From Lentibacillus amyloliquefaciens (GTDB lineage Bacteria; Bacillota; Bacilli; Bacillales; Amphibacillaceae): 64,000 nt of DNA. The DNA is taken from NCBI RefSeq assembly GCF_001307805.1, contig NZ_CP013862.1:1240001-1304000 (forward strand). Reading direction: 5' to 3'. This document shows positions 1 through 64,000 of this stretch, one piece after another (the first letter of the stretch is position 1; every line of letters begins with the position of its first letter). Both the position numbers and the translations under genes were made by a program. The notes beneath the pieces were generated by a model. The model searched no databases. It saw only the letters and a program-made list of their open reading frames with translations, and was not told where the DNA came from.

Positions 1-75
1 TTTTTCCCTCCTGCGATGGTTTGTACTATTATATATACGAGCTCATCAGAAATTTAGACCAACCTGTCTATAAAA

Positions 76-121
76 AATTAGAATTCTTTTTGAACCTGCC
101 CATTCAAAAAGAATTCTAATT
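76..121. terminator. Terminator hairpin at the racE 3' end
   Basis: A perfect 19-base inverted repeat (76-94 and 103-121) with an 8-base loop contains the racE stop codon. A/T-rich arms give U runs in both directions, so it probably ends racE transcription and perhaps also a convergent unit outside the window. Confidence 0.75.
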
Positions 122-941
122 AAGGATTGGAAATAATTGCCTTTTCAATCATGACCGACTGAAAAGAATCAGATGATTCCCTGAATATACCTTCAGTGAT
201 TTTTGCAAACATCGCCATATCACCTGTTGTATAAAATTGATGTGCCGGCGTCTCTCTTCCTCCATTTAAAAGATCGTTAAACTCCAGAATGGTGCTGGCT
301 TCACGTGCTGTTTCTTCACTCGATGAAATGAGTGTTACTTCGCTTCCGATAATCGTTTGTATCGTATCTTTAATCAGCGGGTAATGGGTACAGCCAAGAA
401 TCAACGTATCAATGTCATTTTTTGCCTTTAGCGGCTCAAGTGACTTTGCTGCAATGTCCTCAGCTTTGTGACCGGATAAAATGCCCTGTTCAACCATCGG
501 AACAAACAACGGACATGGCAGTGGGCTGACTTGGATATTGGCGTTTATGCCTAGCAGCGCCTCTGTATAAGCATTGCTTCTGATTGTACCTTCTGTGCCA
601 ATTACACCAATGTGATTATGTTTCGTACTTTTAATAGCTGCGCGTGCCCCGGGATTAATAACGCCGATCACCGGGATGCTTAATTGGGTCTGCAGCTCAT
701 TTAAGGTAAATGCAGTTGCTGTATTGCATGCAATCACAAGCATTTTAATATCTTGATGAAGAAGAAAGTCCACCATCTCCCACGTGAATTGTTTCACTTC
801 ATCTTCAGACCTTGGACCATATGGACACCTTAACGTATCCCCTAAATAAATTAAATTTTCCCGCGGCAACTGACGCATCAATTCATGAGCGACTGTCAGT
901 CCTCCAACACCGGAGTCGATAACACCTATTGCCTGATTCAA
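120..941 (-). CDS. racE: Glutamate racemase
   Basis: Cofactor-independent racemase that converts L-glutamate to D-glutamate for peptidoglycan (and any poly-gamma-glutamate) in the cytoplasm. The 273-residue length is normal. The N-terminal GVIDSGVGG carries the active-site Asp/Ser. The two catalytic cysteines are C72 in ACNTAT and C184 in GCTHYPL, followed by H186. It lies 20 bases downstream of the MarR-type gene and is probably cotranscribed with it, as in Bacillus subtilis. The stop lies inside the terminator hairpin. Confidence 0.97.
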   Translation of the reverse strand: MNQAIGVIDSGVGGLTVAHELMRQLPRENLIYLGDTLRCPYGPRSEDEVKQFTWEMVDFLLHQDIKMLVIACNTATAFTLNELQTQLSIPVIGVINPGARAAIKSTKHNHIGVIGTEGTIRSNAYTEALLGINANIQVSPLPCPLFVPMVEQGILSGHKAEDIAAKSLEPLKAKNDIDTLILGCTHYPLIKDTIQTIIGSEVTLISSSEETAREASTILEFNDLLNGGRETPAHQFYTTGDMAMFAKITEGIFRESSDSFQSVMIEKAIISNP

Positions 942-961
942 AAAATCGCCTCTTCCAGTTG

Positions 962-1438
962 TTAGTTATCATTTACTTGGTGCATTTCTTCGTACAAATG
1001 CGTTAACATTTCATTCAAAGCTTCTGTCTGGTCAATTGAAGAGTTTTCCAGTACCTCACCTAAATAGTGCTGACGTTTCTGGATAACTTCCTCTATAATG
1101 GTACGCCCTTTTGTCAAAATGTGAATTCTGACGACACGACGGTCACTGGTATCTTTGATCCGTTCCACCAGTTCATTTTTTTCAAGGCGGTCCACCAGAT
1201 CTGTTGTAGTACTGAACGCCAGCCCGTTCTTATTTGACAGTTCTCCAATTGTTAAATCGCCATCAATCAAAAACTGCAACGCTATGAATTGCGGGGATGT
1301 AATCGGATAATGATTCAGTATTTTCCTTCCGTTCTGTTTGATCATGCCGGATATGTATCGTAATTGCTTTTCCAGATTCGCAATTGTTTCTTCTGGTATC
1401 TCCTGGTTCAATATGGCGACCCCCTGTGTGAATCCCAA
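962..1438 (-). CDS. ysmB: MarR-family transcriptional regulator (YsmB-like)
   Basis: A 158-residue winged-helix regulator with the MarR layout: N-terminal dimerisation helices, helix-turn-helix around residues 70-100 (LTIGELSNKNGLAFSTTTD), wing with DRRVVRIH, then C-terminal helices. Its position just upstream of racE matches YsmB in B. subtilis. The ligand and targets cannot be read from the sequence. The start could also be a few codons downstream. Confidence 0.88.
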   Translation of the reverse strand: MGFTQGVAILNQEIPEETIANLEKQLRYISGMIKQNGRKILNHYPITSPQFIALQFLIDGDLTIGELSNKNGLAFSTTTDLVDRLEKNELVERIKDTSDRRVVRIHILTKGRTIIEEVIQKRQHYLGEVLENSSIDQTEALNEMLTHLYEEMHQVNDN

Positions 1439-1563
1439 TTTTTATATACGTATTCTAACATAATTCGACAAAAATATCAGTTTGGTTCCAATTCTGGTTT
1501 GTGTTTTGAAATAGAATTAAGCTTTTTATCTTCGTTACTGATGTAAATTGCGAAGTAAGTGCT

Positions 1564-1696
1564 ATGTTGATTTCCGTTCCGGGCAGTCGCTTTCCACGGG
1601 CAACGCTTCAGCCTCCTCGGAAGAAAACCACTTCCTGCTCAGGTCTAGCTGCCCGTTTTCCCGCAGGAGTCGACTGCCCTCCACTCCAATCAACAT
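1564..1696. repeat. Palindromic Bacillaceae-type intergenic repeat, copy 1
   Basis: Non-coding 133-base unit bounded by perfect 9-base inverted ends (ATGTTGATT / AATCAACAT), with inner arms GGGCAGTCG / CGACTGCCC. The middle holds the motif CAGCCTCCTCGGAAG and CCCGCAGGAGTCGACTGC. I recognise this G/C-rich type from intergenic regions of many Bacillaceae. It does not code for protein here. Confidence 0.7.
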
Positions 1697-1757
1697 TCAC
1701 AAGAAAAGTTTAGTTAAGATCCAAAATAATGAGATTATAAAGCGCAAAACCAGCGTA

Positions 1758-1864
1758 GGAAATACACGACGACTCCTGCGGGACGGGAGGTATCGGTGAG
1801 ACCCCGCAGCGCGCCAGAACGAGGAGGCTCACCAGTCGCCCTAAGGTGCGCGGCGTGTATTTCC
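1758..1864. repeat. Palindromic Bacillaceae-type intergenic repeat, copy 2
   Basis: A 107-base unit with perfect 11-base inverted ends (GGAAATACACG / CGTGTATTTCC). Inside are GACTCCTGCGGGA, GACCCCGCAG and GAGGAGGCTCA, the complementary core of the preceding copy, so the two form a loose inverted pair. No start codon or ribosome binding site indicates coding use. Confidence 0.65.
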
Positions 1865-1915
1865 GAAACGGTAGACGGCGCACCAACTCACACCTAAAGT
1901 TACGTCGCAGTTTAT

Positions 1916-2092
1916 CCCGCATCTAAGGTTCAGTAACCCGCCAAAATACGGCGGCTAACTGAACCTAAATGCCCGATTCTGTTCGGGCCAACAGGATGTT
2001 GGTTACAAAGGCGTTGGCTATTGACGTGGCGAACTTAGCCTTTGTTCTCATTCAGCGGAAAAGTGCGCTCCGCTAAATGAAGTTTCACTTTA
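1916..2092 (+). repeat. MITE-like palindromic repeat, copy A (long form)
   Basis: Starts with CCCGCAT and ends with GTTTCACTTTA, like the copies at 12725-12844 (inverted) and 20588-20706. It holds the hairpin GGTTCAGTAA...CTAACTGAACC, the GCCCGATTCTGTTCGGGC stem and an ATTCAGCGG...CCGCTAAAT stem. It is longer than the others because about 55 extra bases follow the second stem. Confidence 0.7.
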
Positions 2093-2212
2093 TGGATATT
2101 GGGTCATCAACAATAATCTTTTAAAAAACTGGCGAAGAAAATAATCAGTTAGAACTACAAAGGTTCAAAATAGTTTGTTGTCATAATATTAAGCAATCAG
2201 TAAAATTGTGCT

Positions 2213-2240
2213 CACCGTTTACGCATTGTTTCATACGCTA
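2213..2240 (+). promoter_or_regulatory. Probable sigma-K promoter of gerE
   Basis: CACC at 2213-2216, a 15-base spacer and CATACGCTA at 2232-2240 fit the sigma-K pattern (AC ... CATANNNTA). gerE is a sigma-K gene in B. subtilis, and this site lies about 60 bases upstream of its start codon. Confidence 0.6.
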
Positions 2241-2301
2241 ATATTGACTAAATAATTTACCCTTCATCTGCAGCTCTTTGACAGCAAGGAGGGGTTATCA
2301 T

Positions 2302-2526
2302 TTGAAGGACAACGAATATAAGCCAAAGCAATTATTAACCAGCCGCGAAAAAGAGGTATTTGAGCTCTTAGTACAAGATAAAACAACAAAGGAAATTGCC
2401 CAGGAATTGTTCATATCGGAAAAAACTGTCCGAAACCATATTTCCAATTCAATGCAGAAATTGGGTGTCAAGGGGCGATCACAAGCTGTAGTTGAACTTC
2501 TCCGCATGGGGGAGTTAAAGCTGTAG
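2302..2526 (+). CDS. gerE: Spore germination/coat transcription regulator GerE
   Basis: LuxR/FixJ-type DNA-binding protein of 74 residues that acts in the mother cell late in sporulation on spore-coat genes. Almost the whole protein is the helix-turn-helix (LLTSREKEVFELLVQ, FISEKTVRNHISN, LGVKGRSQAVVELLRMGEL) and it is nearly identical to B. subtilis GerE. I chose the TTG start at 2302 because AAGGAGGGG ends 7 bases upstream and the length then equals the family length. The open frame continues upstream to 2278. It is transcribed opposite to its neighbours. Confidence 0.95.
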   Translation: MKDNEYKPKQLLTSREKEVFELLVQDKTTKEIAQELFISEKTVRNHISNSMQKLGVKGRSQAVVELLRMGELKL

Positions 2527-2527
2527 G

Positions 2528-2561
2528 AAAACCGGCTTTCTTTAGAGGAAGCCGGTTTTTG
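2528..2561 (+). terminator. gerE terminator
   Basis: Hairpin AAAACCGGCTTTC / GGAAGCCGGTTTTT starts directly after the gerE stop and ends in a T run on the plus strand. Confidence 0.85.
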
Positions 2562-2566
2562 TTTAT

Positions 2567-2612
2567 CCCGCATGCAGGGGATAGAGATCCCCACTGATTG
2601 AAGTTTCGTTTC
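2567..2612 (+). repeat. Truncated remnant of the MITE-like repeat
   Basis: Begins CCCGCATG and ends GAAGTTTCGTTTCAT, the two ends of the 120-base repeat family. The centre is reduced to a small GGGGAT/ATCCCC hairpin, which looks like an internally deleted copy. Confidence 0.45.
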
Positions 2613-2613
2613 A

Positions 2614-3057
2614 TTAAGTAATGAGCAATTTTTCTTTAATTGATTCTGACAAAGGAATAGGTTTTCCAGTTTCAGAATTTATGTATACCATTCGCCCGCG
2701 GCCTGTTAAGCAAATATCTTCCTTGTCATTTACAGCCATATAGTGAATATCAAGTGACGTTTTACCGATATCATTCACTTTAACATATAGCTTAAGACTG
2801 TCATCGAAATAAATCTGTCTATGATAATCACATTGAAGGTCAGCCACAATTGGCAAGCCTGAACTGTAATTGCTGTTATCAAATAGTCCAGTTGATTTCA
2901 TAAATTCAATCCGCGCTTCTTCAAAGTAAATAAATGGCGAAACATTATTCACATGACCAAACATATCCGTTTCAGAAAAACGAATTTTGACAGGAATATA
3001 AAACGAAAACCCTGACCGCCATTCTTCCATATTTTCGATATATGAAATATTTTTCAA
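2614..3057 (-). CDS. ysmA: Hotdog-fold acyl-CoA thioesterase (4HBT family, YsmA-like)
   Basis: A 147-residue single hotdog domain. The conserved FSETDMFGHVNN near residues 28-39 carries the catalytic Asp of 4HBT thioesterases, followed by the long helix FIYFEEARIEFM. It probably hydrolyses acyl-CoA in the cytoplasm. It sits downstream of sdhB, as in Bacillus. The open frame starts with TTG behind a GGGGGG ribosome binding site; an ATG ten codons later is the alternative. Confidence 0.85.
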   Translation of the reverse strand: MKNISYIENMEEWRSGFSFYIPVKIRFSETDMFGHVNNVSPFIYFEEARIEFMKSTGLFDNSNYSSGLPIVADLQCDYHRQIYFDDSLKLYVKVNDIGKTSLDIHYMAVNDKEDICLTGRGRMVYINSETGKPIPLSESIKEKLLIT

Positions 3058-3130
3058 ATCAAGTTCCCCCCTTGTTAAAATGACCCTTACCTAAGCCTGG
3101 CAAGGGTCATGATTAATTATTAAGTTTTTA

Positions 3131-3898
3131 TTAATGCGCCTCGTCACTGCCAAAGAAATTTTTGAAGGCTTGAATATTGGTATCACGGTTCATAGCAGCA
3201 ATCGAAGTTGTTAATGGAATGCCTTTAGGGCAAACCTCCACACAGTTTTGCGCGTTGCTGCAGCCTGCCAGGCCGCCTTCGTCCATTAAGCCTTCAAGAC
3301 GCTCACTTTTGTTCATTTCACCTGTCGGGTGAGCATTGAACAAACGTACCTGAGAAAGTGCAGCCGGGCCGATGAAGTCTGACTTATCATTTACATTCGG
3401 ACAAGCCTCAAGACAGACGCCGCAACTCATACATTTTGAAAGTTCATAAGCCCATTGACGTTTTTTCTCCGGCATCCGTGGTCCCGGACCGAGATCATAC
3501 GTTCCATCGATTGGAATCCACGCCTTAACTTGTTTCAGTGCATCAAACATTTGTTCACGATCAACAAAAAGGTCACGAATTACCGGAAAAGTATCCATTG
3601 GCTCAAGCCTGATCGGCTGTTCAAGTTCGTCCACCAGCGCTGCACAGGATTGCCGTGCTGTTCCATTGATTACCATTGAACAAGCACCGCAAACTTCTTC
3701 AAGGCAATTCATATCCCATTGAACCGGCGCTGTTTGTTCCCCATCGGCGTTAACCGGATTTCGGCGAATTTCCATTAGTCCGGAAATAACGTTCATACCT
3801 GGTTTATATGGAAGTTCAAATGTTTCTTTATAAGGAGAAGAATCCGGACTGTCCTGACGCGTTATAATAAAGGTGACTTTGCTTTCTTCAGCCATCAT
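3131..3898 (-). CDS. sdhB: Succinate dehydrogenase iron-sulfur subunit
   Basis: Electron-transfer subunit of complex II on the inner face of the membrane. The 2Fe-2S ligands are C65, C70, C73 and C85. The bacterial-ferredoxin half holds C156, C159, C162, C166 and C213, C219, C223 for the 4Fe-4S and 3Fe-4S clusters. The length of 255 residues is close to B. subtilis SdhB (253). Its ATG overlaps the sdhA stop (TAATG), indicating translational coupling in an sdhCAB operon. Confidence 0.97.
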   Translation of the reverse strand: MMAEESKVTFIITRQDSPDSSPYKETFELPYKPGMNVISGLMEIRRNPVNADGEQTAPVQWDMNCLEEVCGACSMVINGTARQSCAALVDELEQPIRLEPMDTFPVIRDLFVDREQMFDALKQVKAWIPIDGTYDLGPGPRMPEKKRQWAYELSKCMSCGVCLEACPNVNDKSDFIGPAALSQVRLFNAHPTGEMNKSERLEGLMDEGGLAGCSNAQNCVEVCPKGIPLTTSIAAMNRDTNIQAFKNFFGSDEAH

Positions 3899-5666
3899 TA
3901 CTTACTCCCTTCATGTTCGTTTTTTTGCGTGTAATCGCGTTTACGCGGTGGAATATGCGACACATCAACTTCTTCATAACTAATGACAGGGTCTCTGCTA
4001 TTTTCATCGAATTGTGCAACCGTTGTCTTCAGGAAGTTCTCATCGTCACGTTCAGGGAATTCTGGCTTGTAGTGTGCACCGCGTGTTTCATCACGTTTTA
4101 AGGCACCATTGGTGATTACCCTTGCCAGATGCAGCATACTTTCCAGCTGACGCGTAAACATAACACCCTGGTTGTTCCAGCGGGATGTATCGTTTATGTT
4201 TATATTTTCCCAGCGCTCCATCAGTTCCTGAATTTTCTTGTCTGTTTCTTTTAGCTTGTCATTATAGCGGACAACGGTTACGTTATCAGTCATTAATTCG
4301 CCAAGTTCTTTGTGAATCTGATAAGCATTCTCTGTACCGTCCATCTGCATCAAGTTCTCAAATCGATCCTGCTCTTCTTTCTCTCTGTCTTCAAACAGTT
4401 TTGACGGAAGATCGTCAACATGTTTCTCAAGGCCATCAATGTATTCAATTGCTTTCGGACCAGCTACCGAACCACCATAGATTGCCGAGAGCAATGAGTT
4501 GGCACCAAGCCGGTTAGCCCCGTGCTGGGAATAATCACATTCACCGGCAGCAAAAATACCAGGGATGCTTGTCATCTGATCATAATCAACCCACAGACCG
4601 CCCATTGAATAATGAACTGCCGGGAAAATCTTCATTGGCATTTTACGCGGGTCATCACCGACAAATTTTTCATAAATTTCCATGATGCCGCCCAATTTAA
4701 CATCAAGTTCTTTCGGGTCTTTATGGGACAAATCAAGATAGACCATATTCTCTCCGTTAATACCGAGTTTCTGATGAACACATACATCAAAAATCTCCCG
4801 TGTTGCAATATCACGCGGCACGAGGTTGCCGTATGCGGGATATTTTTCTTCAAGGAAATACCATGGTTCACCGTCTTTATACGTCCAGACTCTGCCGCCT
4901 TCACCGCGTGCCGACTCGCTCATGAGACGAAGCTTATCATCACCCGGGATAGCAGTTGGATGAATTTGAATGAATTCACCATTAGCATACTTTGCGCCTT
5001 GCTTATATAGAATACTTGCTGCAGAGCCGGTATTGATCATTGAGTTGGTTGACTTTCCAAAGATAATGCCAGGGCCTCCGGTGGCTATAATAACAGCATC
5101 TGACGGAAACGATTTGATTTCATGTGATTGTATATTCTGTCCCACAATACCGCGTCCGGTATTTTCCTCATCAACTATAGCCCCTACAAATTCCCAGCTT
5201 TCGTACTTGTTGACTAAGCCTTCAACTTCATAGCGGCGAACTTGTTCATCAAGCGCATACAGGAGCTGCTGTCCTGTTGTAGCACCTGCATAAGCCGTTC
5301 GGTGATGTTGAGTTCCCCCGAAGCGCCGGAAGTCTAGAAGCCCTTCCGGTGTGCGGTTGAACATAACCCCATACGGTCAAGCATATTAATAATGCTTGGC
5401 GCTGCATCACACATTGCTTTAACCGGCGGCTGGTTCGCGAGGAAGTCTCCGCCATATACTGTATCGTCAAAGTGAATTGCCGGTGAGTCACCTTCACCTT
5501 TGGTATTAACCGCTCCATTTATTCCACCTTGAGCACACACAGAGTGAGACCGTTTCACAGGCACAATGGAAAATAAATCAACATTTACACCCGCTTCTGC
5601 TGCTTTGATTGTTGCCATGAGACCGGCCAATCCGCCTCCAACAACAATAACTTTACGATTACTCAT
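3898..5666 (-). pseudogene. sdhA: Succinate dehydrogenase flavoprotein subunit, frameshifted as sequenced
   Basis: Catalytic, FAD-carrying subunit of complex II that oxidises succinate to fumarate. The N-terminal part (5334-5666) has the dinucleotide motif GGGLAGLMA and the SHSVCAQGGI flavin-attachment region. The remaining 480 or so residues (from MFNRTPEGLLDF, 3898-5364) continue in another frame. Adding one G to the G4 run at 5367-5370 restores a 589-residue protein very like the B. subtilis one. No other damage is seen and both flanking subunits are intact, so a sequencing error or a very recent mutation is more likely than an old pseudogene. Confidence 0.93.
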
Positions 5667-5708
5667 TTGGATTACTCACTCCTTGTTCTCTGTTTTGAAC
5701 ACACATTA

Positions 5709-6329
5709 TTATACTCCGTACGCAAATTGAATTAATGCTCTAACACCGACGTAACTAAGACCCAAAAATACAATCAGTGTAGCGTATGTAGCAACCTTCT
5801 GGGATTTTGGTGATTGTGTAAAGCCCCATGAAACCAAGAAGCTCCATAGTCCATTTGCAAAATGGAAAGTGGTTGAAATAACACCAAGAATATAAAACCA
5901 GAACATAAACGGATTGGAAAGAATGTTTTCCATCAGATTATAATCGAGGTCTGCATTTCCAAGACCAATTTGAACACGCGTTTCCCATACGTGCCATGCA
6001 ATAAATACAAATGTGATAATCCCGGTAATCCGCTGCAATAGATACATCCAGTTACGGAAATAACCATATCGTGTTGTGTTGCCCGTACCGGTCAGGACAA
6101 TATAAATTCCTAAAATTGCATGGAATAGGATCGGCAGATAAATAACCAGGATTTCAAGTAATAATCGGAACGGCAATTCGTGCATAAATCCCGCCGCCTG
6201 ATTAAAACTTTCCTCGCCGTATACAGCAAAATGGTTTACAACAAGATGCTGTATAAGGAAAATCCCAATTGGAATTACGCCTAACAGGGAATGGAGTCTT
6301 TTGTAAAAAAACTCTCGATGTTCTGCCAT
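5709..6329 (-). CDS. sdhC: Succinate dehydrogenase cytochrome b558 subunit
   Basis: Membrane anchor of complex II that binds two haems b and passes electrons to menaquinone. At 206 residues with five hydrophobic segments it matches the Bacillus single-polypeptide anchor. Histidines suitable for haem ligation occur in FLIQHLVVNHFAV, LFHAILG, FIAWHVWE and TTFHFANG. It is the first gene of sdhCAB, with GAGGGGG as ribosome binding site 7 bases before the ATG. Confidence 0.95.
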   Translation of the reverse strand: MAEHREFFYKRLHSLLGVIPIGIFLIQHLVVNHFAVYGEESFNQAAGFMHELPFRLLLEILVIYLPILFHAILGIYIVLTGTGNTTRYGYFRNWMYLLQRITGIITFVFIAWHVWETRVQIGLGNADLDYNLMENILSNPFMFWFYILGVISTTFHFANGLWSFLVSWGFTQSPKSQKVATYATLIVFLGLSYVGVRALIQFAYGV

Positions 6330-6437
6330 GTGTTTACCCCCCTCAGTTGAAATGTTAAATTTGCAGAAGGTACATCTTTCGACAATATACCCCTAATTAA
6401 TTTACTGTCCAAAAAATGTACAATTTATGACATATTT

Positions 6438-6466
6438 ATTGTAATGCTTACTATGAGAAGCGTCAA
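6438..6466 (-). promoter_or_regulatory. Sigma-A promoter of the sdhCAB operon
   Basis: On the minus strand TTGACG (6466-6461), a 17-base spacer and TACAAT (6443-6438) lie about 100 bases upstream of sdhC, leaving an untranslated leader of roughly 100 bases. Confidence 0.75.
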
Positions 6467-6607
6467 GAAAAGGAACAGGACCTTTTGTTAAAATGAAAAA
6501 AATTTGCTGAGCCTTCTTGCACTTTGACGCTGTTGCATAGATAATGATATTAAATATTTTTTGGATTAATTTATTTAACATGCATCAGTTCGGAAAGGAT
6601 GACTTCA

Positions 6608-7045
6608 ATGTCTAAAAATCACGACTCCCTGCCAGTAACATTACTGGATGAGCTCCATACATCCGGAGCGGGATATGATATGCTCCGCTATATCGGGTTA
6701 CCTGATATATTCGGGGCTGAGTCCAACACGCTTCTCTATTTCATGGGGAAGAACATCGCCAGAAAGCTTGAAATTGAATCGATATCCGATATTGTTTATG
6801 CATTCGAAAAGTTGGGCTGGGGCCAATTAGAACTATTTAAAGAGAAAAAAACAGAACTAGTCTTTCAATTAATGGCTGACTCAGTCGTATACCGCCTGAA
6901 AGCCCCATTGAATACTGAATTTCGCCTCGAGTCCGGTTTTTTGGCAGAAGCAATCGAGCGGGTTAAAGACCGTCCATGTGAGTGCCGGGAAGAACTGCAT
7001 AAAAAAATTCATCAAATCGAATTCACTGTTATTTTTACCGATTAA
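6608..7045 (+). CDS. yslB: YslB family protein (DUF2507)
   Basis: A 145-residue cytoplasmic protein matching YslB, which stands between sdhC and uvrC in Bacillus. The family has a V4R-like alpha/beta fold. Near the C terminus RPCECREEL is the cysteine-containing part. The ATG at 6608 is preferred over 6599 because GGAAAGG ends directly before 6599 and lies at normal distance from 6608. The function is not known. A weak promoter (TTGACG at 6524) lies upstream. Confidence 0.85.
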   Translation: MSKNHDSLPVTLLDELHTSGAGYDMLRYIGLPDIFGAESNTLLYFMGKNIARKLEIESISDIVYAFEKLGWGQLELFKEKKTELVFQLMADSVVYRLKAPLNTEFRLESGFLAEAIERVKDRPCECREELHKKIHQIEFTVIFTD

Positions 7046-7118
7046 TCATTCGGCTTAAAGTGCACAACATAACGTTTTCATTTCTTTAATATTATATATA
7101 TAACAGGAGCAAAACAAA

Positions 7119-8912
7119 TCAGGTTGTTTCGCTCCCTTCTCCATCATTTAAATGTTCAAGGATATTTTGCGCAACGTCCTGTGGAACACCCAGTTTAGTA
7201 ATATTATCAATAGACGTATTTTTAATTTCATTCACAGATTTGAAATGCGTCAGCAGCAAGCGTCTGCGCTTCTCGCCGACTCCCGGGATTTTATCCAGTT
7301 CAGAGTTGAATAAATTTTTCCCGCGCAATTGGCGGTGAAATGAGATTGCAAATCGGTGAACTTCGTCCTGAATTCGCTGAACAAGATAAAAGGCTTGCGA
7401 TTTTCTGGACAATGAAATAACGCCGGGAGGCTCGCCATAAACAAGTTCGCTTGTTTTATGCTTATCGTCTTTAGCCAGACCGCATAAGGGTATATCCAGC
7501 CCTAACTCATTCTCCAGGACTTCAAGCGCTGCACTCATCTGTCCTTTGCCGCCGTCAACGATAATTAAATCCGGAAGCGGCTGCTCTTCCTTCAATAGTC
7601 TCGTATAACGCCGGCGTATAACTTCCCTCATTGTATCGTAATCATCGGGGCCATCTACATTTCTAATTTTATATTTGCGGTATCCCTTTTTATCCGCCCT
7701 GCCATCTGTAAAAACAACCATAGCCGAGACAGGGTCCGTTCCTTGAATATTGGAATTATCGAACGCCTCAATACGGTGCGGGGTTTCAATATTCAATGCA
7801 TCACCCAGCTTTTCCACTGCTTGTATAGTTCTCGCTTCATCACGTTCAATCAAGGTGAATTTTTCATTAAGTGCTATCGCTGCATTTTTCACAGCCAATT
7901 CAACAAGTTCCTTTTTTCCGCCGCGGAATGGCGTATGAACATTAATCTCAAGTAATTCACTTAATAAATCTGTATCCGTCCCAATCGGTACAAGCAGCTG
8001 TTTTGGCTTCAAATGACGCTGATGCAAATAAAACCTTCCGATAAAACTGATGAACGTATCATCAGGATCATCAAAAAACGGAAAGGTTGATACATCCCGT
8101 TCGATTAATTTCCCCTGTCTGACAAAGAATACTTGAATGCACATCCAGCCTTTATCATAACTGTAACCGAATATATCGCGGTCAACCTGATCATTTAACG
8201 TCATTTTCTGTCGTTCCATGACAGCTTCAAGATGCTGGATGAGGTCGCGTAGTTCCTTGGCCCGTTCAAAATTCAATTCGTCACTTGCTTCATGCATTTG
8301 GGCGACTAAGTCTTTTTTAATTTCTTTATGCCCGCCCTGTAAAAATGACGTTATATTTTGAGTGATTTTTTTATAAGTCTCTTCTGATACAGGTTTTTCA
8401 CTGCAAGCCAGGCACTGACCCATATGATAATAGATGCATGGGCGCCCGGGCGGGTTGTTGCATTTTCGCAATGGGTATAAACGGTCAAGCAGCTTCTTGG
8501 CCTCCCTTGCAGCCAGGACATTTGTATAAGGTCCGAAATACTTCCCTTTGTCTTTTTTTAAATTCCTTGTAATAAGCAGCCGCGGATGCCGCTCAGAAGT
8601 GATTTTTAAATATGGGTATGATTTATCATCTTTTAGACGAACATTGTATCTGGGATCATATTTTTTAACCAAATTCATCTCCAGAATCAATGCTTCCATT
8701 TCTGATGAGGTCACAATATATTCAAAATCCTGAATCTCCCTGACAAGTCGTTGGGTCTTTTGGTCATTTGCACCTGTGAAATAAGAACGGACTCTATTTC
8801 GCAGTTTTTTCGATTTTCCTACATAAATAACTGTCCCATTTTTGTCTTTCATCAGATAACAACCAGGCTGTGCAGGTAAAACAGCCAGTTTTTCACTTAG
8901 TTGCTGGTTCAT
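7119..8912 (-). CDS. uvrC: Excinuclease ABC subunit C
   Basis: Nucleotide-excision-repair endonuclease that makes the 3' and 5' incisions around UvrB-marked lesions. Its 597 residues are normal. The order is: GIY-YIG nuclease (GCYLM at 17-21, [18 protein letters not shown] at 28-45); Cys-rich [23 protein letters not shown] motif around 200-235; the RNase H-like second nuclease ([18 protein letters not shown]); and C-terminal helix-hairpin-helix ([16 protein letters not shown]). Confidence 0.97.
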
Positions 8913-8953
8913 CTTTGAACTTCTCCCCTGTAAAATGGTGCCTGATTATACAG

Positions 8954-8984
8954 AATCCCCTGTCACATATCGCGACAAGGGATT
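8954..8984 (-). terminator. Hairpin between trxA and uvrC
   Basis: AATCCCCTGTC / GACAAGGGATT inverted repeat 30 bases after the trxA stop. The T run is weak, so termination may be partial. A TATAAT for uvrC follows about 35 bases before its ATG. Confidence 0.5.
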
Positions 8985-9015
8985 GAGTCAACTTTCTGCA
9001 TAATGATTATCTGCC

Positions 9016-9333
9016 TTAAGAGGCATGTTTATTGATTAACTCAACTAATGCTTCTTTCGGCTGAAAACCAACAACTTGATCAACGACTTTACCATCTTTG
9101 AAAAGCAGAAGTGTCGGTATGCTCATAACACCATATTTTCCTGCTGTCTCTTGATTTTCATCGACATCAAGTTTAACAATTTGTACTTTATCTTCCATTT
9201 CACCATCTATTTCTTCCAGTACGGGAGCAATCATTTTGCAAGGTCCGCACCATGGTGCCCAGAAATCAGCCAACACTAAACCATCAGCTGTTTCCTGACC
9301 GAAATTTTGATCCGTAACATGTTCAATTGCCAT
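9016..9333 (-). CDS. trxA: Thioredoxin
   Basis: General cytoplasmic disulfide reductase. The protein has 105 residues, the thioredoxin fold and the redox motif WCGPC (C29 and C32), followed by the cis-Pro loop MSIPTLLLF. Start: the ATG at 9333 follows GGAGGG with correct spacing; the longer open frame (to 9354) contains the ribosome binding site itself. An extended -10 (TGATATACT, minus strand, near 9370) suggests its own promoter, separating it from etfA. Confidence 0.97.
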
Positions 9334-9445
9334 TATTATTCCCTCCTCAATCACTAAACTATGGTTTAAAGTATATCATCGTTAGTAATTCCTCGCGAAT
9401 ACTTTGCTTATACTCGCAGGTAGCGCGCCCTCTCAGGTTAAAAGA

Positions 9446-9467
9446 CCTGACTGGAAAACGCGTCAGG
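9446..9467 (-). terminator. etfA terminator
   Basis: CCTGAC / GTCAGG hairpin just downstream of the etfA stop. On the minus strand it is followed by TCTTTT. Confidence 0.55.
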
Positions 9468-9479
9468 CCTCAGTACTAA

Positions 9480-10445
9480 TTAGACTGTCTGTTTCAATTC
9501 ATCCGTCAATTTTGGAATGACCTCAAAAACATCCCCAACAATACCATAGTCCGCGACATTGAAGATGTTAGCTTCCGGATCCTTGTTAATAGCAACAATG
9601 ACTTTCGAGTTTGACATACCGGCTAAATGTTGGATCGCTCCGGAAATCCCGACAGCGATATACAGATCCGGTGTTACGACTTTCCCGGTCTGACCAATCT
9701 GCAGGGAGTAGTCACAATACTCTGCATCACATGCACCGCGTGAAGCCCCGACTGCACCTCCCAGGACATCGGCAAGTTCATGCAACGGTTCAAAGCCTTC
9801 TGCGCTTTTCACACCGCGTCCGCCGGCGATAATGACGTTCGCCTCGGATAAGTCAACGCCTTCTGATGCTTTCCGGATCACATCTTTGATAACTGTTTTA
9901 ATATCTTTTATATCAACTTCCTTAGCTGTCACTTCACCGGACAGTGAATCATCACGTTCCAACGCCGGGATGTTATTCGGACGGATCGTTACGAATGTTA
10001 ATCCGCTGGTAATCACCTTTTTCTCAAACGCCTTTCCGGAATAGATCGGTCGGATAAACACAGCTTTATCACCGTCATTTTCAATATCAGTGGTATCTGA
10101 AATTAAACCGGTTTCAAGTTTTGCAGCAAGTTTCGGTGTTAAATCTTTGCCGATTGCCGTATGACCCATAACAATTCCATCCGGTGATTCATCCTCAATA
10201 ACTGCCATAACCGCTTGGGAATAACCTTCAGAAGTATAAGCTTTTAGATTATCATGCGTTACCGTTACGACACGATCTGCGCCATGATAGATGACTTCCT
10301 GTCCTGCTTCACTCAGGTCATTACTGCCGCACAGGACACCGACAATCTCCGCATCAGAATCTATTCTTTTGGCAGCTGCAACTGCTTCAAACGTAACATT
10401 GCGCAATTCACCATCTCTTGCTTCCCCTATAACAAGTAGTTTCAT
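9480..10445 (-). CDS. etfA: Electron transfer flavoprotein alpha subunit
   Basis: FAD-binding subunit of the heterodimeric flavoprotein that takes electrons from acyl-CoA dehydrogenases. At 321 residues, the N-terminal half is the adenine-nucleotide hydrolase-like fold. The C-terminal third is the ETF-alpha FAD domain ([53 protein letters not shown]). The ATG at 10445 begins MKLLVIGEA. Upstream in-frame codons to 10490 overlap the etfB end and lack a ribosome binding site. Last gene of the fad/etf operon. Confidence 0.96.
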
Positions 10446-10470
10446 ATTTTCCCTCTCCTCTCCGTTATGT

Positions 10471-11244
10471 TTAAAGTACTTTTGCGTCATCTTTAAGCAG
10501 GGTGATCAATTCTTTCACCTGATCATCAATCTCGCCTTCCAGAACACGTCCTGCTTCTTTTTCAGGAGGCAGGAATATTTCAACCGTTTCTGTTTTTGCT
10601 TCAACATCATCTTCATCAAGATCCAGATCATCCAATTCCAGTTCTTCCAGCGGTTTTTTCTTTGCTTTCATAATCCCCGGCAGTGATGGATATCTTGGTT
10701 CATTCAGGCCTTGCTGACACGTTGCAAGCACCGGAAGACTCGTTTCGATTTTTTCGACATCGCCTTCAACGTCTTTATCAATATTAGCTGTTTCACCATC
10801 AATCTCAAGAGCAGTTATCGTTGTCACATAATTGATGTCCAAAGCTTCTGCAAGTCTTGGTCCGACTTGTCCGCTTGCTTCATCGATTGCGACGTTGCCG
10901 CCCAGAATGAGATCAGCTTCTTTATCTTCAAAATAAGCTTGCAAAATCTTGGCTGTCGAATACTGATCGCCGTGTTCCAAATCATCTTCAGTGTTGATTA
11001 AAACAGCTTTATCTGCTCCCATTGCAAGTCCGGTTCGCAGCTGCTTTTCAGCTTCTTCATCACCGACCGTTACAATGGTTACTTCACCGCCGTGTTCATC
11101 CCGTTGTTTAATCGCTTCTTCTACGGCATATTCATCATATGGGTTAATGATGTATTCAGCACTTTCATCTTCAATTCGCCCATCAGATACAATGATTTTC
11201 TCTTCAGTATCGAATGTTCTTTTCAGCAATACGTATATGTTCAT
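10471..11244 (-). CDS. etfB: Electron transfer flavoprotein beta subunit
   Basis: AMP-binding partner of EtfA, 257 residues. It starts MNIYVLLKRTFDTEE and has the ETF-beta signature area (VGPRLAEALDINYVTTITALEI, LPVLATCQQGLNEPRYPSLPGIMKAKKKPL). It lies 25 bases upstream of etfA and 72 bases downstream of fadB in the same operon order as B. subtilis. Confidence 0.96.
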   Translation of the reverse strand: MNIYVLLKRTFDTEEKIIVSDGRIEDESAEYIINPYDEYAVEEAIKQRDEHGGEVTIVTVGDEEAEKQLRTGLAMGADKAVLINTEDDLEHGDQYSTAKILQAYFEDKEADLILGGNVAIDEASGQVGPRLAEALDINYVTTITALEIDGETANIDKDVEGDVEKIETSLPVLATCQQGLNEPRYPSLPGIMKAKKKPLEELELDDLDLDEDDVEAKTETVEIFLPPEKEAGRVLEGEIDDQVKELITLLKDDAKVL

Positions 11245-11316
11245 TTATGTGATCCTCCTTTTATGTGCTGCTCAAAAAGGATGGCAACCTGTTTATCCTT
11301 TTTGAAGCTATATTTA

Positions 11317-12090
11317 CTATTGATCCCGGAAATTCGGTTTGCGTTTGTCTATAAACGCCTGTATACCTTCTTTGGCATCTTCTGAACCAAAAATACCGGA
11401 AAATTTTTCTCCTTCTTTCTCAACGCCTTTAGCAAATTGATCTGCTTTAGCATATGGAACCAAATCCATCACCGCATTAATCGTCAACTTACTTTTTGAA
11501 GCGATTGCCCCGGCAAGTTTAAACGCCGTGTCAAAAGCATCCCCTTCTTGCACAACCTGATTTGCCAGTCCGGCTTTTTCAGCCTCTTCCCCGCTGATCG
11601 GCTGCCCTGTCAAAATCATCTCATACGCTTTTGCCGTACCGACGAAATGCGGCAGACGCTGTGTTCCGGCAAACCCGGGGATAATTCCCAGCGTTGCTTC
11701 CGGAAGGCCAAGTTTTGCATTTTCTGTAACCACACGCATATGGCATGCCATTGCAAGTTCAAGTCCGCCACCAAGGGCAGCACCATGAATAGCCGCAATA
11801 ACAGGTATTGGGAAGTGTTCAATGCGGTCAAATAGTTTCTGTCCTCTTTCAGCCAGTGCTTTGAAGTCTGACGCCTCTTGCAGGGATGTAAATTCCTTGA
11901 TATCCGCCCCGGCTGAAAAGAATTTTCCTTCACCATTTAGAACAACAGCTTTCACATTGTTATCGTTTTCAACTTTGTCCAAGTTCTCAGCCAGATCATT
12001 CAATAAAGCTGTTGATAGGGCATTTGCCGGCGGACTTTGAATCGTAAGCACAGCAACATGATCTTTCACTTCGTAATCCAGCGTTCCCAA
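11317..12090 (-). CDS. fadB: Enoyl-CoA hydratase/isomerase family protein
   Basis: Crotonase-fold enzyme of 257 residues that hydrates trans-2-enoyl-CoA in beta-oxidation. HGAALGGGLELA forms the oxyanion hole, and E111 and E131 (GLPEATLG) are the catalytic glutamates. This is the short B. subtilis-type FadB, not the large bifunctional enterobacterial FadB. It stands 17 bases after fadR, so the two are cotranscribed. Confidence 0.93.
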   Translation of the reverse strand: MGTLDYEVKDHVAVLTIQSPPANALSTALLNDLAENLDKVENDNNVKAVVLNGEGKFFSAGADIKEFTSLQEASDFKALAERGQKLFDRIEHFPIPVIAAIHGAALGGGLELAMACHMRVVTENAKLGLPEATLGIIPGFAGTQRLPHFVGTAKAYEMILTGQPISGEEAEKAGLANQVVQEGDAFDTAFKLAGAIASKSKLTINAVMDLVPYAKADQFAKGVEKEGEKFSGIFGSEDAKEGIQAFIDKRKPNFRDQ

Positions 12091-12107
12091 ATTTAATCCC
12101 CCTTTGC

Positions 12108-12695
12108 TTATTTTTTTGCGGAAAGGCCCGACATAATAAATTCGTGTACATCCGAAGATTGCTCGAGGAGATCATATTTTTCTTCTTTCATAACCCAATT
12201 GGTAACGATTTCATCAAGCGTTCCAAAAATCATTTGTCTGATTAATTGAACATTCATATTATCACGAAAAATCTTTTCCCGGGTCCCCTCTTTGATTATA
12301 TCATCTATTACGGCAAGATAGGGTTTTAATATGTGATTAATTTTTAACCTGAGATCTTTATTGGATTGCCGTAATTCCAGCTGTGTAACAATTGCCAGGT
12401 GATGATCGTCAGCAAGCTGGCGAAAATGCATTTCGATTAATGTCAATAATTTTTCGTCAGCATTGTTCTTTTCACTGATACCGCGTGCAATTTTTTCAAT
12501 GAATTGACCCATTTTCTCTTCAAAGACCGATACCAGGATGTCCTCTTTATTTCTGAAATAAAGATAAATCGTCCCATCAGCCACACCGGCTTTTCTGGCG
12601 ATTTTTGATACTTGTGAAGCATGATAGCCGTTTTCTGCAATTACCTCAACGGCCGCCTCAATAATTTGGTTGTACTTTGGTTTGTTTTTTTTCAT
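12108..12695 (-). CDS. fadR: TetR-family fatty-acid degradation repressor FadR
   Basis: A 195-residue homologue of B. subtilis FadR (YsiA), which represses beta-oxidation genes until long-chain acyl-CoA binds. The helix-turn-helix lies at residues 25-50 (SQVSKIARKAGVADGTIYLYF). The C-terminal part has MIFGTLDEIVTNWVM. The ATG at 12695 follows AAGGAGATTGTC. Its operator (12849-12866) lies on its own promoter, so it is probably autoregulated. Confidence 0.94.
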   Translation of the reverse strand: MKKNKPKYNQIIEAAVEVIAENGYHASQVSKIARKAGVADGTIYLYFRNKEDILVSVFEEKMGQFIEKIARGISEKNNADEKLLTLIEMHFRQLADDHHLAIVTQLELRQSNKDLRLKINHILKPYLAVIDDIIKEGTREKIFRDNMNVQLIRQMIFGTLDEIVTNWVMKEEKYDLLEQSSDVHEFIMSGLSAKK

Positions 12696-12724
12696 GACAA
12701 TCTCCTTAGCAAGCACGATACCAC

Positions 12725-12844
12725 TAAAGCGAAACCAATCAGCTAAATTGATTTTATTCCACTGATTGTTAGTTGAGCAGAATCGGGCATTTAAAGTCTG
12801 TTAGCCTCCGTTTTTCGGCGGTTTACAGACCATTATAAGCCGGG
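12725..12844 (-). repeat. MITE-like palindromic repeat, copy B, in the fadR leader
   Basis: The reverse complement matches copy C over its full 120 bases: CCGGCTTATAATGGTCTG at the start, GTAAACCGCCGA, TAAATGCCCGATTCTG, and GGTTTCGCTTTA at the end. It lies inside the presumed untranslated leader of the fadR-fadB-etf transcript. Confidence 0.65.
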
Positions 12845-12848
12845 TAAA

Positions 12849-12866
12849 TGAATGAATAATCATTCA
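12849..12866. promoter_or_regulatory. FadR operator
   Basis: TGAATGAATAATCATTCA is an 18-base palindrome that matches the known B. subtilis FadR box (TGAATGAMTANTCATTCA). It starts about 6 bases downstream of the -10 element, so bound FadR would cover the start site. Confidence 0.85.
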
Positions 12867-12872
12867 TGTTTC

Positions 12873-12901
12873 ATTGTACATACCCAGTCATTCTATGTCA
12901 A
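12873..12901 (-). promoter_or_regulatory. Sigma-A promoter of fadR-fadB-etfB-etfA
   Basis: Minus strand TTGACA (12901-12896), 17-base spacer, TACAAT (12878-12873): nearly ideal sigma-A elements between lcfA and fadR. Confidence 0.85.
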
Positions 12902-12925
12902 TATAGAGCCTGTTCTATTATGGTA

Positions 12926-14614
12926 TTAAACAGACTTGCTTTCAGCTGCTTTTTCTTTTTCCTCATCTGCCAGTTGCCGGCGCAGGATTTTCCCAACTGC
13001 TGTTTTAGGCAGTTCGTCACGGAATTCATAAATCCGGGGAGCTTTAAATGCTGCCAGGTTTTCACGGCAAAATGCATTTAATTCTTTTTCGTCTACCTCA
13101 TAGCCTGGTTTCAGCACAACGTACGCTTTAACCGTTTCACCACGATATGGATCGGGAATGCCGGCTACGACTGTTTCCTGAACTGCTTCGTGTTCATACA
13201 ACACTTCTTCGACTTCCCTCGGATAAATATTATACCCTCCGGCAATAATCATGTTCTTTTTACGATCCACAATATAAAAATAGCCGTCTTTATCCATATA
13301 ACCCATATCTCCAGTGAACAGCCACCCCTCTTTCAAAACGTTGTCGGTTTCATCCTGATTGTTCCAATAGCCCTTCATGACTTGTGGTCCCTTGACAGCA
13401 ATTTCGCCAACTTCACCGATTAGCGCTTCTTTTCCGTCTTCCATAACCACCTTAGCATCTGTATCAGGCCATGGTACACCTATACTGCCGTTAATACGCT
13501 TGCCCCATATGAAGTTTGCATGCGTAACCGGTGACGTTTCGGTTAAACCATATCCTTCCACAAGATTGCCGCCTGTGATTTTTTCAAACTGGTCCTGCAC
13601 TTCCAAAGGCAATGGAGCCGATCCGCTGATACACGCTTCGATTGATGACAGATCGTATTTATTCAAATTTGGATGATTTAACAGACCGATATAAATTGTT
13701 GGTGCGCCTGGAAACATCGTCGGTTTTTGTTTCTGGATCGTTTTCAGGACATCTTCAGCATCAAATTTTGGCATTAAAATCATTTCAAATCCATACATAA
13801 TCGACATATTCATAACTGTCGTCATGCCATAGACGTGAAAAAATGGCAATACCCCCAAAATCTTTTCACCGGGCTTTATTTTATAGAGCCATCGCTGGCA
13901 CATCTGCACATTTGCCACTAAGTTGTAGTGCGTCAGCATGACACCTTTTGGATGACCGGTTGTACCGCCTGTATATTGTAATAAAGCTAAATCATTTTCG
14001 GGATCAATTTCCACTGGTGTATATGCTCCATCACTTTTCTCGATAATTGATTCAAATAGGTGTATGTCCTCCGATTGCTCCACTTGAACAACCATGTTGT
14101 ACTGTTTTTTCTGAATAAACGGGTATAGTTTGTTTTTGGGAAATGGCAAATAATCTTTAATGCCGGTGACAACAGTATGTTTCAATGGCGTCTTCCCCCG
14201 GACGTTTGTTACGCGGGGCAATAAAACATCCAAACACACAATAAATGCTGCACCTGAATCATTCAGCTGATATTCAAGTTCTCTTTCTTTGTATAGCGGG
14301 TTTGTCTGAACAACAATCGCACCAGCCATCAAAGCCCCGTAGTAACTGATGACGGCTTGAGGAGAATTTGGCAGCATAACGGCAACTCTGTCACCTTTTT
14401 TAAGCCCAAGGGACTGAAAATAACCTGCCAATTTTTTGGCTTCGGTATAAACTTCTTCAAACGTCATTTCTTTGCCCATAAAATGAAGCGCTTTCTTTTT
14501 TGGGAATTTTTTAGCTGTTGCTGCCAAAAAATAATCGAGCGGCTTTTCATCGTACACAATTGTTGTCGGAATTTCATCCGGATATTTTGCATACCAATTC
14601 TTTTCTTCCGGCAT
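12926..14614 (-). CDS. lcfA: Long-chain-fatty-acid-CoA ligase
   Basis: ATP-dependent activation of fatty acids to acyl-CoA at the membrane face, the entry step of beta-oxidation. The 562-residue ANL-superfamily enzyme has the P-loop-like LLQYTGGTTGHPKG, the adenylate site EGYGLTETSPVTH, and the hinge IVDRKKNMIIAGGYNIYP. The C-terminal catalytic lysine is in KTAVGKILRR. The start at 14614 is set by GGAGG upstream of ATGCCG. It precedes fadR but is separated from it by a promoter and FadR box. Confidence 0.95.
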   Translation of the reverse strand: MPEEKNWYAKYPDEIPTTIVYDEKPLDYFLAATAKKFPKKKALHFMGKEMTFEEVYTEAKKLAGYFQSLGLKKGDRVAVMLPNSPQAVISYYGALMAGAIVVQTNPLYKERELEYQLNDSGAAFIVCLDVLLPRVTNVRGKTPLKHTVVTGIKDYLPFPKNKLYPFIQKKQYNMVVQVEQSEDIHLFESIIEKSDGAYTPVEIDPENDLALLQYTGGTTGHPKGVMLTHYNLVANVQMCQRWLYKIKPGEKILGVLPFFHVYGMTTVMNMSIMYGFEMILMPKFDAEDVLKTIQKQKPTMFPGAPTIYIGLLNHPNLNKYDLSSIEACISGSAPLPLEVQDQFEKITGGNLVEGYGLTETSPVTHANFIWGKRINGSIGVPWPDTDAKVVMEDGKEALIGEVGEIAVKGPQVMKGYWNNQDETDNVLKEGWLFTGDMGYMDKDGYFYIVDRKKNMIIAGGYNIYPREVEEVLYEHEAVQETVVAGIPDPYRGETVKAYVVLKPGYEVDEKELNAFCRENLAAFKAPRIYEFRDELPKTAVGKILRRQLADEEKEKAAESKSV

Positions 14615-14793
14615 TCTCGTTTCCTCCTTTTTTAAATTGCACACTCTCATTATATCGAAAAATGTTTATTTTTTGAAATCTTATAGACTATTTTTTATGA
14701 ATTCATTTGTATTTATTAAAGCTTTGCCTGCTTAAAAGCCTTCAGACAAAGCTTTAGCCTCTTCATGAGCAAATCATATATACATAAATCGGC

Positions 14794-14874
14794 TTAAATA
14801 AAATAAAAAACGCCGACGATCAAAAATATAACAGCAACAACAAACATGATTTTTGCCAGCCGTTCCAATAACAA
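14794..14874 (-). CDS. Small single-pass membrane peptide coupled to yshE
   Basis: A 26-codon frame opening with TTG directly after the yshE stop, 4 bases behind a GGGGAG ribosome binding site. The product is a short charged N terminus (LLERLAK) followed by one hydrophobic helix rich in V/I/F. No function is recognised. The position and ribosome binding site speak for real translation, but the length is at the limit of what can be judged. Confidence 0.45.
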   Translation of the reverse strand: MLLERLAKIMFVVAVIFLIVGVFYFI

Positions 14875-14875
14875 T

Positions 14876-15289
14876 TTAATCTCCCCCAATACTTGCGCCA
14901 ATTACAAACGCCAATCCGACAGATATAAGCAGTGATATTAGACCGACCGCTTTGTTGCCTTTTCCAATTTCATCATCGATATTAATCGAAGGTGTCAAAA
15001 ATTCAAAGATAATATAACCAAGCAATAACAATACGAAGCCAAATGCTCCCCAGCCGATTGTCTCAAACAATGAATCATTATGATCAATGGAAGAGCGGAA
15101 GATAATGGCCAGACCGAATATTTTTCCGCCGGTGGCCATAGCTACCGCTAGATTTCCATTTTTAATTTCCTGCCAGTTGCGGTAGGAGGTCACCAATTCA
15201 AAAACTGCCAGAAATACAATCGTACAAAGAATGACAACACTATACCTCGCAGCAGTTTCAACCAAGATATTCTCCCAAAAAGTCGTCAT
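14876..15289 (-). CDS. yshE: YshE-like DUF350 membrane protein
   Basis: 137 residues with four hydrophobic segments and the DUF350 pattern (ELVTSYRNWQEIKNGNLAVAMATGGKIFGLAIIFRSS). YshE stands next to mutS2 in B. subtilis as well. Integral membrane protein; biochemical role unknown. Confidence 0.85.
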   Translation of the reverse strand: MTTFWENILVETAARYSVVILCTIVFLAVFELVTSYRNWQEIKNGNLAVAMATGGKIFGLAIIFRSSIDHNDSLFETIGWGAFGFVLLLLGYIIFEFLTPSINIDDEIGKGNKAVGLISLLISVGLAFVIGASIGGD

Positions 15290-15316
15290 TTCTATAAACC
15301 CCTTTTTTAAAAACAG

Positions 15317-17659
15317 CTACTTTAATTCTAAAACAGTGACGCCGCTTCCGCCTTCACCTTCAGCACCGGATCTGTCAGCTCCAATACGCGGATGATTTTT
15401 AGCAAATTCTTTTACACCTTTTCGAAGCGCACCTGTCCCTTTTCCGTGAATGATGAAGACTTTGGGGTAGCCGGCAAGCAGAGCGTCATCAATATACTTT
15501 TCAAGCTGGGTCAATGCATCTTCAAACCGCTCACCGCGCAAATCAAGTTCAGTTTTGACATGATAGCTGGAACCTTTAACAGTTGCAAGCGGCTTTTCAA
15601 TGTTTTGGCTTTTGGCTTTGACATGCTCTATCTCGTCACGCTTCACTTTAACTTTCATAATACCGACCTGCACTAAATACTCTTTTTCTCCGGATTTTTC
15701 CAGCACCGTTCCACGCTGGTTTGCCGATAAAAGCTTAATCTCATCACCCGGCTGCAACTCCCGGTCACCGGCCGTTGTTGATTTTGATTTGTCAGAAGCT
15801 TTAGCGCTCAGATCCGGCTGTGCTTTCTCAAGTTTTTTGCGTGCGTCAATCCATTCATGTTCTTTTAGCTGTGCATCAGTTTTCATATTGCGTATATCAT
15901 CCACAATTCTTTCAGCTTCATCACGTGCTTTTTGCAATGCCTTTTCTGCTTTTTCTTCTGCTTTTTGATATAAATCATCCTGCTTCTTTTCAAACTGCTG
16001 CCAGGCTTTCGTCAGGTCATCATACAGTTTTTCACTTTCCTGCAATACCCCGTGTGCCTCGTCATAATCAGCTTCTGCTTGACGGCGGGATTCATCGAGT
16101 GAAGCAATCATGTTTTCTACACTTTCTGAATTCACACCAATCTGATTCTTGGCATGGTCTATGACGGATTTATCCAGCCCAAGTCGTTTAGCGATATCAA
16201 AGGCATTGCTGCGACCTGGCACGCCGATTAATAATCGGTATGTTGGTTTTAATGTTTCGACATCAAATTCGACTGAAGCATTAACGACATTATCACGATT
16301 ATAGCCATAAGCCTTTAATTCCGGATAGTGAGTGGTTGCTACAACACGGGCACCCCGCAAGACAACATCATCCAGAATCGACATGGCCAGTGCAGCCCCT
16401 TCCTGTGGGTCAGTGCCTGCCCCTAGTTCATCAAATAGTACTAAGGATTTATGATTGACCTGACGAAGAATCGAAACAATATTTGTCATATGTGATGAAA
16501 AAGTGCTCAAACTCTGTTCAATTGATTGCTCATCACCAATATCTGCAAAAACGTTATCGAAAACAGCCATTTCACAGCCGTCTGCAGCCGGAATCTGCAA
16601 ACCTGATTGTGCCATCAAGGTGAACAGCCCAATCATCTTTAATGTTACCGTTTTACCACCAGTATTCGGACCGGTAATCACAATAGAAGTGTAATCATCG
16701 CCGAGGGCAACGTCATTCGGGATGACTTCTTCTGCATGGATTAGCGGGTGCCGGGCTTGTTTGACATCTATAATACCGTTATCATTCATCACCGGCATAG
16801 CAGCCTTCATCTGTCTTCCCAGCTTTGCCCTGGCAACAATGAAATCAATTTTAGCAAGGATTGAAACATCTTCTGAAAGAATCGCTTCATCAGCGGCTAT
16901 TTGTGCACTTAATTCTTGAAGAATCCTTTCAATCTCCTGTTTTTCTTTAACTTTAGCTTCCTGCAGCTGATTGTTCAAATCGACAATCGCTTTTGGTTCC
17001 ATAAACAATGTTGCGCCCGAGGTTGACTGATCATGTACAATCCCGCCAATAGTACCGCGATGCTCTTGTTTGACCGGCAGAACATAACGGTCGTTTCGGA
17101 TCGTAATAATGGCATCCGACAACATTTTCGTGTGAGATTTTGTATAACTGTCCAATTTATCGCGAACTTTACTTTCAAATGTCCGAATTGAAGAACGGAT
17201 ACTGCGCAATTTCACTGAAGCATTATCCATGATTTCTCCTCTGTCATCGATACAACTGCTTATCTGTCGCTCCAAATCCCTTAGCGTCACTATTCGCTCT
17301 GCCAAATCTTTTAAAATCGGCAATTCCTCTTCAGTTTTCTGCAAGAAACTTTTAGCCTGACGGGCACCATAAAGTGTATTGGCGACGTTAAGACATTCCT
17401 CGGCTGTCAAGGAGCCTCCGATGACGCTTCGTTTGACACTTGCCCGTATATCGGATATTCCGCCCAGCGGTACATTCAGATTTAACCGTAAAATCTGACT
17501 CGCCTCATCAGTTTCAGCTTGCATTACATTTACTTCGTCTATATCTGTCGAAGGCTTTAATTGCGAGGAGCGTTCTTTGCCAATTGATGTAGCTGTCTGG
17601 TTATTTAGTTGTTCGATTACTTTGCCGAATTCCAGCCTATGCAATATTCGTTCATTCAT
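15317..17659 (-). CDS. mutS2: MutS2 (endonuclease/ATPase)
   Basis: A 780-residue MutS paralogue without the mismatch-recognition domain. In Bacillus it acts on branched DNA and on collided ribosomes. It has a core/lever region, Walker A GPNTGGKT near residue 330, Walker [14 protein letters not shown], long coiled coil (about 510-610), KOW-like segment, and a C-terminal Smr nuclease domain with LDLRGE and [11 protein letters not shown]. The start at 17659 follows AAAGGAG; the longer frame to 17689 lacks a site. Confidence 0.95.
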
Positions 17660-17770
17660 GTGGATTTTCTCCTTTAGATGGCTAAACATATCGCGACAGT
17701 AAGTCTATCCGTATTGGTACTTTAATCACCATCTTCAAATAAATGGTTTAAGACCTTCCAAACGTTAAAC

Positions 17771-19492
17771 CTAACTTTTTGTACGATTCATAAACGCAAT
17801 AAGTTTCTCTTTTGACCACGTATTAATAACAGTTTCTGCTTTGAGCCACCCTTTCCGGGCAGCCCCCACACCATAAGTCATATGGTTAAGCATGAAATAA
17901 TCGTGCGCATCCGTATTGATAGCTATCTTAACTCCGGCTTCCTGTGCCGCTCTCGCCCATTCACTGGATAAGTCCAGCCTGTTTGGGTTTGCGTTGATCT
18001 CCAGTGCTGTATCAGTTTCTTTAGCCCGTTCAATCAGCTGCTCAACATCCGCCCTGTAACCCTGGCGCCGGCCTATAAGTCTTCCTGTTGGGTGGGCAAT
18101 TAAAGAAACATACGGGTTTTCCAATGCTGCGTTTAATCGTGCCATTATTTTCTCCCGGGACTGGTTAAAACTTGAATGAATCGCACCAATAACAAAGTCC
18201 ATTTCCGCTAAGAAATCATCATTGAAATCCAGTGTCCCCTCAGGCAGAATATCCATTTCGACACCGGCAAATATATGAATATCATCATACTTATCATTTA
18301 AATTATCAATCGTCTCCCGCTGCTTGCGGAGCCGTGTTTCATTTAAACCGTTTGCAACTCTGAGGAACTTTGAGTGATCTGTAATCGATATATAATCATA
18401 ATTTTTTAAGCGGGCTTGATTGACCATCTCTTCCAAAGATTGCGCACCATCGCTCCACGTTGTGTGCATATGCAAGTCACCGCATATATCACCCAGTGTA
18501 ATTAACGATACAGAATCTTGATAAGCTTCTACTTCACCGGTATTTTCCCTTACTTCAGGCGGAATATAATTTAAATCAAAGTGGTTAAAGAATTCGGCTT
18601 CACTGTGAAACGTAAGAACTTCTCCGGTTTCTTCAACTTCCACGCCATATTCATTAATTTTTTCACCTTTTGATTTAGCAAGCTGCCGCATCGCAACATT
18701 GTGATCCTTTGAACCGGTGAAATGATGTAATGTCGAAGCAAATTCAATCGGTTCAACGATGCGAAAGTCTACGTTTATATCATAAATATCTTCCAATGTT
18801 ACCGATACCTTCGTATCCCCCTGCGCAATTACTTCTTTGATCCGTTCCAAATTCAGCAGTCTATCGCGCACTTTTTCAGGATTATCAGTTGCAATGATAA
18901 AATCAATATCTTTAATTGTTTCGCGCATTCGTCTCAGGCTTCCTGCCCGCGAATAGTCCGTAATGTCCGGTAGCGTGCTCAAATAATCTTCAATTTCTTC
19001 AGCAAGCGGCAGCATCGTGGCAATTGACAGGCGTTCCGGACGCTGATTGGCTTCTTCCAGGGCTTGCAGGATTTTTTCAGCGGACTTTTTTCCGAACCCT
19101 TCAAGCTGCTCGACCTCGCCTTTTTCGCAAGCTGTTTTCAATGAATCGGCATCTGTAACACCAAGTTCCTGGTAGAGCTTTGCCAGTTTTTTACCGCCAA
19201 GACCAGGTAAATCCAACAGAGGCACTAACCCCTGAGGGACTTCTTTTTCCAGCTGAGCAAGGGTTTCAGATGTCTCATTTTGTATATACTCTGATATAAC
19301 TGAAGCTGTCCCTTTGCCGATTCCCTTCATTTTTGTAAAATCCTCGATATCTGATAGTGAACGGTCGTCTCTTTCAAGTGCTTGTGCAGCTTTGCGATAA
19401 GCTGATATCTTAAACGGGTTTTCACCTTGAAGCTCAAGTCGTATAGCGATTTTTTCAAGCAATTTGATAACATCTTTTTTATTAACCGGCAT
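17771..19492 (-). CDS. polX: DNA polymerase/3'-5' exonuclease PolX
   Basis: Family-X polymerase of 573 residues for gap filling in base-excision repair. The N-terminal part has helix-hairpin-helix motifs (MKGIGKGTAS, LPGLGGKKLAKLY, LEGFGKKSAEKIL). The nucleotidyl-transferase core GSLRRMRETIKDIDFI holds the metal aspartates. The C-terminal PHP exonuclease has GDLHMHTTWSDG, ITDHS and IHSS. Confidence 0.95.
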   Translation of the reverse strand: MPVNKKDVIKLLEKIAIRLELQGENPFKISAYRKAAQALERDDRSLSDIEDFTKMKGIGKGTASVISEYIQNETSETLAQLEKEVPQGLVPLLDLPGLGGKKLAKLYQELGVTDADSLKTACEKGEVEQLEGFGKKSAEKILQALEEANQRPERLSIATMLPLAEEIEDYLSTLPDITDYSRAGSLRRMRETIKDIDFIIATDNPEKVRDRLLNLERIKEVIAQGDTKVSVTLEDIYDINVDFRIVEPIEFASTLHHFTGSKDHNVAMRQLAKSKGEKINEYGVEVEETGEVLTFHSEAEFFNHFDLNYIPPEVRENTGEVEAYQDSVSLITLGDICGDLHMHTTWSDGAQSLEEMVNQARLKNYDYISITDHSKFLRVANGLNETRLRKQRETIDNLNDKYDDIHIFAGVEMDILPEGTLDFNDDFLAEMDFVIGAIHSSFNQSREKIMARLNAALENPYVSLIAHPTGRLIGRRQGYRADVEQLIERAKETDTALEINANPNRLDLSSEWARAAQEAGVKIAINTDAHDYFMLNHMTYGVGAARKGWLKAETVINTWSKEKLIAFMNRTKS

Positions 19493-19621
19493 TTAGCTCA
19501 CCTTCTTATTGGTTCTATGTATTTAAAAAAAGCCAATCCAAATAGGGCTACACTCATTGTACACAACATACAACTGTACTGCCCACTATTTGAACCAGCC
19601 TTTTGTTTCGTATTTTAGTTG

Positions 19622-20173
19622 TTAATTTAGCAGTTCATCCACGCTGGTAAACCATAAAGTCTTTATTTGCTCTGATAAAAACGGTGTATTTTCAACGATA
19701 AACAAGGCTATCGATGAATCATTAATCCACGATTGAATTTCAGCTAATGGTGTCAGTGCCAATATATACAAAACAATAAAAAGCAACAAGTATACTTCTA
19801 CAAATCCGAGAACACCGCCAAGTATCTTGTTCAGAGAATTCAAGATCGGCAATTCTGCCACAAAGTCAAGCATCGAAGCAATAATTTGCAAAAGTATCTT
19901 AACCGCAAAAAAGATAATAGCAAACGATATTGCATTGTAAAATGCACCTTCAAGCGGCAGTGCCTGCAAGAAATCGGCCCATGCGCTACTATCGTCCAAT
20001 TCAGGGTATGGAATCCATAAGGAAAGCCTTCCTGCCAATTCATCATAGTATAGCGCAGCAAGAATGAAAGCGGCGATAAACCCGATTAAATGGAACGCCT
20101 GTAAAATAAAACCGCGTTTTAAGCCGATGAAAAAACCAAAAATTAATAATACAATTAAAATAAAATCCACCAT
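19622..20173 (-). CDS. cvpA: CvpA family membrane protein
   Basis: 183 residues, four predicted membrane segments, with the family start MVDFILIVLLIFGFFIGLKRG. Homologue of B. subtilis YshB, between zapA and polX. In Gammaproteobacteria CvpA is tied to colicin V production; its role in Bacilli is unclear. Confidence 0.88.
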   Translation of the reverse strand: MVDFILIVLLIFGFFIGLKRGFILQAFHLIGFIAAFILAALYYDELAGRLSLWIPYPELDDSSAWADFLQALPLEGAFYNAISFAIIFFAVKILLQIIASMLDFVAELPILNSLNKILGGVLGFVEVYLLLFIVLYILALTPLAEIQSWINDSSIALFIVENTPFLSEQIKTLWFTSVDELLN

Positions 20174-20176
20174 GTG

Positions 20177-20440
20177 CTATTTATCCTCTTTCTTATGTTG
20201 TGACCCCAACAATTCTGCGTAGTCTTTCTTAAGTTTCATGTAATCATTCATTGTGTTGACAGCAGTCAATACGGCCAATTCTGTCGGTGTCAGCTGCTGA
20301 TTCGCACTATGAATTTCACGCATTTTCTGATCCACTTGACCGGCAACCAGACGGACGTCATTTGGATCTTCTTTACCGACTATTGTATAATGTTTATTGT
20401 ATATCTCAACGGTTACCCGTGTCTTATCATCCTCCGCCAA
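20177..20440 (-). CDS. zapA: Cell division protein ZapA
   Basis: Promotes FtsZ bundling at mid-cell. The 87-residue protein has the ZapA N-terminal TRVTVEIYNKHYTIVG and a C-terminal coiled coil (LAVLTAVNTMNDYMKLKKDY). The TTG start at 20440 lies 9 bases after AGGAGG. The frame is open upstream to 20467, but that segment contains the ribosome binding site and would make the protein longer than the family. Confidence 0.9.
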   Translation of the reverse strand: MAEDDKTRVTVEIYNKHYTIVGKEDPNDVRLVAGQVDQKMREIHSANQQLTPTELAVLTAVNTMNDYMKLKKDYAELLGSQHKKEDK

Positions 20441-20587
20441 ACAAGACACCCTCCTATGAATGTTCATAAACGATTCTTTCGCATTTGTAATACATTCCTT
20501 TAAAATAATCCACTATATATTAACACAAAAACTGACAATCAGGAAATCGATATTATATGTACTTCTGTCATCCAACGAAGATTTTTC

Positions 20588-20706
20588 CCCGCATGTAATG
20601 GTCAGTAAACCGCCGAAGAACAGCGGCTAACTGACCCTAAATGCCCGATTCGGTTCAGCTAACATTCAGCGGTTAAAACCATTCCGCTGAATGTAGTTTC
20701 ACTTTA
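20588..20706 (+). repeat. MITE-like palindromic repeat, copy C (reference copy)
   Basis: 119 bases from CCCGCATGTAATGG to AGTTTCACTTTA. Stem 1: GGTCAGTAAACCGCCG / AGCGGCTAACTGACC. Then GCCCGATTCGG. Last stem: CATTCAGCGG / CCGCTGAATG. It occupies most of the zapA-rnhC gap. Confidence 0.7.
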
Positions 20707-20766
20707 GTTCCATTATTTATGGTATTTTGCTATCGTCTAATATAGCAAATCAATTGGAGGATTAAT

Positions 20767-21696
20767 ATGCCACAAACCGTATATGTCTTTCCGGCAGATT
20801 TACTTCAGCAAATGGAGCAATATTATGCCGGTCAATTACAAACCACTCCGGCGGGCGCACTTTTTCGCGCCAAAACATCCAATGCCGTTATAACCGCCTA
20901 TAAATCAGGTAAAGTTTTGTTTCAGGGGAAAAGCCCTGCAGCTGAAGCAGAGAAATGGACCGACAAAACTGAAGAGGAGCAAGTGAAACAGAAAAAGGCG
21001 CCAAAACAAACCATGTATACACCGCCTGATACACTGCCGGCAAACAGTCATATCGGATCAGACGAAGCAGGAACAGGTGATTACTTTGGTCCAATTACAA
21101 CCGCAGCTGTCTTTGTGAGGAAAGAACAAATCGAACTGCTCAAAGAGCTCGGTGTCAAGGATTCCAAGAATTTATCCGACTCCTCCATCCGTCTAATTGC
21201 AGAAGACATTCTTAAACTCGAGATTCCGTACTCCCTGCTGGTTTTGCGGAATGAGAAATACAATCAACTGCAAAAGCGCGGCTGGTCACAGGGAAAAATG
21301 AAAGCCATGCTTCATCACCATGCCATAACCAACGTACTGAAGAAAATAAATTTTGCCGAAACTGAAGGCATCCTAATAGACCAGTTCTGTGAGCCGGCTG
21401 TCTTCAAGCGCCATATCGCGACCGAAAATAAACAATTGCATGACAGGACATATTTCATGACAAAAGCAGAAAGCTCTTCAATTGCTGTAGCAGCTGCATC
21501 CATTATTGCCAGAACCAGTTTCTTAAAAGAAATGGAACAGTTATCACAAAAAGCAGGTTTAACTTTGCCTAAAGGTGCTTCAGGCAAGGTTGATCAGGCA
21601 GCATCCCGACTAATTAAATCTCATGGGCAAGGAATGCTGGATTCTTATGCCAAAACGCATTTTGCCAATACGAAAAAGGCGCTGGATCGCACATAA
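20767..21696 (+). CDS. rnhC: Ribonuclease HIII
   Basis: Removes RNA from RNA/DNA hybrids. The 309-residue protein has the HIII-specific N-terminal substrate-binding domain (about 1-85), then the RNase H fold with GSDEAGTGDYFGPI (D99, E100), D205 in GILIDQF, and the late acidic residue region. Ribosome binding site TTGGAGG 7 bases before the ATG. Transcribed convergently with pheT. Confidence 0.95.
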   Translation: MPQTVYVFPADLLQQMEQYYAGQLQTTPAGALFRAKTSNAVITAYKSGKVLFQGKSPAAEAEKWTDKTEEEQVKQKKAPKQTMYTPPDTLPANSHIGSDEAGTGDYFGPITTAAVFVRKEQIELLKELGVKDSKNLSDSSIRLIAEDILKLEIPYSLLVLRNEKYNQLQKRGWSQGKMKAMLHHHAITNVLKKINFAETEGILIDQFCEPAVFKRHIATENKQLHDRTYFMTKAESSSIAVAAASIIARTSFLKEMEQLSQKAGLTLPKGASGKVDQAASRLIKSHGQGMLDSYAKTHFANTKKALDRT

Positions 21697-21700
21697 TAAT

Positions 21701-21725
21701 AGAGCAGACACATAATGTCTGCTCT
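21701..21725. terminator. Shared rnhC/pheT terminator
   Basis: AGAGCAGACA / TGTCTGCTCT with a 5-base loop between the converging rnhC and pheT genes. T/A tracts on both sides suit both directions. Confidence 0.8.
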
Positions 21726-21731
21726 TTCTAT

Positions 21732-24158
21732 CTAAGTTCTTACGTATGCATTGAATATCTCATTTATTTTAGAGACGATTTCCTGGTAAGATTCTTCAAC
21801 TTCCTCATCTTTCAATGTTTTATCCGGATCTTGATACAGTAAATTATATGCAACTGATTTTTTGCCATCTGGCAAATTCTCCCCTTTATAAACATCGAAA
21901 ATATACACATTTTTCACCAAAGGCGAACCCGTGTCTTCAATCATGTCCTTGATCTCTCCGGCATTGACATTTTCATCGACAATAAATGCGATGTCCCTGG
22001 AAATTGAAGGGTATTTTGGAATCGGCTGATAATCTGTATCATTTGTGTACGCAGCAAATACAGCTTCCATATTTAAATCAAAAACGTACGTCTCTTTTAT
22101 ATCCATCGTTTTTTCAAAGCTTGGATGCACCTGCCCCACAAATCCGATCACTTGATCATCGATCGTTATGGCAGCACAGCGGCCCGGATGCATATCGGGC
22201 AGTTTCGCTTGTTCAAACGCTGCCGGGATATTTAGAAAATCGAATAGCCCTTCAACAATTCCTTTAACCAAATAAAAGTCAGCTTTCTTTTTTTCCTGCT
22301 GCCATGGGTGATTCAGCCATAGTCCTGAAAGAACTCCTGATAAACGTAAATTTTCCTCAGGCTGTTGAGATAGCTGGGATTCATCTGTTATGAAAACATT
22401 ACCGATTTCAAAATAATGAATATCTGTCTGTGAACGTGCCTGATTGTGTGCCAATGATTTCAGAAGCTCCGGCAGCAGGCTCAGACGCAAGTATTGATGA
22501 TCTTCACTCATCGGCATTGAAAGCTGTATGGGATTCGTTGACTTGTCGTAAAGATCAGGGCCGATCAATTTATTAATAACAGATTCATCTGTTAGTGAAT
22601 AGGTGATGGTTTCCATTAATCCGGCACTCTGCAAATACTGTTTAACTTCACGTTTCAGCTTTTGTCTTTCCGTTAGTCCACCTGCTTGGGGCGATCCTTC
22701 CGGGAGTGTATATGGCAAGTGGTCATAACCATAAATCCGGGCCACCTCTTCGACCATATCTTCAAAAATCGTAATATCACCACGACGGGTTGGTATATGA
22801 ACGACAAACGATTCTTCATCCTGTTCAAAAGGAAATTGCAGTTTATTTAAAATAGTTCCGATTTCCTCAGAGTAAATAGCTGTACCAAGCCGTTTATTAA
22901 CTTCAGCCGTTTCAAAAGTTACGGTCTTTTTACTCCGTTCCAATTCATCAAACGATACAGGACCAGCTAAAATCGTTGCGCCTGCATATTTCTCAAATAA
23001 GTGGCATGCTCTTAAGCCGGCACGTTCTACACGATTCGGGTCAACCCCTTTTTCAAATCGCGTGCTTGAATCACTGCGCAGACCTGTTTGTTTAACGGCG
23101 GTTCTTACGGCAGATGGGTTGAAATATGCAGCCTCCAATAAAATCGTAGACGTGTCACTGTATACTTCTGTATTCTGACCGCCCATTACACCGGCAAGCG
23201 CAACGGGTTCTTTGCCATTCGTTATGACAAGATTCTCACTGGTGAGCGTTCTTTCCTCTCCATCAAGTGTTGTGATTTTTTCATTGTCCAGAGCACGGCG
23301 CGTTACGACTTTATCAGAGCCAAAACGATCGTAATCGAACGCATGCAGCGGCTGTCCATATTCCAATAAACAATAGTTAGTGATATCAACGACATTATTG
23401 ATCGGACGGATGCCTGCTGCAATCAAATGATTCCGCATCCACAGTGGGGATTGCTTAATTTCAACATTTTTAGCAATAAATGCGCCATAATAAGGATTCA
23501 ATTCCGGGTCTTCTGCTGTGACCGAGATATAATCCGCTGCTTTCTCTTCAGAAGGATGTATTGCTTCATCCGGAAGTTTTACCTTCTCATCAAGGATGGC
23601 TGCAGTTTCATAGGCTACACCAAGCATACTCAAGGCATCTGCACGATTTGGTGTCAGGTCAAATTCGAACACCGCATCATCCAAATTGAGAAGTCGCTCG
23701 ACACTTTCGCCAACACGCTCATCCTCAGAAAATACAAAAATCCCTTCAGCAACGTCTGTTGGTACATACTTTTCATCAATTCCCAATTCCTGAAGCGAGC
23801 AAATCATGCCATTTGATTCCACTCCGCGGAGCTTCACTTTTTTAATTTTGAAATTATCCGGCAAAACAGCTCCTGGTTTGGCGACTGCGACCTTCTGACC
23901 TTGCGCAACATTTGGGGCACCGCAAACGATCTGCAGCTGTTCATCACCTGTGTCAACTTGGCAAAGTTTCAATTTATCGGCATTTGGATGTTGCTCACAC
24001 GATTCAACATAACCGACGACAACATGGCTGCTTTTTCCTGCGACATATTCAATGCCATCCACTTCGATTCCTGTCTTGGTAATTTTTTCCGAAAGTTCCT
24101 CAGGACTGATTGATTCGATATCAACATAATTCCTCAGCCAATTCAATGATACAAACAT
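21732..24158 (-). CDS. pheT: Phenylalanine-tRNA ligase beta subunit
   Basis: Large subunit of the (alpha-beta)2 synthetase. At 808 residues it has an N-terminal EMAP/OB tRNA-binding domain (VVVGYVESCEQHPNADKLKLCQVD), B3/B4 editing domain, B5 DNA-binding-like domain and a C-terminal ferredoxin-fold anticodon-binding domain (YPSISRDIAFIVDE). Its ATG overlaps the pheS stop (TAATG). Confidence 0.97.
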   Translation of the reverse strand: MFVSLNWLRNYVDIESISPEELSEKITKTGIEVDGIEYVAGKSSHVVVGYVESCEQHPNADKLKLCQVDTGDEQLQIVCGAPNVAQGQKVAVAKPGAVLPDNFKIKKVKLRGVESNGMICSLQELGIDEKYVPTDVAEGIFVFSEDERVGESVERLLNLDDAVFEFDLTPNRADALSMLGVAYETAAILDEKVKLPDEAIHPSEEKAADYISVTAEDPELNPYYGAFIAKNVEIKQSPLWMRNHLIAAGIRPINNVVDITNYCLLEYGQPLHAFDYDRFGSDKVVTRRALDNEKITTLDGEERTLTSENLVITNGKEPVALAGVMGGQNTEVYSDTSTILLEAAYFNPSAVRTAVKQTGLRSDSSTRFEKGVDPNRVERAGLRACHLFEKYAGATILAGPVSFDELERSKKTVTFETAEVNKRLGTAIYSEEIGTILNKLQFPFEQDEESFVVHIPTRRGDITIFEDMVEEVARIYGYDHLPYTLPEGSPQAGGLTERQKLKREVKQYLQSAGLMETITYSLTDESVINKLIGPDLYDKSTNPIQLSMPMSEDHQYLRLSLLPELLKSLAHNQARSQTDIHYFEIGNVFITDESQLSQQPEENLRLSGVLSGLWLNHPWQQEKKKADFYLVKGIVEGLFDFLNIPAAFEQAKLPDMHPGRCAAITIDDQVIGFVGQVHPSFEKTMDIKETYVFDLNMEAVFAAYTNDTDYQPIPKYPSISRDIAFIVDENVNAGEIKDMIEDTGSPLVKNVYIFDVYKGENLPDGKKSVAYNLLYQDPDKTLKDEEVEESYQEIVSKINEIFNAYVRT

Positions 24159-25207
24159 TACTGTGTCCCTCCTTGTGCATGATGAAACTGTGTGAGAAAA
24201 CGTTTATCGTTCGTATAGAAATGACGAATATCATCAATGCCATATTTCAGCATGGCAATTCGATCAGGTCCCATTCCAAATGCAAAGCCTGTGTAGACTT
24301 TTGAATCATATCCGGCCATCTCCAAAACATTCGGATGAACCATACCGCCTCCAAGAATCTCAATCCATCCGGAATGCTTACAAACTGAGCAGCCGGATCC
24401 ATTGCAGACTTTGCAGGAAATATCCATTTCAACAGATGGTTCCGTGAATGGGAAAAAGCTTGGGCGCAGACGGATTTCCCGGTCATTGCCGAAAATACTT
24501 TTGGCAAATTTATCCAATGTTCCTTTTAGATCACTTAAACGGACATCTTTATCAACATAAAGTCCTTCAATTTGTGTGAACTGGTGCGAATGCGTCGCAT
24601 CATCCGTATCGCGCCGGTAAACTTTCCCCGGGCAAATCATTTTGACGGGCTTTTCTCCGCCATATTGCTGCATCGTTCTTGCCTGTACGGGAGAAGTGTG
24701 TGTCCGGAGAAGCAGCTCGTTTGTAATGTAAAACGTATCCTGCATATCGCGTGCCGTATGTCCCTTAGGCATGTTCATCGCCTCAAAATTGAAATAATCC
24801 GTTTCCACTTCAGGTCCTTCCCTGACTTCATAGCCCATACCGATGAATAAATCCTCAATTTCCTCGATAATGCTCGTTAATAAATGAGGACCTCCAATCT
24901 CAACAGGCCTGCCCGGCAACGTCACATCGAGTGCTTCGTTTTCAAGTTTCGCATCCAATACAGCCTTCTCAAGGACTTCTGTCTTCGCATCAATTTCTGT
25001 CGTTATCGCTTCACGCACTTTATTGGCAATCTCACCTACCATAGGCCGCTCTTCTTTAGATAGTTTTCCCATTCCGCGCAAAACACTTGTCAGTGAGCCT
25101 TTTTTGCCCAAATACGTTACTTTTATCTCTTGAAGCTCTTTTAAATCGGTTGCCTCTTCAACTTTACTAAGAGCTTCCTTTCGAATCGTTTCCAATTGAT
25201 CCTTCAT
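24158..25207 (-). CDS. pheS: Phenylalanine-tRNA ligase alpha subunit
   Basis: Catalytic class-II synthetase subunit of 349 residues: N-terminal coiled coil, motif 2 ([20 protein letters not shown]) and motif 3 ([18 protein letters not shown]). A Cys-rich insert ([16 protein letters not shown]) typical of Bacilli precedes motif 3. Expression is set by the upstream T-box. Confidence 0.97.
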
Positions 25208-25260
25208 TGAAATACCTCCTCATATGCTTTTAAAAATAAAAATTATTAGACATTAAAAAA

Positions 25261-25530
25261 AGCCTTCATCCCAATAAGGGACGAGGCTATAACGAACGGT
25301 CGCGGTACCACCCTTGTTGACACTTGTATTGTGTCCAACTTTGCTTTGATAACGGATCATTCCATCCGATGCACCTTTACTTACGATGAAGGTCCAAGTG
25401 CCAGCTCCAGAGTGAAACAGCAGCAATTGAATCAGCAGAAGTGTTTTCAGTCCATGACACCTCTTCCCTTTTGCCGAACAGTGTATTGCTGCCTGGCTCT
25501 TTCCAAGCTTTTAAATGACAACAGTTTTAA
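25261..25530 (-). promoter_or_regulatory. T-box riboswitch (phenylalanine) of pheST
   Basis: The T-box core AGGGTGGTACCGCG (minus strand, 25314-25301) is followed by a terminator hairpin (AGCCTCGTCCC / GGGATGAAGGCT, 25288-25261) and a run of seven Ts. About 200 bases of structured leader lie upstream. Uncharged tRNA-Phe should pair with the T-box and stop termination. I could not place the UUC specifier with certainty. Confidence 0.9.
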
Positions 25531-25543
25531 TCAAATTTCTTTT

Positions 25544-25572
25544 ATTATAGATAATTTAAATAAAACATGCAA
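25544..25572 (-). promoter_or_regulatory. Sigma-A promoter of pheST
   Basis: TTGCAT (25572-25567), 17-base spacer, TATAAT (25549-25544) on the minus strand, just after the ysgA stop codon and upstream of the T-box leader. Confidence 0.75.
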
Positions 25573-26313
25573 CTATTTTCTAAAAGCATACATCAAAATG
25601 CCTGCCGCTACACTGACATTAAGTGATTCAGCTTGACCATAGATCGGAATTTTGACCAACTTATCCGCAAGCCTGAGAATATCCTCATTAATTCCTAATC
25701 CTTCATTACCGACAATTAATGCAACTTTATCAGGCACGTTCACTTCTGTAAATAAACGGGCATCCTCCAATGCGGAAGCAAGTACAGTGAATCCATCGTC
25801 TGTCTGCAGTTCAGGTATTTTTTCAGATAAATCAGCCTGCAATACCGGTATATGAAATAACGATCCTTGCGTTGCCCGAATTACTTTATCGTTATACATA
25901 TCAACGGTGCCATTGCCAAGCACAACCGCATCAAATCCCGATGCATCTGCCGTGCGGATCATGGTGCCAAGATTTCCCGGATCTTGAATCGAATCAATTA
26001 ACAACACTTTCTCTTGAGCGTTTTCCTGCAGCTCGTTCATTTCCACGACTGCTGCTGCCCCTTGTGGCGTTTCGGTCAACGCGACCTGCTGCATCACTTT
26101 TTTGTTTACAGTAATAAGCGGGAATTGGCTGTACCATTCAGGCGTGTCAAGGCCGTCTTCTAAAATGATTTCAGTTATTCTCCAGCCGCTTCGGTAAGCT
26201 TCTTCAATTAAATGGAACCCTTCAACCAAAAATTCCCCGTATTTGGTGCGTCCTTTGCGTTTATGCAATTTCATCCACTGTTTAACTTTTGCATTTTGCA
26301 GTGATGTTATCAT
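25573..26313 (-). CDS. ysgA: SpoU/TrmH-family RNA 2'-O-methyltransferase (YsgA-like)
   Basis: 246 residues with an N-terminal L30e-like substrate domain and a C-terminal SPOUT knot. Motifs: LIDSIQDPGNLGTMIRTADA (motif 1), VALIVGNEGLG (motif 2) and IPIYGQAESLNVSVAAGILMY (motif 3) bind S-adenosylmethionine. It probably methylates a ribose in rRNA; the exact nucleotide is not given by the sequence. Confidence 0.92.
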   Translation of the reverse strand: MITSLQNAKVKQWMKLHKRKGRTKYGEFLVEGFHLIEEAYRSGWRITEIILEDGLDTPEWYSQFPLITVNKKVMQQVALTETPQGAAAVVEMNELQENAQEKVLLIDSIQDPGNLGTMIRTADASGFDAVVLGNGTVDMYNDKVIRATQGSLFHIPVLQADLSEKIPELQTDDGFTVLASALEDARLFTEVNVPDKVALIVGNEGLGINEDILRLADKLVKIPIYGQAESLNVSVAAGILMYAFRK

Positions 26314-26414
26314 TTTTGCTCAACCCACTTTGCGATTTTCTTATATCATCATACATATTTTTTGCTTTACCGGTCAAACTATCGTTAGTTTAATCAATTA
26401 GATGAGGTGGTTCC

Positions 26415-26639
26415 ATGGATCTAAACTTACGTAAAGCTATTTTATCCAATATTTCAGAAAACGATCATAAGCAACTGGAAGCAACCATTGTTGATGCCAT
26501 TCAGGATGGTGAAGAAAAAATGCTTCCGGGTTTAGGTGTACTTTTTGAATTGATTTGGGAACAATCTGATGACCAGGACAAACAAGAGATGATTAAATCA
26601 TTGGAGCAAGGCGTCCAGCAAGCAAATACCGGCTCATAA
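26415..26639 (+). CDS. sspI: Small acid-soluble spore protein I
   Basis: 74 residues, clearly homologous to B. subtilis SspI (71): [36 protein letters not shown]. Made in the forespore, normally under sigma-G. GAGGTGG lies 7 bases before the ATG. It is in its conserved place next to ysgA. Confidence 0.95.
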
Positions 26640-26649
26640 TGACTATTCC

Positions 26650-26682
26650 AAAGACAGATGCATTCAGGCGTCTGTCTTTTTA
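26650..26682 (+). terminator. sspI terminator
   Basis: AAAGACAGA / TCTGTCTTTTT hairpin 10 bases after the sspI stop. Confidence 0.85.
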
Positions 26683-26906
26683 AGGTTTTTCGTAAATTTT
26701 ATTGCTCTTTAATTCTCGCAGTTGATGAGTTTATGACAAAAACAACTGCCTTTTAGAAAACAGTCTTTCTTATAATTTCTTACATTGAAAATCATAAAGG
26801 TAAACTCTTTTGTTCTGAAACTAGCAGCCTATCATTATAAAACATGAAACATCTTCCTTCTGCCTGTTCCATTGATGAATAGAATAGTATATAATTAAAT
26901 TATTGT

Positions 26907-26925
26907 ATTAAGATGGTGTCTTAAT
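26907..26925. promoter_or_regulatory. Possible operator upstream of the ABC exporter operon
   Basis: ATTAAGA / TCTTAAT with a 5-base spacer lies about 40 bases upstream of the first gene, among A/T-rich -10-like sequences. The 260-base gap 26683-26943 holds nothing else that I can identify. Confidence 0.35.
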
Positions 26926-26967
26926 AATACATATAATTTAGAAATGTTAAGAAGGGAGATTATCTTC

Positions 26968-28551
26968 ATGGAAGAGAACACACCGAAAAAAGGAATGTCC
27001 AAATGGTTAATAGCTATTATTGTAGCAGCAGTTTTGGTCATTGGCGGGGGTGCAGTAGCATTTGCTCTGATCTCTGGTTCCCCGAAAGCTCAATATTTTC
27101 AAGCAGAAAAGAACACTCTCGAATTTTTAACGGACAAAGCGGAGGAACGCTACCAGCCTGAGATGGACTGGAGAGAACATTCAATGGAAAATCCGACTGA
27201 GAACTCAGTGGAATTATCCGCTGAATATAACGGTCCACCAAGCAGTGGAATGGGCATGAGTCCTGAACAAATTCTCAACAATTCAACGATTGCCTTCACA
27301 TCGCAAGTGGATCAGGACAATAATCAAATGAAGGCAGATTTACAAATGAATGTTGCCGGTATTGAAATAAATGATGTCGGGATGTATCTCGATGCTGACA
27401 ATGCCCGATTGCAGCTGCCATTCCTGGATGAAGCGCTGCAAATCACGGATGAGAAATTAGGTCCGCTGCTGCAGGAAACTGACCCGTCCTTCAGCGATGT
27501 TCAGATTGATTTTGAGGCAATATTTAATCAGATGGAAGGAACTTTGCCTGAAGAAGACCGGGAATACATAGCGGATGAATATCTAAGTATGATTTACAGC
27601 GAACTGCCTGACGACGCCTTTACGGAAGAACAGGAAGAAGTGACTGTCCAGGAACAATCGATTGACGCAACCAAAATTACATTCAATCTTTCAGAGCAAC
27701 AATTAAAAGATTTAATCACAACGGTTCTGGAAAAAATGAAAAATGATGACGACTTAAAAGAGATTATCGAAGAACAGATCAGAATGCAGCAATACGGCGT
27801 TTTTGCTTCCGGCTCACTGCCAAATGAAATGGAAAATGATGTGACTGCCGCAATGGAAGTTTTTGATCAATCCATTGATGAAGCTATCAGCGGACTGGAA
27901 GATTTCCAGATTCCTGAAGGGTTGACATCAACCATCTGGGTTCAAGATGACTTGATTGTCAAACGCGATTTTTCAACGAGCTTAGCACCTGCAGACGAGA
28001 CGTTGACAACTTTCACAATTAATGGCGATCAATTGTTAAATAATGAGGAACAAAATCTAAGTTATGAATTCGCTGTTGACGATATGGCTTTGTCTGTTGA
28101 TGCCAATCTATCAAACAAGGATAATCAGCTTGAAGATTCCATCACGATTGCTGCTGATGGGCTAGAATTGTCCTATAACGGCTCCTCACAACTGCAGGAT
28201 GGCACAAGAGAATTTGAACGGGTCTTTTCATTCAGCAGTCCGGATCCAAACGGCTCAGGAAGTCTGAACTGGAGCGGAGAAGCCACATATGAGAACGATC
28301 AAAAGAGTGCGGATCACACATTGACCGTGGAAATGCCAAATATGCCCCAAGATCTTGTCAGTCTCAATATCACGAATGATGCCAAAACAATTGATGAAGT
28401 AACACAGCCTGATGATTCCAATGTAAAACAACTTGGCGACATGTCTGCACAAGAATTAGAGACGTATTTCCAAACAGAATTCGCTCAACAATTCCAGCAA
28501 TGGTTCATGGGGATGATGGGTGCCCCGGGCGGCAATATGAACAGCTTTTAA
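26968..28551 (+). CDS. Membrane-anchored extracellular protein of an ABC exporter operon (DUF6583-like)
   Basis: 527 residues. A short cytoplasmic N terminus and one transmembrane helix (WLIAIIVAAVLVIGGGAVAF) precede a long acidic extracellular part with repeated beta-rich segments. There is no lipobox. The ATG at 26968 follows GAAGGGAGA; the frame open from 26944 has no site. It is followed after 16 bases by two ABC-2 permeases and an ATPase, so it is probably an accessory subunit. The DUF assignment is from memory of similar operons. No catalytic motif is seen. Confidence 0.7.
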   Translation: MEENTPKKGMSKWLIAIIVAAVLVIGGGAVAFALISGSPKAQYFQAEKNTLEFLTDKAEERYQPEMDWREHSMENPTENSVELSAEYNGPPSSGMGMSPEQILNNSTIAFTSQVDQDNNQMKADLQMNVAGIEINDVGMYLDADNARLQLPFLDEALQITDEKLGPLLQETDPSFSDVQIDFEAIFNQMEGTLPEEDREYIADEYLSMIYSELPDDAFTEEQEEVTVQEQSIDATKITFNLSEQQLKDLITTVLEKMKNDDDLKEIIEEQIRMQQYGVFASGSLPNEMENDVTAAMEVFDQSIDEAISGLEDFQIPEGLTSTIWVQDDLIVKRDFSTSLAPADETLTTFTINGDQLLNNEEQNLSYEFAVDDMALSVDANLSNKDNQLEDSITIAADGLELSYNGSSQLQDGTREFERVFSFSSPDPNGSGSLNWSGEATYENDQKSADHTLTVEMPNMPQDLVSLNITNDAKTIDEVTQPDDSNVKQLGDMSAQELETYFQTEFAQQFQQWFMGMMGAPGGNMNSF

Positions 28552-28567
28552 TTAAGGAAGTTGCATT

Positions 28568-29788
28568 ATGGTATTTTTAAAACATACCCTCCTGTTCATC
28601 AGGAGCAACCTGAAGAAATTGCAGAGGAAGTGGCTGGCACTTCCTCTGCTTTTACTGTTTCCTGTTCTAATCGTTTCACTCATCGCAGTGGTCATCCTAT
28701 CCATCTTCATGCCTGATGAGGCCGAACCGATTCAAATCGGACTTGTTGACCAGGATAAATCAGAGGAAACAGAAATGGTTGTCGAATTAATCGAGGAATC
28801 ATCACAGCTTGGAAGCTTTGTTAATATAAACGCTCTAACCGAGGAACAGGCAAAAAAGCAAATCAACGATCAATTAAGCGGATACATAACTTTTCCGGAG
28901 GGTTTTACCGACGATTTGTATAACGGGGAATCAGTCACACTAAATATTACCGGTAATCCTGATAAACAAACGGAAGCTTATCTAATTAAAGAATTGCTGG
29001 ATAGTATTGCCAGGCACATTCGTACATCACAGGCCAATATTTTAACAATAAACTTTTATCTAAAACAGCTCCCTATCGATAATGCATCACGTCAGGATTT
29101 ACTTTTTCAGCAATTTAACAACTTTCTTATTTATGCTGTCGGCAAAGATAGAACAATAGATGCTGAAGAGATCAGTAACCACGCTTCCAGTTCGCCCGTC
29201 CACTATTATGGACTGGGAGCATGGTTTATGATAACCACCATCTGGCTGTTTTTATTTTACTCATTTTTCACGACTGATGAACAACCCGGGATACAAAACC
29301 GGATGCGTTTATATGGGGTAACTACACTTCAGCAGTTAACCGCTAAAATTGTGACAACCTTGATCACTGCCGGTATTTTAACCGGATTGACTCTTTATAC
29401 ATACGTTGTGCTCATGGACCTTGACCTGTCTGTAGAAAACTATTTCCGCACAGCTCTTCTGACAGGGTTGTACAGCTTAATATATCTGGTCATACTGGCA
29501 ATTCTGGATGTTGTTTTCACAGGGCAAAAGGTGCGATTGCTCCTCCAATCAATTGTGACACTGATCATTCTGCTGGCAAGCGGTGCGATTATACCAACTT
29601 TGTATTTCCCGTTATATGTGCAAGACTTGCTTCCATACTTTTTTGCAAGTGATGGCTTTTATTGGCTGCAGGAAGTTATATTAAATGCCAGATTTTATAC
29701 AGATTACGTGCCAATGATCGTGACTGTGACGGCTGCCGGGTTTATACTAATAGCTACAGCGGCTTGGAAGGAGCGCGACACCCCATGA
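28568..29788 (+). CDS. ABC-2 type transporter permease
   Basis: 406 residues with the ABC-2 layout: one N-terminal transmembrane helix, a roughly 150-residue extracellular domain (QIGLVDQDKSEETEMVVELI...), then five helices in the C-terminal half. Ribosome binding site AAGGAAG. It overlaps the next permease by ATGA, suggesting a heterodimeric pore. Substrate unknown. Confidence 0.85.
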   Translation: MVFLKHTLLFIRSNLKKLQRKWLALPLLLLFPVLIVSLIAVVILSIFMPDEAEPIQIGLVDQDKSEETEMVVELIEESSQLGSFVNINALTEEQAKKQINDQLSGYITFPEGFTDDLYNGESVTLNITGNPDKQTEAYLIKELLDSIARHIRTSQANILTINFYLKQLPIDNASRQDLLFQQFNNFLIYAVGKDRTIDAEEISNHASSSPVHYYGLGAWFMITTIWLFLFYSFFTTDEQPGIQNRMRLYGVTTLQQLTAKIVTTLITAGILTGLTLYTYVVLMDLDLSVENYFRTALLTGLYSLIYLVILAILDVVFTGQKVRLLLQSIVTLIILLASGAIIPTLYFPLYVQDLLPYFFASDGFYWLQEVILNARFYTDYVPMIVTVTAAGFILIATAAWKERDTP

Positions 29789-30903
29789 AACAAATCATAA
29801 CAACGCGCTTAATACACTGGAAAAAACAATGGTTTAGCCTCGTTTTCTGGCTGCTGTTCCCTATAATTGGCACTGTCTGTATAACACTTATTACCGGTGC
29901 TATACAGGAAGATTCGAAAGTTCCAGTCGGTGTTGTGCTTGAAGAGAACACGGATGCTACAGAAGAATTGGTTGAGGAAATCAAACGGGCACCATTTATC
30001 AGGATGAAACGGCTTAATCAAGATGAAGCGTTGTACGAATTGGAAAAACACAAGCTTGACAGTGTATTCGTAATCCATGAAGGTTTTAAAGAAAATATTC
30101 AGGAAGATAACCGAAACAGATTAATTACCAGCTATCAATCTGATTTATCATTTGCCTATCAGCCGGTCAAGGAAATGATTATATCTTATGTTCAACAAAA
30201 AACAGGACGAGCAAAAGCAGCAATTACCGTCAATCAGCTTGAACAGGAATACAACGTTCAAGAAGACTGGGCTTTTGAAGAGATCGTCGCAAAAAGCAAA
30301 GAAATCCAGAAGAACGAAAATTTGCTGAATACCGACTTTTCATTTCCTGAATCACCAGCGGAAACAAAACAGAACACGCGAATCTTCTCAATATGGGGGA
30401 TTTGGGGCATATTCAGTCTCTTGTCAACGTGGCTTCTGTTTGACTGGGTCATTAAGGAAAAACGATCAAAAGCTATATTACGATTGGCATTTACACGTTT
30501 TTCTTTAAAAACATATTTGATACAAAATTTCTTTCTTTACTATACAATACTCTTAATAACTGACCTTTTGAGTGTCATCACTTTCTATTGGATGTTTGGG
30601 GAATGGATCAGCATTGTAAATGTATTAATTTACCGTTTATTGGCAGCTGTTGCAGCGTTTTTAACAGCACATCTTTTCTCGCATGTATTTGTCTATTATA
30701 CGTTTGCATTTGCATTTGTGCTGGTCGTTTCAATTGGCAGTGCTGCCGTGCTGCCTACAAGTGTCATCGGTGGGCTGACTTGGTTTACCCCAATCAACCC
30801 GCTTACACCACTTCTTTCCGGAGAATATATCAGTTTATGGTCAATGCTTATTATATTATTTGCTTTTCTTTGGATCATCAGAAAGGACCGATATTATGCT
30901 TGA
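29785..30903 (+). CDS. ABC-2 type transporter permease
   Basis: 372 residues from the ATG at 29785, whose ATGA overlaps the preceding stop. It has the same plan as its neighbour: N-terminal helix, extracellular domain (VGVVLEENTDATEELVEE), five C-terminal helices. Longer frames reading back to 29662 lie inside the previous gene and are not used. Confidence 0.85.
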   Translation: MKQIITTRLIHWKKQWFSLVFWLLFPIIGTVCITLITGAIQEDSKVPVGVVLEENTDATEELVEEIKRAPFIRMKRLNQDEALYELEKHKLDSVFVIHEGFKENIQEDNRNRLITSYQSDLSFAYQPVKEMIISYVQQKTGRAKAAITVNQLEQEYNVQEDWAFEEIVAKSKEIQKNENLLNTDFSFPESPAETKQNTRIFSIWGIWGIFSLLSTWLLFDWVIKEKRSKAILRLAFTRFSLKTYLIQNFFLYYTILLITDLLSVITFYWMFGEWISIVNVLIYRLLAAVAAFLTAHLFSHVFVYYTFAFAFVLVVSIGSAAVLPTSVIGGLTWFTPINPLTPLLSGEYISLWSMLIILFAFLWIIRKDRYYA

Positions 30904-31567
30904 TGTTCAATCTCTGTCAAAATCATATGACACAAAACGGATTCTCGATACAATTTCTTTCACTATAAACCCCGGTGAAATTGTTGGGCTGGTTGGCGAA
31001 AACGGCGCAGGCAAATCAACTCTGCTGCATATTTTGGCAGGCTTAACCAAACTTGGTTCCGGTGCCATAACACTCAACAGTCAATCATACGAATCCAAAC
31101 CGAAAAAAATCCGCCGGCACATTGGCTTTGTTCCACAGGAAATTGCATTATGGGAAAATTTTACGGTCAAAGAAAATATGGTGTTTTTCGAAAGGCTTGC
31201 CTGGAACAACACGAGTAAAAAAGCACTTAAACAACTATGCAGCGATATGGGATTGGATAAGTGGGACGAACCGGTAAAAATCCTTTCAGGCGGAATGAAG
31301 CGAAAATTAAATATAGCCATCAGCCTGATTCATGCGCCTGACTTATTGCTGCTCGATGAACCAACCGCAGGAATCGATTTAAAATCTCGTAAAGAAATCG
31401 GAGCTTACTTATCCAATTTAGCCAAAATAAATGGGAAAATGATTTTATACACATCACATGACATGGATGAAATTATGCAATTATGTGACCAAATCTATTG
31501 CCTCGGCAACGATCCGTTTTATCATCAAGTTCTAAAAGAATATGGCCAACAGCCGGTTTTATTGTAA
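30896..31567 (+). CDS. ABC transporter ATP-binding protein
   Basis: 223-residue ATPase of the exporter operon. Walker A GENGAGKST, Q-loop FVPQE, signature LSGGMKRKLNIA, Walker B LLLLDEPTAGID, and H-loop TSHDMDE. Its ATG at 30896 overlaps the upstream permease by 8 bases with AAAGGA as ribosome binding site. Four coupled genes thus encode anchor protein, two permeases and ATPase. Confidence 0.92.
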   Translation: MLDVQSLSKSYDTKRILDTISFTINPGEIVGLVGENGAGKSTLLHILAGLTKLGSGAITLNSQSYESKPKKIRRHIGFVPQEIALWENFTVKENMVFFERLAWNNTSKKALKQLCSDMGLDKWDEPVKILSGGMKRKLNIAISLIHAPDLLLLDEPTAGIDLKSRKEIGAYLSNLAKINGKMILYTSHDMDEIMQLCDQIYCLGNDPFYHQVLKEYGQQPVLL

Positions 31568-31575
31568 CATTTTGT

Positions 31576-31649
31576 CCCGCATGGAATGGGCAGTAACCAG
31601 CCGGAAAACGGCGGCTAACTGCCCCTAAATGTCCGATTCTGTTCGGGCC
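31576..31649 (+). repeat. MITE-like palindromic repeat, copy D (short form)
   Basis: CCCGCATGGAATGG, stem GGGCAGTAAC / CTAACTGCCC around CCGGAAAACGG, then TCCGATTCTGTTCGGG. The distal ATTCAGCGG stem of the longer copies is missing. Confidence 0.6.
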
Positions 31650-31739
31650 TGCAGGGTTCAGGTCTCGGGAGGTGTTGCCACAGGACAAGGAAAGCTGCAT
31701 AAATATGAGGAACACAAAAATAATAAACATTATAATTGC

Positions 31740-32063
31740 CTATAAATTTTCCTTTTTTTCTATATGGATTTGTCTTAATAAAAGGAAAAGTGGAAGTCCA
31801 AGGGATACACCAACCGTCACTGTCGCGATAATTGGTATCCATAAGTGTCTCATTCCTTTTTGTTTTCCTTCGTACACTAAAAATCCAATGAGAACGATAA
31901 TTGATACAATTACATCCCACCAAGCGAAGGCACCCATTCTAGATTGGCTTACCTCACTAAAAAATTGCGTTAAACTAAATCCATAGTTAAAAAGCCAAGG
32001 TAGTAATTGTGAATACGGAAGCATTATCCCTAAAACTGATAACGCACCATAGAAATATTTCAT
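31740..32063 (-). CDS. DUF2834 family membrane protein
   Basis: 107 residues with three hydrophobic helices and the family pattern: LGIMLPYSQLLPWLFNYGF, a central FAWWDVIVS, then GVSLGLPLFLLLRQ. Function unknown. The start could be ATG at 32063 or GTG at 32072. It ends near copy D of the palindromic repeat. Confidence 0.75.
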   Translation of the reverse strand: MKYFYGALSVLGIMLPYSQLLPWLFNYGFSLTQFFSEVSQSRMGAFAWWDVIVSIIVLIGFLVYEGKQKGMRHLWIPIIATVTVGVSLGLPLFLLLRQIHIEKKENL

Positions 32064-32180
32064 TCCTACCACCCACCTTATAATTCCGTTACCTGGCCCA
32101 ATCGTATTATTGAAGACCGGTATTCAAGTTATGAATCGAGTTCCATCCATTAGCTGTTGGATAAATATTGGTATTTAAAT

Positions 32181-32624
32181 CTAATCTTTAATGATTAACA
32201 TGTTTGAGTCATCAAATTCCCAGTTTGAGCCGTAAGCAACTTCCCAGTAATAACCATCCGGGTCAATAAAATAACCTCCGTATCCACCCCATGATAATGT
32301 TTGCGGCTCTTTAACAACTTGAGCACCGACTTTTTTGACTGATTGAAGAATATCATCAACCTCAGTTTCAGATTTTGCATTATAAGCAAGAGTGACACCC
32401 GAGAACCCCCTTTTTGACAATTCAGGAGGATTTTCTTCGTTAATATCCTTTGCCAATTCTTCAAGCGGAAATAACTCTAATTTTGATCCTTCATTTTTAA
32501 AGAACACAATGACAGGTTTTTCCTCGTCCCCTGTGACCGATGCTTCAAAACCAATGTCACGGTAAAATTTCAGCGATTTTCCAATATCTCTCACACCTAA
32601 AGTAATGAGATTAATTCTGTTCAT
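32181..32624 (-). CDS. VOC (glyoxalase/dioxygenase) family protein
   Basis: 147 residues with two beta-alpha-beta-beta-beta units. It begins RINLITLGVRDIGKSLKFYRD and ends GGYGGYFIDPDGYYWEVAY, with the C-terminal metal Glu in that last motif. Substrate unknown; relatives include bleomycin- and fosfomycin-resistance proteins. Confidence 0.88.
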   Translation of the reverse strand: MNRINLITLGVRDIGKSLKFYRDIGFEASVTGDEEKPVIVFFKNEGSKLELFPLEELAKDINEENPPELSKRGFSGVTLAYNAKSETEVDDILQSVKKVGAQVVKEPQTLSWGGYGGYFIDPDGYYWEVAYGSNWEFDDSNMLIIKD

Positions 32625-32776
32625 ACCAACATCAACTCCTTTATATAAGTTCTTTAAGAGAATTCGACAGATTAATAAATTTTCCTGCGCACTATTTGAT
32701 TACCCCGCTCATTCTTAAAGATTGAAATTCGATAGTTTATTCGCTTTCTCTTAGGTGACATTAACACCCCTATTCT

Positions 32777-33277
32777 TTAATGAAGAAAAAATACATAATC
32801 CGTAGGTACGCCTTTTTGATCTTGTTGACGTAGCATCGCGGTTACATTTCCACGATGGTAGGTTCCATGGTTCACAACGTGGTGAATAAGATCGGCAAGT
32901 ATGAACTCACTGCGACCATATCGAGGGTGTTCAGTAATGATGGTTTGTTCTAGATTCTGCTGCTCTGCAAAATAGCTATAGTATTCCTTAGATAATTCAT
33001 CATAGAATTCCTTGAGCTCATCTATCGATGCCTCTGATGCTTCTGAACGGAGGCGCTCAACTTTTTCAACTGTATCCTGGAAACTGCTTTCTTTCATTGT
33101 CTCCAACCAAGTAATGTCTACAACATAAATATGTACCATAACATCTAAAACCGATGGGAAGACGCTTTCAACATTACCGTTATAAACGCGTTCTGGTAGT
33201 TGTTTCAAATGATGGAACACTTGCTGGTTAGCCCATACATGGTAATCGTACATTTTTTTTGCCCGATGATTTTCCAC
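32777..33277 (-). CDS. DinB family protein
   Basis: 166-residue four-helix-bundle protein with the three histidines of the metal site: MVHIYVVDITWLE and LIHHVVNHGTYHRGNVTAMLRQ. It is probably a thiol-dependent transferase. A second, divergent DinB gene lies at 37342-37866 and a C-terminal fragment of a third at 47666-47806. Confidence 0.9.
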   Translation of the reverse strand: MENHRAKKMYDYHVWANQQVFHHLKQLPERVYNGNVESVFPSVLDVMVHIYVVDITWLETMKESSFQDTVEKVERLRSEASEASIDELKEFYDELSKEYYSYFAEQQNLEQTIITEHPRYGRSEFILADLIHHVVNHGTYHRGNVTAMLRQQDQKGVPTDYVFFLH

Positions 33278-33355
33278 TTGATCACTCCTTGTTTAAAATT
33301 GGAAAAATTATTAATCATCATTCCATATTTCGATTGATCGCCAATGCAGATAGAG

Positions 33356-34207
33356 TTACGTTTCATTCTTTTTATATCTTTTATGTACCAATATCCCCAA
33401 CACCAATACACTTAGCATTATAATAAACAAGTATGATAAGTAGAGAGTCATGAAACCTCCAAACGTTTCATCAAACTCTAAGAGTGCGACATCCGGATCA
33501 TACACACCTCCCATAGAGATATATCTTGCTACCTCTAAATATATGACATGAAAGATCATACTCATCCACAGTGAACCTGTATACTTTCTGTACAATTGCA
33601 AAGCAATGCCAAATGAAATGAGTAATATGAGATAATCCAGCGTTACTGCAAATGGATTACCAAAGAATATTGACGACAGTGCCATCACTACAATCGGTAC
33701 ACAGACAAAGATTAACGGTTGTAATACCAACGAGATGATAAAACGAAACTTCTTATTCAACTCGTTAAATATAAGTCCGCGGATAAAGACTTCTTCCGGG
33801 AATGCCTCATACAAAAATGCAGTGATTGAGTTAATTAACACGGCCATTACAACATTTGTTGTTAAATTTAGACTGACATTGTCTATACCACCAAATAGAT
33901 ATGCTGTCGCAATTCCTGTGATCAGTAATATAAAGGGCAAAGATACCCCTACGATGAATTTCGATTTTGAATGAACACCCTTCATCCCAATATTTTTTAT
34001 CACGTCTGGATTTTTTCTCTTAAGAATGTATATCACTGCAAGCGTTAATCCTGTAAATATTACACCTTGGAGTAGCATACCTGCTTGCCGGTTCATACCT
34101 TGATTTTCTATCAAAAAACGTCCAATATTACCGGAAACAAAAAGAAAAAAAGACACCAGTAAGAAATACAAAAATAAATGGCTAAAACTAAAATTTTCCA
34201 TCTTCAT
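33356..34207 (-). CDS. CPBP family intramembrane glutamic endopeptidase
   Basis: 283 residues, about eight transmembrane helices. The CPBP (Abi) motif 1 EEVFIRG (after EAFP) carries the catalytic Glu pair, and FHVIYLEVA supplies a later conserved His. Relatives include CAAX-processing proteases and bacteriocin self-immunity proteins. The ATG at 34207 lies behind GAGGGGG. It precedes a short membrane protein and an ABC exporter, all on the minus strand. Confidence 0.83.
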   Translation of the reverse strand: MKMENFSFSHLFLYFLLVSFFLFVSGNIGRFLIENQGMNRQAGMLLQGVIFTGLTLAVIYILKRKNPDVIKNIGMKGVHSKSKFIVGVSLPFILLITGIATAYLFGGIDNVSLNLTTNVVMAVLINSITAFLYEAFPEEVFIRGLIFNELNKKFRFIISLVLQPLIFVCVPIVVMALSSIFFGNPFAVTLDYLILLISFGIALQLYRKYTGSLWMSMIFHVIYLEVARYISMGGVYDPDVALLEFDETFGGFMTLYLSYLFIIMLSVLVLGILVHKRYKKNET

Positions 34208-34256
34208 CCCATAACAATTCCCCCTCAATTGAAATCAATTCCAATATTGAATGATT

Positions 34257-34484
34257 TTACTGACTAATAATTTGAAAAACACCACTTAACACAGAAAGGA
34301 TTCCAATTCCCAAACAAATTGACCCCGTTATTTTTATTCTTTGTTTCTGTTTTTCAGACTTTCGTATGATTAGGAACAACCCTATAAAAAACAACAGAAT
34401 GCCTGCTGCAACACTCAGTGTATAAAGCTGTGTATCGATACTTTCAAGTACATGATTAATCTGCTGCTCTACGTTCTGCTCCAT
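34257..34484 (-). CDS. Small two-helix membrane protein in ABC exporter operon
   Basis: 75 residues, an N-terminal amphipathic stretch (MEQNVEQQINHVLESIDTQ) and two transmembrane helices. Its ATG, behind AGGTGG, overlaps the stop of the permease gene. No family is recognised; coupling to the permease suggests an accessory role. Confidence 0.65.
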   Translation of the reverse strand: MEQNVEQQINHVLESIDTQLYTLSVAAGILLFFIGLFLIIRKSEKQKQRIKITGSICLGIGILSVLSGVFQIISQ

Positions 34485-34485
34485 A

Positions 34486-35199
34486 TCATTCCACCTCCAT
34501 ATGATTGACATTATAAATAAGTAACATAATAGTCAAAGCGGCAGCCATCATTGCTATTATAGTCATAATCACGGAGGCATCGTAATCAGGCAAGGAATAC
34601 GCAACAACGTTACAGGACAGGGATGACAAAATAATTGCGGATATAAGTGCAGCAGGTATGGATTTTTTGATAAATCCTATTCCTGTCGCTACAATGCTTA
34701 TTGACCCAGTTAAAGTAGCCATGATAAAAGTTGTTATAATGGCATCTTGTATAAAAGCCGTTGTGATTGTTTCTTCTACAATAGGATATATTAATTCGGT
34801 GATTCCAAACGTTGAAAATACAATGAGGTTACATGCTGCCATTGACAAGGAGATGAATAAAAAAACAACAGCCAATTTCACCAGAAGAATCTTTTGACGT
34901 CTGATTGGATAAGAGAAAAGTAAGATTAAGCGCTGACCTGAATATCCATCAATGATAAAACGTGAATACATGACAGAAGCAAGGATGGAAAATGCTGTCA
35001 TATGGACAACCCCATATAATTTCACAACATTCGTGTATCCAGAGAAAATCAATAAGTCAGGATCATTCGGTTCAAGTTTTGGTGCATATGCAAATAAATA
35101 GATAAATCCCATCATAACGATTGAAATAAGGATAGCTGTCTTGATATAGGTACGCATTTTGATTTGCTTTAATTCAAGTTTCATTAATTCGACCATCAT
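34486..35199 (-). CDS. ABC-2 type permease (bacitracin/lantibiotic-exporter type)
   Basis: 237 residues, six hydrophobic segments, beginning MMVELMKLELKQIKMRTYIK as in permeases of BcrAB/LanEFG-type self-protection exporters. It overlaps the ATPase gene by 4 bases. Substrate not predictable. Confidence 0.82.
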   Translation of the reverse strand: MMVELMKLELKQIKMRTYIKTAILISIVMMGFIYLFAYAPKLEPNDPDLLIFSGYTNVVKLYGVVHMTAFSILASVMYSRFIIDGYSGQRLILLFSYPIRRQKILLVKLAVVFLFISLSMAACNLIVFSTFGITELIYPIVEETITTAFIQDAIITTFIMATLTGSISIVATGIGFIKKSIPAALISAIILSSLSCNVVAYSLPDYDASVIMTIIAMMAAALTIMLLIYNVNHMEVE

Positions 35200-35906
35200 T
35201 TACCCCTTAATACGTGAAAAAAGTAATTTTCCAGTCCATCAGGATATTTATTTTTAATCGTGTTAAGATCAACTTCTTCTACAACCGTTCCATCAGCAAT
35301 GACACCAATCGTATCCGCAATATGTTCAACTTCGCTTAAAATGTGACTGGACAATAAAATTGTCATATTATTGTTATCAGCAAGAGACCGGAATAATGAT
35401 CTCATGTCTCGAATTCCCAGAGGATCCAATCCGTTGGTTGGTTCATCTAAGATTAAAATCTTTGGTTTATGTACGATTGCCCGCGCAATCCCTAAACGTT
35501 TTCGCATCCCCATTGAAAACTGAGAAACAGGCTTATCACCTGTAACATTTAATCCGACATCCTTGAGAACCGAATCGATATTACCATCTTTCATTCCCAT
35601 ATAGGAAAGATGAATCTCTAAATTAGCTTTACATGACAAATGCTCATAAAAGACAGGTGTTTCAATCATACTGCCAATATTCCTCAACAGTTTCTCTCTA
35701 TATTTAAAGCTATCCATCCCCAAAACCTCTATCCTCCCGGCAGTGGGTGAAAGCAATCCTATTAAAAGTTTAAAAACAGTTGTTTTACCAGCTCCATTTG
35801 CTCCTAAAAATCCATAAACCGAGTTTCTGCGGACAGACATATTACAGGATTTAATGACTTCCTGCTGGTTAAATGTTTTGATTAAATTTTCAACATTTAC
35901 TGCCAT
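35196..35906 (-). CDS. ABC transporter ATP-binding protein (BcrA/LanF type)
   Basis: About 236 residues. Walker A GANGAGKTT, signature FSMGMRKRLGIA, Walker B ILILDEPTNGLDP, H-loop LLSSHILSE. I place the start at the ATG that follows the TetR stop (TAAAATG). ATGs five and six codons upstream are alternatives, and the frame is open to 35984. Operon order: tetR, ATPase, permease, small membrane protein, then perhaps the CPBP gene. Confidence 0.9.
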   Translation of the reverse strand: MAVNVENLIKTFNQQEVIKSCNMSVRRNSVYGFLGANGAGKTTVFKLLIGLLSPTAGRIEVLGMDSFKYREKLLRNIGSMIETPVFYEHLSCKANLEIHLSYMGMKDGNIDSVLKDVGLNVTGDKPVSQFSMGMRKRLGIARAIVHKPKILILDEPTNGLDPLGIRDMRSLFRSLADNNNMTILLSSHILSEVEHIADTIGVIADGTVVEEVDLNTIKNKYPDGLENYFFHVLRGK

Positions 35907-35907
35907 T

Positions 35908-36576
35908 TTACGATCCATCATATCTGTCCACGTCTGAATATAGTTCCTGGAGAAGCCTTTTAGAATTCTGAAGGATTTGTTCATTCATAATATCCACTCC
36001 CATTCTTTTCATCATTAATTGAAGAAATTTCAATCGCCGTTCCAACTGTTCTTCACTGCATTTGAAGATTACTGGATCACACCAAAAATTAAACAATAAA
36101 ACAAAAGCTTCCGCACACTCATTCGGGTATTCAGTTGTGATGGACCCATCATCATTACCTTCTTTTATAATATTAGCAATAATTGGTGCGCTTTTATTAA
36201 CAGAATCTTTCATTGCTGACACAATAAAATCTGAGCTTTTCATTTGTGTACTAAATGCATTGTCAAGAGAATGTGTCTTATGATCAGCCAAGTCTTTTTC
36301 CAACAGATGAGTTAATTTTTCTTTTGCAGACTGAGCATGAATCTCATGTAACCATTGTTCAACTGTTTCTTCCACATGATTTGATTTATTTTCTCTAACA
36401 GCTTGGATAATTTCTTCCTTCGTCTTGAAATGATAATATATTGCTCCTTTGGACATTTCAAGAGCCTCGGAAATATCCTGAATACTTGTTTTCTCAAAAC
36501 CTTTTTCAATAAAAAGCCGCGTTGAAACAGCAATAATTTTTTCTTTTGTTTCTTTTGAATTATATTTTCTCGTCAA
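35908..36576 (-). CDS. TetR/AcrR family regulator
   Basis: 222 residues, N-terminal helix-turn-helix (TSIQDISEALEMSKGAIYYHFKTKEEI) and an all-helical ligand domain. The TTG at 36576 lies 8 bases after GGAGG. An ATG at 36585 touches that GGAGG and is too close to be used. It probably represses the downstream ABC exporter and itself through the palindrome at 36595-36608. Confidence 0.9.
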   Translation of the reverse strand: MTRKYNSKETKEKIIAVSTRLFIEKGFEKTSIQDISEALEMSKGAIYYHFKTKEEIIQAVRENKSNHVEETVEQWLHEIHAQSAKEKLTHLLEKDLADHKTHSLDNAFSTQMKSSDFIVSAMKDSVNKSAPIIANIIKEGNDDGSITTEYPNECAEAFVLLFNFWCDPVIFKCSEEQLERRLKFLQLMMKRMGVDIMNEQILQNSKRLLQELYSDVDRYDGS

Positions 36577-36594
36577 CTGTTGCATCCTCCTAAA

Positions 36595-36608
36595 ACCGGA
36601 TGACCGGT
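36595..36608. promoter_or_regulatory. Palindromic operator for the TetR regulator
   Basis: ACCGG-ATGA-CCGGT, a perfect inverted repeat between the -10 element and the ribosome binding site of the tetR-ABC operon. Confidence 0.6.
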
Positions 36609-36614
36609 ATGTTT

Positions 36615-36643
36615 ATTGTTACATAATCTTACTGATTTGTCAA
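36615..36643 (-). promoter_or_regulatory. Promoter of the tetR-ABC operon
   Basis: TTGACA (36643-36638), 17-base spacer, AACAAT (36620-36615) on the minus strand. The -35 is perfect and the -10 moderate. Confidence 0.6.
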
Positions 36644-36705
36644 AAAAATTATTCAACAATCTATTGTGTAAGGTAAAGTATGGTTTTACCACGAGGGGGC
36701 CAGGA

Positions 36706-36870
36706 TTATTGCCTTCATATGGCTTGTCATTCTTGTAATTCAAGGCCTATATGTGTTTGTTATGGCGGATAAAATTCAACAAGAGGATAACGATGATGAT
36801 TGATTTCATTCTTGATTACAAATGGTATTTTTTGTTGCAGGAGAAGATTTTTGGCGTTTTCTTTCTGTTC
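36706..36870 (+). pseudogene. Remnants of small membrane protein genes
   Basis: Two short frames follow a GAGGGGG. The first gives a hydrophobic stretch (IAFIWLVILVIQGLYVF) ending QQEDNDDD-stop but has no normal start codon. The second starts ATGATG at 36793 with IDFILDYKWYFLL and soon runs into unrelated frame. They look like decayed membrane-protein genes rather than intact ones. Confidence 0.3.
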
Positions 36871-36879
36871 GGTGCAGAC

Positions 36880-37080
36880 CTATCCGTGGTTTTGATTCTT
36901 GTTTCCCGCCCCGTTATTTTTCTTTCTTTTATAGAGCACGTAAATCGCATTGCCAGCCACCAATAATACAGAGCCAGTCAAGCACCCATATATAGAAGGT
37001 AGATGGGGCACATCAGGCAGAAATACGAGTTGACTTCCAATACTACCCCCGATGAATACCACTAGAGCCATCATGCTCAA
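36880..37080 (-). CDS. Small two-helix membrane protein, paralogue of 47808-47990
   Basis: 66 residues with two hydrophobic helices: VVFIGGSIGSQLVF, then SIYGCLTGSVLLVAGNAIYVLYK, and a charged tail. About 70 percent identical by eye to the 60-residue protein at 47808-47990. Both show in-frame upstream codons for SEWRLS before the first ATG, so the ancestral start lay further upstream and both may be N-terminally damaged. Unknown function. Confidence 0.6.
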   Translation of the reverse strand: MSMMALVVFIGGSIGSQLVFLPDVPHLPSIYGCLTGSVLLVAGNAIYVLYKRKKNNGAGNKNQNHG

Positions 37081-37341
37081 TCTCCACTCGGAATGTGCAA
37101 TTTTCTTTATTTTTTCATACTCCCTTCATTCTTCGATATTTTATTTACGGGCTGCAGCATCATTGAACGGCTTCTTTTGGTTTATATTGCTCATAAGACG
37201 AGTTAGCACCTCTCCAACTTCAACAATTCGCCTCATTCTCCTTACATTCATGTAAAAACTACTGAAACATTCCATCATTACGCCCAATTCATGAACAACC
37301 AAAATTAAAGATGTATTTCTTTATTGGATTTGCCACAACAT

Positions 37342-37866
37342 TCATTCTAGATTATTCCCCATTTGTTTTAAATATAAATAAAGACCATAATCTGTCGGAA
37401 TAGAAGCATAACCCATCTGTCTTAACATAGCAGTGATATTACCACGATGATATGTTCCATGGTTCACAACATGAAGCACTTGCTCAAACACACTTGTTTC
37501 CATCAAATCACCATTCGGGTTTTCAATCACAAGGGGTTTGTCTGAGTTTTCCATTTTACTTAGGAACAACTTGTATCGTTCTGACAGTTTAAGAAACATC
37601 GCTTCCATTTCTTCTATTCCCTTTGACACTTTTTCCTCTTTTAGTTGCTTTTGTAGCTTCAATGAATAATTCATACTTTTACCAGAAAATACTTCTATCC
37701 ACCCAAGATCAGAAAGATAAACATGGGCTAAAACATGAGATATCGATGAAAATACACTTTGAACTTCTTGACGATAAACATCCTTGGGAAGCTCTTTTAG
37801 TCGGTTGAAAATTTGTCCGTTTGCCCATTCGTTATAGTCATACAACTGTAATTCAAGCTGCGCCAT
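37342..37866 (-). CDS. DinB family protein
   Basis: 174 residues, four-helix bundle. Metal histidines in VLAHVYLSDLGWIE and VLHVVNHGTYHRGNITAMLRQMGY. A divergent paralogue of 32777-33277, probably from an old duplication or separate acquisition. Confidence 0.9.
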   Translation of the reverse strand: MAQLELQLYDYNEWANGQIFNRLKELPKDVYRQEVQSVFSSISHVLAHVYLSDLGWIEVFSGKSMNYSLKLQKQLKEEKVSKGIEEMEAMFLKLSERYKLFLSKMENSDKPLVIENPNGDLMETSVFEQVLHVVNHGTYHRGNITAMLRQMGYASIPTDYGLYLYLKQMGNNLE

Positions 37867-37987
37867 TTAAAAATTTTTCCTTTCATGTTTGATATAGCAC
37901 CCTAATTATACACTACCAGATTGGTTTTAAAGCTCTATTCTTATTCCGCGAAAACGCCAGTTTTCCAAAGATAGATTATATCAATAA

Positions 37988-38404
37988 TTATGATGTGCTC
38001 TTGGTAAGAATTTGAAAAGAGACCCCAAATTTATCTGTTAAATTGGCAAAAGCAGGACTAAAAGGGGTTTCTGAAAGAGCATGATTTACGTTTCCATCTT
38101 CCTTTAAGCCATCATATATTCTTTTTGATTCTTCTGCATCACTTGTCTCAATGCAAATTGTATTTAGATTTCCTGACCTTATAGTTGAACCAGCTGAATC
38201 AGAAATCATCAACTTTGATTCACCTATTTTCAGTATGGAAAACGCGACACGATCCTTTATTTCTTCAGATATCTGTTCTGGCTCTGGCATATCGCTGAAT
38301 TTAGATAGTATAAGTTCTTCTGCATCCAATACACGTTTATAGAATTGAATAGCCTCTTTTGCATTTCCTGGCATAACTAAAAATGGTGTGAGTTGTTTAG
38401 TCAA
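37988..38404 (-). CDS. VOC family protein (PhnB-like)
   Basis: 138 residues, begins LTPFLVMPGNAKEAIQFYKRVL as in PhnB/YjdN-type VOC proteins and ends FANLTDKFGVSFQILTK. Substrate unknown. Ribosome binding site GGAGGAAATAAG upstream. Confidence 0.87.
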   Translation of the reverse strand: MTKQLTPFLVMPGNAKEAIQFYKRVLDAEELILSKFSDMPEPEQISEEIKDRVAFSILKIGESKLMISDSAGSTIRSGNLNTICIETSDAEESKRIYDGLKEDGNVNHALSETPFSPAFANLTDKFGVSFQILTKSTS

Positions 38405-38732
38405 TCTTATTTCCTCCTAATATCCGCTAAAATTATATTAGACTTTATTCTAGAATCTGACCCTATTTTGGAACTCTTTAAGTCCAAGCGTATTAGCATA
38501 ATTTTATCAAACTTTTTAGAAATTAATGAGGGAACAAGGGTACTCTTTGAAACAAGTGGAATATTTTTTAGCAACTGGTGACGATCCGTAGTTTACAAGT
38601 AAATCAATCCCTTTTCAATCATTCTTTTGATCCTGATAACCAAATAAAAGTTCGCTTTAATTCGGTTTTCAGATACAATGAGGCGCCAGGCAAAGATTCT
38701 AAATTTCCTTTTGAGAGTAAGTAGAATATAAA
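38405..38732 (+). pseudogene. Degraded coding sequence, family unknown
   Basis: This roughly 500-base gap (to 38900) has no intact gene. Plus-strand frames give protein-like pieces: ILSNFLEINEGTRVLFETSG, a frame change and stop near 38585, then IKVRFNSVFRYNEAPGKDSK to a stop at 38724. I read it as one decayed gene without a known family. The part 38733-38900 shows nothing. Confidence 0.3.
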
Positions 38733-38900
38733 CTAGCTAATTCAAAAGCTATATCTTTTATCTCCTTTTATTCAGATTTGAAAAAAATCTCTAATGCTTT
38801 TCTTTTAGTTCAAGGCTCAAAAGGGGACTTCTTGCCGAGCACGTTAAATCAAGATTCAATGATCTCCCTTTTCACCCTTCACAACGTATAATCCAAACTT

Positions 38901-39545
38901 TTAAGGCTGGTTATATGGTGGCTGCATTTGACTCGTGTAATAATATGGAACGGAAGGGTGATAGTAGGGTTGATAGTAAGCCTGCTTATTGCTGTAACTG
39001 CCTCTTCTTTGATTACAATCTGCCGGCGGTCCAATAATGACCGTATCCCTGATTGGCTGCAATGCTTGCTGAATCTGTTCTTTATCAAGGCAATACGTAT
39101 GAGCAAACACCTGAGGAGGCGTCAAACGAAGCACATCGGAACCCCAAACAGTATTGAGCTCGGATATATCATAAATGGTAAGGACATGTGTGTTATCCTT
39201 ATTTGCAGCAAAATAATGCCACCAACCTTGTGGAATCGTCACCACTTGCTGGGGTTGGATTCGAATATTGTTCAATTCATTCGTGGATGGATTGATCATT
39301 GAAACGATTGTTTCGCCGGTAATACAATAAATTAACTCGGATGCGTTTAAATGATAATGCGGCTCAACAATATTACCGGAACTTAAAAACACGTCAAGCA
39401 AAAATACATTTCCCATCGTTTGCATTTGTTCCTTGCCAAGTACATTCACATAATTGTGTTGGTTTTTGGTAAAGAATCTGCTTTGTTCCATGTCATACGA
39501 ATAGTGCAAATTGGGATTTGTATAATCCATATTGTGTTCAGTCAC
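38901..39545 (-). CDS. Cupin-domain protein with Tyr/Pro-rich tail
   Basis: 214 residues. The central cupin barrel has metal-binding EPHYHLNASELIY with GET, and a second motif around VTIPQGWWHYFAA. The last 30 residues are very rich in Tyr, Pro and Gln (YYQPYYHPSVPYYY), as in spore-coat or exosporium proteins, so a spore-surface role is possible. No signal peptide. Confidence 0.8.
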   Translation of the reverse strand: MTEHNMDYTNPNLHYSYDMEQSRFFTKNQHNYVNVLGKEQMQTMGNVFLLDVFLSSGNIVEPHYHLNASELIYCITGETIVSMINPSTNELNNIRIQPQQVVTIPQGWWHYFAANKDNTHVLTIYDISELNTVWGSDVLRLTPPQVFAHTYCLDKEQIQQALQPIRDTVIIGPPADCNQRRGSYSNKQAYYQPYYHPSVPYYYTSQMQPPYNQP

Positions 39546-39701
39546 AGTTGTTGCCCCTTTCTTGTGCTAAATGTTATATCACAGATTATGCGACTATCAT
39601 AAATACGTGATGGATACCATGAGTCATGTAAGCGTTATTTGTCCAACTTATCGTTCACCTTCGACAATCATTCGCCCCCTGTGTTTTCCATATTCTTCTT
39701 G

Positions 39702-39944
39702 CTATTTTATAACCGGGTCATCCGTTCCTTCGATGACATATTCTCCCTAGTGGTGCAAATCAATAAAAACATCTACAGTCTCAAATTGATCCTGCAAAAC
39801 ATCACGCACCGTCTGTGCATCAGGCGTGATATAGCATCCCGGTTCGGGAGATGAAGCTGGAAAATCCTCAGGCTGTGGTGTATAATTCAAGTCAGGATTG
39901 AAGTCCCGATTCATATCGAAGCCTCGGTTGGATGCATAATCCCA
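39702..39944 (-). pseudogene. M14-type zinc carboxypeptidase fragment
   Basis: The frame opens directly after two stops with WDYASNRGFDMNRDFNPDL, matching the N..G.D.NRDF substrate-binding motif of M14 peptidases. It continues to VDVFIDLHH, meets an in-frame TAG where Gln is expected, then GEYVIEGTDDPV and a stop. Both ends of the gene are missing, so it is dead. Confidence 0.7.
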
Positions 39945-39990
39945 TTATTAATGTTCATATTTTCGACGATTTCCTTTAAATTAGAGAAAA

Positions 39991-40027
39991 GGACAGTTAC
40001 CGACTATTTGTCGTAACTGTCCTTTTT
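39991..40027. terminator. Bidirectional terminator hairpin
   Basis: GGACAGTTAC / GTAACTGTCC with a 16-base loop, A run before and T run after, between the decayed peptidase and the ABC-F gene. Confidence 0.7.
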
Positions 40028-40171
40028 ACTAACAAATCGCTATTGAACTATCCTGCCATTAACTTAATAACGTTATTTCAAAAACCTACCATTAGAAAAA
40101 TGCGTTGTTCCATTAAATGGCCTGATTGTTTTATACCAACCTCCCTCAATAGCATTTACTCAAATCACAAA

Positions 40172-41766
40172 CTATTCATGTTCTTTGTCTAATTGTTGCT
40201 TAATGTTCTTTTTCTGACGTAACAGTTTTTGAAATGTTTGATCAAGTTCTTGGGTCGGTTCAATACTTAACTGGCTCAGCACATTCGTTATTTCCATCTC
40301 CACTTTCAACATTTCTTCTTCCAGTGGGGTTTGCTCTGCAGCCGGCTCCACTTGAGCTTTCACAAATTCTTGATAGTTGCCTTCGAACGAATAGATACAG
40401 TTGTCTTGAAAGGAGAAGACCTCGGAGGCTGTGTTTTCTAAAAAACGGCGGTCATGGGAAACGAATAATACCGTTCCGGGATAATCGACAAGCAGAGACT
40501 CCAATGCTTCTACCGCCTCGATATCTAAGTAATTCGTCGGTTCATCGAGAATCAATACGTTTGTGTCACTGACAAATAACTTCCCAAGCGCTACTTTTAC
40601 TCGTTCCCCGCCACTCAAGACATGTACCGGTTTAAATACATCTTCTCGAAAAAAACCAAGCCGTGCCAAGACAATTCGTATGAGTGTTTGGTTTTGAGAC
40701 GAAGTCTTTCGAACATTATCCAGTATGGATTCCTTTACATCTAATACCTCTAGCATCTGACTGAAATAGCCGAAAGAGACTGAAGGAGACACGTGAATTC
40801 CATCCGCATCTTCTAAGATCATGCGTAAAAACATTGTCTTCCCGCTTCCATTTGGGCCAATGACCGCTACTTTATCGCCCGCCGTAATTGTGAAATCAAA
40901 TTCCTTCCAAAGCAGCCTATTCCCCGCGATTCCGGTCACCTTGTTCCCTCGGATAATCGTTCGATTTTTAAGCTTCTCTTCATCTGCCACTTGCATTTTG
41001 ACAGGAGGCAGTTCTTTTATTTTCTCTACCTTATCAAGCTGGTTAATCCGGGATTGAATGGCTTTTACTCCTTGGTTTAGCTTCTTTTGTTTTTTTGCAA
41101 AATATGGCTTTGCACCTGTTATTTTGGCTTCGGAAGAGGAAATGTTCTTCGGTTTCTTCGTCGCTCGCTGCGCTTTCTGTTCTTTCTGGTGCATCGCCTC
41201 TTCCAATTGTTTTCGCTTCTGAACATATTTCTCATACTTTTTTTATGGCTTTTACGAGACGCTAGTTTTTGTTGCTCATAATCCGTGTAATTTCCAGTAT
41301 AAAAATGGACTTTCTCATCTTCTATTTCCCAAATTTGTGTACAAAGCGCATCCAAAAAAGCACGGTCATGAGAAACAATAATCATTGCTCCCTTCTGTTC
41401 TTGCAACTGCTTCTCTACCTTTTCTACGTTTACTGTATCAAGATGAGTCGTTGGTTCATCGGCGAGAAGGACAGCTGCTTCTTTAGCTAGTGTTTCGTAA
41501 ATAATCGCCTGGGAGATTTCTCCCCCGCTCTTCTGATGAACCCAAGGTTTCAATTGAGGAAGCAGAGATACCTCAGCGTTTTTAGCCACAGTTCCTGACT
41601 CAGGCTCCACATTTCTCGCAATAACGTTGAGTAAGGTTGTTTTCCCTGAACCATTTCAACCAACCAGCCCAATTCGATCTTTAGGATAAATGGTTACATG
41701 ATTAACATAAAATAACGTACGGTCTTTCACTTCACAACGGATATCTTGAAGGTGAATTAATGCCAT
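40172..41766 (-). pseudogene. ABC-F ribosomal protection ATPase (VmlR/Vga-like), inactivated
   Basis: Antibiotic-resistance ABC-F ATPase of about 531 codons, two nucleotide-binding domains and a charged linker. It begins MALIHLQDIRCEVKDR at 41766. The first Walker A reads GLVG-stop-NGSGKT because CGA has become TGA at 41658-41656. A second lesion is loss of one A in the A7 run at 41238-41244, which changes frame between SHKK and KYEKYVQKR. The second domain is intact: GPNGSGKT, LSGGERVKVALGKL, LILDEPTNYLD. It is not functional as sequenced. Confidence 0.88.
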
Positions 41767-41815
41767 TCTCATCATCTCCATTTTCAATATAGATGGAGAC
41801 TAATTTTACAAAATA

Positions 41816-41854
41816 GCCTCCTATTCATGGATAGACACGTTCAGAATAGGAGGC
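41816..41854 (-). terminator. Attenuator hairpin before the ABC-F gene
   Basis: GCCTCCTATTC / GAATAGGAGGC, followed on the minus strand by TATTTTGT, 50 bases before the ABC-F start. It shares TTCAGAATAGGA with the stem at 41896-41914, so the two stems could compete as in ribosome-mediated attenuation. Confidence 0.6.
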
Positions 41855-41942
41855 ATAGGTATACATATATCAGGCAGTAAACCTTTTAGACCCTACTAAT
41901 CCTATTCTGAACAGTGATGAATTCCATGCAAAAGAAAACCTC

Positions 41943-41972
41943 TTATCGAAAGGTTTTGGCATATGCATTCAT
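41943..41972 (-). CDS. Candidate leader peptide (9 codons) of the ABC-F gene
   Basis: ATG at 41972 encodes MNAYAKTFR-stop. The frame lies in the loop of a long stem whose arms are 41973-41994 and 41896-41914 (CTAATCCTATTCTGAACAG). Drug-stalled translation of such leaders induces VmlR- and Erm-type genes. There is no strong ribosome binding site, so this remains inference. Confidence 0.45.
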   Translation of the reverse strand: MNAYAKTFR

Positions 41973-42264
41973 CTGTTCTAAAAAATAGGATTAGTACTTC
42001 ATGAGCCTACAGTTCCCCCACTTTCTTTTTGTTACTACTTATTTTAGTTTCTGGCATTTTGGAAGTCAAGTGACGTCTCTTTCTACCTATCTTGAGCAAC
42101 AATCACGCAACAGTTTAATTATTATAGCGATAGGTAAGCCTTTTCCGCCTAAACCATCAATGCGCTCAATCATCAACATATTTGAATTCAACCACCCGAT
42201 TATTCAAAGAACTTAAATGGGGCATAGTAATATAAACAAGTTAGCAAAGAAAGGTACTAAACTT

Positions 42265-42720
42265 ATGGAAAAAATAATTCTGTGGTTCCTCCTGATACTA
42301 GGTATTGCCCTTTTTATCTTTAGTTTAAGAAAACAGCCTATAAAAGATTGGTTGTTGTCTTTTTTACTCACTTCTTACTCAGCATTGATTTTAGGCACAA
42401 TCGTTGTAGAATTTAAATTGATTAAATACCTTGTATTAAGTAATCACGTTAATGCGGGCTATCTTTACGAGCTTCTGTTATTTCCAGTTATTGGAGTTTA
42501 CTTTTATCAAACGTCCTATCGTTCAAATTTGCCGGGTATCATTTTCCAATGTGCTTTATACACATCAGGATTAACCATTGTTGAAGTAATTATAGAGGAG
42601 TATACCAACATAGTCGAATTCGTAAATTGGCACTGGACATATACGCTTTTAAGCGTTTTTTGCTTCATGCTTGCCATTCGTTTTTTGTTGAAATTAATAA
42701 ACCGGAAAAACAAATATTAA
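42265..42720 (+). CDS. CBO0543-type membrane protein
   Basis: 151 residues with five hydrophobic helices and the family-like ending FVNWHWTYTLLSVFCFMLAIRF. The ATG at 42265 follows AAAGG; the frame is open to 42217. Function unknown. It is one of few plus-strand genes at the array border, and its stop lies 10 bases before the first array repeat. The 290 bases upstream (41973-42264) contain only the leader structure and no other convincing gene. Confidence 0.7.
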   Translation: MEKIILWFLLILGIALFIFSLRKQPIKDWLLSFLLTSYSALILGTIVVEFKLIKYLVLSNHVNAGYLYELLLFPVIGVYFYQTSYRSNLPGIIFQCALYTSGLTIVEVIIEEYTNIVEFVNWHWTYTLLSVFCFMLAIRFLLKLINRKNKY

Positions 42721-42730
42721 ATATTACCTT

Positions 42731-42789
42731 GTTCAACATAATGGCCCAATTCGGACACAATGCTTCTTCAACAACTGCGCCCGTTAAGT
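42731..42789 (-). repeat. attC-like array repeat 1
   Basis: Left end GTTCAACATAATGGCCC, right end GCGCCCGTTAAGT. Both termini fit RYYYAAC and GTTRRRY exactly. The centre CAATGCTTCTTCAACAACT is shared with repeat 22 at 60322. Confidence 0.7.
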
Positions 42790-42808
42790 GAATAGTATAT
42801 TATTACCC

Positions 42809-42913
42809 TTAAAAAAACACACTTTTAAATACTTGATAAATGGCAATTCCAACGATAACACCTGATGTAGTGACTAACCACTTTGGCATTGTACGCTTTT
42901 TATATATGTTCAC
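42809..42913 (-). CDS. Small membrane protein, 34 aa (array cassette)
   Basis: GTG start 9 bases after GAGGGGA; product begins MNIYKKRTMPKWLVTTSG, then one hydrophobic helix. It fills the whole segment between array repeats 1 and 2. No family is known. The ribosome binding site, length and position support it as a real gene. Confidence 0.5.
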   Translation of the reverse strand: MNIYKKRTMPKWLVTTSGVIVGIAIYQVFKSVFF

Positions 42914-42973
42914 TTTGCACACTCCCCTCAAAGTGATAAACAATAGTTAATTACTTTTTATTTTAACACATAT

Positions 42974-43043
42974 TACTCAACAATCTGGCCCTACAATGGC
43001 AATTTGGGCGCCGTACTTTATTCCGCAACTGCGCCCGTTAATT
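42974..43043 (-). repeat. attC-like array repeat 2
   Basis: CTCAACAATCTGGCCC, inner TTGGGCGCC, TTTATTCCGCAAC and GCGCCCGTTAATT. The TAA stop of the next gene is formed inside the right end. Confidence 0.75.
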
Positions 43044-43289
43044 TAATACGAATCCCAGTATAGAAGCAAAAAATATAAACAAGGAAACAATAATACTCAT
43101 ATAACCCGAAAATGCTCTTTTATCTTCTTTAAGTTCAACTACTCCAGTAATCAAAAAAGTTATACCTACTACCAACGCCAAGTAAGGGATGAACTCAAAA
43201 TCTTTAGTTATTAGCATAAAGCCTGCTAACACTACACTAATTATTTGAAAAGTAACTCTTAGTATTTTAAAAATATTTTTCCCTCCCAC
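43038..43289 (-). CDS. Small membrane protein, 83 aa (array cassette)
   Basis: Three hydrophobic helices, starting MGGKNIFKILRVTFQIIS behind GGGAGG-like bases. The pattern resembles short DUF-type membrane proteins of Bacilli, but I cannot name a family. Its stop codon TAA is part of repeat 2. Confidence 0.65.
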   Translation of the reverse strand: MGGKNIFKILRVTFQIISVVLAGFMLITKDFEFIPYLALVVGITFLITGVVELKEDKRAFSGYMSIIVSLFIFFASILGFVLN

Positions 43290-43290
43290 G

Positions 43291-43345
43291 ACCTTGCCCT
43301 ATTCAGAAGGATGCACCTATTAGGCTAGCGCGCCCGTTAACTGAA
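43291..43345 (-). repeat. attC-like array repeat 3 (variant)
   Basis: Centre ATTCAGAAGGATGCACCTATTA and right end GCGCGCCCGTTAACTGAA. Same subtype as the copies at 49349 and 61970 (GCACTATTCGATTA). Confidence 0.65.
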
Positions 43346-43574
43346 CCAGTAAGAAATACACTTTAACTTTCTTTTTTTGAACAGCCCGTTTTATATCAAA
43401 TACTCCTATTGTTCCGCAAATAAGTACGCCCAGAATAAAAAGGATTGTAAAACCCCAACGGCTTCCCCAGTTTATAAACACATTGTATAAACAAAGCAAT
43501 GCAATAGTAAGAGAACCGTATTTTTCTCGCCACTTATCAATTTTTGAAAAATACTTTTCGCTCTTTTTACTCAA
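43320..43574 (-). CDS. Small membrane protein, 84 aa, reading into the array repeat
   Basis: Two or three hydrophobic helices after a charged N terminus (SKKSEKYFSKIDKWREKYG). There is no stop before repeat 3, so its last residues (LTGALA) are encoded by the repeat. This suggests that the natural 3' end was replaced when the repeat was joined. Unknown function. Confidence 0.6.
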   Translation of the reverse strand: MSKKSEKYFSKIDKWREKYGSLTIALLCLYNVFINWGSRWGFTILFILGVLICGTIGVFDIKRAVQKKKVKVYFLLVQLTGALA

Positions 43575-43601
43575 AACAACTCACTCCCTTACCTATTTCC
43601 T

Positions 43602-43675
43602 ATTCCATTAAATTGCCCTTATATACTGAACGGACACCAAGTCTTATTCTGGAATGGCGCCCGTTCGTATTGCTT
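43602..43675 (-). repeat. attC-like array repeat 4
   Basis: Left end TTCCATTAAATTGCCC, right part CTTATTCTGGAATGGCGCCCGTT. The inner GGGCGC arm is degenerate (CGGACACC). Confidence 0.65.
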
Positions 43676-44096
43676 AAATAAAATTCAAGTAATCCGTTAC
43701 CCCATAGGCAACCAATCCTAAAATAGATAAGACACAAGTTATAGCACTTAAGAGATATGTTTTACTTTCTTTTTGATAAATCCTTTTCATTATGGTACGA
43801 AAAGCGAACACAGCAGTCATACCCACAAAAATAAGTATTCCGAGATGTAAGAATTCATTTATTACTATAATCATCCCAATAAAACTGGTCCAATAGAGTA
43901 TTTTTTCACCATATTTATGTAGTTTATTTACGTATTTTGTACCTAAATCGGATTCCTCTATATTAAATTTCGCTATTAGCTTTCGATTGATAAATTGATC
44001 TAAAACCAGAATAGCAATTAGAATAATAATAAGGACTGCCATTTTAAATGCCTCCTCTTGTAGGCCATCAACTGGCTTCATTAGCGTAAACGTCAA
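43674..44096 (-). CDS. Membrane protein, 140 aa (array cassette)
   Basis: Four hydrophobic segments with a basic loop (FINRKLIAKFNIEESDLGTKYVNKLHKYGEK). The first codons may be extra: a better start may be at MAVLIIILI (codon 19) behind GGAGG. Family not recognised. The stop lies next to repeat 4. Confidence 0.6.
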   Translation of the reverse strand: MTFTLMKPVDGLQEEAFKMAVLIIILIAILVLDQFINRKLIAKFNIEESDLGTKYVNKLHKYGEKILYWTSFIGMIIVINEFLHLGILIFVGMTAVFAFRTIMKRIYQKESKTYLLSAITCVLSILGLVAYGVTDYLNFI

Positions 44097-44135
44097 TTAT
44101 TTGTTTCATAATCGACCCATTCCTGAAGATCAACA

Positions 44136-44399
44136 CTATCTTACTGAGTCAACAATTTTCTTCGCATTTATCAATGACAAACCATATTTCTCTCTCAATG
44201 ATTTAACAGTCTTTACTTCCGTTGAAGTTTTTAATATTTCTTTTGCCTCATTTTTTATATCTTCATATGTCCCAGTATTCTCTAGAAGCCTGGCGTTTTC
44301 TCTTTTTAAAATACTGTTTTCACGCATTAAACTAAAGCACCAACACACAAGTGCAATGATAATTAATAACGAGCTAATATCTGACCACGGCATTTTCAA
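44136..44399 (-). CDS. Single-pass membrane protein with coiled coil, 87 aa
   Basis: N-terminal helix (ISSLLIIIALVCWCFSLM) then a coiled-coil stretch (RENSILKRENARLLENTG) and a C-terminal domain SLREKYGLSLINAKKIVDSV, reminiscent of the ribosomal L7/L12-like helix of DUF2207-type proteins. Function unknown. It shares a segment with the preceding gene, with no clear repeat between them. Confidence 0.6.
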   Translation of the reverse strand: MKMPWSDISSLLIIIALVCWCFSLMRENSILKRENARLLENTGTYEDIKNEAKEILKTSTEVKTVKSLREKYGLSLINAKKIVDSVR

Positions 44400-44454
44400 G
44401 ATCCCCTTTAATCATTGGTTTTGGTCAATGACCTACTTAAATTTTAGCATATTC

Positions 44455-44525
44455 TTCTCCCCAAAATGGGTCAGTCTCAGAAGAAAAGGACGCAATTCTT
44501 ATTCCGGAATGGCGCCCGTTTGAAG
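44455..44525 (-). repeat. attC-like array repeat 5
   Basis: Right part TTCTTATTCCGGAATGGCGCCCGTTTGAAGAA is typical. The left end is poor (CCAAAATGGGTCAGTC). Confidence 0.65.
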
Positions 44526-44530
44526 AATAC

Positions 44531-44689
44531 TTACACACCATCTTTGTAATTTCTATAATGTTGTATTTCTTTTTTCAAAGTACCTTTTCTCGTTTCCACC
44601 CATTGAACTTTTCTAAAAGTAATCAAGGATAACACAATCATTAAAAGATAAGCACTATATGAGGGACTTTCGCTATGAATAATATCCAA
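44531..44689 (-). CDS. Small membrane protein, 52 aa (array cassette)
   Basis: TTG start 9 bases behind GGGAGT. The product has a short acidic N terminus (MDIIHSESPS), one hydrophobic helix (AYLLMIVLSLITF) and a basic tail (TRKGTLKKEIQHYRNYK). It is the only frame between repeats 5 and 6, and its stop is 6 bases from repeat 5. Unknown family. Confidence 0.55.
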   Translation of the reverse strand: MDIIHSESPSYSAYLLMIVLSLITFRKVQWVETRKGTLKKEIQHYRNYKDGV

Positions 44690-44717
44690 TCTAATCACTC
44701 CCTTTTAAAATTTCATC

Positions 44718-44775
44718 TTAAACAATCTGCCCCGATTACGGCACACATTTATTTGGTTAACGCGCCCTTATATGG
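44718..44775 (-). repeat. attC-like array repeat 6
   Basis: Left end TTAAACAATCTGCCCC, right end GGTTAACGCGCCC. The centre is short and lacks the ATTCCGGAAT palindrome. Confidence 0.6.
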
Positions 44776-44847
44776 AATAAGCACCTTTGTTGAATTTCTA
44801 TACCTTCCTTTGATAGTTCTCTAAAGTATTGTTTTCATTATTCTTAC

Positions 44848-45324
44848 CTAATTCGAATCAAATGCTTCCCGATAAAATTCCCTTAACTCAGCTCCATTAT
44901 CCGGCCATTCAGGCGGCTGTGCGTTAACCATCATACCCAATGCATCAAGACAGCGATGCCATCCTGCAGCTGTTGCTGACGCCCAAGACCAGTCATCAAA
45001 CGTATGCTCAAATGTCATTCGACATCCATCGGAGGTGTTTTGCAATTCGATTCGCAGCAAATCATCAACCTCACGAAAAGCAAAAACCACAGGTGGCTCG
45101 AATGCAGTAATCACTCCTTCATACTTCGTTCCTTCTCCATCATCAAAGTCAATTTTGCCACCTTCATTGAGATCCATCTCTCCCGTTGCAAACGGATACC
45201 ACTTGGTAAAGTAATCAGGATCCGTTATGTAGCGGAAAACTCTCTCAGGTTTATGTGCAAAAAAACGCTCAAATTGCAAAACACAACGACCATCTCTTTC
45301 ATATAACTTTCCATATTCATTCAT
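44848..45324 (-). CDS. SRPBCC (AHSA1-like) family protein
   Basis: 157 residues with the START-like fold: FERFFAHKPERVFRYITDPDYFTKWYPF, a central beta-sheet, and a C-terminal helix HRCLDALGMMVN. The ATG at 45324 follows GAGGAGG. Ligand unknown. Such proteins are common in mobile gene cassettes. Confidence 0.85.
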   Translation of the reverse strand: MNEYGKLYERDGRCVLQFERFFAHKPERVFRYITDPDYFTKWYPFATGEMDLNEGGKIDFDDGEGTKYEGVITAFEPPVVFAFREVDDLLRIELQNTSDGCRMTFEHTFDDWSWASATAAGWHRCLDALGMMVNAQPPEWPDNGAELREFYREAFDSN

Positions 45325-45348
45325 TTTTTTCCTCCTCACATTTTTCGA

Positions 45349-45405
45349 TATTAACATAAGTAAAAGCGTGCAATTTTATCCCAGAATAGCGCCGGATGAT
45401 TGAAT
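45349..45405 (-). repeat. attC-like array repeat 7
   Basis: Degenerate left end (GATATTAACATAAG) and right part TTATCCCAGAATAGCGCCGGATGATTGAAT. Confidence 0.55.
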
Positions 45406-45446
45406 ACTCATGTTAATAAATTATTCCCGTCAGATAATGATGGCTT

Positions 45447-45818
45447 TTACATCCATTTTGCATCATTTTCCACTACATCCTTAAATCGATGTCTGGCTAT
45501 TTCACGGATTAATTTAAATGGTAAAGGCTGGTTCAATTGTAACTGTATCGCACTTTTAGTTGTCGAGAAAGGTTTTAGTTCTTTGTTAAACGTATTAATT
45601 GTGGCAGGAGTAGGATAAAAATTTATATGATTCTTAAATGCTCCAACAGTGAACAAAACCCTACGATAAGTAAATGCGGGAACACCCCATTTTAGTCCCT
45701 TTTCTGCCTCTGGAACTACCTCAGAAAGACATGTTAGCAAAGCATTTAATGTTCGCTGGGTCTCCAATGGGAATTGAGATACATATTCATCAATATTTTG
45801 TGGTTTTTGTTTAGTCAT
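45447..45818 (-). CDS. DUF1801 (YdhG-like) protein
   Basis: 123 residues: IDEYVSQFPLETQRTLNAL, EKGLKWGVPAFTYRRVLFTVGAFKNHINFYP and a C-terminal region LIREIARHRFKDV. This matches the YdhG/Fra-like family (an iron-chaperone role was proposed for B. subtilis YdhG). Cassette between repeats 7 and 8. Confidence 0.85.
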   Translation of the reverse strand: MTKQKPQNIDEYVSQFPLETQRTLNALLTCLSEVVPEAEKGLKWGVPAFTYRRVLFTVGAFKNHINFYPTPATINTFNKELKPFSTTKSAIQLQLNQPLPFKLIREIARHRFKDVVENDAKWM

Positions 45819-45855
45819 ATTTTCAGCTCCATTTACTATTCTTCCTATCTGCAGT

Positions 45856-45926
45856 TTTCAACAAAATAGCCCTACAATGCCAATTTGGGCGCTATCCTTT
45901 ATTCCGGATTTGCGCCCCGATTATTT
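45856..45926 (-). repeat. attC-like array repeat 8
   Basis: TTCAACAAAATAGCCC, CAATTTGGGCGC, CTTTATTCCGGATTTGCGCCCCGATTATT: a full-length typical copy. Confidence 0.75.
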
Positions 45927-45944
45927 AACAGACCTCTTCTGATA

Positions 45945-46316
45945 TTAGCTATTCGTATTGGAAAAATCGTCAATCGCTTGAACAGCCAGTTCCAATGATT
46001 TAATTCTTCTTTCTAAAAGCGTTCTTTGAGGACTACCTGCCTTTGACTTTGCATAACTATTCTCAATTGATGGGAATAAACCAATAAGAATAGTGCGAGC
46101 TCCTGCTAGTTCTTCCTGTGTGTAATGATGACTTCTTTGATTCCAAACGCTTTCTAGCATGGCTAAACCGACAGAAACAGCTTTGAGTCGTTTCTTTACC
46201 AGGGTAGTATTTGCGCCTTTCTGTGTCATCTGAGACAAAGCACTTTCGAATTTACTAATTGTCGATTGTAAGGATTTTATGGATTCCATTTTATTTACAT
46301 CTGATACTTTTTCCAT
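45945..46316 (-). CDS. Conserved hypothetical helical protein, 123 aa
   Basis: Mostly alpha-helical, no membrane segment or signal. Features: SLQSTISKFESALSQM, VKKRLKAVSVGLAMLESVW, TLLERRIKSLELAVQAI. The ATG at 46316 follows AAAGGAC; upstream codons to 46346 are not needed. I recognise no domain. Cassette between repeats 8 and 9. Confidence 0.65.
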   Translation of the reverse strand: MEKVSDVNKMESIKSLQSTISKFESALSQMTQKGANTTLVKKRLKAVSVGLAMLESVWNQRSHHYTQEELAGARTILIGLFPSIENSYAKSKAGSPQRTLLERRIKSLELAVQAIDDFSNTNS

Positions 46317-46336
46317 GTTAGTACTGTCCTTTCTCG

Positions 46337-46380
46337 TATTCAACAACTGGCCTTATTCCGCAACCGCGCCCGTTTATTTA
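46337..46380 (-). repeat. attC-like array repeat 9 (short form)
   Basis: TTCAACAACTGGCC joined almost directly to TTATTCCGCAACCGCGCCCGTTTATTT. The first hairpin (GGCCC...GGGCGC) is deleted. Confidence 0.65.
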
Positions 46381-46659
46381 AGACGTTTTAGTAATTTTCC
46401 TCAATATAGGAAAGTTAGATACAATATCCCTTATTAATCTTGTTAATTTATGTCAAAATAAGTCGAACATTCCCAATAAAAATAAATGAATTTTTTGTTA
46501 AAATGATTATAGATGTTATACAGCGTTAGATATCCTTCAAAATTACCAATTACTTGGAGTTGGAGGGAGTCTATGGAGAGAAACTATAATTCTTCTTTTC
46601 TAGAAAGTAAATGAAAAGGTAGTATGGGACATTAAGAAACTATAAGGGGGTATTTTAAA

Positions 46660-47311
46660 ATGAAAAAGGTTCTGGTCAATTCAATAATGGTGGCAATGGT
46701 TTTTCTAATGATAGCGCCAAGTGTATCAGCGCAATCAAATAGCGTATCGAAAGACAATAGCTTTAAAAATGGTTTTTCCGAAAAACTAATTAAGGAAGTA
46801 GACGAATATGTTAAAGTGGCAGGTAATTCTTATGAGTTATCAAACCTAGCCGAACTAAAAACAAAGATTTCAAAAAATGAACTTGACAAAATGAGAAAAC
46901 AGATAGCTGAAACAAAATGATAACCTTGAAAAGACAAGCGATAATACCTTTAAGGTGGAAATGACAGACAAAGAAATAACTGAAAAAGCTGCTGAACTTG
47001 GTTTTGAATTTAACGAATCAGGCCAAAAAGATGGCGAAAACCATTTATTCAATGAAGGAATAAATAGGATTAACGTACACTGGTGGGGTTTTGAAATATG
47101 GTTAAGCGAAACATCTGTGTCACGAATACTTACTGGAGGTATTTCTGCAGCGTCTTCTATTTTGACTATTATGGTACCTGGTGTAGGAATCGGTGTCGCA
47201 GCAGGTGTTAACACCATTATTTGGAGTATATTCGCCGATCAAAGAGCTAGAGCAGTTTATTTCACATATAATGTGTTTACAGGATCAATAAACAATTTTC
47301 GATATCAGTAA
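46660..47311 (+). pseudogene. Secreted bacteriocin-like precursor, frameshifted as sequenced
   Basis: The first part (46660-46920) encodes a signal peptide (KKVLVNSIMVAMVFLMIAPSVSA). The second (46955-47311) continues in another frame with NDNLEKTSDNTFKVE read just before its first ATG, then HWWGFEIWLSETS and a glycine-rich hydrophobic region (GVGIGVAAGVNTIIW). Removing one A from the A4 run near 46916 fuses them to about 217 residues. The layout resembles secreted Bacillus peptides with a WWGF.IYLS motif and Gly-rich tail. The antimicrobial role is inference. A 13-codon frame at 46573 and a GGGGG ribosome binding site lie upstream. It runs opposite to most of the array. Confidence 0.65.
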
Positions 47312-47324
47312 AGGGTGAATTAAT

Positions 47325-47483
47325 ATTAAAAAAAAGAGAATTATACCTGCAATTGTATTCTTTGCAGTTGCGTTGACTTTAATTTTCATTTTTTTAAAAC
47401 CGGGTATAATACAGTCATTGTTACTTGGAGTTACTGTATTTTGCTCAGGTTTAATAGCGAATTATGAAAAGCCGGAAAAATAG
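47325..47483 (+). CDS. Small membrane protein with apparent ATT start (possible immunity peptide)
   Basis: 52 codons with KKKRIIPAIVFFAVALTLIF, a second helix and the tail NYEKPEK. The frame has no ATG, GTG or TTG before the first helix. AGGGTGA ends 6 bases before an ATT, which is the only plausible start. It begins 13 bases after the bacteriocin-like gene and ends before a strong terminator, as immunity genes do. Confidence 0.5.
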   Translation: MKKKRIIPAIVFFAVALTLIFIFLKPGIIQSLLLGVTVFCSGLIANYEKPEK

Positions 47484-47523
47484 ACTTTTTTGCAGGGATA
47501 ATTCAAGAAACCTTTGTAAATCG

Positions 47524-47568
47524 AAAATAACACAGCTCAGTTCACATTTAACTGAGCTGTGTTATTTT
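47524..47568. terminator. Strong terminator after the bacteriocin-like unit
   Basis: Perfect 19-base stem (AAAATAACACAGCTCAGTT and complement) with a 7-base loop, then T-rich sequence. Works in both directions. Confidence 0.85.
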
Positions 47569-47576
47569 CTATATTT

Positions 47577-47650
47577 TGTTCCGTTAACTGGCCCGAAAAT
47601 GGTAAACTGGGCGCTGTCCTTTATTCTGGATTTGTGCCCGTTTGATGAAC
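47577..47650 (-). repeat. attC-like array repeat 10
   Basis: TTCCGTTAACTGGCCC, AACTGGGCGCTGTCC, TTTATTCTGGATTTGTGCCCGTTTGATGAA: full-length copy. Confidence 0.75.
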
Positions 47651-47665
47651 AGTCTGATTACTATA

Positions 47666-47806
47666 TTAACTTATTGTTTCCGGCTCGATAAGGTCCGTAT
47701 CGTCCGGTATGTAACCTAATTGCCTACTCATTGAAACGATTTGCCCTTTGTGATGAAATTCATGAGTAGCCGCATGTGTATAGAGCCAAAGGGGTTGAAC
47801 TGTAAA
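47666..47806 (-). pseudogene. C-terminal fragment of a DinB family gene
   Basis: The frame ending at 47666 reads LYTHAATHEFHHKGQIVSMS and RQLGYIPDDTDL, the last helix of a DinB protein including the paired metal histidines. There is no start; upstream it runs into the neighbouring membrane-protein gene. Only the last 45 or so codons survive, next to repeat 10. Confidence 0.7.
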
Positions 47807-47807
47807 A

Positions 47808-47990
47808 CTAACTATTATTTTTCGCCCGATTGTTTTTCATTTTTTTATAGAATACGTAAATTGCATTGCTAGCGACCACTAATATAGCACCAGTCAAAAA
47901 ACCATATATAGGAGGTAGATAAGGTATATCAGGAAAAAACACGATTTGACTTCCAATGCTACCCCCGATGAATACCACTGGAGCCATCAT
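47808..47990 (-). CDS. Small two-helix membrane protein, paralogue of 36880-37080
   Basis: 60 residues: VVFIGGSIGSQIVFFPDIPYLPPIYGFLTG..., then a second helix and the basic tail YKKMKNNRAKNNS. The last codons read over CGATTGTTT-type sequence resembling a repeat right end, so the tail may be truncated. No good ribosome binding site precedes the ATG. Codons for NSEWRLS lie in frame upstream, behind an in-frame TAA. Confidence 0.5.
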   Translation of the reverse strand: MMAPVVFIGGSIGSQIVFFPDIPYLPPIYGFLTGAILVVASNAIYVFYKKMKNNRAKNNS

Positions 47991-48060
47991 ACTTAATCTC
48001 CATTCAGAGTTTTTGAGTTTCTCCTTTTTTTAATTTTTCATACCTCCTTCCTCAGCCACT

Positions 48061-48133
48061 TATTAAACAGAATGGCCCGACAGTAGCAAATTGAATGCTG
48101 CCTTTAATCCAGAAGCGCGCTCCGTTTGTGGAA
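48061..48133 (-). repeat. attC-like array repeat 11
   Basis: TTAAACAGAATGGCCC, GCAAATTGAATGCTGCC, AATCCAGAAGCGCGCTCCGTTTGTGGAA: full length with several substitutions. Confidence 0.65.
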
Positions 48134-48195
48134 CGAGTACCAAAACTGTTTTCAGATAATCTTATTTAACGTACAAATATCAATTCAAATTGTTC

Positions 48196-48402
48196 CTAGT
48201 CATCTCTATGTTCCAGAATATCACCAGGTTGACAGTCTAAAGCCTTACAAATCGATTCTAACGTTGATAATCGAATCGCTTTTGCTTTTCCATTTTTCAA
48301 AATAGAAAGGTTAGCCATAGTGATTCCCACTCTCTCCGAAAGCTCGGTTACACTCATTTTTCTTTTAGCTAACATCACATCAATATTGATTATAATTGCC
48401 AT
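48196..48402 (-). CDS. XRE-family helix-turn-helix regulator (YozG-like)
   Basis: 68 residues, the single HTH of Cro/CI type (MSVTELSERVGITMANLSILKNGKAKAIRLSTLESICKAL) with the typical end CQPGDILEH. It is 10 bases downstream of a DUF2975 gene, the same pairing as yozG/yoaS-type pairs in Bacillus. Confidence 0.9.
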   Translation of the reverse strand: MAIIINIDVMLAKRKMSVTELSERVGITMANLSILKNGKAKAIRLSTLESICKALDCQPGDILEHRDD

Positions 48403-48411
48403 CTCCTCACC

Positions 48412-48885
48412 TCAGACCGTCAGATCATTTTCTTCTTTTATTGCCAATGCACTTCTTATTAGTTCCTGAAGAATAGCAGCAAAAACTGAAATCACAATAG
48501 ATCCAAAAATAACCGAAAAACCTAAAAGAAAAACTCCTGGTTGTACAGCGTCTTGTGAGAAAAGGAACAACAGCCCCAATACATCACAAACCATAATTGC
48601 AATTCCATAATACTTGATATGCCTTAAAGCGGCTACAGTACGTTCCGTGAAGGGAATTTTCTTCTCAATATAGCTCAACAGTTTGGCGGACTGATACAGT
48701 GCCAGAAAAAAGGGGATCATTGTCAGATATACACCCAAAAGAACTGGCACTTTTAAATAAGCATACTTAGGGTAGGTTTTTGCCATTTCCTCTGCCATCC
48801 AAGGCACTAAAAATATACACAAAACCAGAACAATGATGCCAATGAAAAAGACCGCCGCCTTTAAAAATGTTGTTTTCCACTTCAT
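48412..48885 (-). CDS. DUF2975 membrane protein
   Basis: 157 residues with four transmembrane helices and DUF2975 features (LSYIEKKIPFTERTVAALRHIKYYGI). ATG at 48885 behind GGTGG. The membrane partner of the XRE regulator; the role of the pair is unknown. Confidence 0.87.
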   Translation of the reverse strand: MKWKTTFLKAAVFFIGIIVLVLCIFLVPWMAEEMAKTYPKYAYLKVPVLLGVYLTMIPFFLALYQSAKLLSYIEKKIPFTERTVAALRHIKYYGIAIMVCDVLGLLFLFSQDAVQPGVFLLGFSVIFGSIVISVFAAILQELIRSALAIKEENDLTV

Positions 48886-49003
48886 AATACAACCCACCTT
48901 TTCCGATTATCTAAATTTTATCAGATTTTTTATCGTAACTCAATAAATAAATATTGTTTTAAACTATACTTCTTAATCTTTCTTTCAAAAACATCAAAAA
49001 AAT

Positions 49004-49039
49004 CCTTCCCGTTTTGTGTATATGTACAAAGCAGGAAGG
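49004..49039 (-). terminator. Minus-strand terminator between cassettes
   Basis: CCTTCC...GTTTTGT / ACAAAGC...GGAAGG stem, followed on the minus strand by a run of seven Ts. It ends transcripts coming from the 49.1 kb gene after they pass repeat 12. Confidence 0.75.
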
Positions 49040-49068
49040 CATTTCTATTTATAAAACAGTTTACTTGT

Positions 49069-49140
49069 TATTCAATTATCTGGCCCTACAATGGCAATTT
49101 GGATGCTGCCATTTATTCTGTAAGCGCGCCCGATTGATTA
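49069..49140 (-). repeat. attC-like array repeat 12
   Basis: TTCAATTATCTGGCCC, CAATTTGGATGCTGCC, TTTATTCTGTAAGCGCGCCCGATTGATTA: full length. The next gene stops inside its right edge. Confidence 0.7.
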
Positions 49141-49326
49141 GTAATGTGGTTCATTTTTTCTCAAATTACTCTCCGCAATAAAAAATACAATAAGAGCTAC
49201 TCCCATAAAAAATGAATTTAATGTGTTAGAAATTAATCCGTACAGAGATAGTGTTATTATGCTTAGGAGTATAACAGTAAAAATAATTCTTAGTCTCAAA
49301 AATTTCCCTTTAAAATACTTTGACAT
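49138..49326 (-). CDS. Small membrane protein, 62 aa (array cassette)
   Basis: Two hydrophobic helices after a basic N terminus (MSKYFKGKFLRLR), ending ESNLRKNEPHY. Preceded by GGGGAG. The stop TAA is formed by the repeat edge. No family recognised. Confidence 0.65.
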   Translation of the reverse strand: MSKYFKGKFLRLRIIFTVILLSIITLSLYGLISNTLNSFFMGVALIVFFIAESNLRKNEPHY

Positions 49327-49348
49327 ACATACTCCCCTTTGTATCCTT

Positions 49349-49410
49349 GTTCAACAATATAGCCCGTTTCAGAAAGGCGCACTATTCGATTAGCGCGCCC
49401 GATTGTTTTA
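49349..49410 (-). repeat. attC-like array repeat 13 (variant)
   Basis: GTTCAACAATATAGCCC, AGAAAGGCGCACTATTCGAT, TAGCGCGCCCGATTGTTTTA: same subtype as repeats 3 and 26. Confidence 0.7.
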
Positions 49411-49725
49411 CAATGCGCCCCTATCCCTATATAAAAACAGCGTAAGTGTATTTAATAAAATGGTAACAACGACAAGTACTGTTGAAGCAACAGCTACAGC
49501 ACGCATTTCCGACAGAGCAGACCAGTCTTTAATGTTTACCAAGTAAAGGTTATAAAAAATTTGTAAACATATTGCGATAGCGCAAGTGCTGAAACTAATA
49601 ATGGTAAGAGCAATCCATTTCTTATTCATCTGTTTTTTACCTACCGCAAGATTAATAATAGGAATTATCCAAGCTACTAATCCAAGTACCAAACTGCCGA
49701 TGTTAAGCCAACCAGCATCGAACAT
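49408..49725 (-). CDS. Membrane protein, 105 aa, first copy of a duplicated cassette
   Basis: Three transmembrane helices: MFDAGWLNIGSLVLGLVAW, a middle one after KKQMNKKW, and TVLVVVTILLNTLTLFLY. Almost identical to 51983-52300 (two residue differences seen). Unknown function. The stop lies in the right end of repeat 13. Confidence 0.7.
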   Translation of the reverse strand: MFDAGWLNIGSLVLGLVAWIIPIINLAVGKKQMNKKWIALTIISFSTCAIAICLQIFYNLYLVNIKDWSALSEMRAVAVASTVLVVVTILLNTLTLFLYRDRGAL

Positions 49726-49759
49726 ATTTCATATCACCTTCATTTTTTCTTTCTAACTT

Positions 49760-49833
49760 CTCCTCAACAATATGGCCCTTATGTATATTACAGGGCGCCA
49801 GGTGTTATTCCATTTCAAGGCGCCCGATTATGT
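49760..49833 (-). repeat. attC-like array repeat 14
   Basis: CTCAACAATATGGCCC, TTATGTATATTACAGGGCGCC, GTTATTCCATTTCAAGGCGCCCGATTATG: close relative of repeat 23 at 61015. Confidence 0.75.
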
Positions 49834-49860
49834 AGGATCGAATCTTATCTTTTTATCGAG

Positions 49861-50046
49861 TCACATTAGCATTAGTTCCAATCCGTTAACAAGAATGGGG
49901 AATTCAATGATATAGAGATCGACGAAGAAGGTATTTTGGATTCCCCATTCTTCTAAGCACGTTACCAAAGAGGTATTACAATGACTAAATATCTCCGAGA
50001 CATCTGCAGCGTCTTTGAGTATTTGCAAAGTGTTCCCTTTTATCAT
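49861..50046 (-). CDS. Hypothetical protein, 61 aa (array cassette)
   Basis: The only minus-strand frame between repeats 14 and 15: IKGNTLQILKDAADVSEIF, CNTSLVTCLEEWGI. The ribosome binding site is weak and no family is recognised, so it may be a fragment of a longer gene. Confidence 0.35.
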   Translation of the reverse strand: MIKGNTLQILKDAADVSEIFSHCNTSLVTCLEEWGIQNTFFVDLYIIEFPILVNGLELMLM

Positions 50047-50083
50047 ATGCAATCACTTTTCAGGTACTTGTATTCATGAATCA

Positions 50084-50150
50084 GGACTATGGCCTGATTC
50101 AAAAAGAAGCTGCTGACTCTTATTCCATTCTTGCGCCCGGTTGTTGAAAG
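50084..50150 (-). repeat. attC-like array repeat 15
   Basis: Left end degenerate (ATCAGGACTATGGCCTG); right part CTTATTCCATTCTTGCGCCCGGTTGTTGAA. Its GTTGTTGAA exactly complements the usual left end TTCAACAA. Confidence 0.6.
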
Positions 50151-50164
50151 ATACTCACATCAGC

Positions 50165-50908
50165 CTAATCGATATGACTTTTTAATTTATAAGTAATTTT
50201 CTTATCAATCATCCTACACCCATTTACTTGAAAGATACGCTGCATCGGAGTATTTTTATGTCCAGTTGCGCCAACATAGTAGTTGGCACCTATTTCTTTA
50301 AGCATATGTAAGGAAAGTTTATGAAGCTTTGTTCCTAATGATTTTTTATGATATTCGGGAACAACTCCAAAGTAAAATAGTCTCCCTTCATCAACAGTTC
50401 CTGGTTCTATATGTGGCATAGTGATTCCAATAGGGGTTTTGTCGTCATAAGCGATAAAACAGCTTTGAATATACTCAGAGCCCAATTCAGATTTCATACC
50501 TTCAAATTCTTTTTCAATGGAAAGGGAAGAAGAAGCATTCAAAGATTCAGATGCAACCCTTTGCCATACTTCTTTAAATAACTTGGTAGTTGCCTTATCA
50601 ATCTGTTTTAGACCTATAGCTTCTTTCTCATATAATTCTTCTAAAGAAGTCAAATCACGTTTATAAAAATATTGTATGTCGTGCTGAACAAACCCATATC
50701 TCTCCAATAAATCAAGGTAGTTAGCGTTTGATGCTTCATTATTTTCTAAAACGATTGTTACAGAATGGATATTTTCCTTAGTGACGTATTCCATCATTTC
50801 ATATAGAAGCTTTTCAAAGTAACTCTCAGAAGATACTTGGCCTATATTCTCTACAACAAAATAATTCGGTGTACCATCGAGAAATTTAACATCTGGTATT
50901 GTAAACAC
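50165..50908 (-). CDS. GNAT family N-acetyltransferase
   Basis: 247 residues. The C-terminal half is the GNAT domain with the acetyl-CoA loop GVVPEYHKKSLGTKLH; the N-terminal half is a degenerate related domain. The GTG at 50908 lies 7 bases after GGAAGGAG. The frame is open to 50944, but those codons include the ribosome binding site. Substrate unknown. Confidence 0.82.
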   Translation of the reverse strand: MFTIPDVKFLDGTPNYFVVENIGQVSSESYFEKLLYEMMEYVTKENIHSVTIVLENNEASNANYLDLLERYGFVQHDIQYFYKRDLTSLEELYEKEAIGLKQIDKATTKLFKEVWQRVASESLNASSSLSIEKEFEGMKSELGSEYIQSCFIAYDDKTPIGITMPHIEPGTVDEGRLFYFGVVPEYHKKSLGTKLHKLSLHMLKEIGANYYVGATGHKNTPMQRIFQVNGCRMIDKKITYKLKSHID

Positions 50909-50949
50909 TACCAATCTCCTTCCTGAAACCATTAAATTCATCAAAATTA

Positions 50950-51013
50950 CTCAATGGTCCATAGGCCAAAGAAGGACGCTTTTTATTCCTGATAAGCGCC
51001 CTTTTGCTGAAAG
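50950..51013 (-). repeat. attC-like array repeat 16
   Basis: ACTCAATGGTCCATAGGCC, GAAGGACGC, TTTTATTCCTGATAAGCGCCC: diverged copy. Confidence 0.55.
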
Positions 51014-51059
51014 ATCGTTCTAAGATCATTCTAAGCAACAGATTGTTTAGTATAATTTA

Positions 51060-51347
51060 TCACGATGCCTTTTCGTATTGAATAACAAATGGTGTGAAGA
51101 AAGAACCGACAATTAATATAAGAGATCCTGCACCAATGGTTACAAAGACATTATTGAAAGGGGTAAGGAAATACATAAATATCAGCATTGGTAAAATAGT
51201 CAGAATAACAAATGTAAATCTGCCAAAAATAGTTATTTCATGTCTAACACCGCAGCTTTCACATTCAACTGGTTTATACATCCACCAAAACGATTTATAG
51301 ATTTTACTCCAGCTAAATTGTGCATTGCAGTTTTCACATTTTTGCAA
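51060..51347 (-). CDS. TIGR04104-type zinc-ribbon membrane protein
   Basis: 95 residues: MQKCENCNAQFSWSKIYKSF, a second CESCG knuckle and two C-terminal transmembrane helices. The TTG start at 51347 follows AAGGAGGGAGG and gives the normal family beginning; the longer frame to 51386 includes that site. Function unknown. Confidence 0.8.
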   Translation of the reverse strand: MQKCENCNAQFSWSKIYKSFWWMYKPVECESCGVRHEITIFGRFTFVILTILPMLIFMYFLTPFNNVFVTIGAGSLILIVGSFFTPFVIQYEKAS

Positions 51348-51450
51348 ATTAAACCTCCCTCCTTCTACTTTTCTGGAATGATCCATATAGCTTTATATTT
51401 ATTATATAAACCGGTAATACCTCAACAATAATCACCTTATTTAAACAAGG

Positions 51451-51520
51451 ACTTATTCCATTAAATGGCCAATGGCTCAAGATTAGCGCCAATCTTTATT
51501 AAAGATAAGCGCCCGATCAC
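51451..51520 (-). repeat. attC-like array repeat 17
   Basis: TTCCATTAAATGGCC, CAAGATTAGCGCC, TTTATTAAAGATAAGCGCCCGATCAC: moderately diverged full-length copy. Confidence 0.6.
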
Positions 51521-51526
51521 ACTTGC

Positions 51527-51886
51527 TGGAAAAATGCACTTAGACAAATAAGCAAAGCCAAAGAATATGGTTATGAAGTGACGATGTTTTACATTGCACT
51601 CAATGACGTTAATCAAAATATTGAAAGGGTTGCAATGAGAGTAAAAAATGGTGGTCATCATATCCCAACTGAAGATATTCTCAGAAGGGATAAAACTTCA
51701 TTTAAACACCTTTATGAATGTGCTCCTATTATCGATAACCTTATTCTAATTGACAACAGTAAAGACGATGGAGAAATAATATTAGAAATAAATGATGGTA
51801 AAATAACTTTTGAAGTTAATCAGCTACCTGATTGGGCGCTTCCTTTATGGCAACAATTTCAAAAAAAACCACCAACAGAACTATAA
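51527..51886 (+). pseudogene. C-terminal part of a zeta-toxin-like kinase
   Basis: Plus-strand frame entering directly from repeat 17: NALRQISKAKEYGYEVTMFY, then VAMRVKNGGHHIPTEDILRR and a tail FKHLYECAPIIDNLILIDNS. This is the second half of a zeta-like ATPase family; the P-loop half is absent. The cut coincides with the repeat end. The first internal ATG is at 51578, but without the P-loop the product cannot be an active kinase. Confidence 0.7.
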
Positions 51887-51949
51887 CCAAAACCGATTCT
51901 CTACTCCCGGAAAATTGGTTTTGTCATAAAAATTTTGGGTTTATCAAAT

Positions 51950-51983
51950 GTTACTTATTTTCCAGATTAGCGCCCGATTGTTT
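51950..51983 (-). repeat. attC-like array repeat 18 (right half only)
   Basis: TTACTTATTTTCCAGATTAGCGCCCGATTGTTTTA: right arm of a repeat; no left arm seen. It adjoins the second copy of the duplicated cassette. Confidence 0.55.
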
Positions 51984-52300
51984 TACAATGCGCCCCTATT
52001 CCGATATAAAAACAGCGTAAGTGTATTTAATAAAATGGTAATAACGACAAGTACTGTTGAAGCAACAGCTACAGCACGCATTTCCGACAGAGCAGACCAG
52101 TCTTTAATGTTTACCAAGTAAAGGTTATAAAAAATTTGTAAACATATTGCGATAGCGCAAGCGCTGAAACTAATAATGGTAAGAGCAATCCATTTCTTAT
52201 TCATCTGTTTTTTACCTACCGCAAGATTAATAATAGGAATTATCCAAGCTACTAATCCAAGTACCAAACTGCCGATGTTAAGCCAACCAGCATCGAACAT
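51983..52300 (-). CDS. Membrane protein, 105 aa, second copy of the duplicated cassette
   Basis: Same protein as 49408-49725 apart from two conservative changes. The identity continues into both flanking repeat halves and ends within them (left at GCGCCCGATTG, right at CAACAATATGGC). Confidence 0.7.
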   Translation of the reverse strand: MFDAGWLNIGSLVLGLVAWIIPIINLAVGKKQMNKKWIALTIISFSACAIAICLQIFYNLYLVNIKDWSALSEMRAVAVASTVLVVITILLNTLTLFLYRNRGAL

Positions 52301-52337
52301 ATTTCATATCACCTTCATTTTTTCTTTCTAATTTCTC

Positions 52338-52372
52338 CTCAACAATATGGCTCGTATGCTTAAATGACTGTT
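52338..52372 (-). repeat. attC-like array repeat 19 (left half only)
   Basis: CTCAACAATATGGCTCGTATGC: left arm of a repeat, equal to the start of repeat 14, then diverging sequence without the GCGCCCG arm. Confidence 0.5.
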
Positions 52373-52390
52373 ATGTCAATTGCTTTTAAA

Positions 52391-52936
52391 TCATTCCCAT
52401 TCTTCCCGTAGCAATCCCATCTTAATTGCATCAAAATATTCACCATCTACCGTTCTCGCATTCCTTATTCGTGCTTCTTCCTGCATTCCAATTTTTTCGG
52501 CTACCTTCATCATTCTTATATTCCCTGACCAGGTAGACATACCCAGTCTATGTATCCCAGTAGACTCAAAAAGAAAATCAATCCATAATTTATAAGCTTC
52601 CGAACCATAGCCACCGTTCCAAAAATCTTTATGATAAATAACAATACCTGTTTCTAACCAATTTGTATTTTTATCAACCCAATGTGAACCGGTATATCCA
52701 ATCAATTTTCCTTTCACATCAATAATTAAAGAATCTGGTACATTGGGAAGTATTTCATTGTCTTTCATCCAAATTTCCCTATATTGCTCTATTGTTTTCT
52801 TTTCCTCTGGAATATATGGCCCATTCCATTTTTTAGCTGCTTGTTCTTTTTCTTTGTATTTCCAATAATAAAGTTCGTCGATGTCTTCTTTTGTCGCTTC
52901 TCTTAATTTAACTTTATCTCCGATTATTTCAACCAT
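52391..52936 (-). CDS. GNAT family N-acetyltransferase (RimJ/RimL type)
   Basis: 181 residues: VKLREATKEDIDELYYWKY at the start, then LETGIVIYHKDFWNGGYGSEAYKLW as acetyl-CoA site and KVAEKIGMQEEARIRNA at the end. Probably acetylates a protein N terminus or a small amine. Cassette before repeat 20. Confidence 0.88.
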   Translation of the reverse strand: MVEIIGDKVKLREATKEDIDELYYWKYKEKEQAAKKWNGPYIPEEKKTIEQYREIWMKDNEILPNVPDSLIIDVKGKLIGYTGSHWVDKNTNWLETGIVIYHKDFWNGGYGSEAYKLWIDFLFESTGIHRLGMSTWSGNIRMMKVAEKIGMQEEARIRNARTVDGEYFDAIKMGLLREEWE

Positions 52937-52982
52937 ATCTTAGAATCATTCTCCCTTGATTTTTCTAGGTAAACCTTATCAT

Positions 52983-53055
52983 TGTTCAATTAAATGGCCC
53001 GACAATAGCAAATTGGGCGCTGTCCTTTATTCCGGAATGGCGCCCTATTGCGGAA
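52983..53055 (-). repeat. attC-like array repeat 20
   Basis: TTCAATTAAATGGCCCG, GCAAATTGGGCGCTGTCC, TTTATTCCGGAATGGCGCCC: the clearest copy. After it the array is interrupted until 57.99 kb. Confidence 0.8.
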
Positions 53056-53124
53056 AAGTGGCTCAAAAGTCTCATTTAAAATAATGCCCGGTTTTAAAAT
53101 ACAAAGCCATAGGAACTTCCAAAC

Positions 53125-53155
53125 AGCAAGGAGACTGTAACACAGCCTCCTTGCT
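53125..53155. terminator. Hairpin downstream of the OpuAC-like gene
   Basis: AGCAAGGAG / CTCCTTGCT with a 13-base loop in the 260-base gap before the lipoprotein gene. The rest of the gap shows nothing clear. Confidence 0.5.
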
Positions 53156-53315
53156 CACAGTTATTTTATAAGTTCATTTATTTTAACTGAACTATAAAAG
53201 CCCTGCAAAGATTCCCCTCAACAGGACTTTCCAGAACCATACCCTCAGACTCATTCAACACAACAACCCCAACGACCAATCCATGAATTATCCGAATAGT
53301 TTGAGTGCCTGATAC

Positions 53316-54257
53316 CTAAAAGCCTTCCAGCCATTTCTCTTTTAGATCGGGATGGTTATCAATAAATTTTTGCGCAGCGGCTTCTTCACCCATACCTTCC
53401 TTAATATCAAGCATCATCTCTTGAGTATCTACTTTTTCAATTGAAAATTGTTCAAGGAACTTATACGCTGCTGGTGATTGTTCTTTAAAATCTTTTCCCG
53501 CGACGGAGAAAACATCATCCGGTTCGCCAAATGTTCCTTTCGGGTCATCCAGGATTTTTAAGTCAAATTCATTGAATGTCCAGTGCGGTGTCCACAACGT
53601 GACAACAATTGGTTCTTCTTGATCGATTGCATCCGATAAAGCCGCGGACATAGCTGCACCGGAGCTTTCAAGCAGTTCCCAATTTTCATTCAAACCGTAT
53701 CCGGGCATGACTTCACTTTCCATCAGTTTCATTTCACCTGCTCCGGGACTGATGCCAGTGATTGTCCATTCCAGCTTTTTTCCAATATTATTCGTATTAT
53801 TTGCCAAGTCTTCAATCGAATTAATATCCTCCATATATGCTGGAACGGCTAAACCGAGTTCTACTTTTTCGGTAACGGTGTTTATTTTTTCAAGGTCATC
53901 TTTATATTCCTCCCAGTAACTTCCATGAGTTGTTGGGAGCCATGCACCAACAATCGCATCTGTTGATCCATCACTCAGGCCAGTATATTCAACTCCGACG
54001 TCTGTTTGATTTATTTCGGCATCATAACCGATCTCTTCCAGCATTAGTTTGGCTACATATGTATTTGATGTGTTGGACACATAACTATCGGTTCCTAATG
54101 TAATGCTTTTTTCCCCGAGTTCTTTGTTGCCATTGGAATCGGCAGCATTGTTACCTTCATTTTCCTGATTGCCATCATTACCATCGCCGCATGCTGCTAA
54201 CATCATGCACACCAGGAAAATAAAAATGATGCCTAAAAAACGGTATGTTTTCCACAT
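53316..54257 (-). CDS. Glycine betaine ABC transporter substrate-binding lipoprotein (OpuAC family)
   Basis: 313 residues with a lipoprotein signal ending in the lipobox LAAC, then an acidic Asn/Gly/Glu linker. The OpuAC domain includes ITGISPGAGEMKLMESEV and VVTLWTPHWTFNEFDLKIL, with tryptophans that cage quaternary amines. It should take up betaine or similar osmolytes but has no ATPase or permease beside it, so it serves a distant transporter. ATG at 54257; upstream codons include the GGAGTGG site. Confidence 0.88.
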   Translation of the reverse strand: MWKTYRFLGIIFIFLVCMMLAACGDGNDGNQENEGNNAADSNGNKELGEKSITLGTDSYVSNTSNTYVAKLMLEEIGYDAEINQTDVGVEYTGLSDGSTDAIVGAWLPTTHGSYWEEYKDDLEKINTVTEKVELGLAVPAYMEDINSIEDLANNTNNIGKKLEWTITGISPGAGEMKLMESEVMPGYGLNENWELLESSGAAMSAALSDAIDQEEPIVVTLWTPHWTFNEFDLKILDDPKGTFGEPDDVFSVAGKDFKEQSPAAYKFLEQFSIEKVDTQEMMLDIKEGMGEEAAAQKFIDNHPDLKEKWLEGF

Positions 54258-54483
54258 ATAAGTGTCAACCACTCCTTTTTTAAAATTCGACAAATACTAT
54301 TATAAAAAAGTAGTATGTTATAGCCAAATTCCGTTTTGTTTTGTATTTGCGTTAATATGGATATTAGATTGTTTTATCGGGATTTAGAATGCTCGTTCTT
54401 TAAATTTGTTCATATCACTAAGCTCAACACCAAAAATCTAAGGTTGACATCATTAAGCAGTCCCTGCATATAAGCTAGATTGC

Positions 54484-54903
54484 ATTCAACTAAACCCGGA
54501 TTTCATATACTGCCCGATTCCGCGTGAAGTAATAACGACGTTGTAAAGCTTTTTTTATTGTGATGTCCTTCAATAACAGCGTTTGTGAAGCGTAATCGGT
54601 GATAGTTTAGTACTTCCGTCTCCCAGTTTTGAATGGTTTTGATACAGGATTCAGCGGCTCATGGCGAATACGGTGCCCTTGTTGATACCACATACCCAAT
54701 GTTACCTTGGCTTGTTCAGCGTCAACGCTCAGGTCATACCAGTCAATGAATGCCTCTTTCCACTGGTAGACAGCTTCTAATCACCGATCATACTTCAGAA
54801 TCGTTTGAACAGTAATCTGTTCCTTAGCCGATAACATATCATAACGCTTTTCCAGCAAATGATGATGACGTTTTAATTGCTTGCGTGCATTAGGACTTGA
54901 GGG
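54484..54903 (-). pseudogene. Remnant of an ISL3-type transposase
   Basis: Minus-strand frames broken by stops and shifts read ARKQLKRHHHLLEKR, KEQITVQTILKYDR, AVYQWKEAFIDWYDLS, TIQNWETEVLNYHRLRFTNA and RRYYFTRNRAVYE. This is the C-terminal region of ISL3 (IS204/IS1001/IS1165-like) transposases. No intact end or full gene remains. Confidence 0.65.
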
Positions 54904-55189
54904 TTTTTTGTTCCTCTTTCATTTATTTCATCGTATGCTCAGCCCCAATTTCCGCACTCATGGAACTGCTAAACTAAAGTAGACCATTTCCGCTAAATAA
55001 AAATGAACACTTTCTGGCAGAGGGTAGCAGCGAATGGAGGGCAGCGAATGGAGGGCTGTCCCGAGGGGCAGCCCTCCATTCGCTTTCGAAATTTTTATCC
55101 CCCTATCTTCAAATTTTTTCTTCACATTCCTATATAATGTCATAGATATTGAACATTTATACTACATAGAGGAATGGGGAGACGGAAAG

Positions 55190-56754
55190 GTGGAAAAGTG
55201 GCACGTGTACATGGATATTTATCAATTAAAACAGCAAGGGTTTAAGATTCGAAGAATCGCTAGAAAGTTGGGCATTTCAAGGACGACGGTCTATAAGTAT
55301 CTCGAAAAATCTCCGGAGGAAATGGGTGAATGGATGGCCTCAACCCAGACAAGAAGAAAAAAGTTGGATCCGTATGAAATGCTCATCCAAACATGGCTCA
55401 GTGAACATCCGGATCTATCCGCATCACAAATTCATGATTGGTTACTTGAAAGATATACAGATCTAAAAGTTGGCGAAAGCACTGTGCGCCTGTTTGTCAA
55501 TGAGCTTCGTGAAAAATACAACATTCCTAAAACAGAAGCCATGCGGGACTATCAAGGCCTTCAAGATCCGCCCATGGGTCAACAAGCTCAAGTAGACTTT
55601 GGGCACACCGTTCAAAAACACCCGATGGCAAGGAGGTTAAACTCACGTTCATTACGTTCGTTCTCTCGCACTCGCGGTATAAATTTGTCAAATGGCTGGA
55701 TAGGCCTTTGACAACAAAAGATGTAATTGACTGCCACGAGCAGGCCTTTCACGCTTTTGGAGGGATCCCTTATGAAATTGTTTATGATCAAGATGCCTTA
55801 ATCGTGGTCAGCGAGAATGCCGGGGATTTGATCTTGACCGAGGCATTTCAGGCGTATCGCGAGGAAAGAAAGTTAACCATGTACGTTTGTCGAAAAGCCG
55901 ACCCTGAGAGCAAGGGAAAGGTTGAAAATGTGGTCAAGTTTGTGAAAGGGAACTTCGCGAAAAATCGTATCTTCGGCACGTTGGATCGCTGGAAGGAACA
56001 AAGCGACGCATGGCTTGAACGAACGGGAAATGGGAAAGTGCATAACACAACCAAAAAAAGACCCGTCGAAGTGTTCGCTCTGGAAAAACAACACTTACGA
56101 CCGGTCACCACAAAACTGACACTTTCTCGTGTGGATTCCAGTATAACAAGAACGGTTCGAAAGGACAACACGATTTTATACCAATCGAATCGTTACTCCG
56201 TTCCTCTGGGCACCTACAGACAAAATAAAATCGTGTACATTCAAACGGACGACCATAGCTTGGTGATCCGTGAACACCAGGAGGGACCTGTGATCGCCAA
56301 CCACAGTATTAGCCACGGAAAAGGCAAGTTGATTCAAGACAGCCAGCACACACGTGATCGAACGAAGGGGATCGCTGCCTATATGGCGACCATAGCCGAA
56401 AAGTTTGAAGACAAAGAAAAGGCCATGACGTTTTTAGAAGCCCTTCACAAGAAGTATCCTCGTTATATTCGGGACCAGCTTCAACTCATGTCGAAAGCTT
56501 TGAAAGAGATCGAACCAACCATCGGTGACGAAGCGTTGCACATGTGTATGCAGCAAGGCATTGAGAGCGCCACAGAGTTCGGCGATGTTGTTCAGTACAT
56601 CAAACGCCAGCGTCAGGTGGACCATGCGGCATTGGATCACACAAAAGAGCCGGTCAAGCCTTTAAATGGGCGGGAGACGTCCGTCGATGATACAAAGCCA
56701 CAGACGCGAGACGTGAGCGACTATCTCGCCTTACTGGAAGGAGCATCCGTATGA
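55190..56754 (+). pseudogene. istA: IS21 transposase IstA, frameshifted as sequenced
   Basis: GTG start behind GGGGAG: VEKWHVYMDIYQLKQQGFKI with an N-terminal helix-turn-helix (IRRIARKLGISRTTVYKYL). The DDE residues are in QVDFGHT, VYDQDAL and GKVENVVKFVK. One base is missing near 55621: the first frame ends at 55711, and the rest (LTTKDVIDCHEQAF...) follows in the next frame to 56754. If the shift is real, the element cannot move alone. Confidence 0.88.
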
Positions 56755-57521
56755 CTCAGACACTTGAACAACTTCAACAGCAATTGCGTTCGCTAAGGTT
56801 GTCCGAAAGCGCTCAGTACCTGCCTGAACTAGTGCAACAAGCAGAGTCCGAAGATTGGACTTATCGAACGTTTCTTCATCGCCTGGCATCTTATGAGCAA
56901 AAACGTCGGGATGAGAAGCAAGTGGAAAAGAGACTGAAATGGGCGGCGTTCCCTTTCTATAAAACGCTGGATGCCTTTGATCTCGACGAGCAGCAGTCCT
57001 TAAGCAAAAAGCAGCTGAACCAACTGCAAGAGTTTACATGGCTCGACCAACTGTATAACCTCATTCTCCTCGGACCGCCAGGGGTAGGCAAGACCTTCCT
57101 GGCGACGGGGTTAGGGATTGAGGCCATTCACCAAGGATATAAGGTTTCCTTTATATCCATGGGTGACCTCATTCACACCTTGAAAACGGAGGAGTTTACG
57201 CGGAAATCGCAGATAAGAATGAAACGTATCAAAGATTCTCATCTGGTCATTATCGATGACTTGATGTATATGGCGATGGACAATCGGGAAGCGAACCTGT
57301 TTTTTCACTTGATTAATGACCTCTATGACAAGGCCTCCGTCATTTTGACGTCTAACAAAGGGCCAAGTGAATGGGGAGAATTATTAGGTGATCCCGGCGT
57401 CGCTACAGCGATCTTGGATCGCGTATTACACCGAGCAGAAATCATTCATTTTAGAGAGGATGAAAGCTATCGAATGAAGCATCGTTCTTCCATTTTTGAG
57501 GAAAAAAGTGTTCACAATTAA
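56751..57521 (+). CDS. istB: IS21 transposition ATPase IstB
   Basis: 256-residue AAA+ helper of IstA, overlapping its end by 4 bases. Walker A LGPPGVGKTFLA, Walker B HLVIIDDLMYM and sensor SNKGPSEWGELLGD. Intact. Confidence 0.93.
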   Translation: MTQTLEQLQQQLRSLRLSESAQYLPELVQQAESEDWTYRTFLHRLASYEQKRRDEKQVEKRLKWAAFPFYKTLDAFDLDEQQSLSKKQLNQLQEFTWLDQLYNLILLGPPGVGKTFLATGLGIEAIHQGYKVSFISMGDLIHTLKTEEFTRKSQIRMKRIKDSHLVIIDDLMYMAMDNREANLFFHLINDLYDKASVILTSNKGPSEWGELLGDPGVATAILDRVLHRAEIIHFREDESYRMKHRSSIFEEKSVHN

Positions 57522-57557
57522 TTAGCGAAAAGTGTTCATTTTCACTTGACGGTTACA

Positions 57558-57931
57558 ACTCAACTTGGGATATTGTTTTTCAAAGGATTTTACTATCTTC
57601 GTGGTATTACAAAAAGCGTACTTTTTCACCCCACCATAAGGGATCCATATTACCCTATCCTGAATCTGCATATAGAGTCCCTTTATAGAAATAGCCTAAC
57701 CTCTCCAAGAGACTGACACAGTGCTTGTCATCATTAAATTCGTTAATTTCTACAGCAATATCGATAATTAGTTTCGCACTTAACCCCCTCAGCAGCCGTG
57801 CTGCCAATATGATGAACATCTACAATATACTTACCAATTTTCTCTTGTTTCTCCTTGTCTAATAAAAATTCCTTTAGCCAATCCTCTGGCCAAAGTACTA
57901 AAAAAACCTCACCTTTTGGTAATCCAAGCAT
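57558..57931 (-). pseudogene. GrpB (UPF0157) family pseudogene cut by IS21
   Basis: From ATG 57931: MLGLPKGEVFLVLWPEDWLKEF, IGKYIVDVHHIGSTA. A frameshift at 57785 or so continues as IIDIAVEINEFNDDKH, then GYFYKGTLYADSG, another shift, CNTTKIVKSFEKQYPK. It ends at the IS21 border. GrpB-like nucleotidyltransferase-fold genes are frequent accessory genes. Confidence 0.75.
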
Positions 57932-57997
57932 TAAATTACCCCCCACAGACGTATATTGTATGTATTTTACTCTTAAATTTTGGTTTGTCAATTGTAC

Positions 57998-58065
57998 TGT
58001 TAAAAAGCCCCTTATATGCGTTAATGGAGCGATTCTTTACTATGGAAACGCGCCCGTGGAATTTA
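57998..58065 (-). repeat. attC-like array repeat 21
   Basis: CTGTTAAAAAGCCCC, TAATGGAGCGATT, TTTACTATGGAAACGCGCCCGTGGAAT: diverged but in the usual order and orientation. Confidence 0.55.
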
Positions 58066-58158
58066 AGAAGAAATTTGATCGGTAGAGTTGGTTAAATTGG
58101 CCGTATATTTTTCTCCGCTCATTGTCATGTCTCAATTGAAAATAATACCCTTCATTAT

Positions 58159-58179
58159 GATATAACCTATGGTTATATC
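58159..58179. promoter_or_regulatory. Palindromic operator upstream of the MFS gene
   Basis: GATATAACC-TAT-GGTTATATC, a perfect 21-base palindrome about 90 bases before the MFS start. A LysR regulator encoded beside the transporter is the natural candidate to bind it (inference). Confidence 0.6.
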
Positions 58180-58268
58180 CATATCACCTTTCAATATTTC
58201 TGGGGATCAGATGACATCGATTACACTTTTGTGTAGTAGATATTTCATCTGTAAGGAGATGAACGACG

Positions 58269-59317
58269 ATGAAACCGATCAAATTAATGATTCCCGGATT
58301 TTTAATCGTTGCAGCCACCTATGGTTTTGCAAGATACACTTATGGTCCCTTTCTGGATATGATCCAAAATGATTTTAATCTAGGGCATCAGATGACAGGC
58401 TTGATTGGCGGTCTGCCTTTCTTGGCTTATGTAATTGGGACCTTACTGGCGATCCGGTACATCAAACGCCTGGGATTGAAAAAACCGATCATTATTGGAG
58501 GAATTCTGGCATCTATTGGCCTTTTTCTGGTCATGACTTCTTTTTCCTTATGGCTTTTGATCGCGGGTATTATCGTTGGCGGTGCAAGCGGTGGCTTTGT
58601 TTGGACCACTATGCGCTAGTGGTCACCCGGTTAATTGATTCATCCAAACAAACTCAGGTCATCGGCTTTGTCAATGCCGGGCCTGCATTGGCCATTTTTT
58701 TAACAGGTCCGTTGGCATTTGCATTCGGTTCTGAATGGCGTCTGATATGGGGCGTTTTTAGTATTTTGGCCTTCATAACCTTGATATGGATTTATAAGGT
58801 GCTGCCTTCCGAGCAGTTAACCGTCGACCGGAGGACCCTTCAAGGCTATGTGAAGAAAAAAACGCTTCTTACACAAGGGAAATCTTTTTTTTCGGCTAGT
58901 GTTATCTGCGGGCTCGGAACCGGCGTCTATGTCACTTATGCGGTAAATCTGATTAATAATATGTCGCTTTCCATCCCCTTCTTAAGCCAATATCCACAGT
59001 TCTTCATGTCTTTTATTGGAATGATTAGTTTGTCATCCGTTATGGCTTTTACGGTATTAAAAAAGGTGTCCTTTCATGCCTTTTACATGGTGACAACATC
59101 GGCATTATCCTTTTCAGTCATGTTATTGCTTATTGCATTTGGCCAGTTTTTAGGTCCTGTTTTTACGGGCTATCTTCTTTCATTTGTGTCTTTATCCACT
59201 CTTTTTGTGGCATCGGGTCTATTGCTCGCGACTTTACTTGTACTAAGACCTGCTGCCGAGAGAACACAGCAAAAATCGGCTAAGCTGAAAAAGTATATAC
59301 CAACACATCAAGGATAG
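58269..59317 (+). pseudogene. MFS transporter, frameshifted as sequenced
   Basis: Major-facilitator permease of about 350 residues, 10 to 12 helices. The first frame (58269-58619) has MKPIKLMIPGFLIVAATYGF and RYIKRLGLKKPIIIGG (loop 2-3 motif) and stops after GGFVWTT. The rest, from YALVVTRLIDSSKQTQVIGF, is in the next frame to 59317. Adding one base near 58608 joins them. AAGGAG ribosome binding site. Substrate unknown. Confidence 0.82.
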
Positions 59318-60116
59318 AACGGTTCACACTAAATAAGTACAAATCTCTTGTGAGGGCATAATCAGCAATAGGCAGAAATCGAACGCCTCGAAGTTCGATA
59401 TGCGTTGCCATCATGCCCGGTACAAAAGCAATCCCCACACCAGCAGCTGTGAAGCCCATAACGTTGTGCCAAGAGGTTTCGATGACCTCTTTCGGTGCCA
59501 CTTTTCTCTTCTCAATTAAAGTCATCACTCGTTGATATAAAGGCGTGCTTGAGGGTGTGAGAATGAGTGTTTCGGCTAAACATTCGTCAATTGAGACTTT
59601 CGATTGGTTGGCTAGCCAATGATCAACGGGAACAGCGGCCTCGAATTGATCCTTAAATAAAAACTGTGAGAACAAACCCTTGTAGGAGGGGATGTCTTGA
59701 ATGATCGCGGCATCCAATTTGGTTTCGAACAACCGGGGAATTAAATCTTTATCGTTATCCAAAACGTCTGATATGGTTACATTCGCACTTTGTAGCCCCA
59801 GGTATTTGCGGGGCAAATAATATGAACTTTCGAGCGGTGTACAACCTAAATGGATCGTTTGATGATTCATATGTTTTTCAATGGTACGATGAACGTCCCA
59901 AAAAAGAGGCTCAAGCTCCTGAAATAATGCCCCGCCTCTTTCCGTTAATTCAATGCCTTTTGGGGAACGCTTCAAGACGGAAAATCCTAAAACGCCCTCT
60001 AACTTTTTGATTTGCTTGCTTAAGGCCGGCTGGGAGACGAATAATTTCGTTGCCGCTTTTGAAAGGCTTTGTTCTTTTGCGACTTGAATAAAGTAATGTA
60101 GCATTTGCAAGTTCAT
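59280..60116 (-). CDS. LysR family transcriptional regulator
   Basis: 278 residues: N-terminal winged helix-turn-helix (LHYFIQVAKEQSLSKAATKLFVSQPALSKQIKKLE) and a periplasmic-binding-like effector domain. Its 3' end overlaps the MFS gene by 38 bases in convergent orientation, unlike the usual divergent layout. It probably controls that transporter. Confidence 0.92.
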   Translation of the reverse strand: MNLQMLHYFIQVAKEQSLSKAATKLFVSQPALSKQIKKLEGVLGFSVLKRSPKGIELTERGGALFQELEPLFWDVHRTIEKHMNHQTIHLGCTPLESSYYLPRKYLGLQSANVTISDVLDNDKDLIPRLFETKLDAAIIQDIPSYKGLFSQFLFKDQFEAAVPVDHWLANQSKVSIDECLAETLILTPSSTPLYQRVMTLIEKRKVAPKEVIETSWHNVMGFTAAGVGIAFVPGMMATHIELRGVRFLPIADYALTRDLYLFSVNRSILDVLVYTFSA

Positions 60117-60321
60117 TCTCGGTTTAACTCCTTATCTTGTTATCCATCCAGTACCCACTTAGCATTATTATACCATTGCACGCAAATATTCTTGATTTTT
60201 CGGACATTTATTTAAAAATTCAACTCTTATTTTTACTGGCAATTTACTTACAAATCATTATTACTCCTTTTTTACCATCTCCCAGAGAAGGTGATCAAAT
60301 CATAGCAGATAGCTCTTCTTT

Positions 60322-60385
60322 ATTCCCGATAATGGCCCGATTCAGGTGCAATGCTTCTTCAACAACTGCGCCCGATGATTGAAGA
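60322..60385 (-). repeat. attC-like array repeat 22
   Basis: Left GATAATGGCCCG, centre CAATGCTTCTTCAACAACT as in repeat 1, right GCGCCCGATGATTGAA. The gap 60117-60450 holds this repeat and nothing else that I recognise. Confidence 0.7.
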
Positions 60386-60450
60386 ACAATAAAAACATAA
60401 AAACGACATCTGTTTTGCCTAGTGATTAGTTAATGTTTTAGTAACAACCT

Positions 60451-60987
60451 TTATGCCAATAGGTAGCGAATCAATCCCAATATGGCAAAACAAAATAGGG
60501 ACATGCCAGATCCTATGCCGGTGATTGCACTGTTAGCAACGCCCATTTTTTGGGATAGCCATGGTGATATTATCGCTATTACTATCATAAGTACCGCTAA
60601 TATATACAAACTGGGATCTTTAAAGACGTTTACTAACCAGAAAAAATGAGCACCTACGATAAAAGCAATCCACGGAGCAACATAGTCCCTTTTTTTCTTT
60701 TGGATCAACAAGAAAGCTCCGAGACCTCCTATAATCAATTCAGCATAGAAGACAATTATGTAAGTAATTAACGAGTCCATTTCTGACAAAGTAGTAGCCG
60801 CATCCCAGTGCGTCACGCTTAAATACACGCCAATCAAGCATACTAACAACGCAGTTCCGGAAGCAACCCCAATATACATACGCCAATTTTTTCTAGGATT
60901 CTCCTGAGCCCAGCCGAACCAAACAAAACTAAACATACCAAAAATCGCCGTGTACATCGCGTAGTCCCTTATATATTCCGGTTCCAG
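60451..60987 (-). CDS. Membrane protein, about 178 aa, with apparent CTG start
   Basis: Five to six transmembrane helices: YTAIFGMFSFVWFGWAQENP, FYAELIIGGLGAFLLIQKKK, WIAFIVGAHFFW. The first ATG (60957) is about 35 bases from the only ribosome binding site (GAAGGAGGG). In-frame CTG at 60987, 7 bases after it, gives LEPEYIRDYA before that ATG; an ATT one codon earlier is also possible. Function unknown. Confidence 0.65.
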   Translation of the reverse strand: MEPEYIRDYAMYTAIFGMFSFVWFGWAQENPRKNWRMYIGVASGTALLVCLIGVYLSVTHWDAATTLSEMDSLITYIIVFYAELIIGGLGAFLLIQKKKRDYVAPWIAFIVGAHFFWLVNVFKDPSLYILAVLMIVIAIISPWLSQKMGVANSAITGIGSGMSLFCFAILGLIRYLLA

Positions 60988-61014
60988 AATCAGCCCTCCT
61001 TCATTTTAAATTTT

Positions 61015-61090
61015 TAATAAACAAACTGACCCTTATGTATATTACCGGGCGCCAGTTGTTATTCCATATAGGCGCCCGTTAGCTTAATAA
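61015..61090 (-). repeat. attC-like array repeat 23
   Basis: TAAACAAACTGACCC, TTATGTATATTACCGGGCGCC, GTTATTCCATATAGGCGCCCGTTAGC. Close to repeat 14; the right end reads GTTAGC. Confidence 0.75.
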
Positions 61091-61092
61091 AT

Positions 61093-61188
61093 TTATTTTT
61101 TATTTTTATAGTTAACAAAAACTATAAATGAAAATAGTATAAAGAAAACAATACCAACACCAAGTAATATGTCAATAATCCATTCCAT
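61093..61188 (-). CDS. Small membrane peptide, 31 aa (array cassette)
   Basis: ATG behind GAGGGGA: MEWIIDILLGVGIVFFILFS, then a basic end NYKNKK. The only frame between repeats 23 and 24. A single-pass peptide of unknown role, with a good ribosome binding site and its stop beside repeat 23. Confidence 0.55.
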   Translation of the reverse strand: MEWIIDILLGVGIVFFILFSFIVFVNYKNKK

Positions 61189-61227
61189 AAAAATCCCCTC
61201 TCCGAAACAAACTGAAAACCTATTATG

Positions 61228-61295
61228 TAGAAATTGGCCCTGTGTGTATGGAACGGGTGCCAAGCCATATTCCAGAATGGCGGCCGATTACAGAA
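61228..61295 (-). repeat. attC-like array repeat 24
   Basis: TAGAAATTGGCCC, GGAACGGGTGCC, CATATTCCAGAATGGCGGCCGATTA: full length, with a substitution in GCGCCCG. Confidence 0.65.
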
Positions 61296-61305
61296 ATCTT
61301 CATTC

Positions 61306-61491
61306 TTATTCGGCGTTATTATTTTCATCCTCTTCCGGCAATTTTTCTAAGATCACTAATGCAAGTGTTGCTATCGGTCCAAGGAAAAAAGAAATAAAAA
61401 ACCAATGAAGACCCGATCTGTTTTTCCCCTGTGCCAACCCAGCATTAATAAGGGTAAGAGTTCCCCAGCCAACAAAAAATTGATCTTCCAC
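61306..61491 (-). CDS. Small membrane protein, 61 aa (array cassette)
   Basis: GTG at 61491 follows GGGGGAA: MEDQFFVGWGTLTLINAGLA, QGKNRSGLHWFFISFFLGPI and an acidic tail EEDENNNAE. The frame open to 61545 contains the ribosome binding site. The pattern is of short two-helix proteins in Bacilli; function unknown. Confidence 0.65.
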   Translation of the reverse strand: MEDQFFVGWGTLTLINAGLAQGKNRSGLHWFFISFFLGPIATLALVILEKLPEEDENNNAE

Positions 61492-61555
61492 GCTGCTTTC
61501 CCCCTTAGTAATTGATTGCAGCATAATTTCTGTAATTTGTAACAAGAATTGTTAT

Positions 61556-61624
61556 CCAGTTAACTAGCCAAAGTATGGTACGGGCGCCAAGCTTCATTCC
61601 GGAATAGCGCCCGATGATTGAATA
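61556..61624 (-). repeat. attC-like array repeat 25
   Basis: CCAGTTAACTAGCC, TACGGGCGCC, TTCATTCCGGAATAGCGCCCGATGATTGAAT: typical full-length copy. Confidence 0.75.
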
Positions 61625-61665
61625 GGCTGTTACTGATGTTAGCTGGTATTATTAAAGAATAGATT

Positions 61666-61899
61666 TTAAAATAATGTGAATATCATTACAGAAAAAATAA
61701 TGGTGCCTGTAATTATGTAAAGATAGCCAAGTTTATTATCATCCGCCTTTACTTTCTCAATTCCAAATAAAAGTAACATTGTAGTCAAAAATGTATTAAT
61801 AACATTAAATGGTAGTTCAATATCAATAAAAAATAAAGAAACACAAAATCCAATTGCGAAGACTGCTATAATGGTGTTGAGTTTGCTCAGTATGCTCAC
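61666..61899 (-). CDS. Small membrane protein, 77 aa (array cassette)
   Basis: Three hydrophobic segments with a charged loop GIEKVKADDNKLGY. Family not recognised. Between repeats 25 and 26. Confidence 0.6.
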   Translation of the reverse strand: MSILSKLNTIIAVFAIGFCVSLFFIDIELPFNVINTFLTTMLLLFGIEKVKADDNKLGYLYIITGTIIFSVMIFTLF

Positions 61900-61969
61900 G
61901 CTATTACCACCTGTTAAAATTTCTCTTATTAAACATACTACTACAATCGCACCAGAGATGAATACACTT

Positions 61970-62026
61970 ATCCCACATTTTAAAAAGGACGCACTATTCG
62001 ATTACTGCGCCCGTTTCTTGAATAGT
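61970..62026 (-). repeat. attC-like array repeat 26 (variant)
   Basis: AAAAAGGACGCACTATTCGATTACTGCGCCCGTTTCTTGAAT; the left end is degenerate. Same subtype as repeats 3 and 13. Confidence 0.6.
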
Positions 62027-62051
62027 CTATTTCCGCTATTAGCTGGTCTTT

Positions 62052-62465
62052 CTAATCAAATAACCCCTTAATCTTATTAATGTCTTTTTCGCTTAATTGA
62101 TTATTCAGAGTGCTATTAAGCAACGATAACATTTCTTCTGCTAATTGTTCCCCCTCTTCTGAAAGTAATACATCAACGGAGCGCTTATCTCCCTGATCGG
62201 TTGTACGTTGAACTAATGACTCTCCCCGATATTTTTCCATCCTTGATACTAATCGAGACAATGCGCTATGACTAAGACCGACCTTTGGAAGCAGATCTGA
62301 TAAACGCATTTTTTTTTCGTCCGTTTGTGCGAGAAAGTGTAACAAATAAAATTCATTAATGCCTAATTGAAATTGATGGTGTAACGCATAGTCCATGGCT
62401 TTCAATAGGCGATCATGATATTTCGTAAGATTAATCCAGGTTGCAAACAACTCATTATCGTTCAT
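62052..62465 (-). CDS. MarR family transcriptional regulator
   Basis: 137 residues, winged helix-turn-helix (MRLSDLLPKVGLSHSALSRLVSRMEK) with wing DQGDKRSVDVLLSEEG. ATG at 62465 behind GGAAAGG. Divergent from the Old Yellow Enzyme gene; two direct repeats in the shared promoter region are probably its operators. This suggests an electrophile- or oxidant-sensing repressor (inference). Confidence 0.9.
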   Translation of the reverse strand: MNDNELFATWINLTKYHDRLLKAMDYALHHQFQLGINEFYLLHFLAQTDEKKMRLSDLLPKVGLSHSALSRLVSRMEKYRGESLVQRTTDQGDKRSVDVLLSEEGEQLAEEMLSLLNSTLNNQLSEKDINKIKGLFD

Positions 62466-62519
62466 GTTTATAACCCTTTCCGATTCAATGTATTGACACA
62501 ATTATAGCATACCGTTTAA

Positions 62520-62610
62520 TATATGTATGTGCAAGCAAATAAATAAATTGGTGTTCAAGAGTTTACACTGTCTTTAATTCCATTTTATATGCATGCGCAA
62601 ACAAATAGTT
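62520..62610. promoter_or_regulatory. Divergent promoter region with two putative MarR operators
   Basis: A 25-base element TATATGTATGTGCAAGCAAA (start shown) at 62520-62544 recurs at 62586-62610 with 20 of 25 bases equal (TATATGCATGCGCAAACAAA). The first overlaps the region upstream of an extended -10 (TGCTATAAT, minus strand) for marR; the second lies just before the ribosome binding site of the divergent gene. Confidence 0.65.
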
Positions 62611-62622
62611 AGGAGGTATTAG

Positions 62623-63669
62623 ATGAATAATTTATTCACCCCCTATTCCATCAAAAATTTAGAGTTAAAAAACCGCATCGTCATGTCACCGATGTGCCAG
62701 TATTCAGTTGACAAAGAAGATGGCGCTCCAAACGATTGGCATTTCGTACATTATGTTTCTAGATCTGTCGGTGGAACAGGGTTAATTATCATGGAAATGA
62801 CCAGTGTAACACCCGAGGGCCGAATTACTAATGGTGACCTAGGCCTTTGGTCCGATCATCAAATTCCAGAATATCAACGAATCATCAATGAGATTCACAA
62901 ACACGGCACTAAGGTCGGTATTCAAATTGCACATGCGGGACGCAAAGCTGAAGATGCCACCCAGCCTGTTGGTGCTTCCGACATTCCCGTTGAGGTTCTG
63001 CCGGAAGAAACAATGAATGGTGAACTTAAGCCTCCAAGAGCTTTAACAACACAAGAAGTTCAAAAAATCGTTCAACAGTTTAAAGAAGCTACTGAACGAG
63101 CCGTTAAAGCAGGGTTTGACACGGTTGAGTTACATGGTGCTCACGGTTATCTATTGCATCAATTTATGTCACCAAGCATCAACAACCGCGCCGATGATTA
63201 TGGAAAAGACTTAGCGCTTTTTGGAGAAGAAGTCGTTAGAGCAGTTAAAAGTGTTATGCCTCCAACAATGCCTCTCATTATGCGTATGTCTGCCATTGAA
63301 TACGTGGACGGTGGCTACAATTTATCGCATTCGATAAAAATGGCTAAACGTTTTAAAGAAGCAGGCGTTGATCTTTTCCATATATCCAGTGGTGGCGAAG
63401 GTCCTCCAGGAAAAAGCAAGCCGAAAAATACCCCGGGATATCAAGTTCCTTTTGCACGTGAATTTAAAGAACAACTAGGTCTTCCGGTTATTGCTGTTGG
63501 GAAATTAAGCCATCCTGCCCTTGCAGAAGCAACGATCAGCAATGGAGATGCTGAACTTGTAGCTATTGCACGAGGGATGCTCAATGATCCTTACTGGGGA
63601 TTACACGCAGAAAAAGCATTGACTCATAAAGTAAATCCTCCTTTTCAATACTCAAGGGGAATACGTTGA
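62623..63669 (+). CDS. namA: Old Yellow Enzyme family NADPH dehydrogenase (NamA/YqjM-like)
   Basis: 348-residue FMN-dependent ene-reductase, TIM barrel. It begins LFTPYSIKNLELKNRIVMSP with the YqjM-type cysteine C25 in MSPMCQYS. HGAHGYLLHQF supplies the His pair for substrate, followed by the region GADLF..SSGG. It reduces activated double bonds of electrophiles. TTAGGAGG precedes the ATG by 6 bases. The short N terminus makes it a diverged NamA relative, so the symbol is tentative. Confidence 0.88.
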   Translation: MNNLFTPYSIKNLELKNRIVMSPMCQYSVDKEDGAPNDWHFVHYVSRSVGGTGLIIMEMTSVTPEGRITNGDLGLWSDHQIPEYQRIINEIHKHGTKVGIQIAHAGRKAEDATQPVGASDIPVEVLPEETMNGELKPPRALTTQEVQKIVQQFKEATERAVKAGFDTVELHGAHGYLLHQFMSPSINNRADDYGKDLALFGEEVVRAVKSVMPPTMPLIMRMSAIEYVDGGYNLSHSIKMAKRFKEAGVDLFHISSGGEGPPGKSKPKNTPGYQVPFAREFKEQLGLPVIAVGKLSHPALAEATISNGDAELVAIARGMLNDPYWGLHAEKALTHKVNPPFQYSRGIR

Positions 63670-63671
63670 AA

Positions 63672-63698
63672 AAAGGTTTCCTTAATGGAAGCCTTTTT
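63672..63698 (+). terminator. Terminator of the Old Yellow Enzyme gene
   Basis: AAGGTTTCC / GGAAGCCTT hairpin with a 5-base loop and T6, just after the stop. Confidence 0.85.
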
Positions 63699-63775
63699 TA
63701 TTAAATTAATTTACATAGCTCTCATTAAACCTTCTTTGGTTTTTTCCTCTATATAAACATTTAGTTTGATTTGCT

Positions 63776-63845
63776 CTTCAATAGCATGGCTTCTTTAAAG
63801 CAAATGCAGGCGAAAATCTTATTCAATTCTTGCGCCCGATCGTAT
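63776..63845 (-). repeat. attC-like array repeat 27
   Basis: Left TCAATAGCATGGC, right part TCTTATTCAATTCTTGCGCCCGATCG. Last copy in the window; the array may continue beyond. Confidence 0.6.
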
Positions 63846-64000
63846 TATATGGTCAGCCGGTCATTGAACTGGTTGACCTATTTTTTATAGGTTTCATATG
63901 CTTGAGGAAGTCGGGGGAGGACGTGTGCGCCCGTGGGACACTGATCCCGTCCGTAATACTGTCCACCCCTTCCTTGTAGAAACATGTTTGAGGCTGGTTG
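63846..64000. other. Unassigned right end of the window
   Basis: Contains a hairpin (GGTCAGCC / GGTTGACC followed by T6 on the plus strand, 63851-63882) and G/C-richer sequence after 63900 that resembles insertion-sequence ends. No gene can be supported because the window stops. Confidence 0.3.

Follow-up and report, generated by a model that had tools for sequence, protein, structure and literature searches.

Results

A Cassette Array in Lentibacillus amyloliquefaciens

The window, by which we mean the whole 64,000-nucleotide stretch analysed here, carries a cassette array in which short repeats of one orientation separate small genes. We confirm that this array is real. Scanning with a weight matrix of the repeat core gives 23 sites scoring 15 bits or more, every one on the minus strand and located at or beyond position 42,782; mononucleotide-shuffled versions of the window yield 0.2 hits at a threshold of 14 bits and 0.05 at one of 16 bits. 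Both arm patterns of the repeat are far commoner in the window than chance predicts, with 28 matches for 3.4 expected in one case and 16 for 2.6 in the other. The array and its core sites, with weight-matrix scores, are:

42764..63850, minus strand, window part of the cassette array, 23 strong sites; continues to genome position 1,316,091
42764..42795, minus strand, core site, 31.8 bits
43018..43049, minus strand, core site, 38.0 bits
43317..43348, minus strand, core site, 24.1 bits
43644..43675, minus strand, core site, 33.2 bits
44499..44530, minus strand, core site, 45.3 bits
44749..44780, minus strand, core site, 23.5 bits
45376..45407, minus strand, core site, 30.6 bits, centre CGGCGC
45899..45930, minus strand, core site, 20.3 bits
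46353..46384, minus strand, core site, 40.8 bits
47621..47652, minus strand, core site, 33.5 bits
49113..49144, minus strand, core site, 31.7 bits
49382..49413, minus strand, core site, 30.8 bits
50120..50151, minus strand, core site, 36.7 bits
50983..51014, minus strand, core site, 35.0 bits
51496..51527, minus strand, core site, 15.7 bits
51957..51988, minus strand, core site, 31.8 bits
53027..53058, minus strand, core site, 42.2 bits
60355..60386, minus strand, core site, 33.8 bits
61059..61090, minus strand, core site, 35.2 bits
61267..61298, minus strand, core site, 31.5 bits
61594..61625, minus strand, core site, 36.4 bits
61994..62025, minus strand, core site, 32.1 bits
63819..63850, minus strand, core site, 34.4 bits

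A preliminary description of this DNA had counted about 27 repeats; 23 stand as strong sites, and the remainder of that count takes in decayed copies, one near 58.05 kb (13.4 bits) and one near 48.12 kb recognised by eye only. It had also seen no convincing copy in 1–40 kb, which holds in that no site of at least 15 bits occurs in 1–42.7 kb, with the qualification that five weak sites are present there, one of 12.4 bits at 18.6 kb and the others of 13.3–14.9 bits at 37.3–40.1 kb. Beyond the window the array runs on, with 36 sites in all between genome positions 1,282,782 and 1,316,091. The chromosome has many separate arrays, and the fetched regions, to which this figure refers, contain 181 sites; the genome holds more than 100 small exchangeable gene cassettes between short recombination sites. 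The constant orientation first noticed in the window (23/23 strong sites) extends to these regions, where 179/181 sites agree with their own cluster and one of the two exceptions is a GGGCCA site assigned to the wrong strand.

The usual segment contains a single short gene on the same strand as the site. Over all arrays fetched, 309 segments contain an ORF of 40 aa or more; in 265 of these the longest ORF lies on the site strand, and the median distance from stop codon to next site is 31 nt, in agreement with the earlier picture of one short gene per segment followed directly by the element. An Rfam scan of 42–64 kb gave no match. Cassettes, genes and a duplication in the window are:

44848..45357, minus strand, cassette gene, AHSA1/SRPBCC (PF08327, Pfam)
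45447..45818, minus strand, cassette gene, DUF1801 (domain match)
48196..48897, minus strand, two-gene cassette, DUF2975 protein and HTH_26 regulator (ORFs, domain matches)
49132..49400, minus strand, cassette, 62-aa hydrophobic protein; 98% full-length to a cassette of another array of the same genome (L108), neighbours differing on both sides
49388..49783, minus strand, copy 1 of a ~396-bp duplication (97.7%), ending at a core site and a GGGCCA half-site
50165..50944, minus strand, cassette gene, GNAT acetyltransferase (PF00583, Pfam)
51002..51514, minus strand, cassette, 108-aa protein without Pfam match; 99.6% over 513 bp to a cassette in congener G006, neighbours differing on both sides
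51965..52358, minus strand, copy 2 of the ~396-bp duplication, 97.7% to copy 1
52391..52936, minus strand, cassette gene, GNAT acetyltransferase (PF13302, Pfam)
62052..62501, minus strand, cassette gene, MarR-family regulator, sharing its unit with a divergent 348-aa ORF (62623–63669)

Architecture of the Sites

Each site is a dyad of about 32 bp, TTATTCAACAA-WC-GGGCGC-NN-TTCCGGAATAA, resembling an Xer/lox core in having the form of a tyrosine-recombinase core site. Among 298 non-redundant sites the mean profile correlation of the two arms reaches 0.71 at centre 2.5, and the next best value is 0.20; the core is a dif-like dyad around the 6-bp centre. A second half-site, GGGCCA..TTGTTGAATAA, follows about 34–45 bp past the core in 58% of elements (203/351 vs 24/351 in a control stretch), and sometimes acts as a junction itself, as at the end of the ~396-bp duplication. 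The profile behind this half-site has no conserved -10 box, and for this reason we claim no promoter role for its arm. A GCGCCC arm complementary to the centre, matching at 5 or more of 6 bases, occurs at +23 to +25 in 66/228 sites vs 1.2 in shuffles, and could base-pair with GGGCGC.

Exchange of Segments and the Position of the Breaks

As judged by comparison of arrays, segments between sites behave as mobile units, both within one genome and between species. Segments of 150–3000 bp between neighbouring sites yielded 30 full-length pairs of 75–100% identity, 14 within genomes and 16 between genomes, 5 of these 16 being one block common to L118 and L097. An 825-bp cassette is 99.76% identical between G000 and G005, where purB is 77% identical, and its flanks differ on both sides; a block common with G007 agrees in 8,908/8,916 bases (purB 87%) and has both ends at sites. 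A 392/392 match between G000 and G005 belongs to a 709-bp stretch common to both with an identical upstream flank, and we therefore do not use it as an example of mobility. In a less biased check, 40/89 ends of local matches had a site centre no more than 12 bp away in one locus of the pair (in both for 32), against 1.4% for a random position; this check started from 50 matches, excluded 10 touching a locus end (interior count 40), and retained IS copies and non-array repeats. The shuffling at repeats that the preliminary description had proposed to look for is seen between arrays and between species as exchange of whole segments. Its view of the repeats as delimiting a cassette array was right, here for an organism of the Bacillaceae sensu lato. 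By sequence comparison, the arrays appear as head-to-tail series of mobile cassettes in one orientation.

Comparison further shows homology breaking at the conserved 6-bp centre, GGGCGC. Where two sites share the downstream cassette (n = 20 pairs), 19–20 of 20 agree at every position from 0 to 5; agreement drops to 13/20 at -1 (55% for unrelated sites) and to 10/20 at -2 (47%). Where they share the upstream cassette (n = 48 pairs), 47/48 agree at -1 (55% for unrelated sites) and 11/48 at +6 (27%). Positions -4 and -5 track the upstream cassette (46/48 and 47/48); position -2 varies without regard to either neighbour. Deviant centre bases at positions 3–5 track the upstream cassette in 0/18 cells, from few elements, and those at position 3 track the downstream cassette in 0/2, too few data inside the centre. 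The mapping used near-identical subsets (20/55 and 48/94 pairs) with gapped pairs dropped, and components of up to six elements repeat some of the evidence.

A XerA-Like Recombinase Linked to the Arrays

A XerA-like tyrosine recombinase, encoded on the minus strand at genome positions 2,202,769–2,203,617, lies beside another array of the same genome, 0.9 Mb from that in the window. The genome has 11 tyrosine-recombinase matches, 10 of them, this one included, above the family cut-off; no other match lies within 6 kb of a fetched site, and the site nearest to this one is a weak 17-bit site 1.1 kb away. The preliminary description had spoken of an array without visible integrase; this is true within the window, and elsewhere the genome does have a dedicated, non-IntI recombinase beside an array. 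The protein carries the R, K, H..R, H and Y residues and the fold of Xer enzymes (structure model pLDDT 71.7). Among 21 recombinase sequences K165, H232, R235, H258 and Y267 never vary and R141 hardly does, and to these six we assign presumed catalytic roles.

Such a recombinase occurs in or beside arrays in 8/12 Lentibacillus genomes and is intact in 4/12, the gene being broken in G004, G006, G009 and G010; no intact orthologue was found in G005, G007, G008 and G011, though GGGCGC sites occur in 12/12 genomes. The gene has neither a fixed position nor a fixed orientation relative to the arrays. None of its flanking chromosomal genes was found at high identity beside orthologues in six relatives, where the flanks gave weak matches to purB (29%) and to a beta-lactamase-like cassette gene (29–40%). 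A phage collection returned, at the limit used, only distant relatives (4 records, 35–37%). In L144 and in the majority of the type-A orthologues read, the start of the recombinase is preceded by a box, CGATTGTTGAATAA, which is missing in L140 and has one change in L142, but its centre is different, so that there is no known attI whose centre agrees with that of the sites.

Across the family, comparison of genomes suggests that recombinase type predicts site type. GGGCGC sites outnumber GGGTGC sites in 13/13 type-A genomes, and GGGTGC sites are the more frequent in 14 of 18 type-B genomes, with one reversal and three ties (p = 7e-7; outside the genus, 6/6 vs 13/17, p = 2e-4); these p-values are optimistic, because the types were drawn after sites near type-B enzymes had been seen and several genomes are congeners. 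Presence of recombinase and of GGGCGC sites is loosely linked (18 genomes with both, 13 with recombinase only, 34 with sites only, 94 with neither; p = 0.0013), and the type-B pattern is found in 72/159 genomes, many with no recombinase detected.

Discussion

Our analyses favour an integron-like cassette platform that is not an integron, has its own Xer-lineage recombinase and sites, and is spread through Bacillales; from the comparisons above, we put the probability of this reading at roughly 0.85. We propose the following model. On the gene strand, a cassette would begin with the right half-site and end with the left one (GGGCGC-NN-TTCCGGAATAA...gene...TTATTCAACAA-WC). The dedicated XerA-like recombinase, encoded in or beside arrays, would bind both arms of a site and exchange strands at GGGCGC, excising cassettes as circles that could then be inserted at sites with the same centre. 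Repeated excision and insertion at such sites would yield head-to-tail arrays of one orientation. The substrate may be double-stranded DNA, as in Xer/lox recombination, or a folded single strand, as with attC. That this recombinase acts on the array sites is what we infer from its linkage, its type and the form of the site.

Could the array instead be a true relative of integrons, of the CALIN type, in which IntI has been lost or has diverged and the sites recombine as folded single strands? Its outer arms are inverted repeats, the GCGCCC arm offers a pairing partner for the centre, and folding is more stable in the elements than in shuffles (mean -7.2 vs -4.9). Changes that preserve a G-T pair on the gene strand are commoner than changes that do not (90/388 vs 22/194 at sites with a clear 3' arm; 242/792 vs 84/396 in a looser set, shuffled 41% vs 37%), an asymmetry that is modest, and the difference in folding energy between the strands, 0.61, barely exceeds the 0.47 of shuffles. 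Pairing between left and right arms is no better within a site than across sites (5.37/8 vs 5.42/8), and covariation between the outer arms of one element is absent. Sites of the attC kind carry RYYYAAC and GTTRRRY boxes and are exchanged at G^TT of the outer box; here RYYYAAC stands at the expected place in 5/386 sites and both boxes in 2/386, and the breaks fall at GGGCGC. A search with TIGR02249 (cut-off 265 bits) identified IntI in 0/12 Lentibacillus genomes. The array recombinase scores 98.5 bits, aligning to positions 87–180 and 237–302 of the model, between which 56 positions face about 17 residues; it thus lacks the catalytic-domain insertion described for IntI (PMC8138268). We consider this explanation unlikely, and the attC reading of the preliminary description gives way to the alternative it had named, a convergent repeat-mediated cassette system, which the site dyad, the breaks and the non-IntI recombinase favour.

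A role for the host XerC/XerD, acting on dif-like sites as in the dif modules of Acinetobacter with the array-linked recombinase a bystander, would suit the architecture of the sites and the other tyrosine recombinases above the family cut-off. We regard it as very unlikely: the candidate host dif, identified by its dif pattern, occurs at a single place (876212) with arms ACTTCCTAT..TTATGTAAACT that differ from the array-site arm TTATTCAACAA, and site type tracks the type of the dedicated recombinase. Moreover, the Acinetobacter modules are described as having alternating C/D and D/C sites (PMC12907356), whereas here 179/181 point one way. An ordinary interspersed repeat family of the REP or bcr kind, with common segments made by homologous recombination, would account for short repeats near gene ends in 181 copies, yet its copies should be scattered in both orientations with no unit between them. 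The single orientation of each cluster (2/181 exceptions), whole single cassettes common to different species, and breaks that fall at the 6-bp centre of sites diverging elsewhere, which argue against it as a complete explanation, make it exceedingly improbable. Homologous recombination as sole cause was rejected, as was IS or MITE insertion, the units being defined by hybrid sites of one orientation.

How does the proposed platform compare with known systems? Like integrons, including sedentary chromosomal integrons and CALIN, it has one-orientation, head-to-tail arrays of small cassettes, cassettes common to several species, sites with inverted outer arms and a recombinase gene that is often broken, as integron integrase genes can be. 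Unlike them, it has a XerA-like recombinase without the IntI insertion, sites of a different sequence with another centre and another point of exchange, numerous separate arrays on the chromosome, and, on our reading, the cassette gene on the strand corresponding to the attC bottom strand. In the pdif modules of Acinetobacter, too, genes are moved between short dyad sites of an Xer-family recombinase; there XerCD is described as acting on alternating C/D and D/C sites (PMC12907356), whereas the arrays here have one orientation, other arms and another centre, and a dedicated recombinase. XerA, XerC and XerD are described as resolving chromosome dimers at dif (PMC8138268); unlike archaeal XerA and bacterial XerC/XerD, the array recombinase goes with many cassette sites. 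The repeats bcr1–bcr18 of Bacillus cereus, likewise from Bacillales, are thought to move by a mechanism like site-specific recombination (PMC6542083), and that paper's account of them, as far as it concerns us here, mentions neither a cassette array nor such a recombinase.

Integrons are described as extremely rare in Firmicutes, where IntegronFinder 2.0 records a few CALIN and a single complete integron, that of Limnochorda pilosa (PMC9024848); the cassette arrays described here stand in a bacterial group where integrons are almost unknown. Among titles and opening lines of abstracts in the open PMC literature, we recognised no description of this cassette system. Tools based on IntI and attC models would miss a system whose recombinase and sites are different. 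We think it probable that this is a second, independently evolved gene-capture platform. In it, the part played in Proteobacteria by IntI and attC would fall, in Bacillales, to a recombinase of the Xer lineage and a bipartite dyad site; there would be two or more specificity types, GGGCGC and GGGTGC among them, and passage on plasmids. If confirmed, arrays of exchangeable cassettes would have arisen more than once, and the system would offer a direct test of what an integron requires: whether the fold, the extra helix and attI are needed, or whether a core site plus a recombinase is enough. It would also reveal a large pool of little-known small genes common to species of Bacillales.

Sites and arrays

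The repeats on which the preliminary description had built a cassette array are real. A weight matrix of the core site, made from 159 copies and used with a cut-off of 15 bits, finds 23 sites in the window, every one on the minus strand, and none at this cut-off before 42.7 kb. Further features of the window are as follows.

37285, 37959, 38463 and 40123, minus strand: four weak site-like matches (13.3–14.9 bits) ahead of the array, perhaps decayed remnants of its former, older end
53.0–60.4 kb: gap without strong sites, holding at 55034–57521 ORFs of 225, 348 and 256 aa, by eye an IstA/IstB-like pair of IS21 type whose first gene is spread over two frames
32748–36665: region of nearly 4 kb matching, at 98% and in two pieces, positions 4551–10374 of L120, a fetched locus about 1.7 Mb away; one end of that copy lies 141 bp from a cassette site

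The cassette genes of the window encode two GNAT acetyltransferases, an AHSA1/SRPBCC protein, a DUF1801 protein, a DUF2975 protein with an HTH regulator, and a MarR regulator; Pfam gave no family for three of the ten cassette proteins scanned, and several others are, by eye, small and hydrophobic. Within the fetched regions of this genome (3.86 Mb in a single contig, the window being G000:C1:1240001–1304000) there are 181 sites, which fall into 19 clusters and singletons. Only two of them are oriented against their own cluster; in one of these cases, at locus L105, the matrix had placed a GGGCCA site of the plus strand on the wrong strand. The repeat recurs in all 11 other Lentibacillus genomes searched, and a strict pattern for it matches in 52 of 159 family genomes, with no match for the reversed control pattern.

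Architecture and folding of the site

In the column profile of 298 non-redundant sites (−13 to +18), dyad symmetry is centred on the midpoint of GGGCGC (mean correlation 0.71, against 0.20 for the next best centre), with the consensus TTATTCAACAA-WC-GGGCGC-NN-TTCCGGAATAA. Tyrosine-recombinase cores whose central region is conserved have this form. The core site is followed by a second half-site, GGGCCA-NN-TTGTTGAATAA, in 203 of 351 elements, against 24 of 351 for a control stretch; this lies at +43 to +45 in 97 of the 203 and at +34 to +36 in 35, positions about one helical turn apart. A good left arm accompanies 23 of 102 GGGCCA half-sites, 16 of which have no GGGCGC-type centre upstream; a 1,133-bp segment starting at GGGCCA follows two unrelated upstream flanks (loci L105 and L115), and a duplication in the window has one end at such a half-site. 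Judged from these arrangements, the GGGCCA half-site can serve as a junction. Different cassettes in five species are closed by ends with a hairpin-like stretch, GGTCAACCAGTTCAATGACCGGCTGACC (L118 2638; L089 16773; L090 3849; L093 5574; L094 3671, 11133 and 13065; L095 614; L098 550), which also precedes the window site at 63837.

Would such a site fold as attC does? A GCGCCC arm 23–25 nt downstream of the centre is present at 66 of 228 sites, compared with 1.2 in shuffles; it is real and would allow an attC-like hairpin. The evidence on folding is mixed overall: the elements fold more stably than shuffles and the wobble asymmetry favours folding (90/388 versus 22/194), but the difference between strands hardly exceeds that of shuffles, and the elements examined show no covariation of the arms.

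Cassettes as mobile units

Cutting the fetched arrays of this genome and eight relatives at their sites, and keeping pieces of 150–3000 bp, gave 319 segments (median 610 bp), 147 of them from this genome (median 560 bp). Among the 309 with an ORF of at least 40 aa, the longest ORF lies on the strand of the site in 265, and the median distance from stop codon to next site is 31 nt. Thirty segment pairs, 14 within a genome and 16 between species, align at 75–100% identity across 90% or more of their length. An 825-bp cassette shared with the congener G005 is 99.76% identical between different flanks on both sides, and the purB genes of the two genomes are 77% identical; window 51,514–51,001 matches the congener G006 at 99.6% over 513 bp, again with both flanks different (purB 86%), and window 49,400–49,131 matches a second array of the same genome at 98%, likewise between different flanks. 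A block shared with the congener G007 agrees at 8,908 of 8,916 positions and has a site at each end (purB 87%). Because these segments had been cut at sites beforehand, raw local matches (at least 200 bp and 93% identity) were examined as well. Of their 89 ends, 40 lay no more than 12 bp from a site centre in one locus of the pair and 32 did so in both, where 1.4% is expected for a random position. Of the 40 interior matches, 29 had one end this close to a centre and 11 had both. Comparison of the arrays demonstrates, at the level of sequence, both the mobility of the cassettes and the location of the breaks.

To locate the exchange, site positions were numbered along the gene strand, with 0 for the first G of GGGCGC. 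In 20 pairs of sites with a common downstream and a different upstream cassette, 19–20 agree at each position from 0 to 5, dropping to 13 at −1 and 10 at −2 (unrelated sites, 55% and 47%). In 48 pairs with a common upstream cassette, 44 agree at −3, 29 at −2 and 47 at −1, but only 11 at +6 (unrelated sites, 27%). Since positions 0–5 are nearly constant, the break lies somewhere within GGGCGC. Deviant bases in the centre are rare and do not narrow this further: at positions 3–5, in few elements, 0 of 18 cells tracked the upstream cassette, a deviant base at 3 tracked the downstream cassette in 0 of 2, and one at 0 tracked the upstream cassette in 1 of 6. Over all sites, the A/T at −2 is tied to neither neighbouring cassette, although −1 tracks the upstream one.

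Recombinase and site type

Of the 159 family genomes, 31 have an orthologue of the XerA-like recombinase (E up to 1e-60). By itself, its presence is only modestly associated with that of GGGCGC sites (both, 18; recombinase only, 13; site only, 34; neither, 94; p = 0.0013). Near recombinases of 52–72% identity, the sites read aactaac followed by GGGTGC.. or TGGTGC.., and the genomes were typed, after these sites had been seen, by their best recombinase match to that of this genome. GGGCGC sites outnumber GGGTGC sites in all 13 genomes with at least 84% identity; with 52–72% identity, GGGTGC is the more frequent in 14 of 18, the less frequent in one (G030) and tied in three (G034, G088, G167). 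The association (p = 7e-7; outside Lentibacillus, p = 2e-4) is to be read with caution: it includes several mutual congeners, partial recombinase matches in G165, G178 and G032, and a second copy (58%) in G174. The congener G010, which has the second recombinase type, carries 13 GGGTGC and 3 GGGCGC sites, and a Sporosarcina psychrophila plasmid has a 65% orthologue surrounded by second-type sites, together with a GNAT gene and uncharacterized small genes. The GGGTGC pattern itself occurs in 72 of 159 family genomes, many without a detected recombinase. From linkage and matched specificity, we infer that the recombinase is the array enzyme.

In four species, judged by nucleotide match or by reading, the gene immediately before the recombinase is the same orphan cassette gene, whose protein starts MKNHIKVNG (L085 12968–12345, L115, L090, L129), possibly a partner or regulator of the recombinase. 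In most orthologues of the GGGCGC-associated type (e.g., L115 9618–9720), a palindrome, GAATCAAATTAATTGATTC, is conserved between the TTGTTGAATAA box and the recombinase start codon, and looks like an operator.

Relation to integrons

By the tests made, the array is integron-like in its working and yet no integron. An earlier description in the subscription literature is possible. We file the Lentibacillus arrays as gene-cassette arrays with a recombinase and a site of separate origin.
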